DNA from: Phycisphaerales bacterium
Lineage (GTDB): Bacteria > Planctomycetota > Phycisphaerae > Phycisphaerales > SM1A02
DNA length: 64,000 nucleotides
Reading direction: 5' to 3'
NCBI GenBank assembly: GCA_029260575.1
Contig: JAJDDB010000004.1
Span: 372,001 to 436,000 of the forward strand
The number at the start of each line of letters is the position of its first letter. Position 1 is the stretch's first letter. The notes beneath the pieces were generated by a model. It ran no database searches. It saw only the letters and a list, made by a program, of their open reading frames with translations, and was not told where the DNA came from. The position numbers and the translations under genes are program-made. This document shows positions 1-64,000 of this stretch, in pieces.

Positions 1-2322
1 AACAATGGTTCGCCTGGAGAAAACGATAGCGCGCTGGAGTGGGTTGGCAGCACGTTGTACGGGGTGATATCCGGAAGCGGCGTATCGCCCTCGACGCTGG
101 TGACGATAGATCCAATATCAGGCACGGCGACACCAATTGGCTTGACCGGGGTCGGGCCGATCGGCGGTATTGCATACAACACGCTTACCGGAATTATGTA
201 CGGCGTTGAAGCGGGTATGACAGCCACGGGCAATCTGGTTCGGATCGATTTAACGACCGGCGCTGCGACTGTGATCGGGCCGACAGGATTTGCAGGTGTC
301 GGCGCGCTGGAATTCGATGCGGCGACGGGAATTCTGTACGGCGGTGTCGGCGGGGTTGACCCGGCTGGCGGCGATCTGGTGACAATCGATCTTGGGACTG
401 GCGCTGCGACGAGTGTCGGCCCGACGACGTACTTAACATTGAGCGGCATTACGTTCTGCGGGGGCAAGGTGATAGTGCAACGAATCGGAGCCGGCGGGAT
501 CATTCTTCCCAATGGTTTCCTAGTTGTGTGGAGACAGCGCATTCGTTATCAGCCGATCGGTTTGTTCTACAGCCCGTGGTTCAAGCCGGTGGGTTCGTGC
601 TGGACGCGATGGTGCTGCTTTGTCGGTCAGGTGTGCCGACGTGATATTAATGTGTACGTGTACAAGACATTCTTTGGGCGCGCATTTGGTTTGCGGCGTT
701 GCATTCGCGTTGTGCGTGGACAGTTTGCAGGTGTACGCGGCGCGGGTTGGGGGCGACAGCGCAGAACAATTCCACCGCCGCCGGATGAACCGGTGATCCC
801 CATCATCGGCCCGATCCCGGACCCGCCGCCGATACCCGGTTTGCAGATCTATGGTGCAAATGACGCAAACGGCGCGATCGATCGTTTGTCGTACACCGAC
901 GATGGTGGTGTGTCGTATCGCGATGGTGCGAATGCGGCGCAGACATTCGGCGCGATGCTGGATGCCATCAGTCCGATTGTTCCGGGCGCAGGTGCACCGC
1001 CGCCGCTCAATGACTCATTCCAGCAGCAGTTGCAGGACATGTCAGCGGGATGGTGCGCTGCATCGCAGGCGCTGCAGGCGTTCAGCAATGAACTGCAGAT
1101 TGTGCTCAACAATGAACCTGATCCATGGATTGTGCAGGTAAAGAACGAGATCGATATCTACGCAGCAAGCATGAACGACATCTGTGTGCAGATGAGTACG
1201 GGCAACGTGCTGAACCCTGTGCCGTTCTTCAATGCTTCGGGCGCGAACGCGAATCTTGCGGCGCTGATGGCAGGCGTACCGCTTCCTGGTGATGCCACTC
1301 CTGATGCGGGACAGCGTCTTGGGAATGCTTCGAGTCACTTTGACCGTTGCGCGCTGGGTTTCCAGATTGCAGGTGATCAGGTGGCGCAGAATATGTATGA
1401 CGCCATCAACGATACACCCGAGCGCGATACGTTCTTCTGGCACATTATTCAGCATTACCCGGTAGAACTGGCGATGCTTGCGGCGTCGCTGGATCGTCAT
1501 GTGCGGTTGCAAGTCGCCGTCGATGGGCCTGTAGGTTGGGGCTTTGAAGCCGTCGAACCGATTGAAGTTGAACTGGTGGAACTGCAACTTGTTTCGCTTT
1601 CGCCGATTCCGGTGACGACGATTGAAATGCCGGTATCACATCCGGGTGACCTGTACATTCGTCGGCCTGACCGGTTGGATGGCAACACAGATGCGGATGA
1701 ACTGTTCCGCGTGAAGGTCAAATTCCCGACGATGTTGAGCCGTGTGGTTGACGTGCCGCCGGGTGACGGGCTTGTTCTAGCTTTGCCGCCGATGATTCCC
1801 GGCGATGCGGATGGTGACAACTGCATCACACCCAACGATCTGCAGATCGTCATTGACAATCAGGGTGTCGGCGGTGAGTTTGCACCGGTCGTGCCCAGCG
1901 CTGATGTGAACTTTGACGGCATTGTTGATCTTCAGGATCAACTGGTCGTGCAGAACAACATGGGCCAGTGCGGCCAGGCAATTGATGATTGCGACTACAA
2001 CGGTGTCAGCGATGCAATTGACATTGCCAATGGCGATCTGACGGATTGCAACAACAACGGCATTCCAGATGAATGCGAGGTTGCTTCGGGCATCGCTGCC
2101 GATGGCAACAGCAACGGTGTGCCGGATGAATGCGATTGCCCGGCGGACATCACCGATTCAGTCGGCGGCCCGCCGGACGGCACGGTCAACGTGTTTGACC
2201 TGCTCGAATTGCTCGCAAATTGGGGCACGAACGGTACCGGTGCAAACATCGCAGTGCCGGCGAACAACGTTGTTGATGTGTTTGATCTTCTGGACCTTCT
2301 TGCTGCGTGGGGAGATTGCTGA
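1..2322 (+). CDS. Secreted dockerin-type protein, 5' truncated, probably frameshifted
   Basis: The frame is open at the left edge, so the N-terminus is missing. The first 155 or so codons form repeats of the type LVTIDxxTGxATxIGPT, as in beta-propeller-like surface proteins. Between about 480 and 780 this frame turns into an improbable Trp/Cys/Arg-rich stretch. There frame 3 runs to a stop at 642-644 and frame 2 has an ATG at 650 followed by a signal-peptide-like hydrophobic run. I infer two genes joined by small indels: a propeller protein ending near 644 and a second secreted protein from about 650. The remainder has a Pro-rich linker (PPPPDEPV), an unrecognised middle, a dockerin type I-like domain at about 1795-1970 (GDADGDN, ADVNFDG), a DxNxNGxPDEC calcium-binding stretch, and a 61-residue C-terminal double VFDLL..WG tag. 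Function is unknown; secretion and calcium binding are inferred. Confidence 0.7.
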   Translation, partial: NNGSPGENDSALEWVGSTLYGVISGSGVSPSTLVTIDPISGTATPIGLTGVGPIGGIAYNTLTGIMYGVEAGMTATGNLVRIDLTTGAATVIGPTGFAGVGALEFDAATGILYGGVGGVDPAGGDLVTIDLGTGAATSVGPTTYLTLSGITFCGGKVIVQRIGAGGIILPNGFLVVWRQRIRYQPIGLFYSPWFKPVGSCWTRWCCFVGQVCRRDINVYVYKTFFGRAFGLRRCIRVVRGQFAGVRGAGWGRQRRTIPPPPDEPVIPIIGPIPDPPPIPGLQIYGANDANGAIDRLSYTDDGGVSYRDGANAAQTFGAMLDAISPIVPGAGAPPPLNDSFQQQLQDMSAGWCAASQALQAFSNELQIVLNNEPDPWIVQVKNEIDIYAASMNDICVQMSTGNVLNPVPFFNASGANANLAALMAGVPLPGDATPDAGQRLGNASSHFDRCALGFQIAGDQVAQNMYDAINDTPERDTFFWHIIQHYPVELAMLAASLDRHVRLQVAVDGPVGWGFEAVEPIEVELVELQLVSLSPIPVTTIEMPVSHPGDLYIRRPDRLDGNTDADELFRVKVKFPTMLSRVVDVPPGDGLVLALPPMIPGDADGDNCITPNDLQIVIDNQGVGGEFAPVVPSADVNFDGIVDLQDQLVVQNNMGQCGQAIDDCDYNGVSDAIDIANGDLTDCNNNGIPDECEVASGIAADGNSNGVPDECDCPADITDSVGGPPDGTVNVFDLLELLANWGTNGTGANIAVPANNVVDVFDLLDLLAAWGDC
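480..780 (+). other. Anomalous coding stretch, likely frameshift zone or gene junction
   Basis: The open frame here encodes residues such as WRQRIRYQP and SCWTRWCCFVG, unlike the Gly/Thr/Ala-rich sequence before it and the acidic sequence after it. One single-base deletion near 480-560 would move the upstream gene to frame 3 (stop TGA 642-644). A second deletion before about 775 would join the frame 2 signal-peptide-like segment (ATG 650) to the PPPPDEPV linker in frame 1. Both shifts go in the same direction. This could be sequencing error or true decay. Confidence 0.5.
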
Positions 2323-2382
2323 CCGACGAACACGATTGATATGCAATGCAGTCAGATGTCAGCAATTGCGCTGGCGCAAAGG

Positions 2383-2410
2383 AGTCCGACCGGATCGCAA
2401 CGGTCGGACT
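2383..2410 (+). terminator. Hairpin downstream of the first dockerin gene
   Basis: A perfect 9-bp stem, AGTCCGACC (2383-2391) with GGTCGGACT (2402-2410), encloses a 10-base loop 60 bases after the stop at 2322. There is no T tract, so it is either a factor-dependent terminator or a leader structure of the next gene, whose start is at 2464. Confidence 0.4.
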
Positions 2411-2463
2411 GCGCCATGTGTCCGGCGAGTTGACACATGTACTGCATTGGAAGGAGCTCTCGT

Positions 2464-4164
2464 ATGAACGTTCATTTCCTTCGTAATCGCGGTATGACAA
2501 TCGGACTGACGGGAACGGTTCTGCTGGGTTTCGCTGTGCTAGAGATGTCATCGGTTGCCGAATCCAGCCGGGGCGTGTCGGTGCAATATGCGGGGCTTTC
2601 GCATACGGCCCTGGGCAGCGCAACACTTTCGACAGCGCGTTGCAACGACTGCCTAATCGTCAGCAACATTGGTTCATCTGGTGATGACGGTGTGCGCGTC
2701 GAAGTCGGTGAAGGTCAGGGGTTCCTGGCATCGGTCGATATGGGCTCTGCGGGCGCACTGCCGCCGGGAGCAGAGTTTCGATACAGCGAATTCACCGAAA
2801 TCGGCGGACCGACCGCACGGCTTCCGCACTTTAGCACATTCGATTCGCGCTTCAGGTTCCAGGCCGGCGCCCCGGGCAATGCAGAACTTGGCATCGATGT
2901 ATCGTTCTTCAACCCCTCGCAAACGCAGGTTCGTCTCTACCTGCAAGGTTCACTTGTAGATTCACAAGTCTGGCCGGGCATTCCGCCTGACCCGATTCTG
3001 ACAGGCGCGCTTGGAACGAACGCAGCGGGAGAACATCTGACGATCAGCAATATCGGTTCTTCGGGCAAAGACGGCGTGCGCGGTACTGAGTGTCTAATCT
3101 GGGAGATTTCCCAGGGTGCGGAGGCGATGCATCTGACAGGTCGTCCTGCGCCAGTTCAGGCGGACCGAATTGAAATCGATGTGACTTCGTCCATCGGGCA
3201 ACCGACGTTGTCGCGCGTGGAAACGACAGCAGCAAACATTCCCGGTTTTTCGATCACAGATGAAGCGCTTGCACTGTGGGGAATGGCGGTGCGCGATCTT
3301 GGGAGCGGGCAGATGTCCACGACCGGCGGCGATCATCTTATTGTCAGCAATATCGGCTCGTCCGGCGATGATGGTGTCGAGGCGGAGCCCTGGAAACCGG
3401 ACGATACGATCCCCATTCGGTTTGTGGATGTAGACATCGCAGGGGTCGGCGGCACGAGCGTGATCAGCTGGAAACTTGAAGTGCGCATCAACCGGATCGA
3501 TCTGGCGCGCATGCGCGTCGAGGAGGGACGCCTTCGGGCCGCAGACATCGGCGGGAGCATCGCGCTGAGCAGTTTCTTCGATGATACATTCAGCTCCTTT
3601 ACAGGTACAGTTCTTGCGCGCAATGGCGGTACACAGGTCGGCAGCGCAACCGGCGTTTTCAATGGCGAAGTTGCAGTAACCGATGGTGTCATCCAATGGC
3701 CGCGATTCATGGGTATTGAGCACGAAGACATCGGACGCGGAATCGGCGAGCAATTGTCCAAGACGCACACGTACAGGTTTGCTGCGCCGGTTTCCATACT
3801 GTTGGGTGGTTCGCCGCTTCGCGCTGGGCCGGTGATGGCAGATGAGATCATCGTTGTGAACAGCAACTCGCCGGGCACAGCTGAAATCAATTTTGTTGAA
3901 GTGGCCGGCGGCGGTGATGCCATGACCGCACCGGTGCTTGACATCAGTCGCATTGCGATGGGGCCGGGCGTTCCGGTGTGTCCGGCAGACATAACCAATT
4001 CCGTCGGCGGCCCGCCGGATGGAACCGTAAACGTCTTTGATCTGCTTGAACTGCTTTCCAACTGGGGCACAAACGGACCGGGCGCGAACATTGCGGTCCC
4101 GGCGAATAACGTTGTGGATGTGTTTGATCTGCTGGATTTGCTTTCTGCGTGGGGGGATTGTTGA
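2464..4164 (+). CDS. Secreted protein with three SNIGSSGxDGV repeats and a C-terminal double dockerin-like tag
   Basis: I place the start at ATG 2464 because GGAAGGAG lies 7-8 bases upstream; an in-frame ATG at 2437 has no such site. The 566-residue product begins with a basic segment and a hydrophobic signal peptide. A motif of the form L-x-[IV]-S-N-I-G-S-S-G-[DK]-D-G-V occurs three times, at about 2653-2694, 3034-3081 and 3337-3378. The last 61 residues (from CPADITN) are almost identical to the end of the preceding protein and contain NVFDLLELLSNWG and DVFDLLDLLSAWG, each resembling half of a dockerin calcium-binding loop and helix. No enzyme motif is visible. A surface or matrix protein exported by Sec is the likeliest role; function is unknown. 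Confidence 0.85.
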   Translation: MNVHFLRNRGMTIGLTGTVLLGFAVLEMSSVAESSRGVSVQYAGLSHTALGSATLSTARCNDCLIVSNIGSSGDDGVRVEVGEGQGFLASVDMGSAGALPPGAEFRYSEFTEIGGPTARLPHFSTFDSRFRFQAGAPGNAELGIDVSFFNPSQTQVRLYLQGSLVDSQVWPGIPPDPILTGALGTNAAGEHLTISNIGSSGKDGVRGTECLIWEISQGAEAMHLTGRPAPVQADRIEIDVTSSIGQPTLSRVETTAANIPGFSITDEALALWGMAVRDLGSGQMSTTGGDHLIVSNIGSSGDDGVEAEPWKPDDTIPIRFVDVDIAGVGGTSVISWKLEVRINRIDLARMRVEEGRLRAADIGGSIALSSFFDDTFSSFTGTVLARNGGTQVGSATGVFNGEVAVTDGVIQWPRFMGIEHEDIGRGIGEQLSKTHTYRFAAPVSILLGGSPLRAGPVMADEIIVVNSNSPGTAEINFVEVAGGGDAMTAPVLDISRIAMGPGVPVCPADITNSVGGPPDGTVNVFDLLELLSNWGTNGPGANIAVPANNVVDVFDLLDLLSAWGDC

Positions 4165-4171
4165 GCAAGCT

Positions 4172-4186
4172 CGGTTCTTTGAACCG
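4172..4186 (+). terminator. Small hairpin just after a stop codon
   Basis: CGGTTC (4172-4177) pairs with GAACCG (4181-4186) around a TTT loop, eight bases after the stop of the preceding secreted protein. It lacks a T tract, so the assignment is weak. Confidence 0.3.
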
Positions 4187-4276
4187 GGGTGGTGGGGTGG
4201 ATGCGTAAGCAAAAGACCGCGATCGGTGCTTGTGGCAATTTGGGTGTGCAGACGGTCTTGTATCTGGAGAATCGAT

Positions 4277-4302
4277 CCCAGAATCAGGAGATGCTGGGCT
4301 TT
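4277..4302 (+). repeat. Interspersed GGA-loop hairpin, copy 1
   Basis: CCCAGAATC (4277-4285), loop AGGA, GATGCTGGG (4290-4298), followed by CTTT. The stem has one mismatch relative to the copies at 16884 and 19753. It is intergenic, between the SNIGSSG-repeat protein and the next gene. The rest of 4165-4400 shows nothing else recognisable. Confidence 0.75.
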
Positions 4303-4400
4303 GGTGGGTTTTCTGTCGGATTGCGAGTTGGTGCGCATCTGATTATGGCGGCTTCGCGTGCGTGAAGTGTCCTGCAACAACGCCATGGGAGGATTGCGCG

Positions 4401-6140
4401 ATGAGGCATTCGGGAATCGGTTTGTGGATGACCTGCGCTGCAGTAGCAGCGCTACTGGCCGGGGCTGCTGCGGCGCAGACGGGCAATCGCGGCATGATTG
4501 CAATCGACGATGGCAATCAGCGCTATGCGATGAGCTATGCAGAGCCTGATCTGGAAGCGATCCTGCAGCCGTACATCGCGCGCAACGATGTGCCGACGTT
4601 CGAGAAATATTTGACGCTGAGCGAGGCGCAGAAGTCAGCGGTCGAGCGTCTTATTACAGCGTATCTCGAAGACTTTCAGCAACTGATTCATGACAAGCAC
4701 CCAGCGCCGCATGAAGCCCGTGAAGAAAATCGCGGGCCGATGGTGGCATTGGTTGATCCGCGTCAGCGGCAGGCGCCGAAAGACAATGGCGGCGGTGATG
4801 GAGCGGATGTTGATGATGATGGCAATCGCGCACGGCCGGAAGATCGCATGGTCAATGTCCAGGACATCCTTGCGGAAGAATTGAAGGCAGATGGCGTTAT
4901 CAAGGAATCGCTTGATGAACTGCCGGTGAGTCCCGGTATCGCTATCGGCATCAGTGTGGATGGCGATCCGGAAAGTGGCGAGCCGCCGACGCCGACAGTT
5001 GATGTCTCAATCAGTTTCGGCGGTGAAGATGACAGCCTTGATGAGTCGTTGCGGACGAAACTGGAAGCTGCCGCAGAGCGTGCGGTGCCACGTATTGCCG
5101 AAGTCATTCGCGAGCAGGCAATGACGGACATGGTGGAGCGCATGGCTGGAATTCATGAAGGCCGTTCGCCGGCCGACGAGATTGCAGCGCGATTTGATGA
5201 ACTGGAAGTGCTGCGCGAGCGCGTTGCGGAATTCCAGAAGGAAGCGGACCTGCTGTTGCAGCGATTGTTTGCGAACGTCAAGCGGCTGTTGAGCGAGGCA
5301 CAGATCGAGCAGTGGCCTGGGTTTGAGCGAGCGTTTCGGCGTATCAAGACGCTGCCGTGGGGGCAACTGGATGGCGAATCAACAGATCTGCTTGCAGTTG
5401 TGGATGATCTGGAGTTGGAAGAATCGAAAGTTGCTGCGCTGGGCGAACATTTGAAGGCGTACGAGCTTGCGATGGACGCAGCGCTGAAGCGGCGCAATGA
5501 CCTGCTGGAAGAGGCGGATGTACTTATCGATCGGTCGTTGTACATCGGCGAGTACGAAGCAGCGCAAACTATTGCTGATCGCGTTGGTGCAGCTCGGCTG
5601 GCGGTTCGTGATCTCAATGATCGCACGATAGATCAGATGTCGAGCCATCTCGGCGGGCGGCCGGGGGACCGACTGAAGCGTGAAGCGCTGGCCGATGCGT
5701 ATCCGCGGATTTATCGCCAGACGATCGGGCAAGAGGCGTTCGATGATGTGATCATGATGCAAGATATTGATCCGGAGTTGCTGTCGCTGGCACTGGAATT
5801 GGCGGGGCAGCACGAACAGCGCATGAGCAACGTGAACGAACGTTTGTATCGATCAGTTCGCCGGGAGCAGGAGAATGATGTGCTGCACGGCATTACGCGA
5901 ACGATTGCGAACCTGCAGAATCGTGATGCGCTTGAAGACCTGCAGGATGACGACACGCAGACCGCAATAGCCAAGGCCTTTCAGGAACGTCGCGATCTTG
6001 ATGCGCGGTACATGAAGATGCTGTACGACATACTTCCGGAGCAGATGGTTGTAACGCTGCCCGCAATTCCGAAACACAAGGTCGGTGAAGAAGTGGCGGC
6101 AGAACACCGCGAGCGCCCGGACCTTATTGAATTTGAATAG
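4401..6140 (+). CDS. Secreted helical protein of an unnamed GESTD family (paralogue of the gene at 49068)
   Basis: The start is ATG 4401, preceded by GGGAGG at 4387-4392; longer frames upstream encode no plausible protein. The 579-residue product has a signal peptide ending near AAAAQ. Residues about 45-75 hold an LTLSEAQKSAVERL segment resembling the LTxxQ helices of periplasmic Spy/CpxP-like proteins. Next come an acidic linker and long amphipathic helices. The block WPGFER..RRIKTL....GESTDLLAVV is shared with the protein at 49068-50642, so the two are paralogues. Unlike that protein it has no C-terminal EF-hand. It is probably periplasmic or cell-surface. Function is unknown; stress sensing or chaperone activity is only a guess from the LTxxQ resemblance. 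Confidence 0.85.
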   Translation: MRHSGIGLWMTCAAVAALLAGAAAAQTGNRGMIAIDDGNQRYAMSYAEPDLEAILQPYIARNDVPTFEKYLTLSEAQKSAVERLITAYLEDFQQLIHDKHPAPHEAREENRGPMVALVDPRQRQAPKDNGGGDGADVDDDGNRARPEDRMVNVQDILAEELKADGVIKESLDELPVSPGIAIGISVDGDPESGEPPTPTVDVSISFGGEDDSLDESLRTKLEAAAERAVPRIAEVIREQAMTDMVERMAGIHEGRSPADEIAARFDELEVLRERVAEFQKEADLLLQRLFANVKRLLSEAQIEQWPGFERAFRRIKTLPWGQLDGESTDLLAVVDDLELEESKVAALGEHLKAYELAMDAALKRRNDLLEEADVLIDRSLYIGEYEAAQTIADRVGAARLAVRDLNDRTIDQMSSHLGGRPGDRLKREALADAYPRIYRQTIGQEAFDDVIMMQDIDPELLSLALELAGQHEQRMSNVNERLYRSVRREQENDVLHGITRTIANLQNRDALEDLQDDDTQTAIAKAFQERRDLDARYMKMLYDILPEQMVVTLPAIPKHKVGEEVAAEHRERPDLIEFE

Positions 6141-6236
6141 GTCTGAACGGGTGGAGATTCACTGTGCAGTGATCCCAAGGTAGGGAGACCCCCGGGGTTG
6201 TTGCAAGAGCGTGTTTGAGAATCGTGGCGCGCGCGG

Positions 6237-6455
6237 TTACTTGCGGCTGGCTGCGCCGATTGTTCCGACGACGGATGGTTTGGTCGAGAGGATCTGATCT
6301 GCGACTTCGCGTCGATGGACTTCGATCTCACGTGGGAAATCAAAAGCCAACCGGACTCGGTCTCCTTTGACCGAGGCAATGCGGACGACGCCATACGGCT
6401 TCGTCGGATCTCCGATGACGACTTCTTCGCCTTCGCGCCGGGTAATGACCAACAT
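6237..6455 (-). CDS. csrA: Carbon storage regulator CsrA
   Basis: A small RNA-binding translational regulator, 72 residues, slightly longer than the usual 60 or so. It opens with MLVITRREGE and contains VVIGD and the positively charged FDFPREIEVHRREV segment used by CsrA/RsmA to bind GGA-containing hairpin loops. The start is fixed by a strong AGGAGG site 7 bases upstream of ATG 6455; a longer in-frame extension has no support. CsrA often sits beside flagellar genes, but none is present here: its neighbours are a secreted protein and a NifU-type gene. The 96 bases after the preceding gene and the 176 bases upstream hold no other gene. Confidence 0.95.
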   Translation of the reverse strand: MLVITRREGEEVVIGDPTKPYGVVRIASVKGDRVRLAFDFPREIEVHRREVADQILSTKPSVVGTIGAASRK

Positions 6456-6631
6456 GTCTGGACCTCCTGCCCAATTGAAAGCCGCATTCAGGCGGCCTCC
6501 CACCGCGATGCATAGTACACGAAAACGGGTAATTCACACACATCAAAATGAGTTGATTTGAACAGCCGGATCGCGCGCCAGCACTTGCAACATTCGGGTG
6601 CTGGATCGGTAAGCCGTTGATTTATTGCGAG

Positions 6632-6880
6632 TTATGAAACTTCTTCGACGCCGGTGATGCCTGGCAAGCGATCGATAAGGGTTCGTTCGATGCTTGCCTT
6701 GAGGGTAATGACGCTGGATGGGCAGCCGACGCAGGCGCCGTGCAGACGAAGCTGGACTATGCCGTTTTCTGTGATATCAACGAGTTCGACATCGCCGCCG
6801 TCCGATTGCACAGCCGGTCGAATCAGATCGAGAATCTGCTGGACGTTGGCGCGAACGTCGCTGTCGCTGGCAGTTGTCAT
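6632..6880 (-). CDS. NifU C-terminal domain Fe-S scaffold protein
   Basis: An 82-residue protein with the NifU C-terminal domain: RPAVQSDGGDVELVD followed by LHGACVGCPSS, whose CxxC pair would bind a bridging or transferable Fe-S cluster, and a closing RLPGITGVEEV. Length matches stand-alone Nfu-type proteins. I chose ATG 6880 because the domain begins 10 residues later and the upstream extension is unlike protein. It probably delivers clusters to target enzymes in the cytoplasm. It is divergent from the lipoprotein gene at 7014, with 133 bases between them for both promoters. Confidence 0.92.
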   Translation of the reverse strand: MTTASDSDVRANVQQILDLIRPAVQSDGGDVELVDITENGIVQLRLHGACVGCPSSVITLKASIERTLIDRLPGITGVEEVS

Positions 6881-7013
6881 CGAATTCTCGGGTGTATTGG
6901 TCACGGGTGCATTGTAGGCACTGCCCGATCGATTCGGGAAGCGAGGGGATATGTCGTCCGACAGGCTGGTCGTGCAGATCGACTCAGCGGCGACCGGCGT
7001 ACACTTGGCAATC

Positions 7014-8456
7014 ATGAGACGGTACAGCTTTACAGTTCGAACAGTTTGTTGCGGCGCGTTACTTGCGGTGGCGATTCTGGGTGTGCTGCCCGGATGCTCA
7101 CAGAATATCACGAATCCACTTGTGGAATTGCAGTCGCCGCAGATCACGACGAATCGGCAGATGACTGCGATGTCGATGCTGGATGATGATCCGACCAACG
7201 AGTCGTATATCAATACGCTGCATCAGATCATTTGGCGGCCGGGGTATACGCAACGGGTGCGTGAAGCGGCGCTGTTGCGCTTAGAGCAGCATGATCCGGA
7301 TGGATTGCAGCGCACGCTTCGGCAGCGCGTTCCGAACATGAACACGTGGGCGTGGCTGGAGCGGTGTTGTGAGATCATTGCGGAGCGCGGCTGGGTGCAG
7401 CAGACGCCGACGCTGGTGAGCAGTTGGTCGCGGCCGACGATGGATGTGACGATTGACACACAACGGCCGGAGTATCTTGCACTGGTGCAACTGCATGGCA
7501 AAGACCGCGTAACGGATGTTGTGTTCGAGACATTCATGCAATCGAACAAGGTGTCGCAGCAAGGCTTGCGGACGCGCTGCTGGAATCTGCTGCACCGATT
7601 GGGCGAGCGGCAGCGTTTGATTGCGCTGCTGGAAGATGTTGATGCGTCGCCGGAGGACTTGATGCTCAATGATCTTCGGGCGGGCGCACGTGAATTCGGG
7701 ATTGTGCCGCGCAATCGTGAAGAGATCTTGTGGCTTCGCAAGATTCGCCAGCCGGAACATGAAGCATTCTGGTCGCAGGCGGTTGAATCGATGCAACATG
7801 TATCCGTCGAACGCAAATCGGAGCTTGGGCTGCGTGATCTGGCGATTGTCGTGGCAGCGTATCGACATCAGCCGGAACTGTTGAGCGCGAGTGAGGCGGA
7901 GTTGTATCGCGCGATTGAGAAGCGCACCCGCGGGCAGCGGATGTATTCGCACAGTTCTAATTTTGACGGGAATGCATCCGGCCGAGCTGACAAGTTGTAC
8001 GGCTGGAAGAACGAACTGACGTGGAGTGATCTGGCCGCAATGACGTTGCTGTTACAGGCGCTGCAGGTTCCGGAATTGCGGGCGCACCTGTTTGATTTTG
8101 CCGAGCGCGACATTGCGGATGAGTCAACTGAATACGGCGGCGTGCTGAATCTCGATGAACAGGGGCGGTTCCAGTTCATGGAATTCATCCCGCGGGTGCG
8201 GCAACATGATCAGAAGTTTCTTGCATCGCAGGCGATGTTTGATGCGGGGTACACGGCGCTGTTTCATGTGCATTTTCATTGCCAGCGGTGGGGCAACAAG
8301 CAGTGGGCCGGGCCGGGGTTCGGCGACACGAATTACGCGGACAACACGCGGGCGAACTGTGTTGTGCTGACATGCATCGATGATGATCGGCTGAATATTG
8401 ATTTTTACCGTCACGATCGGGTAACGATTGATCTGGGCATCGCCCATCGCCCGTAG
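7014..8456 (+). CDS. Lipoprotein with helical repeats and a C-terminal HxHxH segment
   Basis: The start is ATG 7014: a basic and hydrophobic signal peptide ends in the lipobox LPGC, so the mature 480-residue precursor should be lipidated. The N-terminal two thirds look all-helical (for example REAALLRLEQHDPDGLQ) and may be HEAT-like. The last 110 residues contain EYGGVLNLDEQG, then HVHFH, then AGPGFGDTNYA and NIDFYRHD. The order Gly-Gly, HxH, then a downstream GD recalls JAB/Mov34-type metallopeptidases, although the spacing and the acidic ligand are not canonical. I do not recognise the family. A promoter region is shared with the divergent NifU-type gene. Confidence 0.75.
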   Translation: MRRYSFTVRTVCCGALLAVAILGVLPGCSQNITNPLVELQSPQITTNRQMTAMSMLDDDPTNESYINTLHQIIWRPGYTQRVREAALLRLEQHDPDGLQRTLRQRVPNMNTWAWLERCCEIIAERGWVQQTPTLVSSWSRPTMDVTIDTQRPEYLALVQLHGKDRVTDVVFETFMQSNKVSQQGLRTRCWNLLHRLGERQRLIALLEDVDASPEDLMLNDLRAGAREFGIVPRNREEILWLRKIRQPEHEAFWSQAVESMQHVSVERKSELGLRDLAIVVAAYRHQPELLSASEAELYRAIEKRTRGQRMYSHSSNFDGNASGRADKLYGWKNELTWSDLAAMTLLLQALQVPELRAHLFDFAERDIADESTEYGGVLNLDEQGRFQFMEFIPRVRQHDQKFLASQAMFDAGYTALFHVHFHCQRWGNKQWAGPGFGDTNYADNTRANCVVLTCIDDDRLNIDFYRHDRVTIDLGIAHRP

Positions 8457-8551
8457 GGAAAAGCCACCTAGCCAGACAGCTTTGAGGTCAAGAGTGCCAC
8501 GAGCCTGCAGACGAGTACTCGACGGCGGATCGGCAGAATTGGTGCTTGGAA

Positions 8552-8587
8552 TGTTTGGCTGTTTGGTTTTCTAACTGTTTGGCTTTT
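8552..8587. repeat. GCCAAACA-type short repeat cluster, copy 1
   Basis: Read on the minus strand this is AAAAAGCCAAACA followed by CCAAACAGCCAAACA. The same unit recurs at 35605-35639 and, shorter, at 10123-10142. It lies directly before the start of the M48 protease gene; the rest of 8457-8601 holds nothing recognisable. Confidence 0.6.
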
Positions 8588-8601
8588 TGACCGGCGACTG
8601 C

Positions 8602-10221
8602 ATGCAACTGTACCCGATTCTCATAGTGGCGATCGTGCTGGCAGCGGATGGTCTGGCGATCGACGGCGTCGCTGGCGACTGGCCGGGCGGCGCTATGACC
8701 GGCGTTGCGTTTGGCGGACCGATCGTTGCGCTTGCTGCGCTGTATGTGTGTATAGGACTGGCGATGCGGCGTTCGGCGAAGGCGCACACGATTCGCCCGA
8801 TCCTTCGCGCGGGGCAGTTCAGTCGGCTGGCGCGCATGGGAATCATCATCTGGCACGGCGGTGTCATTCTCGGGCTCGGCTGGTTGAGCGCGATCCGCAT
8901 GTGGACGGGCGATCTGATTCTGATTGATGAACTGATTGCAATGTTGCCGCCGCTTGTTGGAATGGTAGGTACGTGGTGGGTGGACTATCCGATTGAAAAG
9001 CGATTGCGTGATGCGATGCTGATTCGCAGACTGGATCGCGGGGCAACGGTGTATCCGACTCCTGGACGGGCAGCGTATGTGATGATGCAATTGCGCCTGC
9101 AAATGCTGCCGCTGCTCGTGCCGCTGCTGCTGATCGCAATGGTCGGCGAAGTTATTCGCCTTATGGCAGAGGGAGTTGTTGATACGGAAATGCGGCTGTG
9201 GATCAGCGAAGGCGCGACGTTACTCGCTGCGGCGGGTGTGTTTCTTGTGGCGCCGCTGCTGGCGCGGATGCTTTTGTCGGTGCGCCGGCTGGATGAGGGG
9301 GAACTTCGTCGCGCGCTGCTGGAGGTGTGTCAGGCACATCGCGTGAAGGTGCGCGAGATTCTCGTGTGGGACACCGGAGGGGTGATGATAAATGCAGCGG
9401 TCATGGGTCTGCTCGCGCCGCTGCGATATGTACTTTTGACTGATGCGATGCTGGATTCGATGGATCGTCGGGAACTGCTTGCTGTGATGGCGCACGAGAT
9501 TGGTCATGTGCGCAGGCATCACATGCCGTGGATGGTTTTGACGATGCTGGCGTCGTTGACGATTGCGACGATTGTGGTGACGACGCCCTTGACGGTGGCG
9601 TGGTTCTGGGTGCCGGGGTTTGCGGAATTCTCGCACGAGTTGGAAATCGGCGCGACGATCGCAGCTCTGGCGCTGGCGTTTGTGGCGTTCGGTTGGGTCA
9701 GTCGGCGGTTCGAACGGCAGGCGGATAGCTTCGCAGCGCAGCACATGAGTCTGTATCCGGTTGCCCTGCAGCAGACGATTGCTAACGATGCGGATGACGA
9801 TGTGGAGCTGTATGGCAAGCCGGTTGTTCGCGATGCGCCGATCGCAAGTGAGACGATTACTGCTGATGCAGTGGGCGCGCTGCAAGGCGCGCTGGGAACG
9901 ATCGCGCAACTCAACATGATTGACCCGCAGCGGCGTAGCTGGCGGCATGGTTCAATTGTGTGGCGGCAGCGGTATCTGCAATCGCTGATCGGCAAACCCG
10001 TGCATCGACTGGCAATCGACCGGGTGGTGGCGCGATTGAAGTTCGGGTCGGCTGTTGTGCTTGTGGTCGGTGTTGTCTTGCAGGTTGTGCTGTGGAGAGT
10101 GCAGGAGAAGGCCGAACAGTTGGACAGCCAGACAGCCAAACATGTTTGGGACTTGCATGATCGGGTTGTTCGGGCGGGTAACGCGGATGTTGGGTGGAGT
10201 GCTACACTCAGTGATCGGTGA
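8602..10221 (+). CDS. M48-family membrane zinc metalloprotease
   Basis: A 539-residue integral membrane protease. Several hydrophobic segments precede the active site. HEIGH (residues 298-302) supplies two zinc histidines and the catalytic glutamate, and FERQADSFA about 70 residues later supplies the third ligand, the usual M48 (HtpX/Ste24-like) arrangement. Further hydrophobic segments flank the site. The N-terminal half is longer than in HtpX and unassigned. I chose ATG 8602; a TTG five codons earlier is possible and neither has a clear ribosome site. Its 3' end codes through a copy of the GCCAAACA repeat. It is likely to act in membrane protein quality control. It ends 24 bases before dapF. 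Confidence 0.87.
   Translation: MQLYPILIVAIVLAADGLAIDGVAGDWPGGAMTGVAFGGPIVALAALYVCIGLAMRRSAKAHTIRPILRAGQFSRLARMGIIIWHGGVILGLGWLSAIRMWTGDLILIDELIAMLPPLVGMVGTWWVDYPIEKRLRDAMLIRRLDRGATVYPTPGRAAYVMMQLRLQMLPLLVPLLLIAMVGEVIRLMAEGVVDTEMRLWISEGATLLAAAGVFLVAPLLARMLLSVRRLDEGELRRALLEVCQAHRVKVREILVWDTGGVMINAAVMGLLAPLRYVLLTDAMLDSMDRRELLAVMAHEIGHVRRHHMPWMVLTMLASLTIATIVVTTPLTVAWFWVPGFAEFSHELEIGATIAALALAFVAFGWVSRRFERQADSFAAQHMSLYPVALQQTIANDADDDVELYGKPVVRDAPIASETITADAVGALQGALGTIAQLNMIDPQRRSWRHGSIVWRQRYLQSLIGKPVHRLAIDRVVARLKFGSAVVLVVGVVLQVVLWRVQEKAEQLDSQTAKHVWDLHDRVVRAGNADVGWSATLSDR
10123..10142 (+). repeat. GCCAAACA-type short repeat, copy inside a gene
   Basis: GACAGCCAGACAGCCAAACA lies within the M48 protease gene and encodes part of QLDSQTAKH. 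It resembles the intergenic clusters at 8552 and 35605, in inverted orientation to the first. Chance similarity is possible because the unit is short. Confidence 0.4.
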
Positions 10222-10245
10222 CTGCCGTATCAGGAGCGTTTCGAT

Positions 10246-11136
10246 TTGATTTCGTTTACGAAGATGCATGGTTTGGGCAACGACTTTGTCGTCGTGAATT
10301 GTCTGGGTGCGGATGCGCCTGATCGCGCGATTGATGCGGCGGTGGCCCGGGCGATGTGTGATCGGCGGCGGGGCATCGGAGCGGACGGTGTGTTATTGAT
10401 CGAGCCGGCTGTTGATGCGGATTTTGCGATGCGGGTTTTGAATGCGGATGGCACCGAGCCGGAGATGTGCGGCAACGGCATCCGTTGTGTGTGCAAGTAC
10501 GCGGTGGAGCAGGGTATCTGTGATGCCCAGCCGATGCGCGTGCAGACGGGGCGCGGCGTTCTTGAACTGGATTGGGTGCGTGATAGTGCCGGCCGGGTCG
10601 CGTCTGTGACGGTGGATATGGGGGCGGCAACGTTCGGACCGTCGGCAGTTGGGGCAGAGATAGCGCAGCTTGAATCAGTTGATGAAGCGGCTGTGCGTTT
10701 GCGCGTCGGCGGCGACACTGTGGATGCGGTTGCGGTGTCGATGGGAAACCCGCACATCGTGGTGTTTGTCGATGATGTTGCTGCGGTTGATCTGCAGCGC
10801 CTTGGGCCAGCGATTGAAACGCACGCTGCATTTCCGAAGCGCACGAATGTACACGTGGTGCAGGTGCACAACCGTGATCAAGTTACGATGCGGACGTGGG
10901 AGCGCGGATGCGGAATCACTCTGGCGTGCGGGACTGGTGCATGTGCGGTGTGTGCAGCGGGTGTTGTGACGCAGCGCACGCGGGAATCCATTACAGCGCA
11001 TCTACCCGGTGGCGATTTGCAACTGTGCTTTGAAAATGCAAACAGTCATGTGTTTATTACGGGGTCTGCAGAGGTTGTGTATTCGGGACAGTGGAGTGGC
11101 TGCAGCACGCGCGAGGCTGCGGTGGTGGGGGCGTGA
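10246..11136 (+). CDS. dapF: Diaminopimelate epimerase
   Basis: Converts LL- to meso-diaminopimelate, for lysine and peptidoglycan synthesis, in the cytoplasm. The 296-residue product has the family's normal length. It opens with FTKMHGLGNDF and contains both catalytic cysteines, in MCGNGIRC (Cys75) and LACGTGACA, plus the substrate-binding GNPH. The start is TTG 10246, supported by CAGGAG at 10231-10236 with 9-base spacing; ATG at the later Met would cut into the conserved N-terminal strand. It follows the M48 protease by 24 bases and precedes an M20 peptidase. Confidence 0.96.
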   Translation: MISFTKMHGLGNDFVVVNCLGADAPDRAIDAAVARAMCDRRRGIGADGVLLIEPAVDADFAMRVLNADGTEPEMCGNGIRCVCKYAVEQGICDAQPMRVQTGRGVLELDWVRDSAGRVASVTVDMGAATFGPSAVGAEIAQLESVDEAAVRLRVGGDTVDAVAVSMGNPHIVVFVDDVAAVDLQRLGPAIETHAAFPKRTNVHVVQVHNRDQVTMRTWERGCGITLACGTGACAVCAAGVVTQRTRESITAHLPGGDLQLCFENANSHVFITGSAEVVYSGQWSGCSTREAAVVGA

Positions 11137-11214
11137 TTGGGTGGGTAGGTGTGCTGTGACGATCGCATCGATCTTCGATCGATCGATGTGTTCAAGCGGC
11201 TGTAGGATGTGGCG

Positions 11215-12453
11215 ATGGGTTTGAACAGCAATGAAAAACGGGTCTGCGACCTGCTGGCCGGGCGAGGCAAGGAGTTGCTGCGCGACTTGGCGGAGCATGT
11301 TGCGATTCCGACGGGGCGGGGGCATGTGCCGGGGCTTCGCGCATATCGAAATGCGCTGATGGTCCGATTGCAGAAGCTGGGCGCGACGATTGATGTAATT
11401 GAAGGTGATCCGAAGCCGAAGTGGTTATCGCTGCCGGGTGATGGGGATGCGAGAACGCAAGCGGGTGGGCGTGATGGATCTGTTGATGAAAACGCTTTGG
11501 TGTTGCGGGCTGTTCATCAGACAGATGATTCCAAACTGCGGATCATGTTGTGCGGGCACATTGACACAGTACACGATCCGGCGGGTGCTTTTCAGACATT
11601 GGCGTTGGCTGATGGCGGCGCGATTGCGCGCGGACCGGGCGCTGCGGACATGAAGGGCGGCACACTGATTGCAATTGCTGTGCTGGAAGCGCTCCATGAA
11701 TCCGGGACGAAATTGAACTGGACGTACGCACTGAACAGTGATGAGGAAACGGGATCGTTTCACAGCGCGCGGGTGCTGCGCGAGATTGCAGAAGGTTGTG
11801 ATGTAGGGTTGGTGACAGAACCCGCGCTGCCCGGCGGGGCGCTGGCGATCGAGCGCATGGGGTCGGGGCAGTTCCAGATTGAAACCTTCGGAACGTCTGC
11901 ACATGTCGGGCGTGAGTTTGCCAAGGGCGTGAGCGCTGTCACAGCTTTGGCGGAGGCAATTGTACAGTCGGCTGCGATTGCGGATGTTGATGCGGGTCGG
12001 ATTTTGAGCGTCGGGCCGATTGTTGGCGGGGCGATGACAAATGCGGTTCCGGATCACGCAGCAGCGTGGGGAAATGTTCGATTTCACGATCCGGCTGCGG
12101 GTGAAGCAATCGCAGCTGCGCTGGATGAACTTGTGACAGCAGAGGATGCGCAGCCGAGGGTTGCGGTGCATCGAATGTGGCATCGGCCGGCCAAACCGAT
12201 GACGGATGCGGTACAGCGTTTGGCGGAGCGGGCGCGGGCGGCGGCAGCGGATTTGGGGCAGTCGCTGCCATTCGAAAGAACCGGCGGGGTGTGTGATGGC
12301 AATGTCCTGCAATCGGCGGGGTTGGCGGTGATCGACACGCTCGGTGTGCGGGGTGGGAACCTGCACCGCACTGATGAATTTATAGAGGTGGCCAGCCTGG
12401 TGGAGCGAAGTCAGTTATTGGCCGTGCTGCTATTGCGTTTAAACGAGGGTTAG
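11215..12453 (+). CDS. M20-family metallopeptidase (CPG2/ArgE/DapE-like)
   Basis: A 412-residue cytoplasmic dinuclear zinc hydrolase. GHIDTVHD supplies His and the Asp that positions it, GPGAADMKGG the bridging Asp, NSDEETGS the catalytic and ligand glutamates, TEPA the next ligand region, and GGNLHRTDEF the last histidine. The lid/dimer domain (SAHVGREFAKGVSA) is present. ATG 11215 is preferred over GTG 11209 because AGGA at 11204-11207 is well spaced only for the former. The pattern is closest to carboxypeptidase G2-type or N-acyl amino acid deacylases. Its position before the arginine/ornithine succinylation genes makes a succinyl-glutamate-type substrate conceivable, but nothing in the sequence decides this. 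Confidence 0.9.
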   Translation: MGLNSNEKRVCDLLAGRGKELLRDLAEHVAIPTGRGHVPGLRAYRNALMVRLQKLGATIDVIEGDPKPKWLSLPGDGDARTQAGGRDGSVDENALVLRAVHQTDDSKLRIMLCGHIDTVHDPAGAFQTLALADGGAIARGPGAADMKGGTLIAIAVLEALHESGTKLNWTYALNSDEETGSFHSARVLREIAEGCDVGLVTEPALPGGALAIERMGSGQFQIETFGTSAHVGREFAKGVSAVTALAEAIVQSAAIADVDAGRILSVGPIVGGAMTNAVPDHAAAWGNVRFHDPAAGEAIAAALDELVTAEDAQPRVAVHRMWHRPAKPMTDAVQRLAERARAAAADLGQSLPFERTGGVCDGNVLQSAGLAVIDTLGVRGGNLHRTDEFIEVASLVERSQLLAVLLLRLNEG

Positions 12454-12537
12454 TCGGGCGCGCGGGGTACGGGTTGGGCGCGGTGATTGTGTCGGCGGGT
12501 TTGGCGGTCGATATGGGGTTCGGGCCCGCTAGAATGG

Positions 12538-12568
12538 GCCGCTTGCCGCGTTGGAAGCGGCGCTTTTT
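12538..12568 (+). terminator. Hairpin with T run upstream of the aminotransferase
   Basis: GCCGCTT (12538-12544) can pair with AAGCGGC (12555-12561), followed by GCTTTTT. An inner alternative GCCGC/GCGGC hairpin overlaps it. It lies 31 bases before the aminotransferase start and 85 bases after the M20 stop, so it is either the end of the upstream transcript or an attenuator of the catabolic operon. Confidence 0.4.
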
Positions 12569-12598
12569 CGGACCTCTTACCCTACGAATGGCTTTTTC

Positions 12599-14059
12599 AT
12601 GACACCCACCACCCAGGCGACTTCGGCGGCAGGACTCGGTCTTTCTCATTTGCTTTCGAATTCGAATGTCGAGTCGGCGATCGGCACGTTGATCGATGAA
12701 CTGCGCACGGCGCAGCAGAGCTTGACCGGTGCGCAGCCGGCCAGCGGCGAGCATGTTGAAACGATGCAGAACTGGCTGGATCGCGTGGCGTCGACGAAGG
12801 GTAAGCCCGCTTTGTATCCGTACGTCGGTTCGGGATTGGGCAACGGCCCGCTGGTGCAGCTTGAAGATGGCTCTGTGAAGTGGGACATGATCAACGGCAT
12901 TGGTGTGCATATGTTCGGACACAGTGATCCGGCGATGGTGGAGACGGCGGTGCGGGCCGCAATGACGGACGTCGTGATGCAGGGCAATCTGCAATTCAAC
13001 GCAGATTCAATTCTCTTCAGCGAATTGCTGCTGGAGCAGGCAGGCAGCGACAGTCGGATCGAGCATTGCTTCCTGAGCAATTCGGGTGCTGTTGCCAACG
13101 AGAGCGCGCTGAAGATCTGCATGCAGAAACGCGGCGGTGTCGCGCCGCGCATCATTGCGTTTGCAGATTGCTTTATGGGGCGCACGACGACGATGGCGCA
13201 GATCGGTGACAGCGCAGCAGGGCGTGTGGGCATTCCGTTGAACACACAGGTTGATTACATGCCGTTTTATGACCCGGAGCACGGCGTGCGCTCGATTGAA
13301 TATGCGGTGTATCACCTGGAGCAGCAGATCGCGCGCTATCCGGGACAACATGCGTGTTTCGTAATGGAACTCGTGCAGGGCGAAGGCGGGTTCAACATTG
13401 CCCCGCGCGAGTTCTTTGTGCCGCTTATGGAAGTGTGCAGGCAGAACAATATTCCGGTGTGGGCGGATGAAGTGCAGACGTTCGGCAGAACCGAACAGAT
13501 GTTCTATTACCAGCAACTCGGACTTGGTGATTACATTGATATCGTGACGATCGGCAAGATGTCGCAGGTGTGCGCGTGTCTGTACACCGCGGATATGAAC
13601 CCGAAACCGGGGCTTTTGAGCGGGACGTTTGTGGGTTCATCGGTTGGGCTCAACGTCGGACGACGGGCGCTGCAGCGGCTGCGCGATGGCGGGTATTACG
13701 GCAGTGATGGCAAAATTGCTGCGCTCCAGAAGGCATTTCGGCAGCACGCAAAAGCGCTTGTCGATAAACATCCGGACTGGTTCGGGCCGGTGCCGCATTA
13801 TTCGGGCACGCATCGACAAGCAAGCGGTTTGTACGGCGGAGTCGGCGGGATGATGCGCCTGACGCCGTTCAGTGGTGAGAAGGGGCGGATTCTGAAGACG
13901 TTGCACACGATGTTCGAGCGTGGTGTGATTGCGTTTTACTGTGGGCATGGGCCGTTTCACATTCGCTTCCTGCCGCCGGTGGGTGTGATGCAGCCGCAGC
14001 AGTTTGGTGAAGTGTTTGAAATATTTGAAGCATCATTGGCGGCAGCGGCGGCGGAGTAG
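12599..14059 (+). CDS. Class-III PLP aminotransferase, AstC-like role inferred
   Basis: A 486-residue fold-type I aminotransferase. WADEVQTFGR holds the Asp that contacts the pyridine nitrogen, TIGKMSQ the Schiff-base lysine, and SNSGAVANESALK the cofactor phosphate region. I start at ATG 12599; no clear ribosome site precedes it. The gene heads a run with astA and astD on the same strand with gaps of about 95 and 63 bases, so N2-succinylornithine (or ornithine) is the likely amino donor and 2-oxoglutarate the acceptor. It is about 80 residues longer than enterobacterial AstC and closer in build to lysine/GABA-type class III enzymes, so substrate specificity is inferred from context only. Confidence 0.85.
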   Translation: MTPTTQATSAAGLGLSHLLSNSNVESAIGTLIDELRTAQQSLTGAQPASGEHVETMQNWLDRVASTKGKPALYPYVGSGLGNGPLVQLEDGSVKWDMINGIGVHMFGHSDPAMVETAVRAAMTDVVMQGNLQFNADSILFSELLLEQAGSDSRIEHCFLSNSGAVANESALKICMQKRGGVAPRIIAFADCFMGRTTTMAQIGDSAAGRVGIPLNTQVDYMPFYDPEHGVRSIEYAVYHLEQQIARYPGQHACFVMELVQGEGGFNIAPREFFVPLMEVCRQNNIPVWADEVQTFGRTEQMFYYQQLGLGDYIDIVTIGKMSQVCACLYTADMNPKPGLLSGTFVGSSVGLNVGRRALQRLRDGGYYGSDGKIAALQKAFRQHAKALVDKHPDWFGPVPHYSGTHRQASGLYGGVGGMMRLTPFSGEKGRILKTLHTMFERGVIAFYCGHGPFHIRFLPPVGVMQPQQFGEVFEIFEASLAAAAAE

Positions 14060-14155
14060 GCGGTACAGTGAGCCGCGACGGTTCCGCAATGTTCTGGATT
14101 ATGTAAGATTCTGCAGAAGTGCGATGCCGCAATCGGCAAGAGGATTTTGAAACGT

Positions 14156-15289
14156 ATGTATGTGATTCGTCAGGCCAAACTCGACGATGCGCCGACGCTG
14201 CTGAAGCTTGCGAAGATGGTGCATTTCATCAATCTGCCGGCTGATCCTGATGTGATTCAGCGCAAGATTTCGCGCTCACGTCGGAGTTTCGACGGCCAGG
14301 CAAAGGATGTGCGCGAGCGCGAGTTCTTGTTCGTGACTGAAGACACTTCCACGGGCAATGTAGTGGGCACGAGCACGGTGGTGGCGGCAAACAGCTGGCC
14401 GGGCCGGCCGCATACATATTTGCAGGTGCGCAAGCGCGAGCCGTTTAGCACCGACCTGAACACCGGGCAGGTGCATACTACGTTGCAGCTGGCGGTTGAT
14501 GAAACCGGCGCATCGGAAATCGGCGGGCTGATTGTTTCGCCGGCGTATCGCAGACATCCGGAAAAAATCGGTGCGATGTTGAGCATGATCCGGTTTCACT
14601 TCATCGGTCTGCATCGCAAGTGGTTCAACGATCGGATCATGGCGGAGATGATGGCGCCGCTGACGCCTGACAGCCGCAATACGTTGTGGGAATATCTGGG
14701 CAGGCGGTTTATCAATTTGTCGTATGCCGAGGCGGATTTGTTCTGTCAACAGTCCAAGGAATTCATCACGTCGCTGTTTCCCAAGGAAGAGATTTATGTT
14801 TCGCTGTTGCCGGCTTCGGCGCGGAATCTGATCGGCAAGGTCGGTCCGGAAACTGAACCCGCCAAGGTAATGCTGGAACGGTTGGGGTTTCGGTTTCTCG
14901 GGCATGTTGACCCATTCGACGGCGGGCCGTATCTGGAAGCGAATGCAAGTGACATTGCACTGGTATCAAACACGGCTACATCGAAACTGGCGGCGCCGCA
15001 GAAAGAACTGCCAACGCTTGGGTTTGTCAGCGCGCAAACATCGCGCGGGTTCCGGGCGCTGCGGACGAATTTCGCAGTGGTAGGCGACAGCGTGTCGATT
15101 TCTGCGGAGGCAGCTGACGCGCTGAAGGTAGGTCCGGGCGAAGCGGTTGGGTATGTGCCGCTGCGGGCGGGGTTTCCCGGCAGTGAAGAGAAACACAGTC
15201 ATCAGACTGCTATGGGGCCGGTGGATGTGGAGCCGACGCCGGATGGTGCGATGGCTTCCAAGGCCGCATCGCAGCAACCTGCATCGTGA
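14156..15289 (+). CDS. astA: Arginine/ornithine N-succinyltransferase
   Basis: Transfers succinate from succinyl-CoA to the alpha-amino group of arginine (or ornithine in AruF/AruG-type enzymes), step one of the succinyltransferase route. The 377-residue product matches the family along its first 290 residues: IRQAKLDDAPTLLKLA, EIGGLIVSPAYRRHP, AEMMAPLTPDSRNTLWEYLGR, LFPKEEIYVSLLP and FLGHVDPFDGGPYLEA. The family is usually about 340 residues; here a tail of roughly 90 residues ends in a Ser/Ala/Gln-rich low-complexity segment. ATG 14156 is chosen over TTG 14147 because AAGAGGA at 14138-14144 is too close to the TTG. It lies between the aminotransferase and astD. Confidence 0.93.
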   Translation: MYVIRQAKLDDAPTLLKLAKMVHFINLPADPDVIQRKISRSRRSFDGQAKDVREREFLFVTEDTSTGNVVGTSTVVAANSWPGRPHTYLQVRKREPFSTDLNTGQVHTTLQLAVDETGASEIGGLIVSPAYRRHPEKIGAMLSMIRFHFIGLHRKWFNDRIMAEMMAPLTPDSRNTLWEYLGRRFINLSYAEADLFCQQSKEFITSLFPKEEIYVSLLPASARNLIGKVGPETEPAKVMLERLGFRFLGHVDPFDGGPYLEANASDIALVSNTATSKLAAPQKELPTLGFVSAQTSRGFRALRTNFAVVGDSVSISAEAADALKVGPGEAVGYVPLRAGFPGSEEKHSHQTAMGPVDVEPTPDGAMASKAASQQPAS

Positions 15290-15352
15290 TGCTATTGTTG
15301 TGCATCGATTTGGATATGCACCGAGTTTCAGAAAACAGGATCGAGTTGACCA

Positions 15353-16861
15353 ATGACCGAAGCGCTGCAGCAGCCGGCAAGTGATTACATTGACGGGCAG
15401 TTCGTTGCGATTGAGGGCAATGCCCTCGTTTCAACCAATCCCGCAAAACCGAACGAGGTGGTGTGGTCCGGCTCGCCGAAATTGTCCCATGTGGATGATG
15501 CGGTGGCGGCATCGCGGCGCGCACTTGCCGATTGGTCAGCTCGCTCGATGGATGAACGTGCGGAGTTCCTCAAGCGATGGAAAGATGTGACAGCCAAACA
15601 TGCGCAGCGCATTGCGGGTCTGATCTGCGACGAGATGGGCAAGCCGATGTCCGAGTGTATGTTTGAAGCCAAGGCGCTCGGCGGGAAGGTGGACATCACA
15701 CTCGGTCAGTACAGTATGGCCCAGGTTGCGGAATACGAAGTCGCAGTCAACGACTCGCGAGCGGGATATTGCAAATACAAGCCGCATGGCGTGATGAGCG
15801 TCATCGGGCCGTTCAACTTTCCGGCGCATCTTCCCAACGGGCATTTCATTCCGGCGCTGCTGACCGGCAATACGGTGGTGATCAAGCCGTCGGAAAAGAC
15901 AGCTGCGGTCGGCCAGATGCTTGCGGAATTGATGCACGAAGTTGGCGTTCCGCAGGGCGTATTCAATATTGTGCAAGGCGCGGGTGATGTTGCTGCGAAA
16001 CTTGTCGGCCATGACGATATTGACGGCGTGCTGTTTACCGGTTCCTGGCCGGTTGGTCGGAAGATTCTGGAGGCAAATCTCGATCGGCCGGGGCGGATGA
16101 TCGCGCTGGAGATGGGCGGGAACAACCCAGCGGTGGTGACCGGCAGCGCGAATTTCAAACAGGCGGTTGTGGAATGCACGCGCGCGGGGTTTGCGACGTC
16201 TGGACAGCGGTGTACATGTACACGTCGAGTGATTGTGCATGAGTCAATCGCGCGCGAGTTCATCAGCGCATTGTGCAAAGCCGCATCGACGTTGATCGTG
16301 GGCGATGGGCGCAGCGAACAGCCGGTGTTCATGGGGCCGCTAATCAACGAGGCATCGGTGCAGGCAGTGGTTGATTTTCAAAGTGCACTTGTCAAGCATG
16401 GCGGAACTGTTCGCTTGGAAGCGACCGCAATGGATCGGCCGGGGCATTTTGTCACGCCGGGCGTTGTGGAAGTGCCGAGGTTTGAACTGGAACAGGACTG
16501 CGAAGTATTCGGCCCGCTGGTGCAGGTGTCGACGTACAGTGATCTGGATGATGCGATCGCGCAGGCCAATGCAACGCGGTATGGATTGGCAGCGGCAATC
16601 TTCACCACTGATGAATCGGAGTATGAACGGTTCCTTGGTGGTGTGAATGCGGGGTGTATCAATTGGAATACGGGCACGGCGGGCGCGTCGAGCGCGCTGC
16701 CGTTCGGCGGGACTGGTCATAGCGGCAATCACAGGCCGGCGGGTTCATTCAGCACGGGATACTGCGCGTATCCGATTGCGAACATGGTGGAGACGGGGGC
16801 GGGTGCAGCGGTACCTGCGGGTATGCAGTGGAAGGATGAGTGGGTTGGTGCGGCAGTGTGA
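15353..16861 (+). CDS. astD: N-succinylglutamate 5-semialdehyde dehydrogenase
   Basis: An NAD-dependent aldehyde dehydrogenase oxidising succinylglutamate semialdehyde to succinylglutamate. The 502-residue product shows GVMSVIGPFNFP, the cofactor segment KPSEKT, FTGSWPVGRKI, the catalytic Glu in LEMGGNNP and the catalytic Cys in SGQRCTCTRR. FNFPAHLPNGH and the SGNHRPAGSF ending are typical of AstD rather than of other aldehyde dehydrogenases. It starts at ATG 15353 with CAGGA 12 bases upstream. It is the last gene of the aminotransferase, astA, astD run; astB (succinylarginine dihydrolase) and astE (succinylglutamate desuccinylase) are not in this window. Confidence 0.95.
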   Translation: MTEALQQPASDYIDGQFVAIEGNALVSTNPAKPNEVVWSGSPKLSHVDDAVAASRRALADWSARSMDERAEFLKRWKDVTAKHAQRIAGLICDEMGKPMSECMFEAKALGGKVDITLGQYSMAQVAEYEVAVNDSRAGYCKYKPHGVMSVIGPFNFPAHLPNGHFIPALLTGNTVVIKPSEKTAAVGQMLAELMHEVGVPQGVFNIVQGAGDVAAKLVGHDDIDGVLFTGSWPVGRKILEANLDRPGRMIALEMGGNNPAVVTGSANFKQAVVECTRAGFATSGQRCTCTRRVIVHESIAREFISALCKAASTLIVGDGRSEQPVFMGPLINEASVQAVVDFQSALVKHGGTVRLEATAMDRPGHFVTPGVVEVPRFELEQDCEVFGPLVQVSTYSDLDDAIAQANATRYGLAAAIFTTDESEYERFLGGVNAGCINWNTGTAGASSALPFGGTGHSGNHRPAGSFSTGYCAYPIANMVETGAGAAVPAGMQWKDEWVGAAV

Positions 16862-16883
16862 ATTTAAGAATTCAAGGAGCGTT

Positions 16884-16909
16884 CCCAGCATCTGGAGATG
16901 CTGGGCTTT
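16884..16909 (+). repeat. Interspersed GGA-loop hairpin, copy 2
   Basis: CCCAGCATC (16884-16892), loop TGGA, GATGCTGGG (16897-16905), then CTTT. A perfect 9-bp stem 22 bases after the astD stop. Only three T follow, so it is a poor intrinsic terminator; the resemblance to copies elsewhere is the stronger signal. Confidence 0.85.
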
Positions 16910-16951
16910 CGCAAGAGATAGTGCAGATCGCGGATCACGCCTGCCAGGCCC

Positions 16952-17695
16952 ATGACTGTTTCAATCATCATTCCGGCGTACAACGAAGCGGCGCACATTG
17001 TCGATGTCATCGAGAGCGTCAAGACGGCAGCGCTGGCTCTTGATCGCGAATGCGAAATCATTGTCGTCAATGATTCATCAACGGACGCCACTGCAGCGCT
17101 TGCGGAAGCGGCCGGTGCGCGGATCGTACATGTCGAGCATCAGCAGATCTCCAAGACTCGCAACAGCGGCGCGCGGGCGGCGACAGGTGACTATTTCGTG
17201 TTCCTGGACGGTGATACGGTTATTGCAGAGCAGACACTGGTGCGGGCGGTGGCGGCGCTGGATGAGGGCGCAGCCGGCGGCGGCGGACATGTGCTCTTTG
17301 ATGATGACCTGCCGCTGACGTGGCGGATACTTCTGCCGCCGATGCGCGCAACGATGTGGCTCATTCGGGCGAGCCCGGGGTGTTTCATGTTCTGTCGGCG
17401 TGATGCGTTTGACGCGGTCGGCGGATTTGATGAGACGATTTACGCCAGCGAGGAAATCTGGTTCAGTTGGGGGCTGGGCAGGCAGGGGCGGTTCGTGATT
17501 CTGGATTATCCGGTGATCACCAGCGGGCGCAAGGCGCGCATGTGTTCGGTGTGGGAAGTGCTCGGGACGCTGTTTCGCCTGACGTTCAATCCCTGGGCAC
17601 TGAAAAAGCGCGCGGGTCTTGAACTGTGGTATGACGGCCGGCGCGAAGACGAGACGTTTGTCGAGCGGATCGATTCGATGCACAACGACCAATGA
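16952..17695 (+). CDS. Glycosyltransferase family 2
   Basis: A 247-residue GT-A fold transferase. It starts with VSIIIPAYNEAAHI, has the nucleotide-binding VVNDSSTD, the metal-binding DxD-like LDGDT and an acceptor-side GGFDETIYASEEIWFSWGL segment typical of GT2 enzymes that modify lipids or polysaccharides. One hydrophobic patch near residues 125-140 could be membrane-associated. No ribosome site is clear at ATG 16952. It stands alone after a repeat hairpin, convergent with the DUF4139 gene. Donor and acceptor sugars are unknown. Confidence 0.88.
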   Translation: MTVSIIIPAYNEAAHIVDVIESVKTAALALDRECEIIVVNDSSTDATAALAEAAGARIVHVEHQQISKTRNSGARAATGDYFVFLDGDTVIAEQTLVRAVAALDEGAAGGGGHVLFDDDLPLTWRILLPPMRATMWLIRASPGCFMFCRRDAFDAVGGFDETIYASEEIWFSWGLGRQGRFVILDYPVITSGRKARMCSVWEVLGTLFRLTFNPWALKKRAGLELWYDGRREDETFVERIDSMHNDQ

Positions 17696-17699
17696 AAAG

Positions 17700-17727
17700 G
17701 AGCACCGGGTATGGAATCCCGGTGCTC
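17700..17727. terminator. Terminator between convergent genes
   Basis: A perfect 10-bp stem, GAGCACCGGG (17700-17709) with CCCGGTGCTC (17718-17727), loop of 8. On the minus strand it is followed by CTTTTCATT, so it best serves the DUF4139 gene ending at 17759. It also follows the glycosyltransferase stop at 17695 and may work in both directions. Confidence 0.8.
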
Positions 17728-17758
17728 AGGGCGTGCGCGTCGAAATTGTGCCAACGTA

Positions 17759-19627
17759 TCAGCCGGCGGATTGATCGGTGTCGTCGGATGCGAGCGACAT
17801 CTGCTTGTCGTATTCGAGGCGAAGCGTATACGAAACTGTTTTCATCCCTGCTGAGGAAACACCTGCAGGAATTTCGACATCCCAGCGAAGGATTCCCTTG
17901 TCGCGCAGACTGTCGAGATACTGCGCATCGTCACTGATCGGCTGAGTCGTGGACAGCAGGCTGACTTTGACCTGTTCATCGTCATCGGCGACGGGAATGC
18001 GATCGAAAAGGCGGACAGGCACACCGTTGCCGTTGAAGTTTTCCAGAGTAAGTTCGTAGGTAATTTCGACAACGCGGTTGCCGCCCTGGATTTGTTCATC
18101 AACGTTGACAATTTCGCGGGAAGCGCGGAGCGTGGAGTTGACGCCGAAGCCGACAGTGAGTGCTTCGCCTGCGGTGATGGAGGGCATTTCGCTGTGGCCG
18201 ACGAACTGGCCGTCGAGATAACTGGACAATGGGCCGGCAAGCAGAACGATGTCGCTAGTGTTGCGTGCTGCTGATTCGTTGTAGATGAAGTCGGTGAGCA
18301 CAGGAGTCGCAAGGCGGTATTGTTCAGCATTTAGCATCATTTTGCGGACGGTGACAAGTTGCTGGCCGGTGCGGCTGGCGAGGGTTATGCGGGCCGGCAG
18401 CGTATAGGTGACGGTAAGACTTTCGGTGACATGATTGTCAGTGGGCGGGTTGATGTTCTTGCCCATTGCGGTTCCTGCGGTGTATTCAAGCACCTGAATG
18501 CGCTCCGCAAGGTCATTGAGTTCCTTGTCGACCACAGCGAGAACTTCTTTTGAGGATTGGCCACGCTGCCATGGGAGATCAATCTCGCCGGCCCGGCGAT
18601 CTTTACTACTTGGAGGTGCCGTAGTCGCGAACATGACTGAGTTGCGCGTGGCATCGACGGTTCCCTTGCGTTGTTGCAAATGTCTAAACTGCTCTTCAAC
18701 AACAGCTGCGCCGAGTTGCACGGGCTGGTTCATCTGCGTCAGGCTGAGCGTGAACTGATCCAGCCGGGGCGCGCGTGCGGTGAGTGCTGGCGTTGCGGTG
18801 GACAGCGACATGGCAACGTCATCCCAGGATTCGCCGGTGCGCTGTTCGATGGAGGCGTGGTAGACAAGCTGCATTTCGCCGGCTTCGGAATCCATGCGGG
18901 CGGTGTAGGAAGGTGACCAGTTGGCGTTGTTGACGAGATAGTGCACAGTGACGGGGCCGCCCACTGCGTCGGTGATATCGACATACAGCACAGCTTCGCG
19001 GGCGGTGTGCGAGGACGAACCGGTGATCATTGCGCGCTCGCGGTTGAGCAGGTCGAGCTGTGTCGCAAGTTTGTGGTAGTCCTGATCGAGTGTCAGTGAT
19101 TGCTCAGCAATGCGATCGCGTTGTTCAAAGAGATACGCGCTGAGATCTTTGATGACATCCGCTTCGAGGACGCCCTTGTTGATGTCCGCGATTGCTGTGG
19201 AAGTCGTGAACGTTTCCAGATTGTCCAGATACTTTGACTGGTGTTCAAGTACTTCGCGCTGTTTACGATTTTCCTGCATGCGCTGCTGCAGTGCATTGAT
19301 TTTGTCATCAACGATTTGCACTTCATCGCGGACATCGGCGCTGACGGGTCGCTGACGGTAGGTCAATGAGCGCACTTCGATGCCGGGGGCTGCTTCTGCA
19401 TACAGACTGCCGGCGACGATTTCTGCGGGAAGGTCGGTGATGATGATTTCCTGCAGGCCGATGGGGCCGGCAAGTTCGAGTGTGCGGGTGATGAGCGCCT
19501 GGCCGCGGTAGACGGTGACAGCGGTGATGTCGCCGGGCGCTTCGACAACAGGCTTGGCGATGGCCAGTGGAGAAAAGGTCAGGGCGCTGACGAGCGCCAT
19601 ATGTGCGATGCGGGGGTGAGCGATCAT
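17759..19627 (-). CDS. DUF4139/DUF4140 (mucoidy inhibitor MuiA-like) protein
   Basis: A 622-residue exported protein. A signal peptide ending near LAIAKP is followed by the DUF4140 N-terminal strand region (ITAVTVYRGQALITRTLEL), a coiled coil of about 110 residues (roughly 105-215) and the DUF4139 C-terminal domain, with the characteristic VHYLVNNANWSPSYTARMD and RTGESWDDV. ATG 19627 is preceded by AAAGGA about 6 bases upstream. Proteins of this family are widespread in bacteria and their biochemical role is not established. It is transcribed alone and divergently from the ureohydrolase. Confidence 0.9.
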   Translation of the reverse strand: MIAHPRIAHMALVSALTFSPLAIAKPVVEAPGDITAVTVYRGQALITRTLELAGPIGLQEIIITDLPAEIVAGSLYAEAAPGIEVRSLTYRQRPVSADVRDEVQIVDDKINALQQRMQENRKQREVLEHQSKYLDNLETFTTSTAIADINKGVLEADVIKDLSAYLFEQRDRIAEQSLTLDQDYHKLATQLDLLNRERAMITGSSSHTAREAVLYVDITDAVGGPVTVHYLVNNANWSPSYTARMDSEAGEMQLVYHASIEQRTGESWDDVAMSLSTATPALTARAPRLDQFTLSLTQMNQPVQLGAAVVEEQFRHLQQRKGTVDATRNSVMFATTAPPSSKDRRAGEIDLPWQRGQSSKEVLAVVDKELNDLAERIQVLEYTAGTAMGKNINPPTDNHVTESLTVTYTLPARITLASRTGQQLVTVRKMMLNAEQYRLATPVLTDFIYNESAARNTSDIVLLAGPLSSYLDGQFVGHSEMPSITAGEALTVGFGVNSTLRASREIVNVDEQIQGGNRVVEITYELTLENFNGNGVPVRLFDRIPVADDDEQVKVSLLSTTQPISDDAQYLDSLRDKGILRWDVEIPAGVSSAGMKTVSYTLRLEYDKQMSLASDDTDQSAG

Positions 19628-19752
19628 GGGAAGTCCTTTCGGTTATGTGTCATTGCACGGCCGGCGCGGGCGCGAGGAAGGCGCTACGGCTATGGGTATG
19701 ACGGATGAAGCGGGTGCGGATTACTGAGTTTCTTGCGAGTCGGGGGTGTGAT

Positions 19753-19778
19753 CCCAGCATCAGGAGATGCTGGGCTTT
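19753..19778 (+). repeat. Interspersed GGA-loop hairpin, copy 3, with a degenerate neighbour
   Basis: CCCAGCATC (19753-19761), loop AGGA, GATGCTGGG (19766-19774), then CTTT: same stem as the copy at 16884. A decayed second copy, CATC-AGGA-GATG followed by TGGGGTTTT, lies at 19791-19811. Both are in the 220-base divergent region between the DUF4139 gene and the ureohydrolase, so they might be transcribed as a leader of the latter. Confidence 0.85.
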
Positions 19779-19847
19779 GTGTGTAGCAGTCATCAGGAGA
19801 TGTGGGGTTTTGGGAGGGAAGAGGTGGTTTTGTTTAGAATGTGGGTT

Positions 19848-20825
19848 ATGACTGATCAGCGCCGGACTGTTTTACCCAATGCCCGAGAATTTCCCCGTTT
19901 TGCGGGTGTGTCCACGTTCTGCCGGTTTCCGTTGCTGGGGGATGTAGGCAGCGGCGGGCAGCCGGTGGACTGGGTGGTGTACGGGATTCCGTATGACGGC
20001 GCGGTGACGTATCGGCCGGGTGCGCGATTCGGCCCGCGGGCGATTCGGGACGCATCGCAGTACATCAAGCCGGTGCATCAGGAACTGGGTGTGGATATTG
20101 CAGCGCGGTTTTCGATGGCTGATGGTGGTGATGCGCCGGTGCAGCCGTATTCATGCAAGGACACGCTGGACGCCGCATGTGAATTCGCGCTTGGGCTCGG
20201 TACTGCAGCGCACACGAAGTTGATCGCAATCGGCGGCGATCATTCAACTGCGTACGCAAACATCAAGGCGACGTGGCAGCGGCGCGGCAAGCCGAAGGGC
20301 GGGCTTGCGCTGCTGCACTTTGATGCACATCTGGATACTGCGGATGTTGTGTGGGGCGAAAAGTGGACGCACGCTTCGCCGTTCATTCGCGCAATTGAAG
20401 ATGGACTGATTGATCCGAAGCGAATGTTGAGTGTTGGGATTCGCGGGCCGTTGAACACTGCGGATGATCTGAACTTTGCCCGTGAGCATGGTGTTGAATT
20501 GGTGACGAGCGAAGATTGGCTGCGAGGCGATGGCGCGCAGCGCATTGAAGCGTTTCGCAATCGACTTGGTGATGACGAGGTGTACCTGACATTTGATATT
20601 GATTGTGTGGACCCCGCATTTGCGCCGGGGACGGGTACGCCGTGCTGCGGCGGGTTTGGTTCAGCGGAGGTGCTGGGGCTGTTGCGGTCGTTTGCGGGGG
20701 TGCATCTGGTGGGCGCGGATGTGGTGGAAGTGCTGCCGGATCGCGATCCAGCGGGGATTACCAGCCTGCTCGCAACACATGTTTTGTTCGAATTGCTGGC
20801 TGTTGCTGCGATTCGTAACACATGA
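19848..20825 (+). CDS. Ureohydrolase (agmatinase/arginase family)
   Basis: A 325-residue binuclear manganese hydrolase that releases urea from a guanidino substrate. The metal ligands are visible in GGDHS, DAHLDT and DIDCVDPAFAPGTGTP. The YGIPYDGAVTYRPGARFGPRAIR opening and the HASPFIRA segment are more like agmatinase or guanidinobutyrase (SpeB type) than classical arginase, but arginase cannot be excluded by eye. I start at ATG 19848; the longer frame runs back through the repeat hairpin and is not credible. It lies 3 kb from the astA/astD genes, with other genes between, so a shared pathway is possible but not shown by an operon. Confidence 0.9.
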   Translation: MTDQRRTVLPNAREFPRFAGVSTFCRFPLLGDVGSGGQPVDWVVYGIPYDGAVTYRPGARFGPRAIRDASQYIKPVHQELGVDIAARFSMADGGDAPVQPYSCKDTLDAACEFALGLGTAAHTKLIAIGGDHSTAYANIKATWQRRGKPKGGLALLHFDAHLDTADVVWGEKWTHASPFIRAIEDGLIDPKRMLSVGIRGPLNTADDLNFAREHGVELVTSEDWLRGDGAQRIEAFRNRLGDDEVYLTFDIDCVDPAFAPGTGTPCCGGFGSAEVLGLLRSFAGVHLVGADVVEVLPDRDPAGITSLLATHVLFELLAVAAIRNT

Positions 20826-20967
20826 ATATGCAGATATTTACATCGAATGGCCGGTGGTAAGAAAGGGTTGCTCGCCACTGCGGTGTAAGGTGATTGCTCG
20901 CAGTCCCAAGTACAATGGGCGGTCCGTGTCGAAAAATCATGTCCCCGGGGGAAAGAGGGATACAGCT

Positions 20968-21891
20968 ATGCGCGCAACAACTGCACTCGTTCTGACAATT
21001 TCAGCGGCGGCGTACATTGTCGGCTGCTCATCTTCATCATCATTCATCTGGGATGAAAAGGCATCGGAAACGCGGACGATGACCGCAGATCATGTGGCCG
21101 ATGGCAGCTTGTACATAGATACCCGCAATGGATTTGTCGAAGTCATTGCCGATTCGAATGTTGATGCGGTGATGATTGAAACCACGGTGATCGCTGCGGA
21201 CACATCGGAGATTGATGCTGCCAAGCGATTGGCGGAGACGAAGATCATTGTCGAGCGTGACACAGCCCGGCAGTTGACGATTCGCCCGGTGTGGCCGACG
21301 AATCCGCGCGGCGGCGAAGGCGCGAGTTTCAATGTGCGTGTGCCCGATGCCAAGAGCATTACGATTGATTCCAGCAACGGCGGCGCGCGGGTACACGGCT
21401 TCACCGGCAGGCTTGTCATTGATACTTCCAACGGACCGGTTGAAGTACTCAACCACAATGGCGAGGTCATCATTGACACGTCCAACGGGCCGATCGAAGT
21501 GCGCGGGAATAAAGGCAGGGTCTTTGCAGATACGTCCAATGGTCGGATTCTGATTCTCGATCAGCATGGTCCTGTTGAGGCGGATACGAGCAACGGTCCG
21601 GTCGAAATCGTTCTTGCGGATGATGTGAACGGCCCGCTCATTGTCGATACATCAAACGGTCCTATTACTGTGACAGTCGGCTCGGGCTTTGGTGGCACGG
21701 TCGAGTTTGATACCAGTAACGGCTCCATCAATGTGGATAACCGCGGCGGCAACATCAAGAACTCGACGATCAGCAAGACTGAAGGGCTGATTGTGCTTGG
21801 CAAGAGCGGTTCTGCGAGCATCATCGATACATCCAACGCAAGCATTACTTTTACGATCAATGGGGATGCGACAGCATCTGCGGATGAGTAA
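20968..21891 (+). CDS. DUF4097-like lipoprotein with tandem DTSNG repeats
   Basis: A 307-residue lipoprotein precursor: ATG 20968 with AGAGGGA about 8 bases upstream, a signal peptide and the lipobox IVGC followed by a Ser run. From about residue 125 the sequence DTSNGP or a close variant (DSSNG, DTSNGR, DTSNA) recurs about eight times at 17-25 residue spacing, each ending a predicted beta strand. This is the pattern of DUF4097 'putative adhesin' proteins, which likely form a right-handed beta solenoid. No enzymatic residues are seen. Its transcript ends at the strong terminator at 21918. The 142 bases upstream hold a TACAAT (20911-20916) that could be a -10 element, without a good -35. Confidence 0.85.
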   Translation: MRATTALVLTISAAAYIVGCSSSSSFIWDEKASETRTMTADHVADGSLYIDTRNGFVEVIADSNVDAVMIETTVIAADTSEIDAAKRLAETKIIVERDTARQLTIRPVWPTNPRGGEGASFNVRVPDAKSITIDSSNGGARVHGFTGRLVIDTSNGPVEVLNHNGEVIIDTSNGPIEVRGNKGRVFADTSNGRILILDQHGPVEADTSNGPVEIVLADDVNGPLIVDTSNGPITVTVGSGFGGTVEFDTSNGSINVDNRGGNIKNSTISKTEGLIVLGKSGSASIIDTSNASITFTINGDATASADE

Positions 21892-21917
21892 GTCGCACAG
21901 GACACCTCGCAACCATC

Positions 21918-21944
21918 AACCCCCGTTGGTCACGGGGGTTTTTT
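21918..21944 (+). terminator. Rho-independent terminator
   Basis: AACCCCCG (21918-21925), 7-base loop, CGGGGGTT and a run of six T (21939-21944). It is 26 bases after the stop of the DTSNG-repeat lipoprotein and is one of the two clearest intrinsic terminators in the window. Confidence 0.95.
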
Positions 21945-21977
21945 GTACATTCGTCCAGTGCGTGCGTGACAAAGTTG

Positions 21978-22517
21978 TCAGGTATGCGCAGCTGTACGGC
22001 GCAGGGCAAGGATCAGTTCGATCTTGCCGATCTGTTCATCTATCTGTTGTGCGATTTCCACTGGGTCTGCACCGGCATCGGCAAGTTCGTAGACAGACTG
22101 CGTCAGCGGATCGACAACCGGCTGGGGCGAGACTTCAACGATGAGATGACTTTGCGCCGCTGGTGTTCGTTGCTGGGGCGCGCGTACAGAGGTCGCCTGC
22201 AGATCGGCGATGCGCTGGTCTGCCTGGGCGAGAAGTTGTTCGAGGCGCTCAGCTTTGTTGTCGAGCTGCGCCATGAGCTGCTGGGTGGTTTCGAGAAAGT
22301 GTGATGACGCGGCGTCCTGATCGTCGGTGCGGCCGGCATAGCGGCGAAGTTGATCGAGCGTCTGCCGTGCTGTTGATTTGTTGGCGTTGCGGGCTGCGAT
22401 TTTGCTGCGAACGGAGATCATCATGAGCACGCCGATGACGAGCACGCCGAGCACGATCAGCATGGCGGCAATGCCGTCGATGGGGTTGGCTTGGGTGGTT
22501 GTGGCCAGAGCAAACAT
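21978..22517 (-). CDS. Single-pass membrane coiled-coil protein, unknown
   Basis: A 179-residue protein. One transmembrane segment (about residues 15-37, rich in Leu/Val/Ile) is followed by a basic stop-transfer patch and then a Gln/Leu/Asp-rich coiled coil (about residues 60-110). The end is acidic, IAQQIDEQIGKIELILALRR. ATG 22517 is chosen because GGAG lies 7 bases upstream. I recognise no family. It is divergent from tilS, with 65 bases between the two starts. Confidence 0.7.
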   Translation of the reverse strand: MFALATTTQANPIDGIAAMLIVLGVLVIGVLMMISVRSKIAARNANKSTARQTLDQLRRYAGRTDDQDAASSHFLETTQQLMAQLDNKAERLEQLLAQADQRIADLQATSVRAPQQRTPAAQSHLIVEVSPQPVVDPLTQSVYELADAGADPVEIAQQIDEQIGKIELILALRRTAAHT

Positions 22518-22582
22518 CTTCAGACTCCGCAATCCGAATGTGAATCGGCGATTCGAATCGAATCTCGTGATTCTGCGGGGCT

Positions 22583-23653
22583 ATGATCGGAGCTATGACG
22601 ACACAAAGCGATCCCGTGAGCCAGATTCCGGATTTGCGAGACCTGCCCGTCGATGTCAAACGCCATGCGCTGCTGCACGAGGTACAGCTTCGACTGGATC
22701 AGTACGGCAATATTGAGCCGGGAGCCTTTGTCGTCGTGGCGGTCAGCGGCGGTGCGGACTCGGTGGCGCTGCTGCTGGCGATGGCGGCTCTGGGGCAGCG
22801 CACAACGCGCAGTGGAACGGCAGTAGTGCGTCCGGTTGCCGTTCACGTGCATCATCATCTGCGCGAATCTGCGGATGCTGATGCTGGGTTTGTTGAAGCG
22901 TTGTGTGGTTCACTGGACGTGCCGTTTCGGTTGGTGGATATTGACCCCGGGCGTCTGCCGGGCAATGTTTCTTCAGCAGCTCGGGCGCTGCGGTATCACG
23001 CACTGGCCGAACAGGCGAGCCAGGTGGATTCGAAACTTGTTGCTGTGGCGCATCATGCTGAGGATCAACTGGAAACGATGTTGATGGCATTGTGTCGGGG
23101 TGCGGGTCTGGACGGGCTTGCGGGCATGCCGTGGGCGCGGTCGCTGAAGAATGATGTGCAATTGATTCGCCCGCTTCTGGGGACTCGTCGAGCGGAGTGC
23201 GAATCGCTATGCAAGGCCGCGGGTGTGCAGTGGGTTGATGATCCGACCAATCGTGATCTCGTGCATAGCCGCGCGCGGCTTCGCCATGAGGTGTTACCGG
23301 TGCTGGAAGCAATCTGGCCGGACGCAGCTCGGCGGACGACCGCAACTTCGGACACTGTGCGCACTGCTGCGATGATGCTGGAGCGGGCGCTGGATGATGT
23401 TTTCGGATCAGCGGAGCAGCATCAATGGCAGCGACATGTTCTGGCAAAGCTGGAATTTCCGTTGGTGACAGCAGGATTGCGGCGTGCGGCAATTCAGATG
23501 GCGCCGGATGTCGCAGACCAACTCGGCCACAGGCAACTTGACGAGGCAGCGCGGCTCGTTGTCAGCAGCAACGGTTCGGCAAAACGATTGGATTGGCCCG
23601 GCGGACTGGTGTTTGATCTTGATAGTGAAACAGTGCAGGTGCGCAGGAAGTAG
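22583..23653 (+). CDS. tilS: tRNA(Ile)-lysidine synthase
   Basis: Modifies C34 of the CAU-anticodon tRNA-Ile to lysidine, using ATP and lysine. The 356-residue product has the PP-loop SGGADS near residue 55, VHVHHHLR, and AVAHHAEDQLETMLM, all diagnostic of TilS, and WVDDPTNRD. A C-terminal substrate-binding domain seems reduced compared with the longer E. coli enzyme. ATG 22583 and ATG 22595 are both possible starts. The next gene begins 4 bases after its stop, so the two are probably translated together. Confidence 0.93.
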   Translation: MIGAMTTQSDPVSQIPDLRDLPVDVKRHALLHEVQLRLDQYGNIEPGAFVVVAVSGGADSVALLLAMAALGQRTTRSGTAVVRPVAVHVHHHLRESADADAGFVEALCGSLDVPFRLVDIDPGRLPGNVSSAARALRYHALAEQASQVDSKLVAVAHHAEDQLETMLMALCRGAGLDGLAGMPWARSLKNDVQLIRPLLGTRRAECESLCKAAGVQWVDDPTNRDLVHSRARLRHEVLPVLEAIWPDAARRTTATSDTVRTAAMMLERALDDVFGSAEQHQWQRHVLAKLEFPLVTAGLRRAAIQMAPDVADQLGHRQLDEAARLVVSSNGSAKRLDWPGGLVFDLDSETVQVRRK

Positions 23654-23657
23654 CGGG

Positions 23658-24098
23658 ATGTTTGAACGATTGAAGAAGTCCAATGATGTTGCCGATGCCA
23701 GCGAGCAAACGCAGTGGTCTGGTTTGACCGTCGGGCTGGTCGGGCACTGTGGGCCTGATACACACGGGCTGACGCGGTTTGTGAACAGGGTATTGCCCGG
23801 AGCGCGCATTGAGAGTGTCCACACCGGAAGTGAACTCGAAGCGCTGGGTGCAGAGGGTGTTGTGCTGCTTGTCAATCGTGTACTGGACGGGCGGTTCGAG
23901 ACTGGAAATGGTGTAGAACTGATTCGGCAGTTGCGCAATCGCGATGCTGATGTCGTGGCGATACTGATGTCGAACTTTACTGATGCACAGCAGGATGCCG
24001 AAGCAGCGGGGGCGCAGCCGGGGTTCGGCAAGTCGCAATTGAAAGATGATGTATCTGCGGCGCGGTTGTGTGAGGCGGCACAGGCAGCGATTGTTTAA
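23658..24098 (+). CDS. Degenerate receiver-like domain protein
   Basis: A 146-residue protein starting at ATG 23658, 4 bases after the tilS stop. The second half, GVELIRQLRNRDADVVAILMSNFTD then AEAAGAQPGFGKSQL, follows the beta-4/alpha-4/beta-5 pattern of response-regulator receivers, with SN and K in the expected places. At the usual phospho-acceptor position the text reads LLVNRVLDG, with Asn in place of Asp, so phosphorylation is doubtful. There is no output domain. Perhaps a pseudo-receiver protein that binds partners; function unknown. It overlaps the convergent GT39 gene by 4 bases. Confidence 0.7.
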   Translation: MFERLKKSNDVADASEQTQWSGLTVGLVGHCGPDTHGLTRFVNRVLPGARIESVHTGSELEALGAEGVVLLVNRVLDGRFETGNGVELIRQLRNRDADVVAILMSNFTDAQQDAEAAGAQPGFGKSQLKDDVSAARLCEAAQAAIV

Positions 24099-25789
24099 CG
24101 ATTAGATATTTTCCAGAGTTGTTTACCGCCGGCCCGTGCGTATTCGACGTCGAAGATCAGCTCGCCGTGCAGTTGATCGGGCAAGAGCAGGTTTTCATCA
24201 TCGGGCACGAGCAGCCAGAAGTACTCGCTGTCGGGAGCGCGTTCGAGCAGTTGATCGGCTGTAGTGAGCTGCGGTATTGCGCGATCAAGATAATACACCT
24301 CGGTTTCCCATGTGTCGCGCCAGCCGAACAGCGGCTCAGCACGTTCAACGTATTCAGCAACCAGATACGTTGATGCGCGGGCATCATCACGTTTGCGGGA
24401 CCACAATGCGCCGTCAGCAGCAGCGGCGGTGATGAAAACAGCAGCGAGCAAGATGGTGCAGACGAACGCGCGATCGTTGCCGGCGCGATCACTGTTGCTG
24501 ATGCGAATGCAGGCGATCAACGCGCATACTGCTGCGAGCAGGACGGCAACAGTGCTGACGATGGACAAACTGGGTTGCTGTTCGTGTTCAAGCGTGAGCC
24601 AAATCGCACCCGCTGCGATTGCGAGGATATGGCCGATGAGGAGATTCCTCCACCAGCCAGCTTTGCGCGCTTCGAAAAACCCATCTGCCCAACGTAAGGC
24701 AAATGCAGCCATGAGCACAGCTATCGGGCCGACGACGGGGAGCATGTAATACCACCTGCGGTTCAGCGAGAACCAGAGGAGGATCATCGGCGCGACCGCA
24801 ACGCACCAGAGCACGCGCGATGCACGGTTGGATCGCAGTTCACGGGACAGCGGCGCGAGCAGCGCAAAGATGTAGAAAATCACCCAGGGCAGGAGCATGA
24901 CTGCGGTGCGATACGTGTAGTACGGATCGATGTAACGAATCTTCGGTTTGTTTTCTCGCTCGGCGACGCGCGACACGGTTTCGCCGAACCAGACATCGGT
25001 TGCGGTGTCGATTCGCAGGTACACAGCGTAATACCACCATGCGGAAAGCGCGATAAAGATGAGCAGGCCGGTGAAGGGGCGCAGCACAGGGAGGATATCA
25101 CGGGCCCGGCGGTTCCAGAGCATGGCGACGACCCAGCCGAGGATGATCGGCAGTTGCAGTTGCGGGCCTTTGGTGAGCATGCCGAGCGCGAAGAAGAACC
25201 AGGCCAGCCAGGTGAACCACTTGGCATGTGCGCACTGCAATTGAGTTCTTCGGCAATGATCAGCGTGAATCAGGGCGAGCAGGCCCGCGGCGCAGAAGAG
25301 GGCGTAGACCATTTCCGGGCGGGCGGAATGGGAATAGGTCATGTACCCGCTTGATGATGCCAGCAGCAGCGATGCAATAATACCTGTGCGTATGTCGAAG
25401 AGACGAATGCTGAGCAGCAGTACGACGATTGACAAACCGATTGCTGCGAGTGCAGATGGCGCGCGGGATTCCCATTCGGTGATGTCGCCGTCGGAGCCGA
25501 CGATGCGATCGACCGCAATCACCAGCCAGTAATTCATCGGCGGCTTCTTGAGACGCGGGGCGTCATTGATCCAGGGCACGAGGTAGTCGCTGCGCGCGAT
25601 CATCTCCTCAGCGGTGCGGGCGACAAAAACTTCGTGACTTTCCAGCGGGAGGTTCAGCCACAGCCCGCTGATTGCTGTGATGGTTGAGATGATGATGACG
25701 AGCGCGATGAGCAGACGTTTATGGCGCAGGAACCATGCTTCGGATGCGGCGGCGGTAGTGTCTGCTGTGTGTTGCGAGTCGTTGTTCAT
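24095..25789 (-). CDS. ArnT-like glycosyltransferase (GT39/GT83 family)
   Basis: A 564-residue polytopic membrane enzyme, with about 11-12 hydrophobic segments. The first periplasmic loop contains LESHEVFVARTAEEM then NDAPRLKKPPMNYW, matching the acidic catalytic loop and the KPPL/KPPM signature of ArnT and related polyprenyl-phosphate-sugar transferases. Thus it probably moves a sugar from an undecaprenyl-phosphate carrier to lipid A, a glycan or protein on the outer side of the cytoplasmic membrane. The C-terminal soluble part is about 100 residues. It is transcribed alone. Donor and acceptor are unknown. The 119 bases upstream, to the end of serS, hold nothing recognisable. Confidence 0.88.
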   Translation of the reverse strand: MNNDSQHTADTTAAASEAWFLRHKRLLIALVIIISTITAISGLWLNLPLESHEVFVARTAEEMIARSDYLVPWINDAPRLKKPPMNYWLVIAVDRIVGSDGDITEWESRAPSALAAIGLSIVVLLLSIRLFDIRTGIIASLLLASSSGYMTYSHSARPEMVYALFCAAGLLALIHADHCRRTQLQCAHAKWFTWLAWFFFALGMLTKGPQLQLPIILGWVVAMLWNRRARDILPVLRPFTGLLIFIALSAWWYYAVYLRIDTATDVWFGETVSRVAERENKPKIRYIDPYYTYRTAVMLLPWVIFYIFALLAPLSRELRSNRASRVLWCVAVAPMILLWFSLNRRWYYMLPVVGPIAVLMAAFALRWADGFFEARKAGWWRNLLIGHILAIAAGAIWLTLEHEQQPSLSIVSTVAVLLAAVCALIACIRISNSDRAGNDRAFVCTILLAAVFITAAAADGALWSRKRDDARASTYLVAEYVERAEPLFGWRDTWETEVYYLDRAIPQLTTADQLLERAPDSEYFWLLVPDDENLLLPDQLHGELIFDVEYARAGGKQLWKISNR

Positions 25790-25908
25790 CGATGCATCGC
25801 GCTTTGCACAGGGAATTTACGGGTCGGCACTGTTTGTGAACGCTCAACTCAACCATCGTCCTTCGGCCGAAAGGCACGTTGAAGCGTACCCTGCCGCGAG
25901 GCGAAATC

Positions 25909-27306
25909 TCAACCAATGCGCTGCTGGTTGTTCATGTATGGCTGGAGCGCTTTGGGAATCGTGATCGAGCCATCTTCGTTCTGGTACAACTCGAGAAGCG
26001 GAATGAGCACGCGCGGTGACGCAAGAACTGTGTTGTTCAGCGAGTGACAGAACACTGTTTTGCCTTGGTCGTTGCGATACCGCAGGTTGAGTCTGCGGCA
26101 TTGATAGTCGTACAACCGACTGGCGGAATGTGTTTCGCCCCACGCGCCGGCGGGGTTGCCATCAGCATCAACATCACCGCGGCTGGGCATCCATGATTCA
26201 ATGTCGATCATGTCCGCGTTCTTCGGACCGAGGTCGCCGGTGCAGCATTGCAGCAGTCTGTATGGGAACTCGAGTTTCTGCAACAGCGCTTCGACGATGC
26301 CGATCATCTTCTGATGCCACTGCCGTGATTCGGTTTCGTCAGCCTTGCAGATGACGACCTGCTCAACCTTGTCGAACTGGTGAATGCGGTACAGACCGGC
26401 GGTGTCTTTGCCTGCAGCGCCGGCTTCGCGGCGGAAGCACGTCGAAACTGTTGCGTATTGCAACGGCAGTTGGTCAGCGCTAAGGATTTCATCGGCGTGC
26501 ATCGCCATCAGCGAGACTTCGCCGGTGCCGGTGAGAAAGAGATCGTGTCCGGACCCGCGTTTTGATTCTTCGATGTGGTATGCCTGATCGTGACCTGCGG
26601 GAAAGAAGCCGGTGCCGACCATCATCTCTTCGCGAACGATGACGGGGACGGTGCAGCCGACAAAGCCATGTTCTGTGGTGATGAAGTCGAAGGCGAGGCG
26701 GAGTATTGCCTGGTGCAGTCGCGCGCCATCGCCGGTGAGGATGTAGCTGCGCGAGCCGGACATCTTCACACCGCGTTCGAAATCGACGAGGTTGTGCATT
26801 TCGGCAAGCTGCATGTGTGTGCGCGGCGCGAAACCCTTGTTGTCTACAAATGACTTTGATGGATTGAACCAGTTGGGATGCCAGGTGCGCAGCTGGACGT
26901 TGTCAGCTTCGGAAGTGCCCGGCGGGACATCGGGATCGGGGGGTTGGGGGATCGCGAGAAGAATCGTTTCCAACTTCGGCTTGATCGCAGCGATCTGCTC
27001 ATCAAGTTCGGCAATACGATTCTTGAGTTGCAGCGGTTTTTCTTCGAGTTCGCGAATCTGCGACTCGATCTCGCTTGAGTGGGTTTCGGGAACTGTCTTG
27101 AGCTGTTTGCGGAGCGTGCCGATCTGCGGGCCGATCTCTTTGGAGAGCTTTTTTTGCGTAGCGCGCTGCGATTCCTGTTCAGCGAGAAGTGCGCGGTGTT
27201 GAGTGTCGAGTTCGAGCAACCGGTCGATGTCAACAGCGACGCCTTTGGCGCGTGCGCCGTCTTTGTATTTGTCCGGATTGTCGCGCAGGTCTTTGAGGTC
27301 GATCAT
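25909..27306 (-). CDS. serS: Seryl-tRNA synthetase
   Basis: Charges tRNA-Ser (and tRNA-Sec where present) with serine. The 465-residue class II synthetase opens with MIDLKDLRDNPDKYK, continues with the long antiparallel coiled-coil tRNA arm (about residues 30-115), then the core with motif 2 STCFRREAGAAGKDTAGLYRIHQF-type sequence and motif 3 LNNTVLASPRVLIPLLE. In motif 3 many homologues have LNGSGLAVGR; here LNNTVLASPR is a common variant. The start is ATG 27306; upstream extension is not credible. It is on the minus strand downstream of nadK, 133 bases away, and that gap contains a hairpin repeat. Confidence 0.96.
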   Translation of the reverse strand: MIDLKDLRDNPDKYKDGARAKGVAVDIDRLLELDTQHRALLAEQESQRATQKKLSKEIGPQIGTLRKQLKTVPETHSSEIESQIRELEEKPLQLKNRIAELDEQIAAIKPKLETILLAIPQPPDPDVPPGTSEADNVQLRTWHPNWFNPSKSFVDNKGFAPRTHMQLAEMHNLVDFERGVKMSGSRSYILTGDGARLHQAILRLAFDFITTEHGFVGCTVPVIVREEMMVGTGFFPAGHDQAYHIEESKRGSGHDLFLTGTGEVSLMAMHADEILSADQLPLQYATVSTCFRREAGAAGKDTAGLYRIHQFDKVEQVVICKADETESRQWHQKMIGIVEALLQKLEFPYRLLQCCTGDLGPKNADMIDIESWMPSRGDVDADGNPAGAWGETHSASRLYDYQCRRLNLRYRNDQGKTVFCHSLNNTVLASPRVLIPLLELYQNEDGSITIPKALQPYMNNQQRIG

Positions 27307-27370
27307 ATGCGGGCGATAGTAGCGAATTGATTTGGGAGGTGGGTTTGGAGTTGGTCTTGTGTGATGCCAA

Positions 27371-27393
27371 CTCCCCGTCGGAGCCGGGGCTAA
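27371..27393 (+). repeat. Possible variant of the GGA-loop hairpin
   Basis: CCCCG (27373-27377), loop TCGGAGC, CGGGG (27385-27389), followed by CTAAAG. It shares a C-rich 5' arm, a GGA in the loop and a GGGCT end with the hairpins at 16884 and 42732, but the stem is only 5 bp. It lies in the 133-base gap between nadK and serS. Confidence 0.45.
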
Positions 27394-27439
27394 AGGATTG
27401 CAATGCAACGTTTGTGAGAAGGTTGTCGCGGTGGGCCAA

Positions 27440-28300
27440 TCACGGACCGCGGTCGCGGTAGGTTGGCGGGGCGGCCCAGCGCATTTTTTCCAGCAGCACC
27501 TTCCAGTAACTGGTCATTGGATTGGTCACGAGCTTGGCGCGTTTCTCGTGGCGGGTGATGATGACGGACATGTCCTCGGACAACGGAAGGGTGTCCTGCC
27601 CGTCGAGCACAAGTGTTGTTCCGTCGTTGCAGCGCGTGATGCGGAAGCGGAGCTGTTCATCAGCGGGTGCGACGATGGGGCGGAAGGCGAGGCTGTGTAC
27701 CGCAAGCGGGGTGATGATCATCGCTTCAATACTTGGATGCACGATCGGTCCGCCTGCAGAGACGTTGTATGCAGTGGACCCGCCGGCGGTTGAGACGATG
27801 ACGCCGTCGCCGTTGAGAACCGGGCCGTCGTTGCCGTTGACGTACTGGTGCAATTCGATCATGCGAAACGGCGGGCCGGCGGTAATGACCGCATCATTCA
27901 TAGCCAATGCTCTGTGAATCTCTGTGCCGTTTGCCTGGCAGACCTGAACGTTCAGCAGCATGTACTGGCGGATGGGCGGCGCGGCGGAGAAGAGCGTTCT
28001 GGCCTGTTGTTCGAGGCTGTTGACATCGAACTCTGCGAGGAAGCCGAACCGACCGATGTTGACGCCGATGAGCGGAATGTTGTGATCAACAAGCCGGCGC
28101 GCCTGGCTCATGATGGTGCCGTCGCCGCCGATGGCAATTGCCATGTCTGCTGTGATTGTGCTGTCGAGTGGTTCGCCGTTGGCCTGCAATTCGTCGATGA
28201 TTTGGACGTGATCGGCAATGCTGGCGCGGACCTGCTGCAGCGGCTGGGTGACTTCCGGGCGGGTTGTGTCTGCGAGAATGATGACGCGGGGTTTCGTCAT
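27440..28300 (-). CDS. nadK: NAD(+)/NADH kinase
   Basis: Phosphorylates NAD to NADP in the cytoplasm. The 286-residue product has the GGDGT motif (residues 58-62), VNIGRFGFLAEF, AMNDAVI and GVIVSTAGGSTAYNVSAGGPIV, all hallmarks of NAD kinase, and normal length. ATG 28300 directly precedes the first strand (RVIILAD); the frame continues far upstream but through the divergent repeat and glycosyltransferase and is not protein-like. No clear ribosome site is seen. The repeat at 28352 lies in the 165-base divergent region to the GT2 gene. Confidence 0.95.
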   Translation of the reverse strand: MTKPRVIILADTTRPEVTQPLQQVRASIADHVQIIDELQANGEPLDSTITADMAIAIGGDGTIMSQARRLVDHNIPLIGVNIGRFGFLAEFDVNSLEQQARTLFSAAPPIRQYMLLNVQVCQANGTEIHRALAMNDAVITAGPPFRMIELHQYVNGNDGPVLNGDGVIVSTAGGSTAYNVSAGGPIVHPSIEAMIITPLAVHSLAFRPIVAPADEQLRFRITRCNDGTTLVLDGQDTLPLSEDMSVIITRHEKRAKLVTNPMTSYWKVLLEKMRWAAPPTYRDRGP

Positions 28301-28351
28301 GGGCGGTAGTGTACGCGGAGCAGCGCGAACGTGGCGCGGCACGGCTGATCT

Positions 28352-28408
28352 GACGTTCGAAGACATCGACTTTCGCTCAAGAGACGCACTGAAATGCGTC
28401 CCGCCGTG
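28352..28408. repeat. Interspersed TGAA-loop hairpin element, copy 1
   Basis: This 57-base element shares GACGTTCGAAGA, an ATCGA..CTTT core, a hairpin GACGCA/TGCGTC (28383-28388 and 28395-28400) around CTGAAA, and CCGCCGTG with the element at 62123-62181. It lies in the divergent gap between nadK and a GT2 gene. The two copies differ in stem sequence but keep the hairpin. Confidence 0.65.
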
Positions 28409-28465
28409 CGGTCGGACGAAGATGTACAGCATTATGGCTACGTCTTCGATACCATCGGCCGCTGC

Positions 28466-29230
28466 ATGGGCGTGAGCGACAGACATTTCCGGCTGGTGGT
28501 GCCGTGTTACAACGAGGCTGATCGGCTGGATGGCGATCAGTTTGTGCAATTTGCGCAGCGGTATCCGCACGTCCACTTTCTGTTTGTGGACGATGGCAGC
28601 AGTGACGACACCAAGGCGATGCTGACGGAACTCTGTGCGCGTCGGCCGGAGTCGCTTGGTCTGCTCGCGCTGCAGAAGAACCGCGGCAAGGGTGAAGCGG
28701 TTCGGCAGGGCATGCTTGCTGCGATGGTGATGCAGCCGGAGCCGATGGCTACGGGATTCTGGGATGCTGATCTGGCGACGCCGCTGGAGGCGATCAATGT
28801 GCTTGGTGATGTGTTTGCGCAACGGCCGGACATTGACATGGTGTTCGGCTCGCGTGTGAATCTTCTCGGCCGTGAGGTGCATCGTCAGTTGATGCGGCAC
28901 TACATCGGCCGTGTATTTGCGACAGCAGCTTCCGCGGTGCTGCGGCTGCCGATTTATGACACGCAGTGTGGGGCAAAGTTGTTTCGAGCGACGGATGAAT
29001 TGCGAACGGTGTGCGCCGATCCGTTTTTATCGCGGTGGATATTTGATGTGGAGATGATTGCGCGCTATCAGCGGCTTCGGCGGGGCAGCAGCAAGCCGGC
29101 GGCGCGGGAGATCATTTATGAACTGCCGCTTTTGCAATGGCGGGATGTGAAGGGATCGAAGCTGACGCTGCCGGATTTCTTTGTTGTGGGGCTGGACCTG
29201 ATGCGCATTCAGGTGCAGTATTTCTCGTGA
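28466..29230 (+). CDS. GT2 glycosyltransferase, dolichyl-phosphate glucosyltransferase-like
   Basis: A 254-residue GT-A transferase: LVVPCYNEADRLDG, FVDDGSSDDT, KNRGKGEAVRQGM, the metal site DADLATPLE, and MVFGSRV followed by IYDTQCGAKLFR. This pattern is that of polyprenyl-phosphate glucose/mannose synthases (DPG/DPM1-like), which could supply a lipid-linked sugar to the ArnT-like enzyme at 24095. No C-terminal membrane anchors are seen. ATG 28466 is chosen; the upstream frame runs through a repeat element. Its stop overlaps the start of the FkbM gene (GTGA), so the two are co-translated. Confidence 0.88.
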   Translation: MGVSDRHFRLVVPCYNEADRLDGDQFVQFAQRYPHVHFLFVDDGSSDDTKAMLTELCARRPESLGLLALQKNRGKGEAVRQGMLAAMVMQPEPMATGFWDADLATPLEAINVLGDVFAQRPDIDMVFGSRVNLLGREVHRQLMRHYIGRVFATAASAVLRLPIYDTQCGAKLFRATDELRTVCADPFLSRWIFDVEMIARYQRLRRGSSKPAAREIIYELPLLQWRDVKGSKLTLPDFFVVGLDLMRIQVQYFS

Positions 29231-30201
29231 GCAATTCAGAACCCGCGGTTGCGCGAGTGTTGCGACGATTGCTGCGCGCAATGCAGACCGAATCAACTCG
29301 CGTATCAATGTTTGGGAAGGCGTGGCGGCTGATTGTCATGGTTCCGGTGTTTGGCGTGTATCTGATTATCGCGCGCTGGCGGCTGTGGCGCAAATGCCCG
29401 ATCAAGTGTGTTTCCGCAATCGAATCTGGCGCGATTCTGCTGTGCTGCCCGCCGGACCTGGTCATGATGTACGCCCATGTATTCGGCATCTGGGAGCCGG
29501 ACCTGACCCGATTCATCGCACGGCGGTTGCACGAAGGTGATGGCTTCATTGATATCGGAGCGAACGTCGGATATTACTCGTTGGCCGCAGCGAAAGTTGT
29601 CGGTGACACCGGCACGGTGGTCAGTGTCGAAGCTTCGCGACGCATCTTTGAGATGCTGATTGCAAATATCGAGCGCAATGCGGATATCAAACAGCGCATT
29701 CGGACGGTGCATGTTGCAGCATCTGCAGAACCTGGCGAACTGACGGTGCATCTGGGGCCGGAGCATAATCTTGGATTGACCACAACATCGCCGCGCGGGA
29801 ATTTCACGAGTGAAGCTGCGGTGCAGGCGCTACCGCTTCATGACATCTTACATGATGACGAGATTACTCGGACTCGACTGGTGAAGATCGATGTGGAAGG
29901 CGGCGAAGATCAGGTTCTTGCGGGTATGCGCGAGTTCATCGAGCGCTGTCCGAAGACGGTGGAGATTCTCGTGGAGGTGACGCCGCGATGGTGGACCAAT
30001 TCGCAGTGCACGTTGCAGCAGGTGTTGCAGCCGCTACTTGATGCGGGTTTTCATGCGTATGCACTGCCGAACAACTATTGGCCGTGGCGGTATCTCTGGC
30101 CGCGCGATGTGTGCCCGCCGCAGCGCATTCATCATGAACTGGATCGACCGATACGCCGGTTGGATCTTGTGCTGTCGCGCGTTGATGCGGAGCAGTTGTG
30201 A
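29227..30201 (+). CDS. FkbM-family methyltransferase
   Basis: A 324-residue protein with an N-terminal hydrophobic segment (about residues 30-50) and then an SAM-binding domain: GFIDIGANVGYYSL, VVSVEASRR and VKIDVEGGEDQVLAGM, the FkbM signature. It starts at GTG 29227 within the stop of the GT2 gene, a 4-base overlap. Enzymes of this family O-methylate sugars of surface polysaccharides or small molecules. The neighbouring glycosyltransferase suggests a polysaccharide or glycolipid substrate. The 177 bases to the next gene contain nothing I recognise. Confidence 0.87.
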   Translation: MSNSEPAVARVLRRLLRAMQTESTRVSMFGKAWRLIVMVPVFGVYLIIARWRLWRKCPIKCVSAIESGAILLCCPPDLVMMYAHVFGIWEPDLTRFIARRLHEGDGFIDIGANVGYYSLAAAKVVGDTGTVVSVEASRRIFEMLIANIERNADIKQRIRTVHVAASAEPGELTVHLGPEHNLGLTTTSPRGNFTSEAAVQALPLHDILHDDEITRTRLVKIDVEGGEDQVLAGMREFIERCPKTVEILVEVTPRWWTNSQCTLQQVLQPLLDAGFHAYALPNNYWPWRYLWPRDVCPPQRIHHELDRPIRRLDLVLSRVDAEQL

Positions 30202-30378
30202 ATCGTTTTCACTGTCAGTCGAATTGGCCTCGCAGAGCGGCTGGCGTGTTGAAGCAATTCGTGAAAGACATTGCGGATCTGATACTCATTCTTCACAAGA
30301 TACCGAAATGGACGTGCGGCGCATCGCTACGGCTGTATCGATTGAGCGTGACAGACTTGCGGTGCGCCGCCGGGAAGA

Positions 30379-32010
30379 TCAATCCGCTTTATTGATATCA
30401 AAGTTGTTCAATTGCGAGCTGCCGCGGCCGAAGAGATCTCCCGAAAGAAACAGTCGCGTTGTCGGCGGCGTGCCCCACAGCGGCTGCCCGTAGCGAGAAG
30501 TCACGTCGTTATCGTCGTAGCCCATGATTTGCAGCAATGTGGGAAAGAGCTGGAAATGGCTGGTTTTGTCCTGCACCGATTCGATGCCGTTTGGAAACCG
30601 GTCTTTTGCGAGCCGACCCCAGATGAGCAGCGGTACATTCGCCTGGCCGGGCGGCGGGTCCCTGCGCACACCGTGTGGGGTGCTTCCTTCGTCAAGGGTT
30701 TGACCGTGATCTGAAGTATACACCACGACCGTCTCAGACATGTCGAGCTGCGGCAGAAGGTATTCGAGAAACCTATCAGCGCCCCATCGCACGGCATTGG
30801 AATAGCTGTTTGAAATCTCCTCGAACGTGCTTGCATCGAGTGGTGTGCCGCGGGCCATTGACGGGGTGAAGATGTTCTGCGATGGCGGATAGGTGCTGGC
30901 GTAGTGAAAGTGTGCGCCGTATTTGTTGATCCAGATAAAGATCGGCTGGTCATCCCGGATCCATTGCAGCGCGCGCTCGGCAAGGAGTTGGTCGCGTTCG
31001 TGTCTCACTTCGGGATCTACCTGATCGCCGATTGCCCAATACGTCTTGTCGATGTCGTCGAGATCAGGTGGCTTCAAGAAATTCTCGAGTACGTTCGGCG
31101 GATATTGGCCGTCGAGATAGCAGGTGGTGTAACCGGCTGCCTTGGCGTATTGAAAAATACTTGGCAATCGCAGGCTTGTCTGTTTCAGATCGGGGAGCTG
31201 GTCGGCTTGCAGGCCGGTGCGCACCATCAGGTTTGATGGAGCGGAAAGATTGGCCGTTGAAGAGGCGATTCCGAGGTTGAGGTACTGATCGCTGGTTGAT
31301 TCGAGCCAGGGAGCTGTTGGAAGTTTCCAGCCGTTGATGGACAGATACTCGCCGCAAATGCTTTCGTCCATGATAAAGATCAGCACACGCGGCTTGGGGG
31401 CATCCGGGTTCGGCGTCAGCGTGACCGGTTCGCGTGGTTCGGCATCGAGGGAATTGACAGCGGCGTAGACGGCCAGGACCGGAATCCGCAGCGGCGATGG
31501 ATACACATCCATCATGGCGACGGTGCGATGCAACATGATGTAGCAGATCAGTGCAGCCACCGGAATGAGCGTGAGCCAGCGCAGATTGAAGCGCATCTTT
31601 ACAAATCGCACGACCGCGTAGATCGCCGCGGCAATCACGGTTGCGATCAGTGTGGCTTTGAGAACGGAGGTTGTGTAGGAACCCATGAATTCGCTGACAA
31701 AGGTTGCTTCGGTGAGAGCTGTGTTGACTTCGCTGAAACCGACGCTGCCGCCGGTCAGCAGCCGGCTGCACAATTCGATGCCGAGAAAGACGAAAACGAT
31801 GACGAGCGCAATCCAACGAACGATTGCAGAACGCGAGAACAGGGCAACGATGATCGCTGCGACGGCAGTGAAATACGTCATCAAATACGTCACGCCGACG
31901 ATAAAGTTGCGCCGTCCGTACAGCGACAACGTCACCTTTACGGAACGCAGGAAACCGTATTCAATGAGATTGAATACAACCGCGCCGAGCAAAACCATCG
32001 CCACAAGCAC
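30379..32010 (-). CDS. EptA/CptA-like phosphoethanolamine transferase (sulfatase superfamily)
   Basis: About 543 residues: five N-terminal membrane helices, then a periplasmic alkaline-phosphatase-fold domain. Metal and catalytic positions visible: MDES (about 214-217), the nucleophile segment SSTANLSAP with Thr near 252, corresponding to TSTAxSxP in EptA, then YTSDHGQTLDE and TPHG. The family moves phosphoethanolamine from a phospholipid to lipid A, core sugars or other glycans. The two cysteines that flank the nucleophile in EptA are absent. The start is uncertain: GTG 32010 begins directly in the first helix, and the frame is open about 25 codons further without an ATG. Confidence 0.85.
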   Translation of the reverse strand: MLVAMVLLGAVVFNLIEYGFLRSVKVTLSLYGRRNFIVGVTYLMTYFTAVAAIIVALFSRSAIVRWIALVIVFVFLGIELCSRLLTGGSVGFSEVNTALTEATFVSEFMGSYTTSVLKATLIATVIAAAIYAVVRFVKMRFNLRWLTLIPVAALICYIMLHRTVAMMDVYPSPLRIPVLAVYAAVNSLDAEPREPVTLTPNPDAPKPRVLIFIMDESICGEYLSINGWKLPTAPWLESTSDQYLNLGIASSTANLSAPSNLMVRTGLQADQLPDLKQTSLRLPSIFQYAKAAGYTTCYLDGQYPPNVLENFLKPPDLDDIDKTYWAIGDQVDPEVRHERDQLLAERALQWIRDDQPIFIWINKYGAHFHYASTYPPSQNIFTPSMARGTPLDASTFEEISNSYSNAVRWGADRFLEYLLPQLDMSETVVVYTSDHGQTLDEGSTPHGVRRDPPPGQANVPLLIWGRLAKDRFPNGIESVQDKTSHFQLFPTLLQIMGYDDNDVTSRYGQPLWGTPPTTRLFLSGDLFGRGSSQLNNFDINKAD

Positions 32011-32252
32011 GATAATTCGTCGAAATACACTGTGTTTCTTTTCGCTTTTGATCGGTATGCATCCGCAGGGTTTCAGGAATCAGGGATTGTACGTCAACGT
32101 TCGGCCGAAGTTCGGTCGGCGATCGTGCTTTGAACAGACATCGACGATTTGCGTGAGAATGTTCGCACGATTTCGCTTCGCTGCATGCTATGAAGCCCGA
32201 ATACTTACTGCTGCCTGACGGTTGGCGATACGGGTGAAATCGCAGCAGGAAC

Positions 32253-33269
32253 ATGAGGTCGAATATGGCGCTGAAACCACAACGCAGCGAATTCCTGGGA
32301 GCACGGCCCAAGCGGACGTTACTGCTGGCGGCGGTGATCGCTGTGCTTTCGGTCGCGGTGTACGCAGGGCTGCATGTATTTGTGCCGGGATTCAGCGATC
32401 TCACGCGCGCGGGGATTGCAGAATTGGCGGGCACGAGAAATCAGCCCGTGCCGGTCCCGCCGGGCGGACGCGTTCGTGAAGTTGACGGCAGACGAATCCT
32501 CTGGGCTGGACCCGAACTCGGGCAGGAATTTGATATCACAGAGTTTCGAATTGATGCGGACGGCTTGCATTACGGTATTGGAAGGGAGAGTTTTCGCGCG
32601 CTCATTGCCCCTAAGTTTGTGTCTGTTGCGGATGCGGAGCAGTGGGAATACTTCGGTGATCAGGCCGGCGTGTTGACCGTTTCGATCAACGGTGAGATCA
32701 AGATCTATCCGCTGTTCATTTTGCGCGCCCATGAAGTGGTCAACGATACGGTCGGCGGGCAGCCGATCTTTGCCGCGTACTGCGTTCTTGCGGAATTGGC
32801 AGCGGCGTATGACCGCCGGCTTGATGAAACGCATACGCTGACGTTTGCTGTCAGCGGGTATACCTACGCTGATGCGGATGTGTGGGGCGGTGAAGATGCG
32901 TTTGTCTTATGGGATCGGGAGACGGAGAGTTTATGGTGGCCGCCGATCGGCAAGGCGGTTTCGGGTTCGCTGATTGATGTGCCGATGCGACTCGTCGATG
33001 AACAGCAGTGGGCACAGATGACGTGGGGCGAAGCGCGCACGCAATTCCCGGATGCTCTGGTGCTTGATCGCGGTCAGTCGATGGATGCGCCGACGAGCTG
33101 GCCGTCGCTTGATGCAACAGCCCTTAGTCTGTTGCGCGTCTCGGAAGATGATCTGCCTGCACAGGATGCGATCGCGCCGTATTGGGGCGACAACAGGTCG
33201 CTCGAAGCAGCAGGACATTCAGCGACGACGCAGCCATCGACACAACCTGCATCGCAATCCGCCGGGTGA
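32253..33269 (+). CDS. DUF3179 domain protein with N-terminal membrane anchor
   Basis: A 338-residue protein with one N-terminal transmembrane segment (about residues 22-44) and a DUF3179 domain: VSINGEIKIYPLFILRAHEVVND, TLTFAVSGYTYADADVW and DRETESLWW. Family members usually have YCPLCGSA after the VND segment; here it reads AAYCVLAELAAAYDRR, keeping one Cys and losing the second. The tail is Gln/Ser/Thr-rich. ATG 32253 or ATG 32265 could be the start. The role of DUF3179 is not known. The 242 bases upstream, divergent from the transferase gene, hold no recognisable signal. Confidence 0.85.
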   Translation: MRSNMALKPQRSEFLGARPKRTLLLAAVIAVLSVAVYAGLHVFVPGFSDLTRAGIAELAGTRNQPVPVPPGGRVREVDGRRILWAGPELGQEFDITEFRIDADGLHYGIGRESFRALIAPKFVSVADAEQWEYFGDQAGVLTVSINGEIKIYPLFILRAHEVVNDTVGGQPIFAAYCVLAELAAAYDRRLDETHTLTFAVSGYTYADADVWGGEDAFVLWDRETESLWWPPIGKAVSGSLIDVPMRLVDEQQWAQMTWGEARTQFPDALVLDRGQSMDAPTSWPSLDATALSLLRVSEDDLPAQDAIAPYWGDNRSLEAAGHSATTQPSTQPASQSAG

Positions 33270-33291
33270 TGTTTGCAGTGCAGCAGCGCAG

Positions 33292-33687
33292 TTACTCTGA
33301 CAACGGCGATGATTCGGTTACCGCGGCTGTGCGCGAGCGCGATGTCGCCCGGAGTTTTTCCGCTTCAGCCCGCCACAGGTCAGCGAGCTTCGGATCGCCC
33401 AGACGATCGGCACTGCGGGCGCGATCATCGAGGCGGCGGGCAGCCCGTTCGAGATCGTCGATCGGTTGTTCAAATTTGAACAGTGTGTTCAGAAGAGATG
33501 CAGTCGCTTGAGAGGTAGCATCAGTTGGAGCGGAGGACAGGTTGTGTGAACTGTTCACAGTCTGCGTGATCGCATTGATCTCGTGGTGTGCTTCGACGCG
33601 GGCGATGATGTATCCAATGACCACGCCGGAGGCGAGCGCAGCGACAAGATAACTGCGTGCCATGAGATGTCTGGTCAAGGGGTACAT
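33292..33687 (-). CDS. Small single-pass membrane protein, unknown
   Basis: 131 residues with one hydrophobic segment near the N-terminus (YLVAALASGVVIGYIIA), then a polar Ser/Thr/Asn-rich stretch and a basic/acidic helical tail (DDLERAARRLDDRARSADRL). A start at ATG 33663 is equally possible. It is convergent with the DUF3179 gene (22 bases apart) and downstream of the DUF1844 gene. I recognise no family. Confidence 0.6.
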   Translation of the reverse strand: MYPLTRHLMARSYLVAALASGVVIGYIIARVEAHHEINAITQTVNSSHNLSSAPTDATSQATASLLNTLFKFEQPIDDLERAARRLDDRARSADRLGDPKLADLWRAEAEKLRATSRSRTAAVTESSPLSE

Positions 33688-33755
33688 CGAATGGCTTATC
33701 GGCCGCAGATCGAGGCGACTTCAGTTGAATCGGGGCGGCAATTGATTTGCGCAAA

Positions 33756-34229
33756 TCAACTGGATTCCGGCGTTCGCAGATCGGGCGCAAGCGGGACGGC
33801 GGCAGCGGGGGCTTTGCCTTGCTCTGCCATTTGCTGAGCGAGCAATTGTGTAATCTGCACGTATCGTCCACGGAGTTCGACGACGATCTGATCGAGTTCC
33901 TTGGATTCCTCATCGGTGAGGTTGCCCTTGGTCTTTTCCTGAATGACGCCGAGCAGATCGATGTTGAATCGCGAGCCGTCGAGGTCGATCATGACCTTGC
34001 CGGATTCCTGTTCACCGAACATGCCCAGGCCCATCATTGCCTGGGATGCAAGCAAGCCGACAAGCCCGCGGAAGTCAGCCGGGGGAAGCTCGCCTGGTTT
34101 GGCCTGACCTTCGGGTTTGGTTTTCTCGCTCTTGGATTCCTGCTCGGCGAAGCGTTCTTTTTCAGCCTGTGCCTGTGCTTTCCAGTCAGAGTCGATGTGC
34201 AGTTTGGGCGTCTGGTCGTCTGCGGTCAT
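33756..34229 (-). CDS. DUF1844 protein
   Basis: 157 residues. A charged N-terminal half (KAQAQAEKERFAEQESKSEK) precedes the DUF1844 core: LPPADFRGLVGLLASQAMMGLGM, FNIDLLGVIQEKTKGNLTDEE and VELRGRYVQIT. Proteins of this family are common in Planctomycetes and Acidobacteria and have no known role. ATG 34229 is chosen because the conserved LHIDSDWKAQAQAEKERF motif follows at once. It is divergent from the SurA-like lipoprotein gene, with 109 bases between the starts. Confidence 0.85.
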   Translation of the reverse strand: MTADDQTPKLHIDSDWKAQAQAEKERFAEQESKSEKTKPEGQAKPGELPPADFRGLVGLLASQAMMGLGMFGEQESGKVMIDLDGSRFNIDLLGVIQEKTKGNLTDEESKELDQIVVELRGRYVQITQLLAQQMAEQGKAPAAAVPLAPDLRTPESS

Positions 34230-34338
34230 GGCGTTGTCTGTTCCCTCAATGAGGTTTCGTCGGTGTTGAGCGGCAGTATAGGCGTAGAAATGGATACAAT
34301 CGGCGCGAACTGCCGATTGCTCACATGAAGGGCGCACG

Positions 34339-35601
34339 ATGAATCATTCCGGTCAGAATCTTAGGGGTCTCGTCATCGGTCTTGTGTGTGTGGCGGCGGT
34401 TGGCGGCTGCGCGAAACAGAACGCATGGCAGGATGTGAACGTCGGACGTGAAGTCGCGCTGGGTGAATTTGCCAGTGCGACACCGATGAATCGTACTCCT
34501 GAGTTGCCATCAAACCAGCCGGCCATGAATGTCGATGTCGACGAAGCGGACGATGCGCAGTCCGACGCACCGCCGGTGACGATCGTGGAAGCATCACCTG
34601 ATGATGATCAAACATCGTCAGCTGCGCAGGAGCCGATCGAAGCGGGCGAGCAGGTTGTCGTGGACAGTTTGATCGGCCAAGTCAATGGCCGGCCGATCTT
34701 TGCGGATGAATTCTTCGAGCCGATCGAAGCGCAGTTGACCGCAGCAAGTCAGCGCCTGAACAAGGGGCAGTTCAACCAGGAAGCGCTGCGCATTGTGACG
34801 GGCCATCTGGAAGAGGTGGTTCTGAACGAGTTGTTTCTTGCCGAAGCGGAAGCGAGTCTTTCCTCAGAAGAACGCAAGGGCATCTTCGGTTTTATGCGCT
34901 ATCTTCAGGAACGCACTCTCAGCGAAGCGGGCGGCATCGAACAGGAAGCTCGCAAGCGGCTTGCGCTTCAGGATCTGACGCTGGAGCAATATCTGGAACT
35001 GGAGAAGAACCGGGCGCTCATTCAGAAGCTGATTATGGAAAAGATTCGACCGCGCGTGATAGTGTCGTGGCGAGACATCGAGCGCGAATACGAACGGCGC
35101 ATTGAAGAGTTTAATCCGCCAGCTCAGGTGACGCTGTTACGCATTCGATTGAACAGTGAATCTGATGCAACGCGTATTGAAGAGGTAAAGACACGACTGT
35201 TGCAAGGCGATCCTTTCGAAGATATTGCGACGGATATTGGCGACGTGGACGGCGGGCGATGGCGGACCATTCAGATGGGCGGCGCGGAGACCGATGAGGT
35301 CGCGCTGAGCAGCGAGTTCATTGATCGGCTGGGTGAGATCAAGGTTGGCACCACGACGGAGCCGTTTGAACTTAGTTCGTCAACCTGGTGGCTGCACGTT
35401 GCGGAAGTGGATCAACCGCCGGCCCGGAGTATTTATGACCCCGGCGTACAACGAATGCTCTCGGATCATCTGCATTCAGTGCGGTTCAATGAAGAGTTCA
35501 TGCACTATCGATCGAAACTGTTCCAGCGCGGCATCTTCGATGAGCTGAATGAGATGCGCGATCGATTGATGGCAGTGGCGATCCTGCGGTACGGACCGTA
35601 A
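34339..35601 (+). CDS. SurA/parvulin-like periplasmic foldase lipoprotein
   Basis: A 420-residue lipoprotein precursor with a signal peptide and lipobox VGGC, then an acidic linker of about 80 residues. A SurA-N-like helical region follows (IGQVNGRPIFADEFFEPIEAQL to about residue 245). Next is a parvulin-like domain, QVTLLRIRL..., GDPFEDIATDIGDVDGGRW and LGEIKVGTTTEPFEL. The rotamase domain is weak at the sequence level and may be inactive. A role in outer-membrane or surface protein folding is inferred from the domain order. The transcript probably continues past a cluster of GCCAAACA repeats into yraN. Confidence 0.83.
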   Translation: MNHSGQNLRGLVIGLVCVAAVGGCAKQNAWQDVNVGREVALGEFASATPMNRTPELPSNQPAMNVDVDEADDAQSDAPPVTIVEASPDDDQTSSAAQEPIEAGEQVVVDSLIGQVNGRPIFADEFFEPIEAQLTAASQRLNKGQFNQEALRIVTGHLEEVVLNELFLAEAEASLSSEERKGIFGFMRYLQERTLSEAGGIEQEARKRLALQDLTLEQYLELEKNRALIQKLIMEKIRPRVIVSWRDIEREYERRIEEFNPPAQVTLLRIRLNSESDATRIEEVKTRLLQGDPFEDIATDIGDVDGGRWRTIQMGGAETDEVALSSEFIDRLGEIKVGTTTEPFELSSSTWWLHVAEVDQPPARSIYDPGVQRMLSDHLHSVRFNEEFMHYRSKLFQRGIFDELNEMRDRLMAVAILRYGP

Positions 35602-35604
35602 GAC

Positions 35605-35639
35605 AAGCCAAACATACTAGAAAGCCAAACAGCCAAACA
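35605..35639 (+). repeat. GCCAAACA-type short repeat cluster, copy 2
   Basis: AAGCCAAACA (35605-35614), AAGCCAAACA (35622-35631) and AGCCAAACA (35631-35639) follow the SurA-like gene stop at once. The spacing TACTAGA between units is close to that of the cluster at 8552 (GTTAGAAAA, read on the minus strand), so the two are probably copies of one element. Confidence 0.6.
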
Positions 35640-35690
35640 CGCGACTCAAATTCGCACTTTATTGGTGCGCCAAGTGGGTATTGTGTGTGG

Positions 35691-36119
35691 ATGGCTTGGT
35701 GGGATGTATTTCGACGTGGCGCGGGAGCGGAGGATTCCGGTGATTCCGGAGGTGGCGGGAGTTTGCTTGGTCGGCGGGGCGAGAAATATGCTGCCAAGTG
35801 GTTGCAGAAGCGCGGCTATCGACTGTTGGAGCGCAATCGCACCGTCGGGCGTGATGAGGCGGACCTGATCATGCTTTCTCCGGATGACCGCACGCTTGTC
35901 ATCGTGGAAGTGAAGACACGTCGAACAGCCCAGCCGCCGCCGGAAGCGAACATCAACGCAGACAAGCGCCGGAATCTGTCGCGGTTGGCAGCGCGACTGA
36001 CGCGCAGGGGCAGGTATGCTGGGTATGCCGTGCGGTTTGATGTTGTGACGATCATCTGGCCGGAGGGCGGCGAACCTGAACTGAAGCACTACGAACATGC
36101 ATTCGAGGCATCGTTCTAG
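35691..36119 (+). CDS. UPF0102 YraN-family protein
   Basis: 142 residues with the nuclease-like YraN core: LGRRGEKYAAKWLQKRGYRLLERN, DEADLIML and VIVEVKTRR, in the order E..., D..., ExK of restriction-endonuclease-fold enzymes. The N-terminal 28 residues are Gly/Ser-rich. ATG 35691 is preferred over GTG 35685. The family is nearly universal; a role in DNA processing is suspected but unproven. It ends 15 bases before the convergent SAF-domain oxidoreductase gene. Confidence 0.9.
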   Translation: MAWWDVFRRGAGAEDSGDSGGGGSLLGRRGEKYAAKWLQKRGYRLLERNRTVGRDEADLIMLSPDDRTLVIVEVKTRRTAQPPPEANINADKRRNLSRLAARLTRRGRYAGYAVRFDVVTIIWPEGGEPELKHYEHAFEASF

Positions 36120-36134
36120 GCTGGATGCACTGCC

Positions 36135-37451
36135 TCAGACTCGTGCAGGACGTTTGGACGTGCGCTTCGCCGGTGCGGATTCATGGGGCTGGTTCTGTTC
36201 GGTGCGGAGTTGCGCGAGCAGTGTGCTGTCGTCGTACTCCACGCTGGACAGCGCGATCGCATCGCCCTTGCGAACCGGCGCGGTGATCCGCACGTTTTCC
36301 GTCATGCCGATTGGTAGCAGGCCGCGGCAGTTTTCATAGTTGTCGATTTCGCCGTAACACGTGAAACCGCCGATGCCATCAAGCGTCTCGCCGGGTTGCA
36401 GATCACGCTTGGCAACGGCAACGACATCCGTCACCGTGACCGGCAGCGGCGCAATTGTCGGTTCGTGATCGAGCACAGCTTCGGCGATCGTGATCGGTGT
36501 TTCAAAGTGACAGAGGTGGTACCCGCGGTAGAACAGATAGTTCGGGCCGGACCCCATCTTCAGGTACTGCATGAGCGGCTGCACGAAAGTCGGATCGTCA
36601 CCACGGCCGATGACAAAGACGCCGCCTGCGAAATCGCCGCCAAGCGTGTAATCGACAACGCCGGTGTGTTCGATTGCCGCGATGCAATCGGCGAGCGCGT
36701 GTTCGAGATCAGTCTTAACGCCGCGCATGCCGCGCACCTCCGGCACGAGTCCGGTGGCGTTTGCGAGAACAGCGTTCTCGATATTCATTTTCGTGCCGTC
36801 GGTAAAGGCAGTGGTCATCGGCAGTGATGTGTTCTGTTTCTCAGCCCACGGGCGAATCGTTTCCGGTGTGGCGTTCGTGTCCATGAAGCCCTTGCAGTTG
36901 AACGCTGCGACGACGTCCAGTCCGATCCCCTGAACGTAGTTGTGCAACCGTTTCAGCACACCGGGCTGATCACCATCGGAGTTGCTGTAGACAACGCCGC
37001 CTTGATCGGCACGGCGGCGGAGCGCACACCCGACAGTCGCATCTGTTTCCGCGTTCATCATGATGACGTGGCTGTTATTTTCGATGGCGTTGAGCGCAAC
37101 ACGCGCGCCGTACTCGACAGCGCCGGTGACTTCGACGACCGCATCAAGCTGTGGCAATGCAGCGAGCGCATCGACATTGGATGTGACGGCCGGCCGGGCG
37201 CTCTTGAGAGCTTCGGCGAGGACAATTGCATCATCGCTGACAACAATGTCGCTGGGGGAATATCCGAGCAGCGTATAGGTTTTGACAGCGCGTTCGATTG
37301 TTCTGTTGACGATCAGCGAGGCGCGCATGTTCGGCGTGAGTTCGATCTGCCGAACCATGCCACGACCGATGAGGCCGGCGCCGGTGACAGCAACCTGTAT
37401 CGGCGGGTTGTTGTCGGCTTCACGCCGTTGGAGTCTTGTGAAAATTGTCAT
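36135..37451 (-). CDS. NAD(P)-binding oxidoreductase with C-terminal SAF domain
   Basis: 438 residues. A Rossmann start (VAVTGAGLIGRGMV), a homoserine-dehydrogenase-like second half with EVTGAVEYGARVAL and VYSNSDGDQPGVL, and a C-terminal SAF-like domain (AVAKRDLQPGETLDGIGGF). Proteins of this build are known from genome annotation as NAD(P)-dependent oxidoreductases with SAF domains; I know no established reaction. It lies 21 bases downstream of rfbD on the same strand, so it may act in nucleotide-sugar or sugar-acid metabolism for the envelope. That is inference from context only. Confidence 0.82.
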   Translation of the reverse strand: MTIFTRLQRREADNNPPIQVAVTGAGLIGRGMVRQIELTPNMRASLIVNRTIERAVKTYTLLGYSPSDIVVSDDAIVLAEALKSARPAVTSNVDALAALPQLDAVVEVTGAVEYGARVALNAIENNSHVIMMNAETDATVGCALRRRADQGGVVYSNSDGDQPGVLKRLHNYVQGIGLDVVAAFNCKGFMDTNATPETIRPWAEKQNTSLPMTTAFTDGTKMNIENAVLANATGLVPEVRGMRGVKTDLEHALADCIAAIEHTGVVDYTLGGDFAGGVFVIGRGDDPTFVQPLMQYLKMGSGPNYLFYRGYHLCHFETPITIAEAVLDHEPTIAPLPVTVTDVVAVAKRDLQPGETLDGIGGFTCYGEIDNYENCRGLLPIGMTENVRITAPVRKGDAIALSSVEYDDSTLLAQLRTEQNQPHESAPAKRTSKRPARV

Positions 37452-37472
37452 AGCGCGTGTCGTCCTTGGGCA

Positions 37473-38393
37473 TTAACTGGTTGTCGAGCCGGCTGGTGAT
37501 GGTTCGTTTGCTTTTCGATAGTCGACCATGATCTGCTGCAGGGCAGTGTCCCAGTCCGTGAATTCGAGACCGAATGCAGTCACAGCAGTCTCACAGTTCA
37601 GCACCGATTGCTTTGGGCGCTTGGCCGGCGTGGGGTATTCTGACGTGGGGATGCCGACGACATCAACGGGCTTTGGCAGGTCTGCCAACTCAATAATCCT
37701 GCGGGCAAAACCGCACCAGCTTGTCTTGCCGGAGCAGGCCAGGTGGTAGATTCCCGCTTTGCCGGAGAATGTTGATCGGCCGTTGGTGATGTTGAACGAG
37801 CGTTCGATGATCTGCGCCGTCCACGCAGCAACGAGCGTGCATGTTGTCGGGCTGCCGACCTGATCATCAACAACGCGAAGTTGATCACGCTGGCTTGCCT
37901 GTTCAAGGATAGCGAGCAGGAAGTTGCGTCGACGCAAGCCGTACATCCAACTCAAGCGCAGCACGAGTGATTCATTGTTTGCGTCAAGGACGTTCTGCTC
38001 GCCACGCAGTTTTGAGTGTCCGTAGGCATTGATCGGAGCGGGGCAGTCTTCGGTGGTGTACGGCTCGGGCTTACTGCCGTCGAAGACATAATCTGTCGAG
38101 TAGTGGATGATTGCTGCGCCGCGCTGTCGGGCGAGATCAGCGAGCAAGCCGGGAGCGGTCGCGTTTATCTGGTGGGCACGAGTGGATTCAGATTCTGCTT
38201 TGTCAACAGCGGTGTAGCCGCTTGCGTTGATGACCAGATCAGGGCGCAGCTTGACCATGAACTTTTCGATGGAGGAGGGATCTGCGAGGTCAAGTTCTTC
38301 ACGGTTTGGCGTGATGATCGAGCCCACGCCAGCCAACGCGTGGCGCAACTCCCAGCCGATCTGTCCAGTTGATCCGGTGAGCAGAATCCGCAT
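37473..38393 (-). CDS. rfbD: dTDP-4-dehydrorhamnose reductase
   Basis: 306 residues of the short-chain dehydrogenase superfamily, RmlD type. ILLTGSTGQIGWEL binds NADPH, VINASGYTAVDKAE is typical of RfbD, and the active site STDYVFDG with downstream YGHSKLRGE gives Tyr and Lys. It makes dTDP-L-rhamnose for surface glycans. ATG 38393 has GGAG about 7 bases upstream; three upstream Met codons do not. rfbA, rfbB and rfbC are not in the window. It is followed by the SAF oxidoreductase in a likely two-gene operon. Confidence 0.92.
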   Translation of the reverse strand: MRILLTGSTGQIGWELRHALAGVGSIITPNREELDLADPSSIEKFMVKLRPDLVINASGYTAVDKAESESTRAHQINATAPGLLADLARQRGAAIIHYSTDYVFDGSKPEPYTTEDCPAPINAYGHSKLRGEQNVLDANNESLVLRLSWMYGLRRRNFLLAILEQASQRDQLRVVDDQVGSPTTCTLVAAWTAQIIERSFNITNGRSTFSGKAGIYHLACSGKTSWCGFARRIIELADLPKPVDVVGIPTSEYPTPAKRPKQSVLNCETAVTAFGLEFTDWDTALQQIMVDYRKANEPSPAGSTTS

Positions 38394-38956
38394 CAATCGC
38401 TCCATGTCTCGGTTCAGCACGATAGTCGCCTGCGATCAGATGCCGCCTTCTGAGATCGGCCTGTGCGGCGGCAAGCATGGCGTGAATGCCGAAATCTTAG
38501 CCTGTTCGCAAGAAAAACCGGCTGTTTTCGCGTGTCGAAGTGGTCATAACTCGCTGCAAGACAGTGCATTGGGGCGACGATGCGGCATACCGGGATAGAG
38601 GTTCGGCAGCGGGGTTGCGAAATGCGCCTGGGTCTCTAAGGTGCGACGCTTTATCGGACCGTGTTGAATTTTCGCCCAGTGATTCAGCCGACGCCAGGAG
38701 GCCAGGTAACCGATGCACACCAATTCGTTTGTGCTGGAAATCTAAGCACAGCGGGTCGGGGCCGACATGCACACGATCGCAGCATTACCCACTGCTGTGA
38801 ACCCGCATCGGCTGACGAAGAAGACCAATGATCCGAATTCACGCTCGCGGTCGATGAGGCATTCATGCCCACGGTTGCGGTGCATCAGCAGAAGCAGCGT
38901 GAATCAGGGCAGGATGGATCGACAGGTCGAATCGGCATGCATCGCCGGAGAATTTG
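38394..38956. other. Divergent 563-base intergenic region
   Basis: Between rfbD (minus) and the large secreted protein (plus). I see no convincing gene. There is a short hairpin TGTGCT/AGCACA at 38730-38750 and no T run. The region is long enough for two promoters and a 5' leader, but no clear -35/-10 pair or known riboswitch is visible. Confidence 0.5.
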
Positions 38957-41479
38957 ATGACTATGTTTTCGACCACAGGTTTATCGCAGTTTCGAGTGTT
39001 TCATACACTGCTCGCTGTTTTGTTTGCATTCAGTGCATTCAACGGCGCAGCCAACGGTTGGTCCAACCCGCAGCCGCAGATCACGATCAGCGACACGAAT
39101 GGCATGGCCCCGTTTGCTGTGCATGTCCATGCGGTGAACAGTTCACTTGGCGGCGGCACAGCGATCAGCGCACGATACGAATGGGAATTCGGTGATCCGA
39201 ACGGCAGGCACAATACGCTTGTCGGTTTCAATGCAGCGCACCTGTACGAACAGGCGGGCAGTTACACAATTACGCTGCGGATCACGAATACCAACGGCGA
39301 AGTCGCAGTTGCAACGCGAACGGTGCAAGTCCAGCCTGACACACGTCGGAAGCTGTATGTCGCGCCGTGGGGCAGCGATACCAACAGCGGCTTGAACGAG
39401 GATAATCCGTTTCGCACCGTTGAGAAGGCGTTCAACACACAGCAGAATGACACTGCAATTCTGATTCAACGCGGCGCGAGTTACGCTCTCAGTCACAATC
39501 ATTCGGTGGCGTTCAACAATGTGCGCATCGGCACGTGGGGCAGCGGCGGTCGCCCGAAGTTGAAGTGGGTTGGTTCACTCGGCTTTCATTCGATAATGAG
39601 CAGCACCGCCCAGGCCCGCGATGTCGTGATTCAGGACATTGTGTTCGCTTCGGACTGGCCTGCTGACTCCACACGCGACATCGTGGATGCAATTCGTCCC
39701 TCAGGTGAGGCAATAACGATAGATCACTGTCGGTTTCTTGATGTCTCGCTTGCGGTGAACACGAACAGTCGGCCGAACAAACTGCTGGTCATGGATTGCG
39801 AGACCGAGGAAATAGGCGCGTATTTCGTGTGGGGCGATGGCGACGATCATGTGTACGTCAATAATTCGGTTGCGGGATCGCACTTTGAACATTGCATTCG
39901 CCTGGCGCATCTTGACCGTGTTTTGATCACCGGCAATACACTTGCAAATGATGACAAGCGATCGATCTGGGCGACGCACGGCACGTACATCTATATCAGC
40001 AACAACGAGATTGACACCGGCCGTGTGACAATTGGACCGAATCCGTATGCGGGTCATACAACGTCGGGGCCGAAGTGGTCAGTCGTGGAAGGCAATGTTA
40101 TCGAAAAACTGACGGGCGGGACAACGCCCGTTGAAGTCTTTGCAGGTACATCACAGACAATGGTGCGCAACAATGTGATTCGAGCTGCGTACATTCCTGC
40201 AATTACGATTGCGGGGTATGACAGTTCGACGAACATGCGTCCGACGGATGTATTCATCTATAACAACACAGGCATCAACGAAACGTACATCGGCAGGTTC
40301 CTGTCGACCAGTGATGGTGCTGAGCGCATCAGTGTGCGGAACAACTTATTCTCGGCCACGAATCTGATCACAGGTGACAGCCGAACTGCAAACGTGTATG
40401 TCGATGACGATTCGCTTGCAAGTTTCACGGACATCGCCCGCAATGTCTGGGCGGAGCCGGCACAGTTCAACTGGGTTTCGGACGGGTATCACTACATCTG
40501 GCCGTTGTGGTCCAATGCACAGGGATATCAGAATCCCAACGAATGGGACAATTTCTCGGTCGTGAGCAAAGAGGCATATGCGCGGACGGTTCTGAACGGC
40601 AGTTTCGCGCCGCCGGAGAATTCTGTTGCAGCGATTCATTCACGGCCGGCTGCAGGTGTGCATGTGGATATGTACGGTCGCCGTCGCCCGGCAACCGGCA
40701 AGTGGTCTGCCGGTGCAGTGGAACTGAACAATGCAGATGATCCGGTGCCGGACCCAGACCCGGACCCAGATCCAGACCCCACTGGTGATCCGCTGGTTGT
40801 GTTTGCGGATGACTTTGAAACCAATGCAGGCTGGACAGTGAACAACCTCAACGTGAGTGATGGTCAGTGGGAACGCGGCGTGCCTGCCGGCGATGGATTC
40901 CGTGGCGATCCCACGTTTGACCATGACGGCTCCGGGACGTGCTGGCTGACGGGGAATCGGCCCGGCAATTCGGATGTGGATGGCGGCCCGACTATTCTGA
41001 CATCGCCAGTCATCGACTTGAGTGAAGGCAGCGATCCGTACGTCAGCTTTGCGCGGTGGATCTATTGTGATGATGGATCCGACGATCGGATTGTGACCGA
41101 GGTCAGCGCCAACGCGGGGGTGGACTGGGCTCAGCTGGAAATCGCCAGCAGCACCGGCGACTGGCGCCACAAGACGTATCGCATCAATGATGTTGTTGCC
41201 TCAACCAGTGCGTTTCAGATTCGCTTTGTCATAGGTGACACCGCAAACAACTCGGTGACGGAAGCTGCTATTGACAATCTGCTGATCAGATACACGTCGA
41301 CGGATGATCCGCCGGATGTGCCGGGGGATGTCAACGGCGACGGTGTGGTGGACAGCATTGATGTTATAGCGCTGCTGGGACAATGGGGACCGTGCTCCGG
41401 TTGCAGTGGTGATCTTGATGCCAATGATGTCGTCGATGTCTTTGACATGTTGATTCTGCTGATGGACTTCCTGGGCTGA
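38957..41479 (+). CDS. Large secreted beta-helix protein with PKD and dockerin domains
   Basis: 840 residues from ATG 38957 (GGAG 6 bases upstream). In order: a signal peptide; a PKD-like domain (ARYEWEFGDPNG, YEQAGSYTITLRI); a long right-handed beta-helix region (about 115-560) with repeated strand motifs such as VLITGNTLANDD, VVEGNVIEK and MVRNNVIRA, as in pectate-lyase-like folds; a linker of alternating Pro-Asp; a jelly-roll-like domain (FADDFETNAGWTVNN to NLLIRYT); and a C-terminal dockerin-like pair (GDVNGDGVVDSIDVIALLGQWG, DANDVVDVFDMLILL). A polysaccharide-binding or -cleaving surface protein is plausible; no catalytic residues can be assigned. Confidence 0.85.
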   Translation: MTMFSTTGLSQFRVFHTLLAVLFAFSAFNGAANGWSNPQPQITISDTNGMAPFAVHVHAVNSSLGGGTAISARYEWEFGDPNGRHNTLVGFNAAHLYEQAGSYTITLRITNTNGEVAVATRTVQVQPDTRRKLYVAPWGSDTNSGLNEDNPFRTVEKAFNTQQNDTAILIQRGASYALSHNHSVAFNNVRIGTWGSGGRPKLKWVGSLGFHSIMSSTAQARDVVIQDIVFASDWPADSTRDIVDAIRPSGEAITIDHCRFLDVSLAVNTNSRPNKLLVMDCETEEIGAYFVWGDGDDHVYVNNSVAGSHFEHCIRLAHLDRVLITGNTLANDDKRSIWATHGTYIYISNNEIDTGRVTIGPNPYAGHTTSGPKWSVVEGNVIEKLTGGTTPVEVFAGTSQTMVRNNVIRAAYIPAITIAGYDSSTNMRPTDVFIYNNTGINETYIGRFLSTSDGAERISVRNNLFSATNLITGDSRTANVYVDDDSLASFTDIARNVWAEPAQFNWVSDGYHYIWPLWSNAQGYQNPNEWDNFSVVSKEAYARTVLNGSFAPPENSVAAIHSRPAAGVHVDMYGRRRPATGKWSAGAVELNNADDPVPDPDPDPDPDPTGDPLVVFADDFETNAGWTVNNLNVSDGQWERGVPAGDGFRGDPTFDHDGSGTCWLTGNRPGNSDVDGGPTILTSPVIDLSEGSDPYVSFARWIYCDDGSDDRIVTEVSANAGVDWAQLEIASSTGDWRHKTYRINDVVASTSAFQIRFVIGDTANNSVTEAAIDNLLIRYTSTDDPPDVPGDVNGDGVVDSIDVIALLGQWGPCSGCSGDLDANDVVDVFDMLILLMDFLG

Positions 41480-41611
41480 TTCCCGGCGGGTCGTGGTCCG
41501 AAAACGTTCTGAGTGTGCAGTTTGCGAGCGAGTTCGTTGCAGCGCAGCCAAGCGCTGGTGTCTGTGTGCCGATGGTGTCTCCACGGGTTGATACGTCCGG
41601 GGTTGGATACG

Positions 41612-42721
41612 ATGGCACACGTGCTTGAGAAACCAGAGAACACATTCGAACGGCTGGATGATGCGGCGGCCGATGAGCCCGCTGCTAGTCGTAATACGCT
41701 TCGCGCACATCGGCTTGCGTTTATAGCGCCGCGCTTCAAGCATGATCCGGAGTGGCCGTGGCTGACGCGGATCGGTCCGCTTGCGGAATGTGCATTCACG
41801 CGTCGAACGATCGTCAATGATTTTGCGCCGTTTTCGAAACTCACCAAGCCGTATCAACAGTGGCAGTATTGGAATGCAGGTCGCGCCATTCGAGAAGCTG
41901 AAGCTGCGTTTTTGTTCAGTTATGATGTGGTGATGGGGATGACCGGCCGGGCGGCGCGCCTGCATCGGCACATGCCGTGCATCTACATGGGCCTGCACCA
42001 GGATTCACCGCTGGAGCAGTCGTTCATAAACAAGCTGAGTGCCGCATTGCAGCGGTGCGCTGCTGTGGCGATTCTTACGGAAGAAGAACGCGCGTTGTAT
42101 GTGCCGCGATTTGGTCTTGATCCGGAACATTCGCATGTCGTGCCGATTCATACAGATCATGCGGATGGGTATGGGATGTATGGTCCCCAATCGCCGGAGT
42201 CGCAGCCGTATGTTCTGGCCATGGGTTCACCCAACCGGGTATTCAAGCCGACGGTTCTGGAGTGTGCTAAGCGGAAGATTCCGATCGTAATTATCACTAG
42301 GTCGTGGCATGTGCATGATGACCTTGATGAGCTGGCTGATCTTGGCGCGATGGTCATCACCGATGCGAATATGAACAAGGCGTTGACGTATCTCAAACAC
42401 GCGCGTCTGATTGCCTTTGATTTCGTGCGCACGGAATTTGCCAGCGGGTTTATTACGCTGGTGCATTCAATGTTCCTGAAGACGCCGATCGTCAGCAGTC
42501 ATTGCGTGGGCATCCCCGAACATGTCGTGGATGGTCAGACCGGTTATGTCGTCGGGCATACTGATGCTGCGGCACTGGGCGATGCGATTGATCGTGTGTG
42601 GAGCGATGACCAGCTCGCAGGTGAGTTGGCGGAGCATGGCCTGCAACGGGCGCAGCAGCGCCATTCACTTGAGGCTGCGGCGCAGCGATATTTTGAGATT
42701 GCGTGCAGCGTGCTGAAGTAG
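41612..42721 (+). CDS. Glycosyltransferase, GT-B type (GT4-like)
   Basis: 369 residues. The C-terminal half has the GT4 layout: YVLAMGSPNRVFKPTVLECAKRKIPIVIITRSWH, then FASGFITLVHSMFLKTPIVSSHCVGIPEHVVDGQTGYVV, where the E in PEHV contacts the donor nucleotide. ATG 41612 is chosen; the upstream frame is not protein-like. The 132 bases upstream contain no terminator after the preceding gene. Sugar and acceptor are unknown. A GGA-loop hairpin follows 11 bases after its stop. Confidence 0.85.
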   Translation: MAHVLEKPENTFERLDDAAADEPAASRNTLRAHRLAFIAPRFKHDPEWPWLTRIGPLAECAFTRRTIVNDFAPFSKLTKPYQQWQYWNAGRAIREAEAAFLFSYDVVMGMTGRAARLHRHMPCIYMGLHQDSPLEQSFINKLSAALQRCAAVAILTEEERALYVPRFGLDPEHSHVVPIHTDHADGYGMYGPQSPESQPYVLAMGSPNRVFKPTVLECAKRKIPIVIITRSWHVHDDLDELADLGAMVITDANMNKALTYLKHARLIAFDFVRTEFASGFITLVHSMFLKTPIVSSHCVGIPEHVVDGQTGYVVGHTDAAALGDAIDRVWSDDQLAGELAEHGLQRAQQRHSLEAAAQRYFEIACSVLK

Positions 42722-42731
42722 TACAGGCGAT

Positions 42732-42757
42732 CCCACGGACAGGAGTCCGTGGGCTTT
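42732..42757 (+). repeat. Interspersed GGA-loop hairpin, copy 4 (compensated stem), with a half copy
   Basis: CCCACGGAC (42732-42740), loop AGGA, GTCCGTGGG (42745-42753), then CTTT. Compared with the copies at 16884 and 19753, the outer CCCA/TGGG, loop and CTTT are the same but the inner five base pairs are different and still pair. A 3' half copy, TCCGTGGGCTTTGG, lies at 42780-42793. Both are in the gap between the glycosyltransferase and the VWA gene. Confidence 0.8.
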
Positions 42758-42797
42758 GCGGTGGTCGATGCGCGGTGTATCCGTGGGCTTTGGTGAT

Positions 42798-44534
42798 TCA
42801 GCCCATGATGTGGCGGCGGTTGTTGAGGTAATCCCAGACAACGAAGCGATCAAGATCTCGGCCGCCGGTGAAGAAAACCCGGCCGCGGGTGGCTTCGGTC
42901 ATGCGGTGTGCAAACTGGACATCTTCTTCGCTTTGACCCCAGTTGGGCAGCAGGAACACGTTCATAGTGATGTTCTCACGCTGACACTGATGTGCTTCGC
43001 GCATGGTTGCCTGTTCGGTGCGCGGGTGCGGCGGATACAACAAATACAGATGTTCATCTTCGAAGTGGGCTGTGGGCAGGCCGTCGGTGATGAGAATGAT
43101 CTGACGGTTTGCCGTGTCAGAACCAGCGAGCAGTTGGCGGGCTAGGCGCAGTGCATGTTGAATATTCGTGAAGTGCGGCGGCACATGCAACTCGCTGAGG
43201 TGTTCATCGGACATGTCAGCCTTGAGGCGCACAACCGGGTCATAAATCGTGACCGGCTTAGGCATCAGCTTGGGCAGGTCAGCAATAGGTACCTGCCTGG
43301 AGAATGTGGCCATTTCGACAAAGCGCAGATAGTCGCCGGGATATTCGCTGCGGATGAGCCCGTCGAGCGCAAGTCCCATGCGTTTGGCGTTGATATACAG
43401 CTCTCCGTGGCGCATGGAGCCGGACATGTCGAGGATGACAACGGTGGCGCACTTTGGAGTGTTGCGCGTCATATGCACTTCGATGTCTTCAGACTTGAAG
43501 CGCACGCGCTGTTTGGATTGCGGCTGCGCGCCTTCACGCAACATTGCGTTGAGAATTGTCTGGGGAATATCCATCTGTGCCGGTGAGTCGCCGAACTCGT
43601 ATGGCCGAGTGCGCGACATCTCTACGGCACCGTCGCCGGTGATGTTGCCGGTGTGTCGGCCGCTGCGGGAGGCCTGGATATCTTCGAAAATCTTCGCCAG
43701 CAGTTTGCCCTGAAAGATACGGAACGCCTTGGGCGAGAGCTGATAGCCATCGCGGGTGAATTCAAGACCCTGCTGCGAAGCCATTTCGCGGATGTAGTCT
43801 TCAACCTGCTGCTGCAGCGAGCGAAGCTGATCCATATCGCCGGGCTCAGCGAATTCGGAAAGGGCCTCCATGTCGATGACCGCAAGCTGCGCGTTTTCCA
43901 GCGCATCGCGCAACTGTTCGAGCAGTTCGTCAATGGTTTCGAGTTCCTGTTTGATATCGAGGGCCTTGGGAATGTCCATGGATTGGCGGCCGGTGAAGTC
44001 GTACCCGGAAGCAAGCGCATCGATCAGGTATTTCTCCGCAAGATGTCCGATGAGATGCAGGAGCTGGGCAGCGAACTGCGGATGGCTGCGTTCGGCGCTG
44101 TACCAGAGTTGCTCAAGAGCGCGCAGCTGTTCATCGCGAACTTCACGTCGGAAGCGCTTTTCGAGTTTGGGCGGCGGGTCGAGCTGCGCTGCTGCGCCGT
44201 GGAAGGCGTCGCCGGCTGCGTTCTGCACGGAATCAGTTTCGTAAGTTTCGAGAATGCGGCGTTTGCGCTCTTCAAGCATTGCGATCAGCGAATCAAGCGA
44301 CGGGCCGAAACCCTGAATCTGCTGCGGGTCGATGTGGATTGCGTCAGCAAGTTCCTGATCCGTGAATTGGCGCATGGAGCCGAACATCATCATGTGTTCG
44401 AACGCGCCTGAAACCATATCCGGCGGCGGCGTCATCGGGTTGGGAAAGGACTTGGGGTCGTACGCCTGGTAGGTGTGGATGATTCCCCCGAGGTGCGGGC
44501 GATGTTTCGGGCGACGTTTGCGGGGGCGCGGCAT
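42798..44534 (-). CDS. VWA-domain protein, CoxE-like partner of an AAA+ ATPase
   Basis: 578 residues. The N-terminal two thirds are mainly helical, with EERKRRILETYETD and QELETIDELLEQLRDALE. The C-terminal von Willebrand factor A domain has the MIDAS motif DMSGSM (Asp369), then a Thr in HFTNIQHAL and the third motif ITDGLPTA. It starts at ATG 44534 and lies 100 bases downstream of the AAA+ gene at 44635 on the same strand. Such MoxR/chelatase-type ATPase plus VWA pairs remodel or insert metals into partner proteins; the client here is unknown. Confidence 0.9.
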   Translation of the reverse strand: MPRPRKRRPKHRPHLGGIIHTYQAYDPKSFPNPMTPPPDMVSGAFEHMMMFGSMRQFTDQELADAIHIDPQQIQGFGPSLDSLIAMLEERKRRILETYETDSVQNAAGDAFHGAAAQLDPPPKLEKRFRREVRDEQLRALEQLWYSAERSHPQFAAQLLHLIGHLAEKYLIDALASGYDFTGRQSMDIPKALDIKQELETIDELLEQLRDALENAQLAVIDMEALSEFAEPGDMDQLRSLQQQVEDYIREMASQQGLEFTRDGYQLSPKAFRIFQGKLLAKIFEDIQASRSGRHTGNITGDGAVEMSRTRPYEFGDSPAQMDIPQTILNAMLREGAQPQSKQRVRFKSEDIEVHMTRNTPKCATVVILDMSGSMRHGELYINAKRMGLALDGLIRSEYPGDYLRFVEMATFSRQVPIADLPKLMPKPVTIYDPVVRLKADMSDEHLSELHVPPHFTNIQHALRLARQLLAGSDTANRQIILITDGLPTAHFEDEHLYLLYPPHPRTEQATMREAHQCQRENITMNVFLLPNWGQSEEDVQFAHRMTEATRGRVFFTGGRDLDRFVVWDYLNNRRHIMG

Positions 44535-44588
44535 GGGTGATTATTGGCGTGAAGTGAAGCGCGTGCGCTGGAATTTGTGATTGCGTAC

Positions 44589-44614
44589 CCGCCCCTTTGA
44601 AGACTCAGGGGCGG
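44589..44614 (-). promoter_or_regulatory. Hairpin between the AAA+ and VWA genes
   Basis: An 8-bp stem, CCGCCCCT (44589-44596) with AGGGGCGG (44607-44614), loop of 10. It lies in the 100-base gap between two genes that should be co-expressed. No T run follows on either strand, so it may be a processing or stability element rather than a terminator. Confidence 0.4.
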
Positions 44615-44634
44615 CTTGCGGATAGAGAGCGTGT

Positions 44635-46056
<1,422 letters not shown>

Positions 46057-46223
46057 GAGAGTTGGCTCCGATCGATTGAAGCGCGGCGGCTGCGCAATCC
46101 AGAATCGGGCAATCGTAGGCAGTTGCTTTTGCTCAATCACTGGCGAATCAGGATCGGCGGGGCTAGCCTTAGCGCGCAAGAATCGAACAAAATTCTCATT
46201 GAAACCGCATGAGGAGATGCAGC

Positions 46224-46712
46224 ATGTCCATTCGTAAAGGTGACAAGGCTCCGGGGTTTGAACTTCCGAACAAGCCAGGCGAGGCAATCAACGTCGGAGA
46301 TTCAATCGGGCGCGAACCGGTCGTGCTGTTGTTTTTCCCATTGGCGTTCAGCTCGGTGTGCACCGACGAGATGTGTCAGATGCGCGATTCGTGGGACAAA
46401 TGGAAGCAACTCGGCGCGAAAGTCTTCGGTATTACCGTGGACAGTCCATTCATAACCGAAAAGTTTCGCAACGACCTGAACATTCCGTTTCCGATTCTGT
46501 CTGACTTCAATCGCACGGTTGCGCGGAAGTTTGATGTCTTGCATCCTGACCTTGTCGGGTTGAAGGACATCCCGAAGCGCAGCGCCTTTGTGATCGGCGC
46601 GGACGGCACGGTTGTGTATGACTGGGTATCGGAGGATCCGAAGAAGATGCCAGACTTTGAGGCTGTGCAAGGCGCGGTGTCTGGTTTGTCGGCTGCGGGG
46701 GCTGCATCCTGA
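46224..46712 (+). CDS. Peroxiredoxin (AhpC/TSA family, AhpE/BCP-like)
   Basis: A 162-residue thiol peroxidase of normal length. [16 protein letters not shown] holds the peroxidatic Cys46 with the preceding Thr/Pro environment altered to PLAFSSVC, as in AhpE-like proteins; Cys51 could be a resolving residue. [29 protein letters not shown] is typical of the family. ATG 46224 has GAGGAG 7 bases upstream. Its stop and the next start overlap (TGATG). The 167-base divergent region to the AAA+ gene must contain its promoter; none is obvious. Confidence 0.93.
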
Positions 46713-46924
46713 TGCGCGAGATCAAGCCCGGCATACATCGCCGATTCATCGGTCTGTTTCGTGACACGTGGTATCTGGTGCTTGTCGTCGTAGGTGCAGC
46801 GGTGGTGTTCGGCGTGATGATCGGCCCGGGGTGGGGCGCTGCGGTGGTTGTCATCACAATGTCAGTGTTCCTGTACTTCGGGCTGGTGCGTTATGACGAC
46901 ACCGGAAAAGAACACGAATTCTGA
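46712..46924 (+). CDS. Small two-helix membrane protein, unknown
   Basis: 70 residues with two hydrophobic helices (about 19-37 and 42-60) between charged ends, [12 protein letters not shown] and VRYDDTGKEHEF. Its ATG overlaps the peroxiredoxin stop by one base, so translation is coupled. Nothing else can be said about function. Confidence 0.8.
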   Translation: MREIKPGIHRRFIGLFRDTWYLVLVVVGAAVVFGVMIGPGWGAAVVVITMSVFLYFGLVRYDDTGKEHEF

Positions 46925-46960
46925 CGTGCGGGCTCTTGTCGTGTTGTGCGGAGCAATTCG

Positions 46961-48826
46961 TTACTCCGTTCGGGGACGTCTGCTGTCTCGATCATCACGA
47001 TCACTGCGTCGCGAGTGCGATGTCTGTGCATGACGTTGGGCGTGGCGAAGATCGTCTTTGAGCCGATCGATTTCGCACTTGAGGTTGTAGACATCTGAAG
47101 CCAGCGCCCGGCTGCGGGATTCTTCATGACGGATCTCATATTCCGCCCGCTTGAGCGTGTAGGCAAGTCGATCAATCTCCGATTCGCAGGAGCGAATTTG
47201 ATCGAGCAGCGAGCGGTTTTCCTTTTCGCGTGATTGCAGTTGCAAGCGTGTTGTATTGAGTGCAGATCCAAGTTGCTGGGCGTCCTGCTCGGCTGCGCGC
47301 TGGCGCTGCTGCATGTCATCAAGCACGCGAATGTCGATGATGCGGCTTTCAATTGCGGCGCGATCACCACCGGCCGCAAGCGCCTGCAGATACAGTTCGC
47401 GCGATTGATTGAACTGTTGGGCCTGATCGGCAGCAACGGCTCGCTGCAACAATTGCTCGGCTGTGAGCGATCCATGCAATGCGTCGAGGCGCTGGTCATG
47501 CACCCGATCCATAGCGCGGCGGAGTACGTGCAGGGCAGTCTGCGTGTCGCCATCAGCGTGCAGTGACGACGCTTCAGCAAGGGAAGCATCAGTCAGTTCT
47601 GCGCGAAGCTGTTGCAGCGACTCGGTCAGTGCCGCTTCGGGGGCAACGCGCAGGAGTTTGCTGAGCTGATCAATCGCAGCTGCGCGATTGTCGTGTTGCA
47701 ACGCGTCCTGATACGCCTGCCGATACCAGCGGCGCTCAGCTTCGCGAAGCAGATCATCGGTGTCGGAAATGGCGTTGAGCTTCAGTGACTGGCGCAGGTT
47801 GTCGATTGCGTCGTCGTACGCCCCGTCGTCAATGGCGGCGCGGCCGGCGTTTTGCAGGGCCGTTGCCTGGCCGAGTGTTTCAATTGCGATGCGCTGTTCG
47901 GCAAGTTCGGGGCGATCGGTGGCAATGGATTCGGCTGCGGCATACAAACCGACCGCGCGCTCGAAGTTGTCTGCGGCGCGGGCGGCTTCTGCCTGGTCGA
48001 TGGTTTCGAGAAGCCGCTGCTCGCGATCTGTGAAGCGTTGCTGCAGGTCGCCGAGTTCATCAAGACGGACATGAAGCGCTGCGAGTTTTGCGTGGATCGG
48101 CCAGAACGCGCCGAGACGCCCATCATCGATCGCGCGCTGCGCATCAACAGCCAGAGAATCGAACGCAGCTTCACGGCGGCGTTGCTCGACAACAGTCGGC
48201 AACTGCGCAAAGGCCTGATCGCCCGGTTGGAGTGCAGCAGCGCGGGTTGCCAGACGTGCGGCGTCTGTAAAGTTGCCTGCGGTGAGCATGGTTTCAAGTC
48301 GATCACGCAGGTCTTCGGCTTCGGAGCGATCGATCAATGCGAGTCGGGAAACCGGTTCAGCCAGATCCGGGGCGACCTGTCGTGCATCAGTGGCGTGCTC
48401 GCGGGCAATGTTGAATCGCTGATTCGCCCGCGCAGATTCGGATTGCTTCAACAACGCATCAGCGCGAGCGTGGCGAGCGGTCTGTTCGAGGTCACGATAG
48501 TTGCGATCATGCTGGGCAGCCTGAGTTGCGAGGGCGACCGCATTTGCGAGTCGGCCGGCATCGAGTGCTGTTCGGGCGTCGCCAGCAAGCGTATCGCCGG
48601 CAGCGCGGCGGGCCTGGGCCAGCTCAGTTTGCACATCTTCATCGTCGGGGTCGTCGGCGAGAGCCTGCTTGTAGAGTTGCACAGCCTGCACCGGTTCGCC
48701 ACGGCGCATGCTCTGACGGGCCTTATCCACCTGGCTGCACCCGACAATCGTGCTGATGCCGATCGCAAGAACCGCAGGGAGCAACCGCAACGACTGCAAA
48801 ACGCATATTCGGACGCTGCTATACAT
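46961..48826 (-). CDS. TPR-like lipoprotein with C-terminal coiled coil
   Basis: 621 residues. ATG 48826 begins a signal peptide ending in the lipobox IVGC. The body consists of Ala/Arg/Asp-rich helical pairs with TPR-like spacing (RGEPVQAVQLYKQALADDPDD, DNFERAVGLYAAAESIA, DGAYDDAIDNLRQSLKL). The last 130 residues form a coiled coil (DQIRSCESEIDRLAYTLKRAE) and end in an Arg/Asp/Ser-rich charged tail. It probably acts as a scaffold under the outer membrane or on the surface. No partner can be named. It is divergent from the second GESTD-family gene. Confidence 0.82.
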   Translation of the reverse strand: MYSSVRICVLQSLRLLPAVLAIGISTIVGCSQVDKARQSMRRGEPVQAVQLYKQALADDPDDEDVQTELAQARRAAGDTLAGDARTALDAGRLANAVALATQAAQHDRNYRDLEQTARHARADALLKQSESARANQRFNIAREHATDARQVAPDLAEPVSRLALIDRSEAEDLRDRLETMLTAGNFTDAARLATRAAALQPGDQAFAQLPTVVEQRRREAAFDSLAVDAQRAIDDGRLGAFWPIHAKLAALHVRLDELGDLQQRFTDREQRLLETIDQAEAARAADNFERAVGLYAAAESIATDRPELAEQRIAIETLGQATALQNAGRAAIDDGAYDDAIDNLRQSLKLNAISDTDDLLREAERRWYRQAYQDALQHDNRAAAIDQLSKLLRVAPEAALTESLQQLRAELTDASLAEASSLHADGDTQTALHVLRRAMDRVHDQRLDALHGSLTAEQLLQRAVAADQAQQFNQSRELYLQALAAGGDRAAIESRIIDIRVLDDMQQRQRAAEQDAQQLGSALNTTRLQLQSREKENRSLLDQIRSCESEIDRLAYTLKRAEYEIRHEESRSRALASDVYNLKCEIDRLKDDLRHAQRHAQTSHSRRSDRDDRDSRRPRTE

Positions 48827-49067
48827 AGAATTGCCCGCCTTTGCTGAACCATCCTGAGATCGGCGGCCGAACGCTTGACCGCTCATCAGCACGGACACGG
48901 TCGACTGCGGCAGGATTCCGCGATCTGGCAATACTCAATGGTGGATTGCTGGAGTTTCATGCCATATTTCGGACCGATACTCGTTTAATGAGCATGTGGA
49001 CAACACAATCCGGCTCGACGATCGAGGCGGAACAGAGCCGGCCAAGGGGCCGAGAGCAGGATCGAAT

Positions 49068-50642
49068 ATGCGAGATACAAGGTTGCCGCTGAAGAATCTG
49101 ATCACGACTACAGCCGCAGCGCTGCTCATTTTGACGTCAGCGGCATTCGGTCAAACCGGAGCCGACAGTGTCCCGTTCGCGCCACCGGCGATGATGGCGG
49201 AGGCGTTCGTACCGGACTTTCTGCGTCGTGATGTGCAGGTGCTGACGGATCACTTCACGCTCGATGACGAACAGCAGGCAATCGTTGACGCGCTGTATAC
49301 CGACTACGAAGAGAAGTTCGTGCTCGGGTCGACGGATGTCCGCAACAGCCTTGACTCCATGAAGCCAACGGAAGAGCAGCGCCAGGAAATGCGCATGCAC
49401 AACCACACAGCGATCAAGCGTCGGCTTGAAGAACTGGTGGATCAGATGCGCGAGCTTCAGGAGACCGGCATTGACGAATCGCCGGAAGTGTTTGAACAAC
49501 TCAAGGAACAGGCCAGGGAATTGCGGGCTCGCATGCAGGAAGGTGATGCCGCTGCGATGGAGATGGATCTGCTTCGTCAGATCATGGTTGATATTGATGC
49601 TGCTGTCGCACAGTGGGAAATCGCCAAGGCGCAGTTGTACGAGTCGTTCCTGAGCGATGTGAAGCTCGTGCTGAGCGACGCGCAGCAGGAACTCTGGCCG
49701 GCCTTTGAACGCAAACTTCGGCGCATGAAAACGCTGTATCAGGGAGTGCTGTCGGGTGAGTCGACGGATGTCCTGGCTTTGGTGGCCCGGTTGGATCTGA
49801 GCAGTGATGAAATGGTTCCGATTGCGCCGACGCTGTCGGAATTTGAACGTGTCCTGGATACACGACTGCAACAGCGAAACGATTATCTCAGGCTAAGACG
49901 CGCTGATCGTGCTGCGATAATGCAGGCTGGTGATGTTGCTGCAGCGGAAGCTCTGGCGATGTCCGAAACGACACTGCGCGTTGCGGTTCGAGACACCAAC
50001 GAGCAGTATGCCCGCACGATCGCAGACGGGCTTGGCGAACCTGCCGGTCCGGAATTTCTGGACAGTTATCAAAAAGCCTCCTACCCAAGTGCGTTCCGCA
50101 GATCGAGAGCCAGTCGAGCGTTTGACGCAATCCTGCAATTGCCTCAGCTTGAAAGCGCGTTGCTGGAGTCGTTGGATGCTGTGGTGGCGGAATATGAAGC
50201 CCAGCTTGGAGCCGGCCGGGATCAACTGATCACGCTGACGCGGCAGTATGAGCCGATGCAATATCGCCAGCGGTTTATCGTGCAGGTCGCTCGTGTGGCG
50301 GGTGACGAGCCGATTGTGGAGGATGACAATCCACTGCTTACGGCTCTGGCCTCAATGCGGGATTCAGAACAGGGCTATATCGAGCGGGCACTCAGTATTT
50401 TGCCTGAAGAGCAGATTTTGGGTCTTCCCGCCTTTGTGCGCATGGGAACAGCCTGGTCTGAACATTCTTCACCAATCGGCGAGGGACGGGCTCGGACACC
50501 TCAAACCCAGGAAGAACGCCGGGCTTTTTCTGCCCAGTTTGACGTCAACGGTGACGGTGAACTCGATGTGGTTGAACGAGAGCAGCTTCGGCGGGCTCTT
50601 CAGGAGCTCTATAAGAAGGAAGCCCAGCAGCCACAATCGTGA
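49068..50642 (+). CDS. Secreted helical GESTD-family protein with a C-terminal EF-hand
   Basis: 524 residues from ATG 49068 (AGG 7 bases upstream), with a signal peptide ending near SAAFGQ. Residues about 50-80 contain HFTLDDEQQAIVDALYTDYEEKF, an LTxxQ-like helix, and the middle has WPAFERKLRRMKTL...LSGESTDVLALVARL, which aligns with the protein at 4401-6140. The C-terminus adds a canonical EF-hand, DVNGDGELDVVEREQL. Exported, calcium-binding, and probably all-helical. Function is unknown. The upstream 241 bases, divergent from the TPR-like lipoprotein, include an AT-rich patch (TTTAATGAG) that may be promoter. Confidence 0.85.
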   Translation: MRDTRLPLKNLITTTAAALLILTSAAFGQTGADSVPFAPPAMMAEAFVPDFLRRDVQVLTDHFTLDDEQQAIVDALYTDYEEKFVLGSTDVRNSLDSMKPTEEQRQEMRMHNHTAIKRRLEELVDQMRELQETGIDESPEVFEQLKEQARELRARMQEGDAAAMEMDLLRQIMVDIDAAVAQWEIAKAQLYESFLSDVKLVLSDAQQELWPAFERKLRRMKTLYQGVLSGESTDVLALVARLDLSSDEMVPIAPTLSEFERVLDTRLQQRNDYLRLRRADRAAIMQAGDVAAAEALAMSETTLRVAVRDTNEQYARTIADGLGEPAGPEFLDSYQKASYPSAFRRSRASRAFDAILQLPQLESALLESLDAVVAEYEAQLGAGRDQLITLTRQYEPMQYRQRFIVQVARVAGDEPIVEDDNPLLTALASMRDSEQGYIERALSILPEEQILGLPAFVRMGTAWSEHSSPIGEGRARTPQTQEERRAFSAQFDVNGDGELDVVEREQLRRALQELYKKEAQQPQS

Positions 50643-51168
50643 GATTGAGCATTTGGGGTAACCGGGTACTCCGCGGTGCAACGTTGCGGCCGAAACATCG
50701 GTAGCGACACACCAGACATTTGCCGACCCGAACACACACCTATCTGATAAACCAGGCAAGCCTGAACAAAATGGCTTGCAAGGAAGATGATGTGCGCGCA
50801 TACTAGGCGGTGAATAGGGGAAACATCTCCCTGTCCGTGTTGGGGTGGGGATGGGCATTCGTACCCAAAAACCCCATGGAGGGGACGCGGGTATGTAATC
50901 CCGGTTAGGAAAGCGAGTTGCTCTCAAGGTTTGAAGATCAGCCTTAACATGATGTGACGCGTGAGACAGCAGCCGTTCTTACGTTTCATCGACATGTTCA
51001 GGTTCAGGTTCGACCGGATGTCGTTCCAACGATTGCCAGATTTTGTGAGCGGCACGATCATTTTGACGTTGGTCGGTCTGCGCTGTGCGCGCGGATACGG
51101 CCGAAACATGTGCTCCGCGACCCGCGTAGCCTGCGGTTCGCCCTCTTAGGAACAGGAGGCTGAGGCTG
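50643..51168 (+). promoter_or_regulatory. Long structured leader region before the 1157-residue secreted protein
   Basis: 526 bases without a gene. It contains a perfect 7-bp hairpin (GCAAGCC 50756-50762 with GGCTTGC 50773-50779), then several G-rich and C-rich tracts within 50810-50910 that can pair in more than one way (for example GGGGTGGGG and AAAAACCCC). A very good AGGAGG (51154-51159) precedes the next start. I recognise no riboswitch class. A TTGACG at 51063-51068 could be a -35 element, but no -10 is convincing. Confidence 0.4.
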
Positions 51169-54100
51169 ATGAAAGTAAGAAAAAAACTTGGAGGTGCATT
51201 GTTGCTCGGCGCTGCCGCTGCAATGTGTACCACGAGTGCTGCTACCGCAAATTGCGATAGCGTACTCATCTACGACAACGGATTTCCGATTATTGTCGGT
51301 GTCGTTGCATCACAGGTGAATGACCCCGGCGGTCTGAATCCTGCCGGTGCCGACGACTTTGACATTGCGGCTCCGACTGTTATCGACGACATCCACTGGT
51401 ATACAGCGGACGACACGACAGGCATCGATTACGACGATGCTGTGCGTGTTGCAATCTACAACGATCTCGGCGCATGCGCTGGTCCTGATAAGTCCAGCCC
51501 CGTGTCAGTTCAAACGTACACCAACGGTGGCAACGCTGATCTCACGCGCACGATCATCGATCCTGCGGCTGCGACGCTCGGTGCTGCGACCTTGGACATC
51601 GTTCGATACGATCTGACCAAGATCAACATTCCGCTGACTTTGCCGGGCAAGTACTGGATTGAACTGCAGGTAGTCTCCAACGGCGCGCCGACCAACGGCC
51701 AGTCGTTCTGGGTCTCCAGCCGTACAGTCGGCAACGGCGATGTCATCGTCGGTTGCCCCTCGTTTGGCAATGCCGATGACGGTAACGGTTGGACGGTGGT
51801 CAACATCGGTGGCGATGTCGACCTGAACTTCCAGCTTACACGCTGTGTGGGTGGCGGTTGCGTCTGGGATATTGACGGCCCGGCAGGTAGTCCCGGCAGC
51901 CCGGTTCCTGACGGTATTGTCAACGTCTTCGATCTGTTGACATTGCTTGCCAACTGGAACACCAACGGCCCTGGCGCTGATATTGCAGCCAATTTCAGCA
52001 TCGTCGACGTGTTTGACCTTCTCGATCTGCTGGCCAAATGGAACTTCGGTTGCCCGATCGACGGCAGCAACGATGACTGTGAATTCGCGACGCTGATCGT
52101 GGGTACCGGTTCATTCGCAGTTGATTCAGCCGGCGCGACTCCGGACGGCCCGGGCGGTTGCTTTATCGGCAACGACGTCTGGTACTGCTGGAAGAGCGAA
52201 TGCACGGGCGTTGTCTCGGTCTCGACCGATGGCAACACTCAGCTCGCAGTCTATGCAATGGGTAATGACTGCTCCGGCGTTCTCGGCCCTGAACTCGCAT
52301 GTGTTAGCAACCTCAGCTCTGCTTCGTTCATTGCCGACGCGGGTCAGCACTACAAGTTCCAGGTAAACACCGGCGGACCCGGTCTGTTCTTTATTGAGGA
52401 CTGCACCCCGTCCAACGATGACTGCGTGGATGCAGTGCAACTGTTCACGTTCGATGGCGGCAACATGTTCATGGGCAGCCTGATGGGCTTCACGCCTGAT
52501 GCTGGTCTTGGTGCATGTGACCTCGGTACGCACGCAGGTGCTCCGAATCCGTCTGCGAACCTCGGCCTGACCCCGGGTGTGTGGTTTGTCGTCGTCGGTG
52601 ACGGCACGACCTTGACCGCATCCACCTGCCCCGACATTATTCCGGGCGCAGACGGCCAGTCAGACATGTTTGCTGTGTACTGCGGCAACTCATGTGACAA
52701 CCTGATCGAGCCTTGCCTGGGCGTGCAGAACAGCAGTTGCCCGACCGTACCCAACGGACGAAACTCCGTGACTTGGTGCACAGTCGGTGGCGTTATCTAC
52801 GTCATCTACTACGCAATGGACAACAATGCTGACACCCCGGGTGATTACATCCTGAAGCTGTCGTCCAATGGCGTTACGTGTACTCCGACCGGCGTTGAGC
52901 TCGGCTGCCCGGGTATTCCCGGCCACGTCTGTGCGATCGAAGGTCCGGATGATCACACCAATCCCAATGGGAACTGCCAGATTTATGATGGCACCGGCCA
53001 AGGCGCTCAAGGCATTGTTGCTGCGACGTCTGATATCAACACCGGCTTCATCGTTGCTGACAACTTCTCAGTGGCCAACAGCGGTAATCTCACCGAAATC
53101 TGCTGGTACGGTATCTACCTGGACTTCGGTGCAGGTTTAGACTGCTCACCAGGCTTTGGTGACAACTTCAACCTCGCTCTGTATCTCGATGACGGTGCCG
53201 GCGTTCCCGCTGCTGCTCCGTTCTACACCGAGAACATCGGCGATCTGGATCTGAACATCGAGCGTCAAGCCAACGGCGACACGATCGGTGGTGCGGGCCT
53301 GGCTGTGTACGAATTCACAGCAACACTCGCAACTGCGCAGGCACTGACTGCTGGTACCTGCTACTGGATCGAGATCGAGAACACCGGTCAGGGAGCATGC
53401 GCTTGGCTCTGGGCTACAGCACCTCCGGGTGATGCCTACTCCATGCAGCGTCCTGCAGGTGATCCCACGTATGCCAACATTCATCAGAGTGACTTTGACT
53501 TGTCATTCTGCATTGATGTGGCTCTTGGCCTGGGTGATGTGACCACAGATTGCGAACTGTCCGATCCGTTCGGCGGCGTGATCTGCTTACTTACCGGTTA
53601 CTTCCAGACCCCGGCGAACTTCAGCAGCGCTTCGACCTCGGATGACGATACCAACGGCATCCTGGGTAGTGTTCTGCGTGTTGCTGATAACTTCCAGGTT
53701 GACGGTGCAGGTCAGTCCATCACCGGTGTGTGCTGGTGGGGCATCTTCCTGCAGTTCGCAGGCGGCTTCAGCGCTTGTGTAACCGAGCCGCCCGACAGCT
53801 CGCCGTTCAATATCACCTACTACACTGACGATCTCAGCGGCGCGCCTTCGGCGGGTCTGCCGGGTGCAGTCATTGGTGGTCTGTTCAACATCACCCCGAT
53901 TCCAGCCGAACGAGTCGACAGCGGCTTTGACTTCCTCGGCCCGGTTTGGGAATGGTCAGTCGGCCACGCAGCTGTTGCAGTTGCTGATGGTGAACAAGTC
54001 TGGCTTGAAGTTCAGCACGATTCACAGGTAGGCGAGACCTGCGTGTTCCTGTGGCTGAACTCACCGGGTAACGGTGATGGTGCTGCTGCTCAGGACACCG

Positions 54101-54642
54101 GCTCGGGTACCTATGGTCCGATTGCCAACGACTTCGCGTTCCGCGTGAACGTCACTGGCATCACCGTGGCGCCTCCGCCGCCGCCGGCAAACGACGATTG
54201 CGCTTCTGCAATCGCGATCTCCGCCGGTACGTTGGCATACAGCACCACTGGTGCAAGCACCGACGGTCCTACAGATACCTCCGGTACCTGTAACGACTTC
54301 GGTTCACCGCAGACGCACGAAGACATCTGGTACACCTTCACCGCTGGCGCAACTGGCACGTTGACTGTTACGACGTGCGCAGATGTCCACGGCGAAGCTC
54401 CTCCGAACTATGACACCGACCTGGTGTTGTACACGGGTGCCGGATTCGATTGTGCTGACGCAAATCTCAGCTTCATTGCATGTAACGACGATGACCCGGT
54501 CAACCCGTGTGGAGCGAGTGTCTTCTCCAGCACGATCGGCGGCGTCGCTGTTACTTCTGGTGACACCTTCGTCATCCGCGTCGGCGGATGGGGTGCAGGC
54601 GATGAAGGCGACGGCGTGCTCAGCGTCTCTATTGCTCCGTAA
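51169..54642 (+). CDS. 1157-residue secreted surface protein with internal dockerin-like pair
   Basis: ATG 51169 with AGGAGG 9 bases upstream; a Lys/Arg-rich signal peptide ends near SAATA. Several beta-rich Cys-containing domains follow. The pair IVNVFDLLTLLANWN and IVDVFDLLDLLAKWN lies at about residues 250-290, not at the C-terminus, and has Trp-Asn where other copies have Trp-Gly. After it come repeats of a domain starting NDDC (SNDDCEFA, SNDDCVDA, NDDCASAIAIS), and two copies of a module containing ITGVCWWGIFL or LTEICWYGIYL. Codon use is distinct: C-ending codons for Asn, Phe, Asp and Ile dominate and Ala is often GCT, suggesting high expression. No enzyme motif is seen. Confidence 0.88.
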   Translation: MKVRKKLGGALLLGAAAAMCTTSAATANCDSVLIYDNGFPIIVGVVASQVNDPGGLNPAGADDFDIAAPTVIDDIHWYTADDTTGIDYDDAVRVAIYNDLGACAGPDKSSPVSVQTYTNGGNADLTRTIIDPAAATLGAATLDIVRYDLTKINIPLTLPGKYWIELQVVSNGAPTNGQSFWVSSRTVGNGDVIVGCPSFGNADDGNGWTVVNIGGDVDLNFQLTRCVGGGCVWDIDGPAGSPGSPVPDGIVNVFDLLTLLANWNTNGPGADIAANFSIVDVFDLLDLLAKWNFGCPIDGSNDDCEFATLIVGTGSFAVDSAGATPDGPGGCFIGNDVWYCWKSECTGVVSVSTDGNTQLAVYAMGNDCSGVLGPELACVSNLSSASFIADAGQHYKFQVNTGGPGLFFIEDCTPSNDDCVDAVQLFTFDGGNMFMGSLMGFTPDAGLGACDLGTHAGAPNPSANLGLTPGVWFVVVGDGTTLTASTCPDIIPGADGQSDMFAVYCGNSCDNLIEPCLGVQNSSCPTVPNGRNSVTWCTVGGVIYVIYYAMDNNADTPGDYILKLSSNGVTCTPTGVELGCPGIPGHVCAIEGPDDHTNPNGNCQIYDGTGQGAQGIVAATSDINTGFIVADNFSVANSGNLTEICWYGIYLDFGAGLDCSPGFGDNFNLALYLDDGAGVPAAAPFYTENIGDLDLNIERQANGDTIGGAGLAVYEFTATLATAQALTAGTCYWIEIENTGQGACAWLWATAPPGDAYSMQRPAGDPTYANIHQSDFDLSFCIDVALGLGDVTTDCELSDPFGGVICLLTGYFQTPANFSSASTSDDDTNGILGSVLRVADNFQVDGAGQSITGVCWWGIFLQFAGGFSACVTEPPDSSPFNITYYTDDLSGAPSAGLPGAVIGGLFNITPIPAERVDSGFDFLGPVWEWSVGHAAVAVADGEQVWLEVQHDSQVGETCVFLWLNSPGNGDGAAAQDTGSGTYGPIANDFAFRVNVTGITVAPPPPPANDDCASAIAISAGTLAYSTTGASTDGPTDTSGTCNDFGSPQTHEDIWYTFTAGATGTLTVTTCADVHGEAPPNYDTDLVLYTGAGFDCADANLSFIACNDDDPVNPCGASVFSSTIGGVAVTSGDTFVIRVGGWGAGDEGDGVLSVSIAP

Positions 54643-54692
54643 TCCTGCGGCGCACTATTGATCTCAGCTCGTCTCGCAGAAATGTGTACTCA

Positions 54693-54721
54693 CCCCCGGC
54701 CTCTTTGAGGCCGGGGGTTTT
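54693..54721 (+). terminator. Strong rho-independent terminator
   Basis: An 11-bp perfect stem, CCCCCGGCCTC (54693-54703) with GAGGCCGGGGG (54707-54717), TTT loop and four T (54718-54721), about 50 bases after the stop of the 1157-residue protein. Confidence 0.95.
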
Positions 54722-54842
54722 CATTTGCGCTGCAAGAAGCAGGACCATCGTCACCTGTCCCCGGTCACTGGAAATTGGTGCCGGAAATTAGTGCCTGTCC
54801 CTACTTATTGAGGCGTTTGTTTGATGTGGTGTTGCGGGCGCA

Positions 54843-55832
54843 TCACGCTGCATCGCTGCGCTGCGGCGGTGTGTGGATCGTGACCCGGCCGCGGCCGGAG
54901 CGCTTGGATTGGTATAGCGATTGGTCTGCCAGCCGGATCAGCGCATCAACAGCATCGTGATCGAAAGCTTCAGCTTCAGCGACACCGATGCTGAGTGTCG
55001 GCCGACTCGGCTGGGAATGCGGCCACGGCATCTGCGCAAACAGCGTTGAAATGCGCTCTGCCACAGCAGCGGCCTGCTGCACGGACAGATTGCTCATCAG
55101 TACGATGAACTCATCACCGCCGAGCCGTGCTGCGCACGTACCCTGCCGGGTGGATGATCGCAGCAGTTCGCCCAGGAAGCTCAGGCACGCATCACCAGCA
55201 TCGTGCCCCAGCACATCGTTGACCGGTTTGAAAAGGTCGATGTCGATCGCCATGGCGACGAGTGTGTCGCCCTGGCATGGTTGATCATCGCAACTCATCA
55301 GCAGACTGACCCAGCGGTGCAGGTACCGCCGATTCCCCAGGCCGGTCAACGGATCGGTCGTGGCCTGCGAGTGCAACTCAGCGGTGGCGCGGCGCGTTTC
55401 AGTCGTAATACGATGGTTCATGGACTTGTGCAGTGACCGCCGTTGGCGTCTGCAGCTTTCTAGTTCGCGCGAGACTTCGAACACAGCGCGGCTGAGCCGG
55501 CCGATCTCGTCATCGCGCTCCATAAGAGCGTTCGGAACGCGTACGCTGGCGCGGTCAACTGCCTGTGATTCGAGATGGGCTGCAAGCTGACGAATGACGC
55601 GGCGCTGATTGCGAAAAAGTTTGAGTACCCGCCACGGCGCGCAGAGCATGAGAATGGTCCAGCCGGCCGATATGCCCAATAGTCCCTGCACCGCAAGCGG
55701 CAATGAATCGAATGGGCCGCGCACCGCAACGGTGACAGCAATGGTGAGGCTCATGAGCCCGGCCATGCCCCAGCCGCCGATGAGCGCGGGGACGGCGTGG
55801 CCCGAGTTGTTACGTTGCGATGGTTTGGACAT
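54843..55832 (-). CDS. Membrane GGDEF diguanylate cyclase
   Basis: 329 residues: two transmembrane helices (about 15-38 and 50-70), a HAMP-like linker (MERDDEIGRLSRAVFEVSRELE), and a GGDEF domain with DPLTGLGNRRYL, DIDLFKPVNDVLGHDAGD and the active-site RLGGDEF. The segment five residues before GGDEF is RQGT where an inhibitory I-site would be RxxD, so product inhibition is probably lost. It should make cyclic di-GMP in the cytoplasm. ATG 55832 is chosen; an ATG at 55865 is possible. No PilZ or EAL gene is in the window. Confidence 0.9.
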   Translation of the reverse strand: MSKPSQRNNSGHAVPALIGGWGMAGLMSLTIAVTVAVRGPFDSLPLAVQGLLGISAGWTILMLCAPWRVLKLFRNQRRVIRQLAAHLESQAVDRASVRVPNALMERDDEIGRLSRAVFEVSRELESCRRQRRSLHKSMNHRITTETRRATAELHSQATTDPLTGLGNRRYLHRWVSLLMSCDDQPCQGDTLVAMAIDIDLFKPVNDVLGHDAGDACLSFLGELLRSSTRQGTCAARLGGDEFIVLMSNLSVQQAAAVAERISTLFAQMPWPHSQPSRPTLSIGVAEAEAFDHDAVDALIRLADQSLYQSKRSGRGRVTIHTPPQRSDAA

Positions 55833-55998
55833 TGCGGCAGTATTGATCCGTGGCGTCCGTTGCATGAAGCACGGCAGGACACAGGTGTCACGACTATCAT
55901 CGGATGTAGCGTGGCCCGGCTGGTCTATCGGGGGACCTATCCGGTAGACAGCGGTGCTGCTCGCCCGCATAGGCAAGACAGGCAGGGGGCGATAATCG

Positions 55999-57069
55999 TC
56001 AGGTCGCAGGGTTTGTAATGCCTGCAATGGAGAGCGAAGCTCGGCGTCCGCTGGGTTGGCGGCGCACCCGGGCGGGGGTTGCAATGCCGAGTTGTCCGCA
56101 GGCTGCCGCGACGTCTCTGCCGGTCGTGCGCCGGCGTGTGACGAACATGCCGCGTTTGCTCAGGCGGTGGGCAAACGCATCGATCGAACCCTCATCCGGC
56201 GCCGGCCACGGTGAATCCTGCCGGGGGTTGTACGGGATGAGGTTCACCGTGCATCGAAGCGGCTGAAGATATGTTGCTAGTGCATCAGCATGCTCAAGCT
56301 GCATGTTGACCGTGGGAATGAGAACGTATTCGATGAGTACGCGGTCGCGCCACTGCATCATTGCATCAAGGAGTGCTGACATCGGTTCAGCGCGATTGAT
56401 CGGCATGATCGAAGAGCGGATCGTGTCATTTGGAGCGTTGATAGAGACTGCAAGTTTGAGGCTGCGCATCCCGGGGCGGTTGGAGAATGTTGCGAGCCTG
56501 CGGATTCCGGCGCATCGGCCGACGGTGGAAACGGTGATGCGGGCCGGCGCGATCGCAGCGCCGTTGTGATCGGTGAGAATCTCAATGCTTTCAAGCACCG
56601 CATCGAGATTGTCCATCGGTTCACCCATGCCCATGAAGACGATGTTGTCGATGTGCTGATTGCGCTGATGGCGAGCTGCAAACCACTGTTCGACAATGTC
56701 GCGGGCAGTAAGATTCTTGAGCAGGCCGAGCTGCGCAGTCTGGCAGAAGGTGCAACCCATTGCGCAGCCGAGTTGCGAGGACACGCAGAGCGTGGTGCGC
56801 GTTGTCTGGTCTGCCCGTTGGTAGGCAATGATGACGGATTCGCTGAATAAATCGTTTCCGTGACGGAGCGTGAATTTGGTGGTGTTGCCTTCGGTTTCGA
56901 TGTGCTCGATTGTTCGAATCTCGGGAACATTGAGTTGAACATCGGTTCGGCCCGTGCGAAAGAACCGGCGGTACTGTTGCAAAGCGCGCTCGCAGTTGAT
57001 TCCGAAGGCTTTGGCGTTATTGATGTACTGCGCAGCGGTGCTGCCGAGGATGTCCGGTGGTGCGTTCAT
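55999..57069 (-). CDS. rlmN: 23S rRNA (adenine-C2)-methyltransferase RlmN
   Basis: A radical SAM enzyme that methylates A2503 of 23S rRNA and A37 of some tRNAs. 356 residues with CAMGCTFC (Cys102, 106, 109, the CxxxCxxC of the family), VFMGMGEPMDN, VSTVGRCAGIRRLA and the C-terminal catalytic cysteine in ACGQLG. The start overlaps the stop of the LAB_N gene (ATGA at 57066-57069), giving tight coupling. It is the last gene of a three-gene minus-strand operon. Confidence 0.95.
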   Translation of the reverse strand: MNAPPDILGSTAAQYINNAKAFGINCERALQQYRRFFRTGRTDVQLNVPEIRTIEHIETEGNTTKFTLRHGNDLFSESVIIAYQRADQTTRTTLCVSSQLGCAMGCTFCQTAQLGLLKNLTARDIVEQWFAARHQRNQHIDNIVFMGMGEPMDNLDAVLESIEILTDHNGAAIAPARITVSTVGRCAGIRRLATFSNRPGMRSLKLAVSINAPNDTIRSSIMPINRAEPMSALLDAMMQWRDRVLIEYVLIPTVNMQLEHADALATYLQPLRCTVNLIPYNPRQDSPWPAPDEGSIDAFAHRLSKRGMFVTRRRTTGRDVAAACGQLGIATPARVRRQPSGRRASLSIAGITNPAT

Positions 57070-57473
57070 CGCGAAGCCGACGCAGAAGGTGCTTCATCAT
57101 CATCGTCAGCGACATCTTCGAGAATGATGCGGTGCTTTTTCTTGATGAGATACAGGTTTCGGCCGTAGACGATCCAGCCGACGGACTGGCCGAGCACGCC
57201 GATCGGCTCCCTGCGGCCGATGAAATACACCAGCAGCATTGTCGCGCCGATCAGGCTGAGCCACCAGAACAATTCGGGGACGTGCGATTCACGGCGTTTT
57301 TCGCTGGCGATCCATTGAATGACCCACCTGCCGAAGAACATCGCTTGCGCGATGAGTCCCAGCGCCAGCCACCACAGGCCGAAAGAGGTGCGCACATCGA
57401 ACCACGTCTGCACCCATTCAGGAAGCGGTGAAGCAGGATCGACAACCCCTGCAGCGAAAATCATGACCGTCAT
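57066..57473 (-). CDS. Stand-alone LAB_N (lipid A biosynthesis N-terminal) domain membrane protein
   Basis: 135 residues with three transmembrane helices. FFGRWVIQWIASEKRRESHVPELFWWLSLIGATMLLVYFI-type sequence and VLGQSVGWIVYGRNL match the LAB_N domain that in some bacteria is fused to LpxB; here it stands alone. The C-terminal tail is acidic. ATG 57473 lies in the stop of the GT2 gene (ATGA overlap), and its own stop overlaps the rlmN start. With a polyprenyl-phosphate type GT2 next to it, a role in lipid-linked sugar handling is likely but unproven. Confidence 0.88.
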   Translation of the reverse strand: MTVMIFAAGVVDPASPLPEWVQTWFDVRTSFGLWWLALGLIAQAMFFGRWVIQWIASEKRRESHVPELFWWLSLIGATMLLVYFIGRREPIGVLGQSVGWIVYGRNLYLIKKKHRIILEDVADDDDEAPSASASR

Positions 57474-58297
57474 GACAGCACCGTAGTTGTGCCGGACTGC
57501 GACACGACTTCAACCGTCGCAGACGTGTCGGCTTGGTCTGCGCCGATGGAGAGCGCATCTACAGGTCGACGGCGGCTGCGCATCCAGCGCACCGCAATGC
57601 AATCGATCAGCCCCGGGATCGCCCGGTTCCATACGCCATACTTTGCTTCGCCAGCAACACGAGGTCGATGGTTGACCGGCATTTCGATGACGGTGCACCC
57701 CATCTGTCTGGCAGTGACGGGAATGAATCGGTGCATGCCGCGAAACTGCAGCGGCAATTGCAACGCAATAATGCGGCGCATCAATCGAAGCGAGCATCCG
57801 GTATCGCGAATGGTGTCGCCAAGCAGCATGCGCCGGAACAACCTGCCGACAATAGAACTGACCCTGCGAATAAGCGTGTCGCGCCGCGCGTGTGAACGAT
57901 CACCCTGAATCATGTCCGCGCCTGTTTCGTCCAGTTTAGCGAGCATCGCCGGCAGGTCGGCAGGATCATTTTGCAGATCAGCATCGAGCACCGCAATCAG
58001 TTCGCCACGAGCAGCGCGAAAGCCCGCATGGAAAGCCGCAGACTGGCCGTTACCTTTGCTCGGCGGGGTGTTGAGCATGCGCAGCACACGTAGCTGCGCA
58101 TGTGTCTGCATGAGTTGCAACAGGCGCTGGGCAGTGGCATCAGTAGAGCCGTCGTCGACTATGACGATTTCATAGCCGATGCCGATTGGTTCCAACGCCG
58201 CAGCGATCTGTTCGATCAATGGTTGGACATTGTCCTGCTCGTTGTGTGCCGGGGCGACGACGGAGAGGCGGATGTGTGGTTCGGACTGGCGACTCAT
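57470..58297 (-). CDS. GT2 glycosyltransferase, polyprenyl-phosphate sugar synthase-like
   Basis: 275 residues from ATG 58297. LSVVAPAHNEQDNVQPLIEQI, VIVDDGSTDAT, DADLQNDPADLPAML, MIQGDRSHARRDT and GDTIRDTGCSLRLMRR follow the pattern of dolichol-phosphate-mannose synthase-like bacterial enzymes. No C-terminal membrane helices are present, unlike ArnC; the following LAB_N protein might serve as the membrane partner. First gene of the GT2, LAB_N, rlmN operon, divergent from the MFS gene with a 77-base promoter region. Confidence 0.9.
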   Translation of the reverse strand: MSRQSEPHIRLSVVAPAHNEQDNVQPLIEQIAAALEPIGIGYEIVIVDDGSTDATAQRLLQLMQTHAQLRVLRMLNTPPSKGNGQSAAFHAGFRAARGELIAVLDADLQNDPADLPAMLAKLDETGADMIQGDRSHARRDTLIRRVSSIVGRLFRRMLLGDTIRDTGCSLRLMRRIIALQLPLQFRGMHRFIPVTARQMGCTVIEMPVNHRPRVAGEAKYGVWNRAIPGLIDCIAVRWMRSRRRPVDALSIGADQADTSATVEVVSQSGTTTVLS

Positions 58298-58374
58298 CTG
58301 CAAAAGCGTAACACAAGCGATGTGCCGGGGCGACAAGCCTACACTTGGCCCGGTTCCAGCGGGAAAGGTGGGGC

Positions 58375-59676
58375 GTGACGACGATACAGAGCATTTCTCC
58401 TGAGCAGCCAGCGACAGCGGCACCAATAGTCAGTTGGCTGCGCAGCCGACTGGCAATGTTACTGGCGTCGCACTCTGCAGTGGATGTGTATTCAGCGATT
58501 GTGCCGCCGATCATCGGGCTGCTGGAAGTGCGCTGTGAACTGCAACGTTCGGAAACTGCCTTGTTGTTGGGCATGGGGCCGATCAGTTCGGGCCTCAGCC
58601 AACCGCTGACAGCGTGGTTGAGCGATCGGTTTGATTCACGATTGCTCGCACCGCTTGGTCTGCTGATTGCGGCGCTGTGCCTGACGAACATCGGCTGGGC
58701 GACGAACTTCGGCGAACTGCTGGGGCTGTATTTCATCGGGATGATCGGTGTGGGGATGTACCATCCGATCGGCGCGTCGAGTATGGGGCATCTGTCCGGC
58801 CAGCTTGGCGCGCAACGTCGATCTCTGGGCATCAGTCTGTTCTTCGTAGCCGGTATGATCGGCGGAATCTCGGGTTCCGTCGTCGCATCATGGATGACTG
58901 CGCGGCCCGGCGGTTTCGAGATGTTGCGATGGACAGCAATTCCGGGCGTGTTGCTGGGCGCAGCGCTCGTCGTGGCGATTCGCAGGGCGCCGCATCGTGA
59001 TCACGCGCAGAGTGCTGCGCCGCAACTGAACGCCGAGATGCAGGCGCGCTGGTGGATGATTGCTGTGCTGTATACCAGCAACGCAATGCGGTTTACGGTG
59101 AATATCGCGCTGTTCTATCTGTACGTGCGGTGGGCGCAGGCGCTGGTTGTGGAAACCGGCGCTGCGACAGGCGAGAAGGAGATTGCGCAGGTGGCGGCGC
59201 CGATTTCCGGCCAACTCATTGGATGCACAATGGCGGGAATGGCGATCGGTGGCGTGATGGCTGGTTCGTTGGTGCGGGCCGGGCGTGAACGTCTGCCGAT
59301 GATTCTGGTGCCGATGTTTATAGCGCCGTTGATAGCAATGTTTCCGCTGGTCGATCGCTGGGGCGCATACGTTCTGGCAGTGTGCGCGGGCGTCGGGTTT
59401 GCAGCGATGATCCCTGTCGCAATAGGACTCAGCCAACGACTGCTGCCACACCGAACGAGTCTTGCCTCGGGACTGATGATGGGTGGGGCGTGGTCGGTGG
59501 CGCTGCTCGGCCCGCCGTTTGCAGAATTCATGTTGACACGAAGTGGTTACGGAATGCCCGGTGCGTTCATCGGCGTGGCGGCGCTGCTGGCGCTGTCCGG
59601 CGGGGTGTGCTGCCTGCTCAATCAGCAGGTGCTGCGGGATGTTGCGGTGCGCCGCGTACCCCGGAGTTCGGACTGA
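58375..59676 (+). CDS. MFS transporter (Fsr-like)
   Basis: 433 residues with about 12 hydrophobic segments. The first half has HSAVDVYSAIVPPIIGLLE, similar to fosmidomycin-resistance-type MFS proteins, and GMYHPIGASSMGHLSG, with the PIG..S signature after helix 4. GTG 58375 is chosen since AAAGGTGGGG precedes it; an upstream TTG is less likely. Substrate unknown; efflux is plausible for this subfamily. The gene precedes the threonine-degrading pair by 59 bases. Confidence 0.87.
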   Translation: MTTIQSISPEQPATAAPIVSWLRSRLAMLLASHSAVDVYSAIVPPIIGLLEVRCELQRSETALLLGMGPISSGLSQPLTAWLSDRFDSRLLAPLGLLIAALCLTNIGWATNFGELLGLYFIGMIGVGMYHPIGASSMGHLSGQLGAQRRSLGISLFFVAGMIGGISGSVVASWMTARPGGFEMLRWTAIPGVLLGAALVVAIRRAPHRDHAQSAAPQLNAEMQARWWMIAVLYTSNAMRFTVNIALFYLYVRWAQALVVETGAATGEKEIAQVAAPISGQLIGCTMAGMAIGGVMAGSLVRAGRERLPMILVPMFIAPLIAMFPLVDRWGAYVLAVCAGVGFAAMIPVAIGLSQRLLPHRTSLASGLMMGGAWSVALLGPPFAEFMLTRSGYGMPGAFIGVAALLALSGGVCCLLNQQVLRDVAVRRVPRSSD

Positions 59677-59735
59677 CACACTCGTTCGAACTGATTCCAT
59701 ACAATGCGGCACCTTCATTGATGGGAGCATTGTGC

Positions 59736-60815
59736 ATGAGCACTCTGGAGACACCGGCTGAAATGACCCTTTCCCGACCGACAATTGATCCCGGCAGCAG
59801 GCGCAGCACTGCGATGCTGATCACCGGCGCAGGCGGCGAGGTCGGCCATGGACTGATCAGCGCGCTGCACAACCGCGGCGTACAGAATGTAGTTGCTTTG
59901 GACATTCGCGAACTGCCCGACCTGCAGCGCGAGCAGTGCATGGAAACGCTCGTAGGCGATATCTGTGATCGATCAGTGCTTGAACGTTTGCTGGCGATGT
60001 TTGAAATCACTGAGATCTATCACCTGGCCGCGCTGTTGAGCACGCGTGCAGAATTCACGCCGGAGACGGCGCATGATGTGAACGTCGGCGGCACATTGAA
60101 TCTGCTGCGGCTTGCTGCGGAACAGGCGCGATCGCACGGCCAGCGTGTGAAATTCATTTTTCCCAGCTCGATTGCGGTGTACGGACTTGACACTATTGAA
60201 GCCAAGAACGATGCCGGGGCAGTGGCTGAAGATGCGCACCTTCGACCGCGCACGATGTACGGTTGCAATAAGTTGTACTGCGAGGTTTTGGGCCGGTATT
60301 ACGCTTCGTACTATCGTCAGCTCGCGCAGGACCGTGTACACGATCTGCTGGACTTTCGATGTGTGCGGTATCCCGGATTGATCAGCGCGGACACGCTCCC
60401 GGCGGGCGGGACGAGCGATTTTGCCCCGGAGATGGTGCATGCGGCGGCGGCGGGAAATCCGTATGCGTGTTTTGTGCGCGAGGATACGCGCATTCCGTTC
60501 ATGAGTATGCCGGATGCGACTGATGCGCTGCTCGCGCTTGCAGCAGCGCCGCAGTCGAACCTGTGCCGGCGTGTGTACAACATTGCATCGTTCAGTCCGA
60601 GCGCAGGTGAGTTGCGCGAGCTTGTGTTGCAGCATTTTCCCGATGCGCAGATTACGTTTGAGCCGGACCTTGCCCGGCAGGGGATTGTGGATTCCTGGCC
60701 TGCGGCGCTTGATGATTCAGCTGCACGCAAGGATTGGGGATTTGCGCCGCGCCATGATCTCGGAGCCGCGTTTGAGGAGTATCTCGTGCCGAGGATTCGG
60801 GCACGGTATTCGTGA
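59736..60815 (+). CDS. NAD-dependent epimerase-type L-threonine 3-dehydrogenase
   Basis: 359 residues of the extended SDR superfamily. The cofactor motif is LITGAGGEVGHGL, followed by ALDIRELPD, the active-site FPSSIAVYGL, and YGCNKLYCEVLG with the catalytic Tyr and Lys. A GVIS-like segment appears as RYPGLISADTLPAGGTSDFAPEMVHAA, typical of SDR-type threonine dehydrogenases. It would oxidise threonine to 2-amino-3-oxobutyrate, which the next gene product cleaves. ATG 59736 has GGGAG 8 bases upstream. The threonine assignment rests on these motifs and on the kbl neighbour. Confidence 0.88.
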   Translation: MSTLETPAEMTLSRPTIDPGSRRSTAMLITGAGGEVGHGLISALHNRGVQNVVALDIRELPDLQREQCMETLVGDICDRSVLERLLAMFEITEIYHLAALLSTRAEFTPETAHDVNVGGTLNLLRLAAEQARSHGQRVKFIFPSSIAVYGLDTIEAKNDAGAVAEDAHLRPRTMYGCNKLYCEVLGRYYASYYRQLAQDRVHDLLDFRCVRYPGLISADTLPAGGTSDFAPEMVHAAAAGNPYACFVREDTRIPFMSMPDATDALLALAAAPQSNLCRRVYNIASFSPSAGELRELVLQHFPDAQITFEPDLARQGIVDSWPAALDDSAARKDWGFAPRHDLGAAFEEYLVPRIRARYS

Positions 60816-60873
60816 AAAGGACAGTGTGGCGGGTCGTTGCGCGCTGACGGAAACGTGCTGCTAAACTGTGGGC

Positions 60874-62112
60874 ATGACACGCACAACGACCAGGACGACG
60901 CCTGCGGATGTGTTTTACAACCGCGCTGATGACACGCTGAAAACGCTTGCTGACAGCGGGCAACTCAAAAACCTGCAGATGATCGAAGGGCCGATGGACG
61001 CAACGATCACGCTGCGCGACTACGGCGAGGTTGCGTGTTTTTGTTCCAACAACTATCTCGGGTTGAGTAATCACCCGGATGTGCGCGCAGCAGGCATTGA
61101 GGCAATAGAGAAATACGGTGCGGGCACTGCATCAGTGCGGTTTATCTGCGGGACTTTTACACCGCATGAAACGCTGGAAAAAACGATCGCAAAATTCCTT
61201 GGTGTCGAGGCGGCGTACACGTTCGTTTCCTGCTGGAATGCAAGCGAAGCGATTTTCCCGACGCTTTGTGAGCCGGGCGACATCATCATCAGCGATGAAC
61301 TGAATCACGCGTGCATAATTGATTCGATGCGGCTGACGACGGTGATCAAGAAGGGCGTGCATAAGGCGGTATACAAGCATTCTGACATGAACGATCTGCG
61401 GGCGAAGCTCCAGGCAGCGCAGAACAACGAAGATGTTACCGGCGCGGTGTGGGTCGTCACCGACGGCGTGTTTTCGATGGAAGGCGATATCGCGCATCTC
61501 AAAGACATGCGCGCGCTGTGTGATGAATTCGGCGCGCTGCTGGTGGTTGATGATTCCCACGGAACCGGCGTGATGGGCAAGACCGGCAAGGGCACGCATG
61601 AGTTTCTCGGCCTGGCGGGCAAAGATGTCGATTTCTTCACCGGGACGCTGGGTAAAGCGCTCGGCGGCGGCGCGGGTGGGTACATTGCCGGGCGGAAGCA
61701 GGGTGTGGAATTGGTGGTGCAGCGCGGCCGGCCGACGCTGTTCAGCAATGCGCTGCCGGTGACGGTGGCGTGCAGCGCGAATACCGCAATTGAAATTCTG
61801 ATGAACGAACCGCAGCGTGTGCAGAAGCTGCGGGACAACGTGGCATATGCGCGCAAGGGGTTTCGCGAGATCGGATTTAAAGTGCTCGAGTCGCCGACCG
61901 CGATCTGTCCGATCATTGTGGGCGACACCGCCAAAGCCATTGCGATGAGCAACAAACTGCTGAAGATGGGTGTGTTCGTGATAGGGTTCGGATTTCCGGT
62001 GGTGCCGGAGGGGACTGCGAGGTTGCGGGTGCAGATCAGCGCAGCGCACGAGCGCGAGCATCTGGATCAGTTGATTGATGCGCTGCGGAAGTTGAAGACG
62101 CTGGAGGCGTAA
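60874..62112 (+). CDS. kbl: Glycine C-acetyltransferase (2-amino-3-ketobutyrate CoA ligase)
   Basis: 412 residues, PLP-dependent alpha-oxoamine synthase. FCSNNYLGLSNHPDV, GTASVRFICGTFTPHETLE, the PLP pocket VVDDSHGTGVMG and the Schiff-base lysine in TLGKALGGGAGGY identify Kbl. It cleaves 2-amino-3-oxobutyrate with CoA to glycine and acetyl-CoA. It starts at ATG 60874 (a GTG at 60868 is possible), 58 bases after the dehydrogenase, in the usual tdh-kbl arrangement. Paired hairpin repeats follow its stop. Confidence 0.95.
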   Translation: MTRTTTRTTPADVFYNRADDTLKTLADSGQLKNLQMIEGPMDATITLRDYGEVACFCSNNYLGLSNHPDVRAAGIEAIEKYGAGTASVRFICGTFTPHETLEKTIAKFLGVEAAYTFVSCWNASEAIFPTLCEPGDIIISDELNHACIIDSMRLTTVIKKGVHKAVYKHSDMNDLRAKLQAAQNNEDVTGAVWVVTDGVFSMEGDIAHLKDMRALCDEFGALLVVDDSHGTGVMGKTGKGTHEFLGLAGKDVDFFTGTLGKALGGGAGGYIAGRKQGVELVVQRGRPTLFSNALPVTVACSANTAIEILMNEPQRVQKLRDNVAYARKGFREIGFKVLESPTAICPIIVGDTAKAIAMSNKLLKMGVFVIGFGFPVVPEGTARLRVQISAAHEREHLDQLIDALRKLKTLEA

Positions 62113-62122
62113 TGCGCGATGC

Positions 62123-62181
62123 GACGTTCGAAGAATCGATCTTTGATCGATTGTCGCACTGAAGTGCGACGTGCCGCCGTG
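62123..62181. repeat. Interspersed TGAA-loop hairpin element, copy 2
   Basis: Two adjoining hairpins: AATCGATC (62134-62141) with GATCGATT (62145-62152), loop TTT, and GTCGCAC (62153-62159) with GTGCGAC (62164-62170), loop TGAA. Preceded by GACGTTCGAAGA and followed by CCGCCGTG, both shared with the element at 28352-28408. It lies between convergent kbl and the BtpA gene and could double as a terminator, though no T tract follows. Confidence 0.7.
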
Positions 62182-62200
62182 GCGCGACCGGATGTGGGCT

Positions 62201-63019
62201 TCAGGTCCGAGCGTTTTCCACGGCTTTGACGAGTGCTTTGGCGCGCTTCTTATCCGGAGGGTTGGACCACAGGCCGTCGTGCTTGTACCACGAGCCGACA
62301 ATGAGCGCGTCTGCATAGGCGAAGAGGCAATCGACAGAATCGGGGGTGACGCCTGAGCCAACCACGAGCGGCAAACCGGTGGCAACGCGTGCGGTGCCCA
62401 GGTCATCAATGCGAATCGGTTGGCCGGTCGCCAGGCCGGTAATGATTACACCATCAGCACCGAAGAACTGGGCAGCCTTGGCCATCTCGCCGACATCGAC
62501 ATCGGCAGTCAAAGCATGCGCACTGTGCTTCTTCTTGATGTCGGCGAGAATGCGCACGTTTTCCGCACCGATTGACTTGCGATAGCGCAGGAGCGGGCCA
62601 GCATCTGCATCGTCAATCAAACCTTCATCAGCGACAGATGCAAAAACGAAACCCTCAGCTCGGATGAACTGCGCCTCAGCGGCGTGGGCAACTGCGAGAG
62701 CTGCACGATTTGCCCCGGCGAGAATCTGCACGCCAAAGGGAATGTCGATTGTGCCGCAAACCTTGCAGGCAACTTCGGCCATCACCGCAACAATTTCCGG
62801 GCCGACTTCGCGGCGCAGGTACGGCACATCGTGCATGTTCTCGATGATCAGCGCATCAAAGCCGGCATCGGCGAGCAGTTTCGCTTCATCGACAGCCTGG
62901 GTGACGATCTCGCGCACCGACATTGCATGATTGGGCGTTCCGGGAAGGGCCGAAACATGCACCATGCCGATGAGAGCTTTGTCCCTGCCGAAGATGTCTG
63001 CGGCGGTATGCATGCACAT
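62201..63019 (-). CDS. BtpA/SgcQ-family TIM-barrel protein
   Basis: 272 residues with LIGMVHVSALPGTP near the start, DALIIENMHDVPYLR, FGVQILAGANRAALAVA, FIRAEGFVFASVADEG, ILADIKKKHSAHAL, and DGVIITGLATGQP. These are the conserved strand ends of the BtpA family of (beta-alpha)8 barrels, named for a cyanobacterial photosystem I assembly factor. Outside phototrophs the role is unknown; a sugar-phosphate or nucleoside substrate has been suggested from the related SgcQ. ATG 63019 or the ATG two codons later is the start. It lies 36 bases downstream of the S9 peptidase gene. Confidence 0.9.
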   Translation of the reverse strand: MCMHTAADIFGRDKALIGMVHVSALPGTPNHAMSVREIVTQAVDEAKLLADAGFDALIIENMHDVPYLRREVGPEIVAVMAEVACKVCGTIDIPFGVQILAGANRAALAVAHAAEAQFIRAEGFVFASVADEGLIDDADAGPLLRYRKSIGAENVRILADIKKKHSAHALTADVDVGEMAKAAQFFGADGVIITGLATGQPIRIDDLGTARVATGLPLVVGSGVTPDSVDCLFAYADALIVGSWYKHDGLWSNPPDKKRAKALVKAVENART

Positions 63020-63055
63020 CCATTGTATCAGCCGAATGAGTTGGCGACCGGACTC

Positions 63056-64000
63056 TTACCGCAGGTATTTTTCGTACCAGCCGATGATCTGGTGCAGACG
63101 GTGCAGGCGCATGTCAGGCGGGCCACCACGGCTCATGCCGTGACTTGTTGTACGGGGATAACGCACAAACCGTGTCGGCACGTTGCGAAGTTTCAGTGCG
63201 GTAAAGACCTGTTCTGATTGCTCAATATTGCAGCGGAGATCGCCTTCGCTGTGGATGATGAGTGTGGGTGTGGTTGCCTTGCCGAAGTATTTCAGCGGGC
63301 TTTGTTCCCAGAGCATTTCGGGTTTGTCCCAACTGTTGCCTGGGAAATAGTCATCTGGTGCGCTGGTGTAATCGCTGGAGCCGAACATGCTGTGCAGGTT
63401 GGAGACGCAGCGATCGGTGATTGCGGCTTTGAACTGATCGGTGTGGCCGATGGCCCAGTTGGTCATGTACCCGCCGTAGCTTCCGCCCATGATTGCGGTG
63501 CGTTTGGAATCGACGTTCGGACGTTCGCTCATGAATTTCGCAGCGGCTTGTACATCCGTCCAGTCGGCGGTGCCCCATGCGCCGCGAATTGCGGCGCAGT
63601 GATCACGGCCGTAGCCCTTGCTGCCGCGCGGATTGCTGAAGACGACGACATAGCCTTGCGCTGCGAGTACCTGAAATTCGTGGAAGAAGCCGACGCCGTA
63701 CTGCGCGTGTGGTCCGCCGTGTACTTCGAGTATGCCGGGGTATTTTTTCTTTACACCGTTGGTGTGTGCTGGCGGCAACACGATCCACGTCTGCACCTTG
63801 TGACCGTCTGCAGCGGTAATCCAGTGTTCCTTCACCGTGGCGATGCTGCGGTTTGTAAGCAGGTCACGATTGAAGTCAGTGCGGAGTCTGGGCTTGATTG
63901 CTGTATTGGAAACTGCGGCGACGTACACGTTTGGAAGATGCGTGAAATCGCTGTGCACCAGCGCAATACGTTTGCCGTTTGCGGAGGTGTTGGTCATATC
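63056..64000 (-). CDS. S9-family peptidase (prolyl oligopeptidase/acylaminoacyl-peptidase), 5' truncated
   Basis: The frame is open at the right edge; only the C-terminal 315 or so residues are present. The alpha/beta-hydrolase catalytic domain is complete: YPGILEVHGGPHAQYG, FSNPRGSKGYG, the nucleophile elbow GGSYGGYM, IIHSEGDLRCNIEQSE with the catalytic Asp, and TTSHGMSRGG with the catalytic His. The missing part should be a beta-propeller that restricts access to small peptides; the visible start (NGKRIALVHSDFTHLPNVYV) fits its last blade. Likely periplasmic or cytoplasmic; the leader is not visible. Confidence 0.93.
   Translation of the reverse strand, partial: DMTNTSANGKRIALVHSDFTHLPNVYVAAVSNTAIKPRLRTDFNRDLLTNRSIATVKEHWITAADGHKVQTWIVLPPAHTNGVKKKYPGILEVHGGPHAQYGVGFFHEFQVLAAQGYVVVFSNPRGSKGYGRDHCAAIRGAWGTADWTDVQAAAKFMSERPNVDSKRTAIMGGSYGGYMTNWAIGHTDQFKAAITDRCVSNLHSMFGSSDYTSAPDDYFPGNSWDKPEMLWEQSPLKYFGKATTPTLIIHSEGDLRCNIEQSEQVFTALKLRNVPTRFVRYPRTTSHGMSRGGPPDMRLHRLHQIIGWYEKYLR

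Follow-up and report, generated by a model that had tools for sequence, protein, structure and literature searches.

REP-like palindromes in a Phycisphaerales genome and the transposase, encoded elsewhere in it, that very probably scatters them

Four short hairpins are interspersed in a stretch of 64,000 nucleotides (in the following called the window) from a Phycisphaerales bacterium (assembly GCA_029260575.1, contig JAJDDB010000004.1, positions 372,001 to 436,000). They raise the question whether such elements are mobile palindromes, intrinsic terminators or structured RNA signals. Here, we present a genome-wide analysis of these hairpins and of a transposase gene associated with them. The four hairpins and the half copies adjoining two of them are located in the window as follows.

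4277 to 4302, plus strand: REP-like copy 1, CCCAGAATC-AGGA-GATGCTGGG-CTTT, with one A.G mismatch in the stem
16884 to 16909, plus strand: REP-like copy 2, CCCAGCATC-TGGA-GATGCTGGG-CTTT, in the gap between an aldehyde-dehydrogenase gene and a glycosyltransferase gene
19753 to 19778, plus strand: REP-like copy 3, CCCAGCATC-AGGA-GATGCTGGG-CTTT, in the gap between a DUF4139 gene (minus strand) and an arginase-family gene (plus strand)
19792 to 19811, plus strand: degenerate half copy (loop, 3′ arm and T tail), adjoining copy 3
42732 to 42757, plus strand: REP-like copy 4, CCCACGGAC-AGGA-GTCCGTGGG-CTTT, in the gap between convergent glycosyltransferase and VWA-domain genes
42780 to 42793, plus strand: half copy TCCGTGGGCTTTGG, adjoining copy 4, whose arm it carries

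The letters of the four hairpins proved to be exactly those given in the preliminary description, and these four are the only mismatch-free matches of CCCANNNNNNGGANNNNNTGGG in the window. Folded as single-stranded DNA, the perfect copies at 16884, 19753 and 42732 reached -10.6 to -12.3 kcal/mol (z -4.6, -4.4 and -4.8 against shuffles), compared with -6.4 kcal/mol (z -2.2) for the mismatched copy at 4277. The half copies next to 19753 and 42732 are likewise real, and similar ones, consisting either of loop, 3′ arm and CTTTGG or of 5′ arm and loop, adjoin several full copies elsewhere in the genome.

The whole genome (4.11 Mb on 41 contigs, labelled here with C-numbers) contains 21 matches to the hairpin pattern including CTTT and 26 to a looser pattern without it, as opposed to none in either case for the control, the pattern read backwards. 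A covariance model built from 21 seed copies gave at least 62 matches at a threshold of E≤1, four of which represent the opposite strand of another match. The distinct places number at least 58, of which 52 are at E≤0.01, and 58 is probably a lower bound because the model scored 150 of 2074 candidates. Such a search had been proposed when the hairpins were first described, and it revealed further copies outside the window.

The inner arms of the seeds include GCATC, CCCTC, CGGAC, CCATC, GCAAC and GGGAC, to which the wider copy set adds CCAAC and GGCTC; in some copies of the wider set the outer A-T pair is turned into G-C (CCCG...CGGG). In the 21 seeds, pairing is kept in 98.4% of 189 cells and four of the nine pairs show changes on both sides. 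Sliding the partners by one to three columns lowers pairing to 30-53%. None of 500 shuffles attained the covariation score of the seeds, and the observed values of two other measures, pairs with a double change and further pair types, were attained by 55 and 85 of the 500, respectively. By the covariation score, the arms change in compensated pairs, as had been supposed from the window. The GCATC and CGGAC stems had been described as differing in each of the five inner pairs; this holds for four of them, whereas the fifth, the C-G pair adjacent to the loop, shows no variation among the 21 seeds, and neither do the loop bases GGA. Compensated arms mean that structure is kept, and this would also be expected of structured RNA signals that are retained by the host, for example as 3′-end stabilisers or protein-binding sites, without any mobility.

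From 26 loosely chosen copies, the repeat unit was derived as G[A/T]T-CCCA-N4-C-N-GGAG-N4-TGGG-CTTT-G, with conservation being sharp from G[A/T]T through CTTTG and fading outside. The tag is one-sided, with CTTT following 21 of the 26 copies and AAAG preceding none of them. Read on the complementary strand, the order becomes C-AAAG-palindrome-A[T/A]C, i.e. a tetranucleotide foot 5′ of a hairpin, which is the layout of REPs. In size, the 22-nt hairpin and the unit of about 30 bp agree with the hairpin-capable palindromes of 20-40 bp known as REPs. The canonical foot GT[AG]G is absent and AAAG/CTTT stands in its place; REP-like structures without GTAG have been published for class 3 and subclass 2.6 (excerpts of PMC6006769). 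The copy count of at least 58 compares with the more than 100 copies given as usual for REPs (excerpts of PMC2817692).

The positions of the copies relative to genes were taken from a home-made codon model as gene caller, which assigns 90% of the window as coding. Eight of the 58 copies are located inside called genes and 50 outside, two of the latter actually lying in the transposase gene described below, which the caller missed. Among the 48 copies with both neighbours called, 26 stand in convergent gaps, compared with 40 of 202 gaps overall, and four in divergent gaps; without five rows around the missed transposase gene, the convergent copies amount to 21 of 43. Placement is thus mostly extragenic and REP-like, and convergence alone would also fit bidirectional terminators.

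The preference for convergent gaps and the closeness of copies to gene ends could indeed be explained by intrinsic terminators of one style (a stem followed by GGGCTTT), selected at gene ends. In line with this, a lax terminator scan accepts the copy at 19753, although not those at 4277, 16884 and 42732, and two copies carry runs of six T. However, exactly three T follow 20 of 26 copies, a tail that falls short of the U-tract of a terminator hairpin and bears out the original assessment as poor terminators. The orientation is not terminator-like either, since the T side faces the end of an opposite gene in 37 of 50 copies, a share close to that of copies preceded by the end of a gene on the same strand (34 of 48). 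In addition, the copy at 19753 is located in a divergent gap, and other copies are found in frame within protein genes and within the transposase. In view of the orientation, the tail and the copies within genes, the terminator reading was rejected, and we consider it very improbable that the hairpins are of this kind.

The genes bearing copies include one for an asparagine-synthetase-like protein, which holds two of them, and those for a hydantoinase, a PrmC-like methyltransferase and a biotin-ligase-like protein. Two of these, the asparagine-synthetase-like and the biotin-ligase-like gene, which are housekeeping genes with the copies in frame, were compared with relatives. For the synthetase-like gene, the residues encoded by the hairpin are missing in 16 of 19 homologs at site one and in all 19 at site two, and the three ungapped synthetases have different residues at the hairpin-coded stretch. 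The corresponding residues of the biotin-ligase-like protein are missing in 19 of 19 homologs. As the relatives belong to other genera and the alignment of variable loops is uncertain, the ligase being the clearest case, this comparison demonstrates long-term insertion and not recent movement.

A gene at C27:381156-381827, outside the window, is a candidate for the cognate REP-associated tyrosine transposase (RAYT) gene. Its open frame is flanked and interrupted by four copies (C27:381 kb), so that copies are present upstream of the gene, in frame inside it and downstream. Within 3 kb of this gene lie six of the 58 covariance-model hits (binomial 4e-10). The search for a RAYT, also suggested beforehand, thus led to a RAYT-like gene which is both flanked by the copies and contains them.

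Homologs of the C27 protein are present in 46 of the 151 genomes of the order, the source genome included; within its own family, which also comprises 46 genomes, the source genome is the sole one with a C27-type transposase match. The residues H99, H101, Y209 and H213 are invariant in all 27 aligned homologs, which represent 30 loci minus three truncated or stop-carrying ones and were not chosen for the HxH or Tyr motifs. The same four residues are invariant in a second set of 60 named loci, which is not independent, since both motifs and a sufficient length were required beforehand (65 of 80 loci passed this filter, and 60 of them were used). The Tyr motif of the C27 protein is YILAH, and H occupies Tyr+4 in 27 of 27 homologs. 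Among the 80 named loci, 70 show Y[ILV]xxH, five carry Q at Tyr+4 (L195, L210, L225, L226 and L228), and the remaining five look truncated or frameshifted. In the tree of homologs, L157 (from a contig labelled Vicinamibacteraceae) and L171 (Leptolyngbya) group among planctomycete sequences, which reflects either transfer or mislabelled bins.

Searches with the C27 protein sequence against Pfam, NCBIfam, phages and the PDB gave no match, and a PDB search with the profile of its family yielded two chance-level hits. Among the 27 homologs, 16 are recognised at E≤0.1 by NF047646, a model of REP transposases (best 1e-8), and eight match Pfam Y1_Tnp (best 1.2e-6); the C27 protein matches neither. 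Evidence on the fold refers to the close homolog L151 rather than to the C27 protein itself; the AlphaFold model of L151 has a mean pLDDT of 89. The best 30 Foldseek matches of this model are all IS200/IS605-type transposases with E-values from 4.9e-4 to 1.1e-2, one of them at E≤0.001, and the REP transposase 4er8 takes rank 19. A second structure aligner gave Z 12.3 for ISDra2, 9.8 for 4er8 and 9.3 for Thg1 as the next fold. The best alignments stop near residue 188, before Tyr195, and the position of the tyrosine lies outside them. The chains of Thg1, parvovirus NS1 and geminivirus Rep gave lower Z values. Judged by its motifs and by the model of its homolog, the C27 gene is predicted to encode a distant Y1 transposase of the IS200/REP type.

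Hairpins accompany this gene in other genomes as well. An in-frame hairpin between the HUH and Tyr motifs was found in 16 of the 30 homolog loci, 14 of which also carry a hairpin outside the coding part. The 80 named loci come in part from the same genomes; 45 of them have an AAG- or CTT-tagged hairpin inside or at a distance of up to 400 nt (42 with flanking hairpins, 21 on both sides, 14 inside), and the other 35 have none, some through a contig end. Internal and flanking arms share 8.7 of 9 bases within a locus (12 loci) as compared with 6.0 of 9 across loci; a shuffle test on the internal hairpins was set aside because these had been picked for pairing.

In the 151 genomes, the palindrome AAGCCC[AG]-N13/14-[TC]GGGCTT gave 1099 matches versus 30 for the control, which does not remove ordinary terminators that can match the same pattern. 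The median number of palindromes per genome is 10 with a RAYT (n=46) and 0 without (n=105; p 2e-11). A corresponding contrast was found in family f6 (17.5 in 24 genomes with a RAYT versus 1 in 20 without, p 8e-4) and in family f5 (five versus four genomes, p 0.03), and no association of RAYT and palindromes in family f2 (9 versus 36 genomes, p 0.67), all of these p values ignoring relatedness. Exceptions occur in both directions: ten genomes without a detected RAYT have at least five palindromes, and eleven with a RAYT have 0 or 1.

The closest named relatives of the C27 gene are L150 and L151, both on Planctomycetota MAG contigs; they cluster with the C27 gene with support 100/93, and the three genes have two internal hairpin sites in common. 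At the first site, the C27 gene and L151 both encode PATGVAGL and differ by silent changes that keep the stem, with one A-T pair turned into C-G and another into G.T. At the second site, the element is reversed in orientation in the C27 gene. On a 61-member tree, the label for an inside hairpin (12 rows) takes 4 changes versus 11.2 for shuffled labels, which indicates that the internal hairpin is partly inherited.

These results also bear on RNA signals kept by the host. Apart from the compensated arms, such signals would be in keeping with sites downstream of genes, which would be transcribed. However, the dense copies around and in the transposase gene point to a mobile element, copies have been gained inside coding sequences, the arms vary locus by locus along with the transposase's own copies, and an Rfam search of the window returned no family at gathering score. 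An origin as immobile RNA signals therefore appears hardly credible, and a structured-RNA role as a secondary function of the hairpins is not needed to explain the data.

A different enzyme might be responsible, so that the REPs are moved by another Y1 transposase, such as that at C3:263842, or by none today. The genome does harbor three Y1 genes detected with Pfam, and the C27 protein has another, shorter homolog in it at C6:35525-35797 (E 3.9e-12). Copies are also clustered at C3:208-262 kb, and this cluster terminates beside the C3 gene. The Tyr motifs of the other Y1 genes are YIERH (C3:263842), YIERNP (C28) and YVQDNP (C18). Against this, the C3 gene has a different AAAG-tagged flanking repeat with dispersed copies of its own, the C28 and C18 genes show no perfect hairpin (at least 8 bp, loop of 3-5) within 700 nt of the matched stretch, and the internal and flanking hairpins of the C27 homologs have common arms, locus by locus. 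Movement by another Y1 enzyme, or by none today, is thus unlikely. The repeat in the region of the C3 gene (C3:262450-264991, L024:60-2120) reads AAAGCCGCGACC-N3-GGTCGCG and has an inverted partner; with up to three mismatches it gives 27 matches in the genome versus 4 for the control, with some places counted on both strands.

Further copies, covariation and a RAYT-like gene were all found, which supports the interpretation as mobile REP-like palindromes considered in the preliminary description. On the basis of sequence, the structure model and analogy, we regard it as highly probable that the hairpins are REP copies of about 30 bp and that the C27 RAYT is the cognate enzyme scattering them. 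Of the two strands, the functional one is probably that opposite to the strand first described, comprising AAAG, a 9-bp palindrome with a 4-nt loop, and A[T/A]C. The Y1 HUH enzyme encoded on C27 would bind the folded single strand, with AAAGCCCA hairpins as candidate substrates. As in IS608 and TnpAREP, AAAG at the foot of the stem may serve as the guide choosing the cut, the strand would be cut by the tyrosine of the RAYT, and the enzyme would scatter the copies mostly downstream of genes. Movement of the family in the present day may be presumed.

Systems of this kind are known, but both the tag and the variant of the enzyme appear to be new. The family resembles the REP/RAYT systems termed REPtrons (excerpts of PMC2817692 and PMC6006769) in that short palindromes with a one-sided tetranucleotide foot are located mostly between genes and flank a Y1 HUH transposase gene, and in that element and enzyme co-vary. 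It differs from them in the foot (AAAG here, GT[AG]G there), the copy number (at least 58 here, hundreds there), the mainly planctomycete hosts and the Tyr motif (mostly YIxxH here, YIxxNP there). In subclass 2.4 of TnpAREP, REPs are inserted between HuH and Tyr of the transposase gene itself without breaking its frame (excerpts of PMC6006769), as in the C27 gene and 16 of 30 homologs, so the in-gene copies described here are not new in kind. Some REPs of this subclass have a double foot, comparable to the AAG...CTT palindromes of many relatives, whereas its Tyr motif is YIxNNP, as against YILAH in the C27 protein, and its feet are GT[AG]G, as against the single AAAG foot of most copies here. 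TnpAY1 of class 3 is similar with respect to hosts among Planctomycetes and Acidobacteria and to flanking hairpins without GTAG, and differs by Q at Tyr+5 and a CnGA foot as against H at Tyr+4 and AAAG (excerpts of PMC6006769).

Table 1 of PMC6006769, as far as excerpted, has Q or N at Tyr+4 for classes 1 and 2 and Q at Tyr+5 for class 3. With mostly H at Tyr+4, the present proteins appear by motif to be unlike the tabulated subclasses, and the five Q-bearing relatives speak against a sharp class border. These five distant relatives share Q at Tyr+4 with class 1 (IS200/IS605-type). The Y1 HUH fold is common to IS608 and the IS200/IS605 elements (excerpts of PMC5934647), and IS608 likewise has AAAG, located 5′ of a hairpin, as its left guide. 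Unlike in IS608-type transposons, the hairpins here are scattered on their own, apart from the gene, which does not occur in many identical copies. In the systems examined so far, cleavage is diminished or lost when the GTAG foot is altered (excerpts of PMC8266576). Rickettsia palindromic elements (excerpts of PMC3733652) are also palindromes in frame within protein genes, in contrast to which the copies here lie mostly beyond called genes and have an associated transposase. Among the matches listed in a literature search restricted to open-licence PMC papers, there was no paper on REPs in Phycisphaerae.

By these results, the known range of transposase-associated REPs would come to include a large planctomycete order, in which the foot is AAAG and a His near the catalytic Tyr stands where the tabulated subclasses have Asn or Gln. 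Since the foot equals the left guide of IS608, the guide-pairing rules of IS608 could be tested on REPs, and the co-variation of element and transposase over many genomes makes the co-evolution of their recognition testable. A more speculative idea, to which we give little weight, is that the in-gene REP hairpin in the linker after HUH is kept for its nucleic-acid structure as an autoregulatory site, to which the enzyme would bind on its own message or on its own gene as single-stranded DNA. It derives from the recurrence of the hairpin in this linker in many lineages, with arms matching the flanking REPs of each locus, and from the C27 gene and L151 keeping both pairing and peptide. Autoregulation, if true, together with Y-x3-H and AAAG, would mark a separate branch of REP transposases.

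Two further observations concern larger arrangements of the repeats. Tandem 5′ half copies, consisting of 5′ arm and loop, precede a full hairpin at C16:2440-2525 (locus L011), and the same arrangement is present upstream of the L151 transposase gene; its occurrence in two different genomes hints at a recurrent process of partial duplication. Furthermore, a 119-bp stretch ending at a REP copy is 96% identical between L012:1500-1618 and L014:1500-1618, where it stands behind two unrelated genes; it may represent either a mobile unit of larger size or what is left of a duplicated gene.
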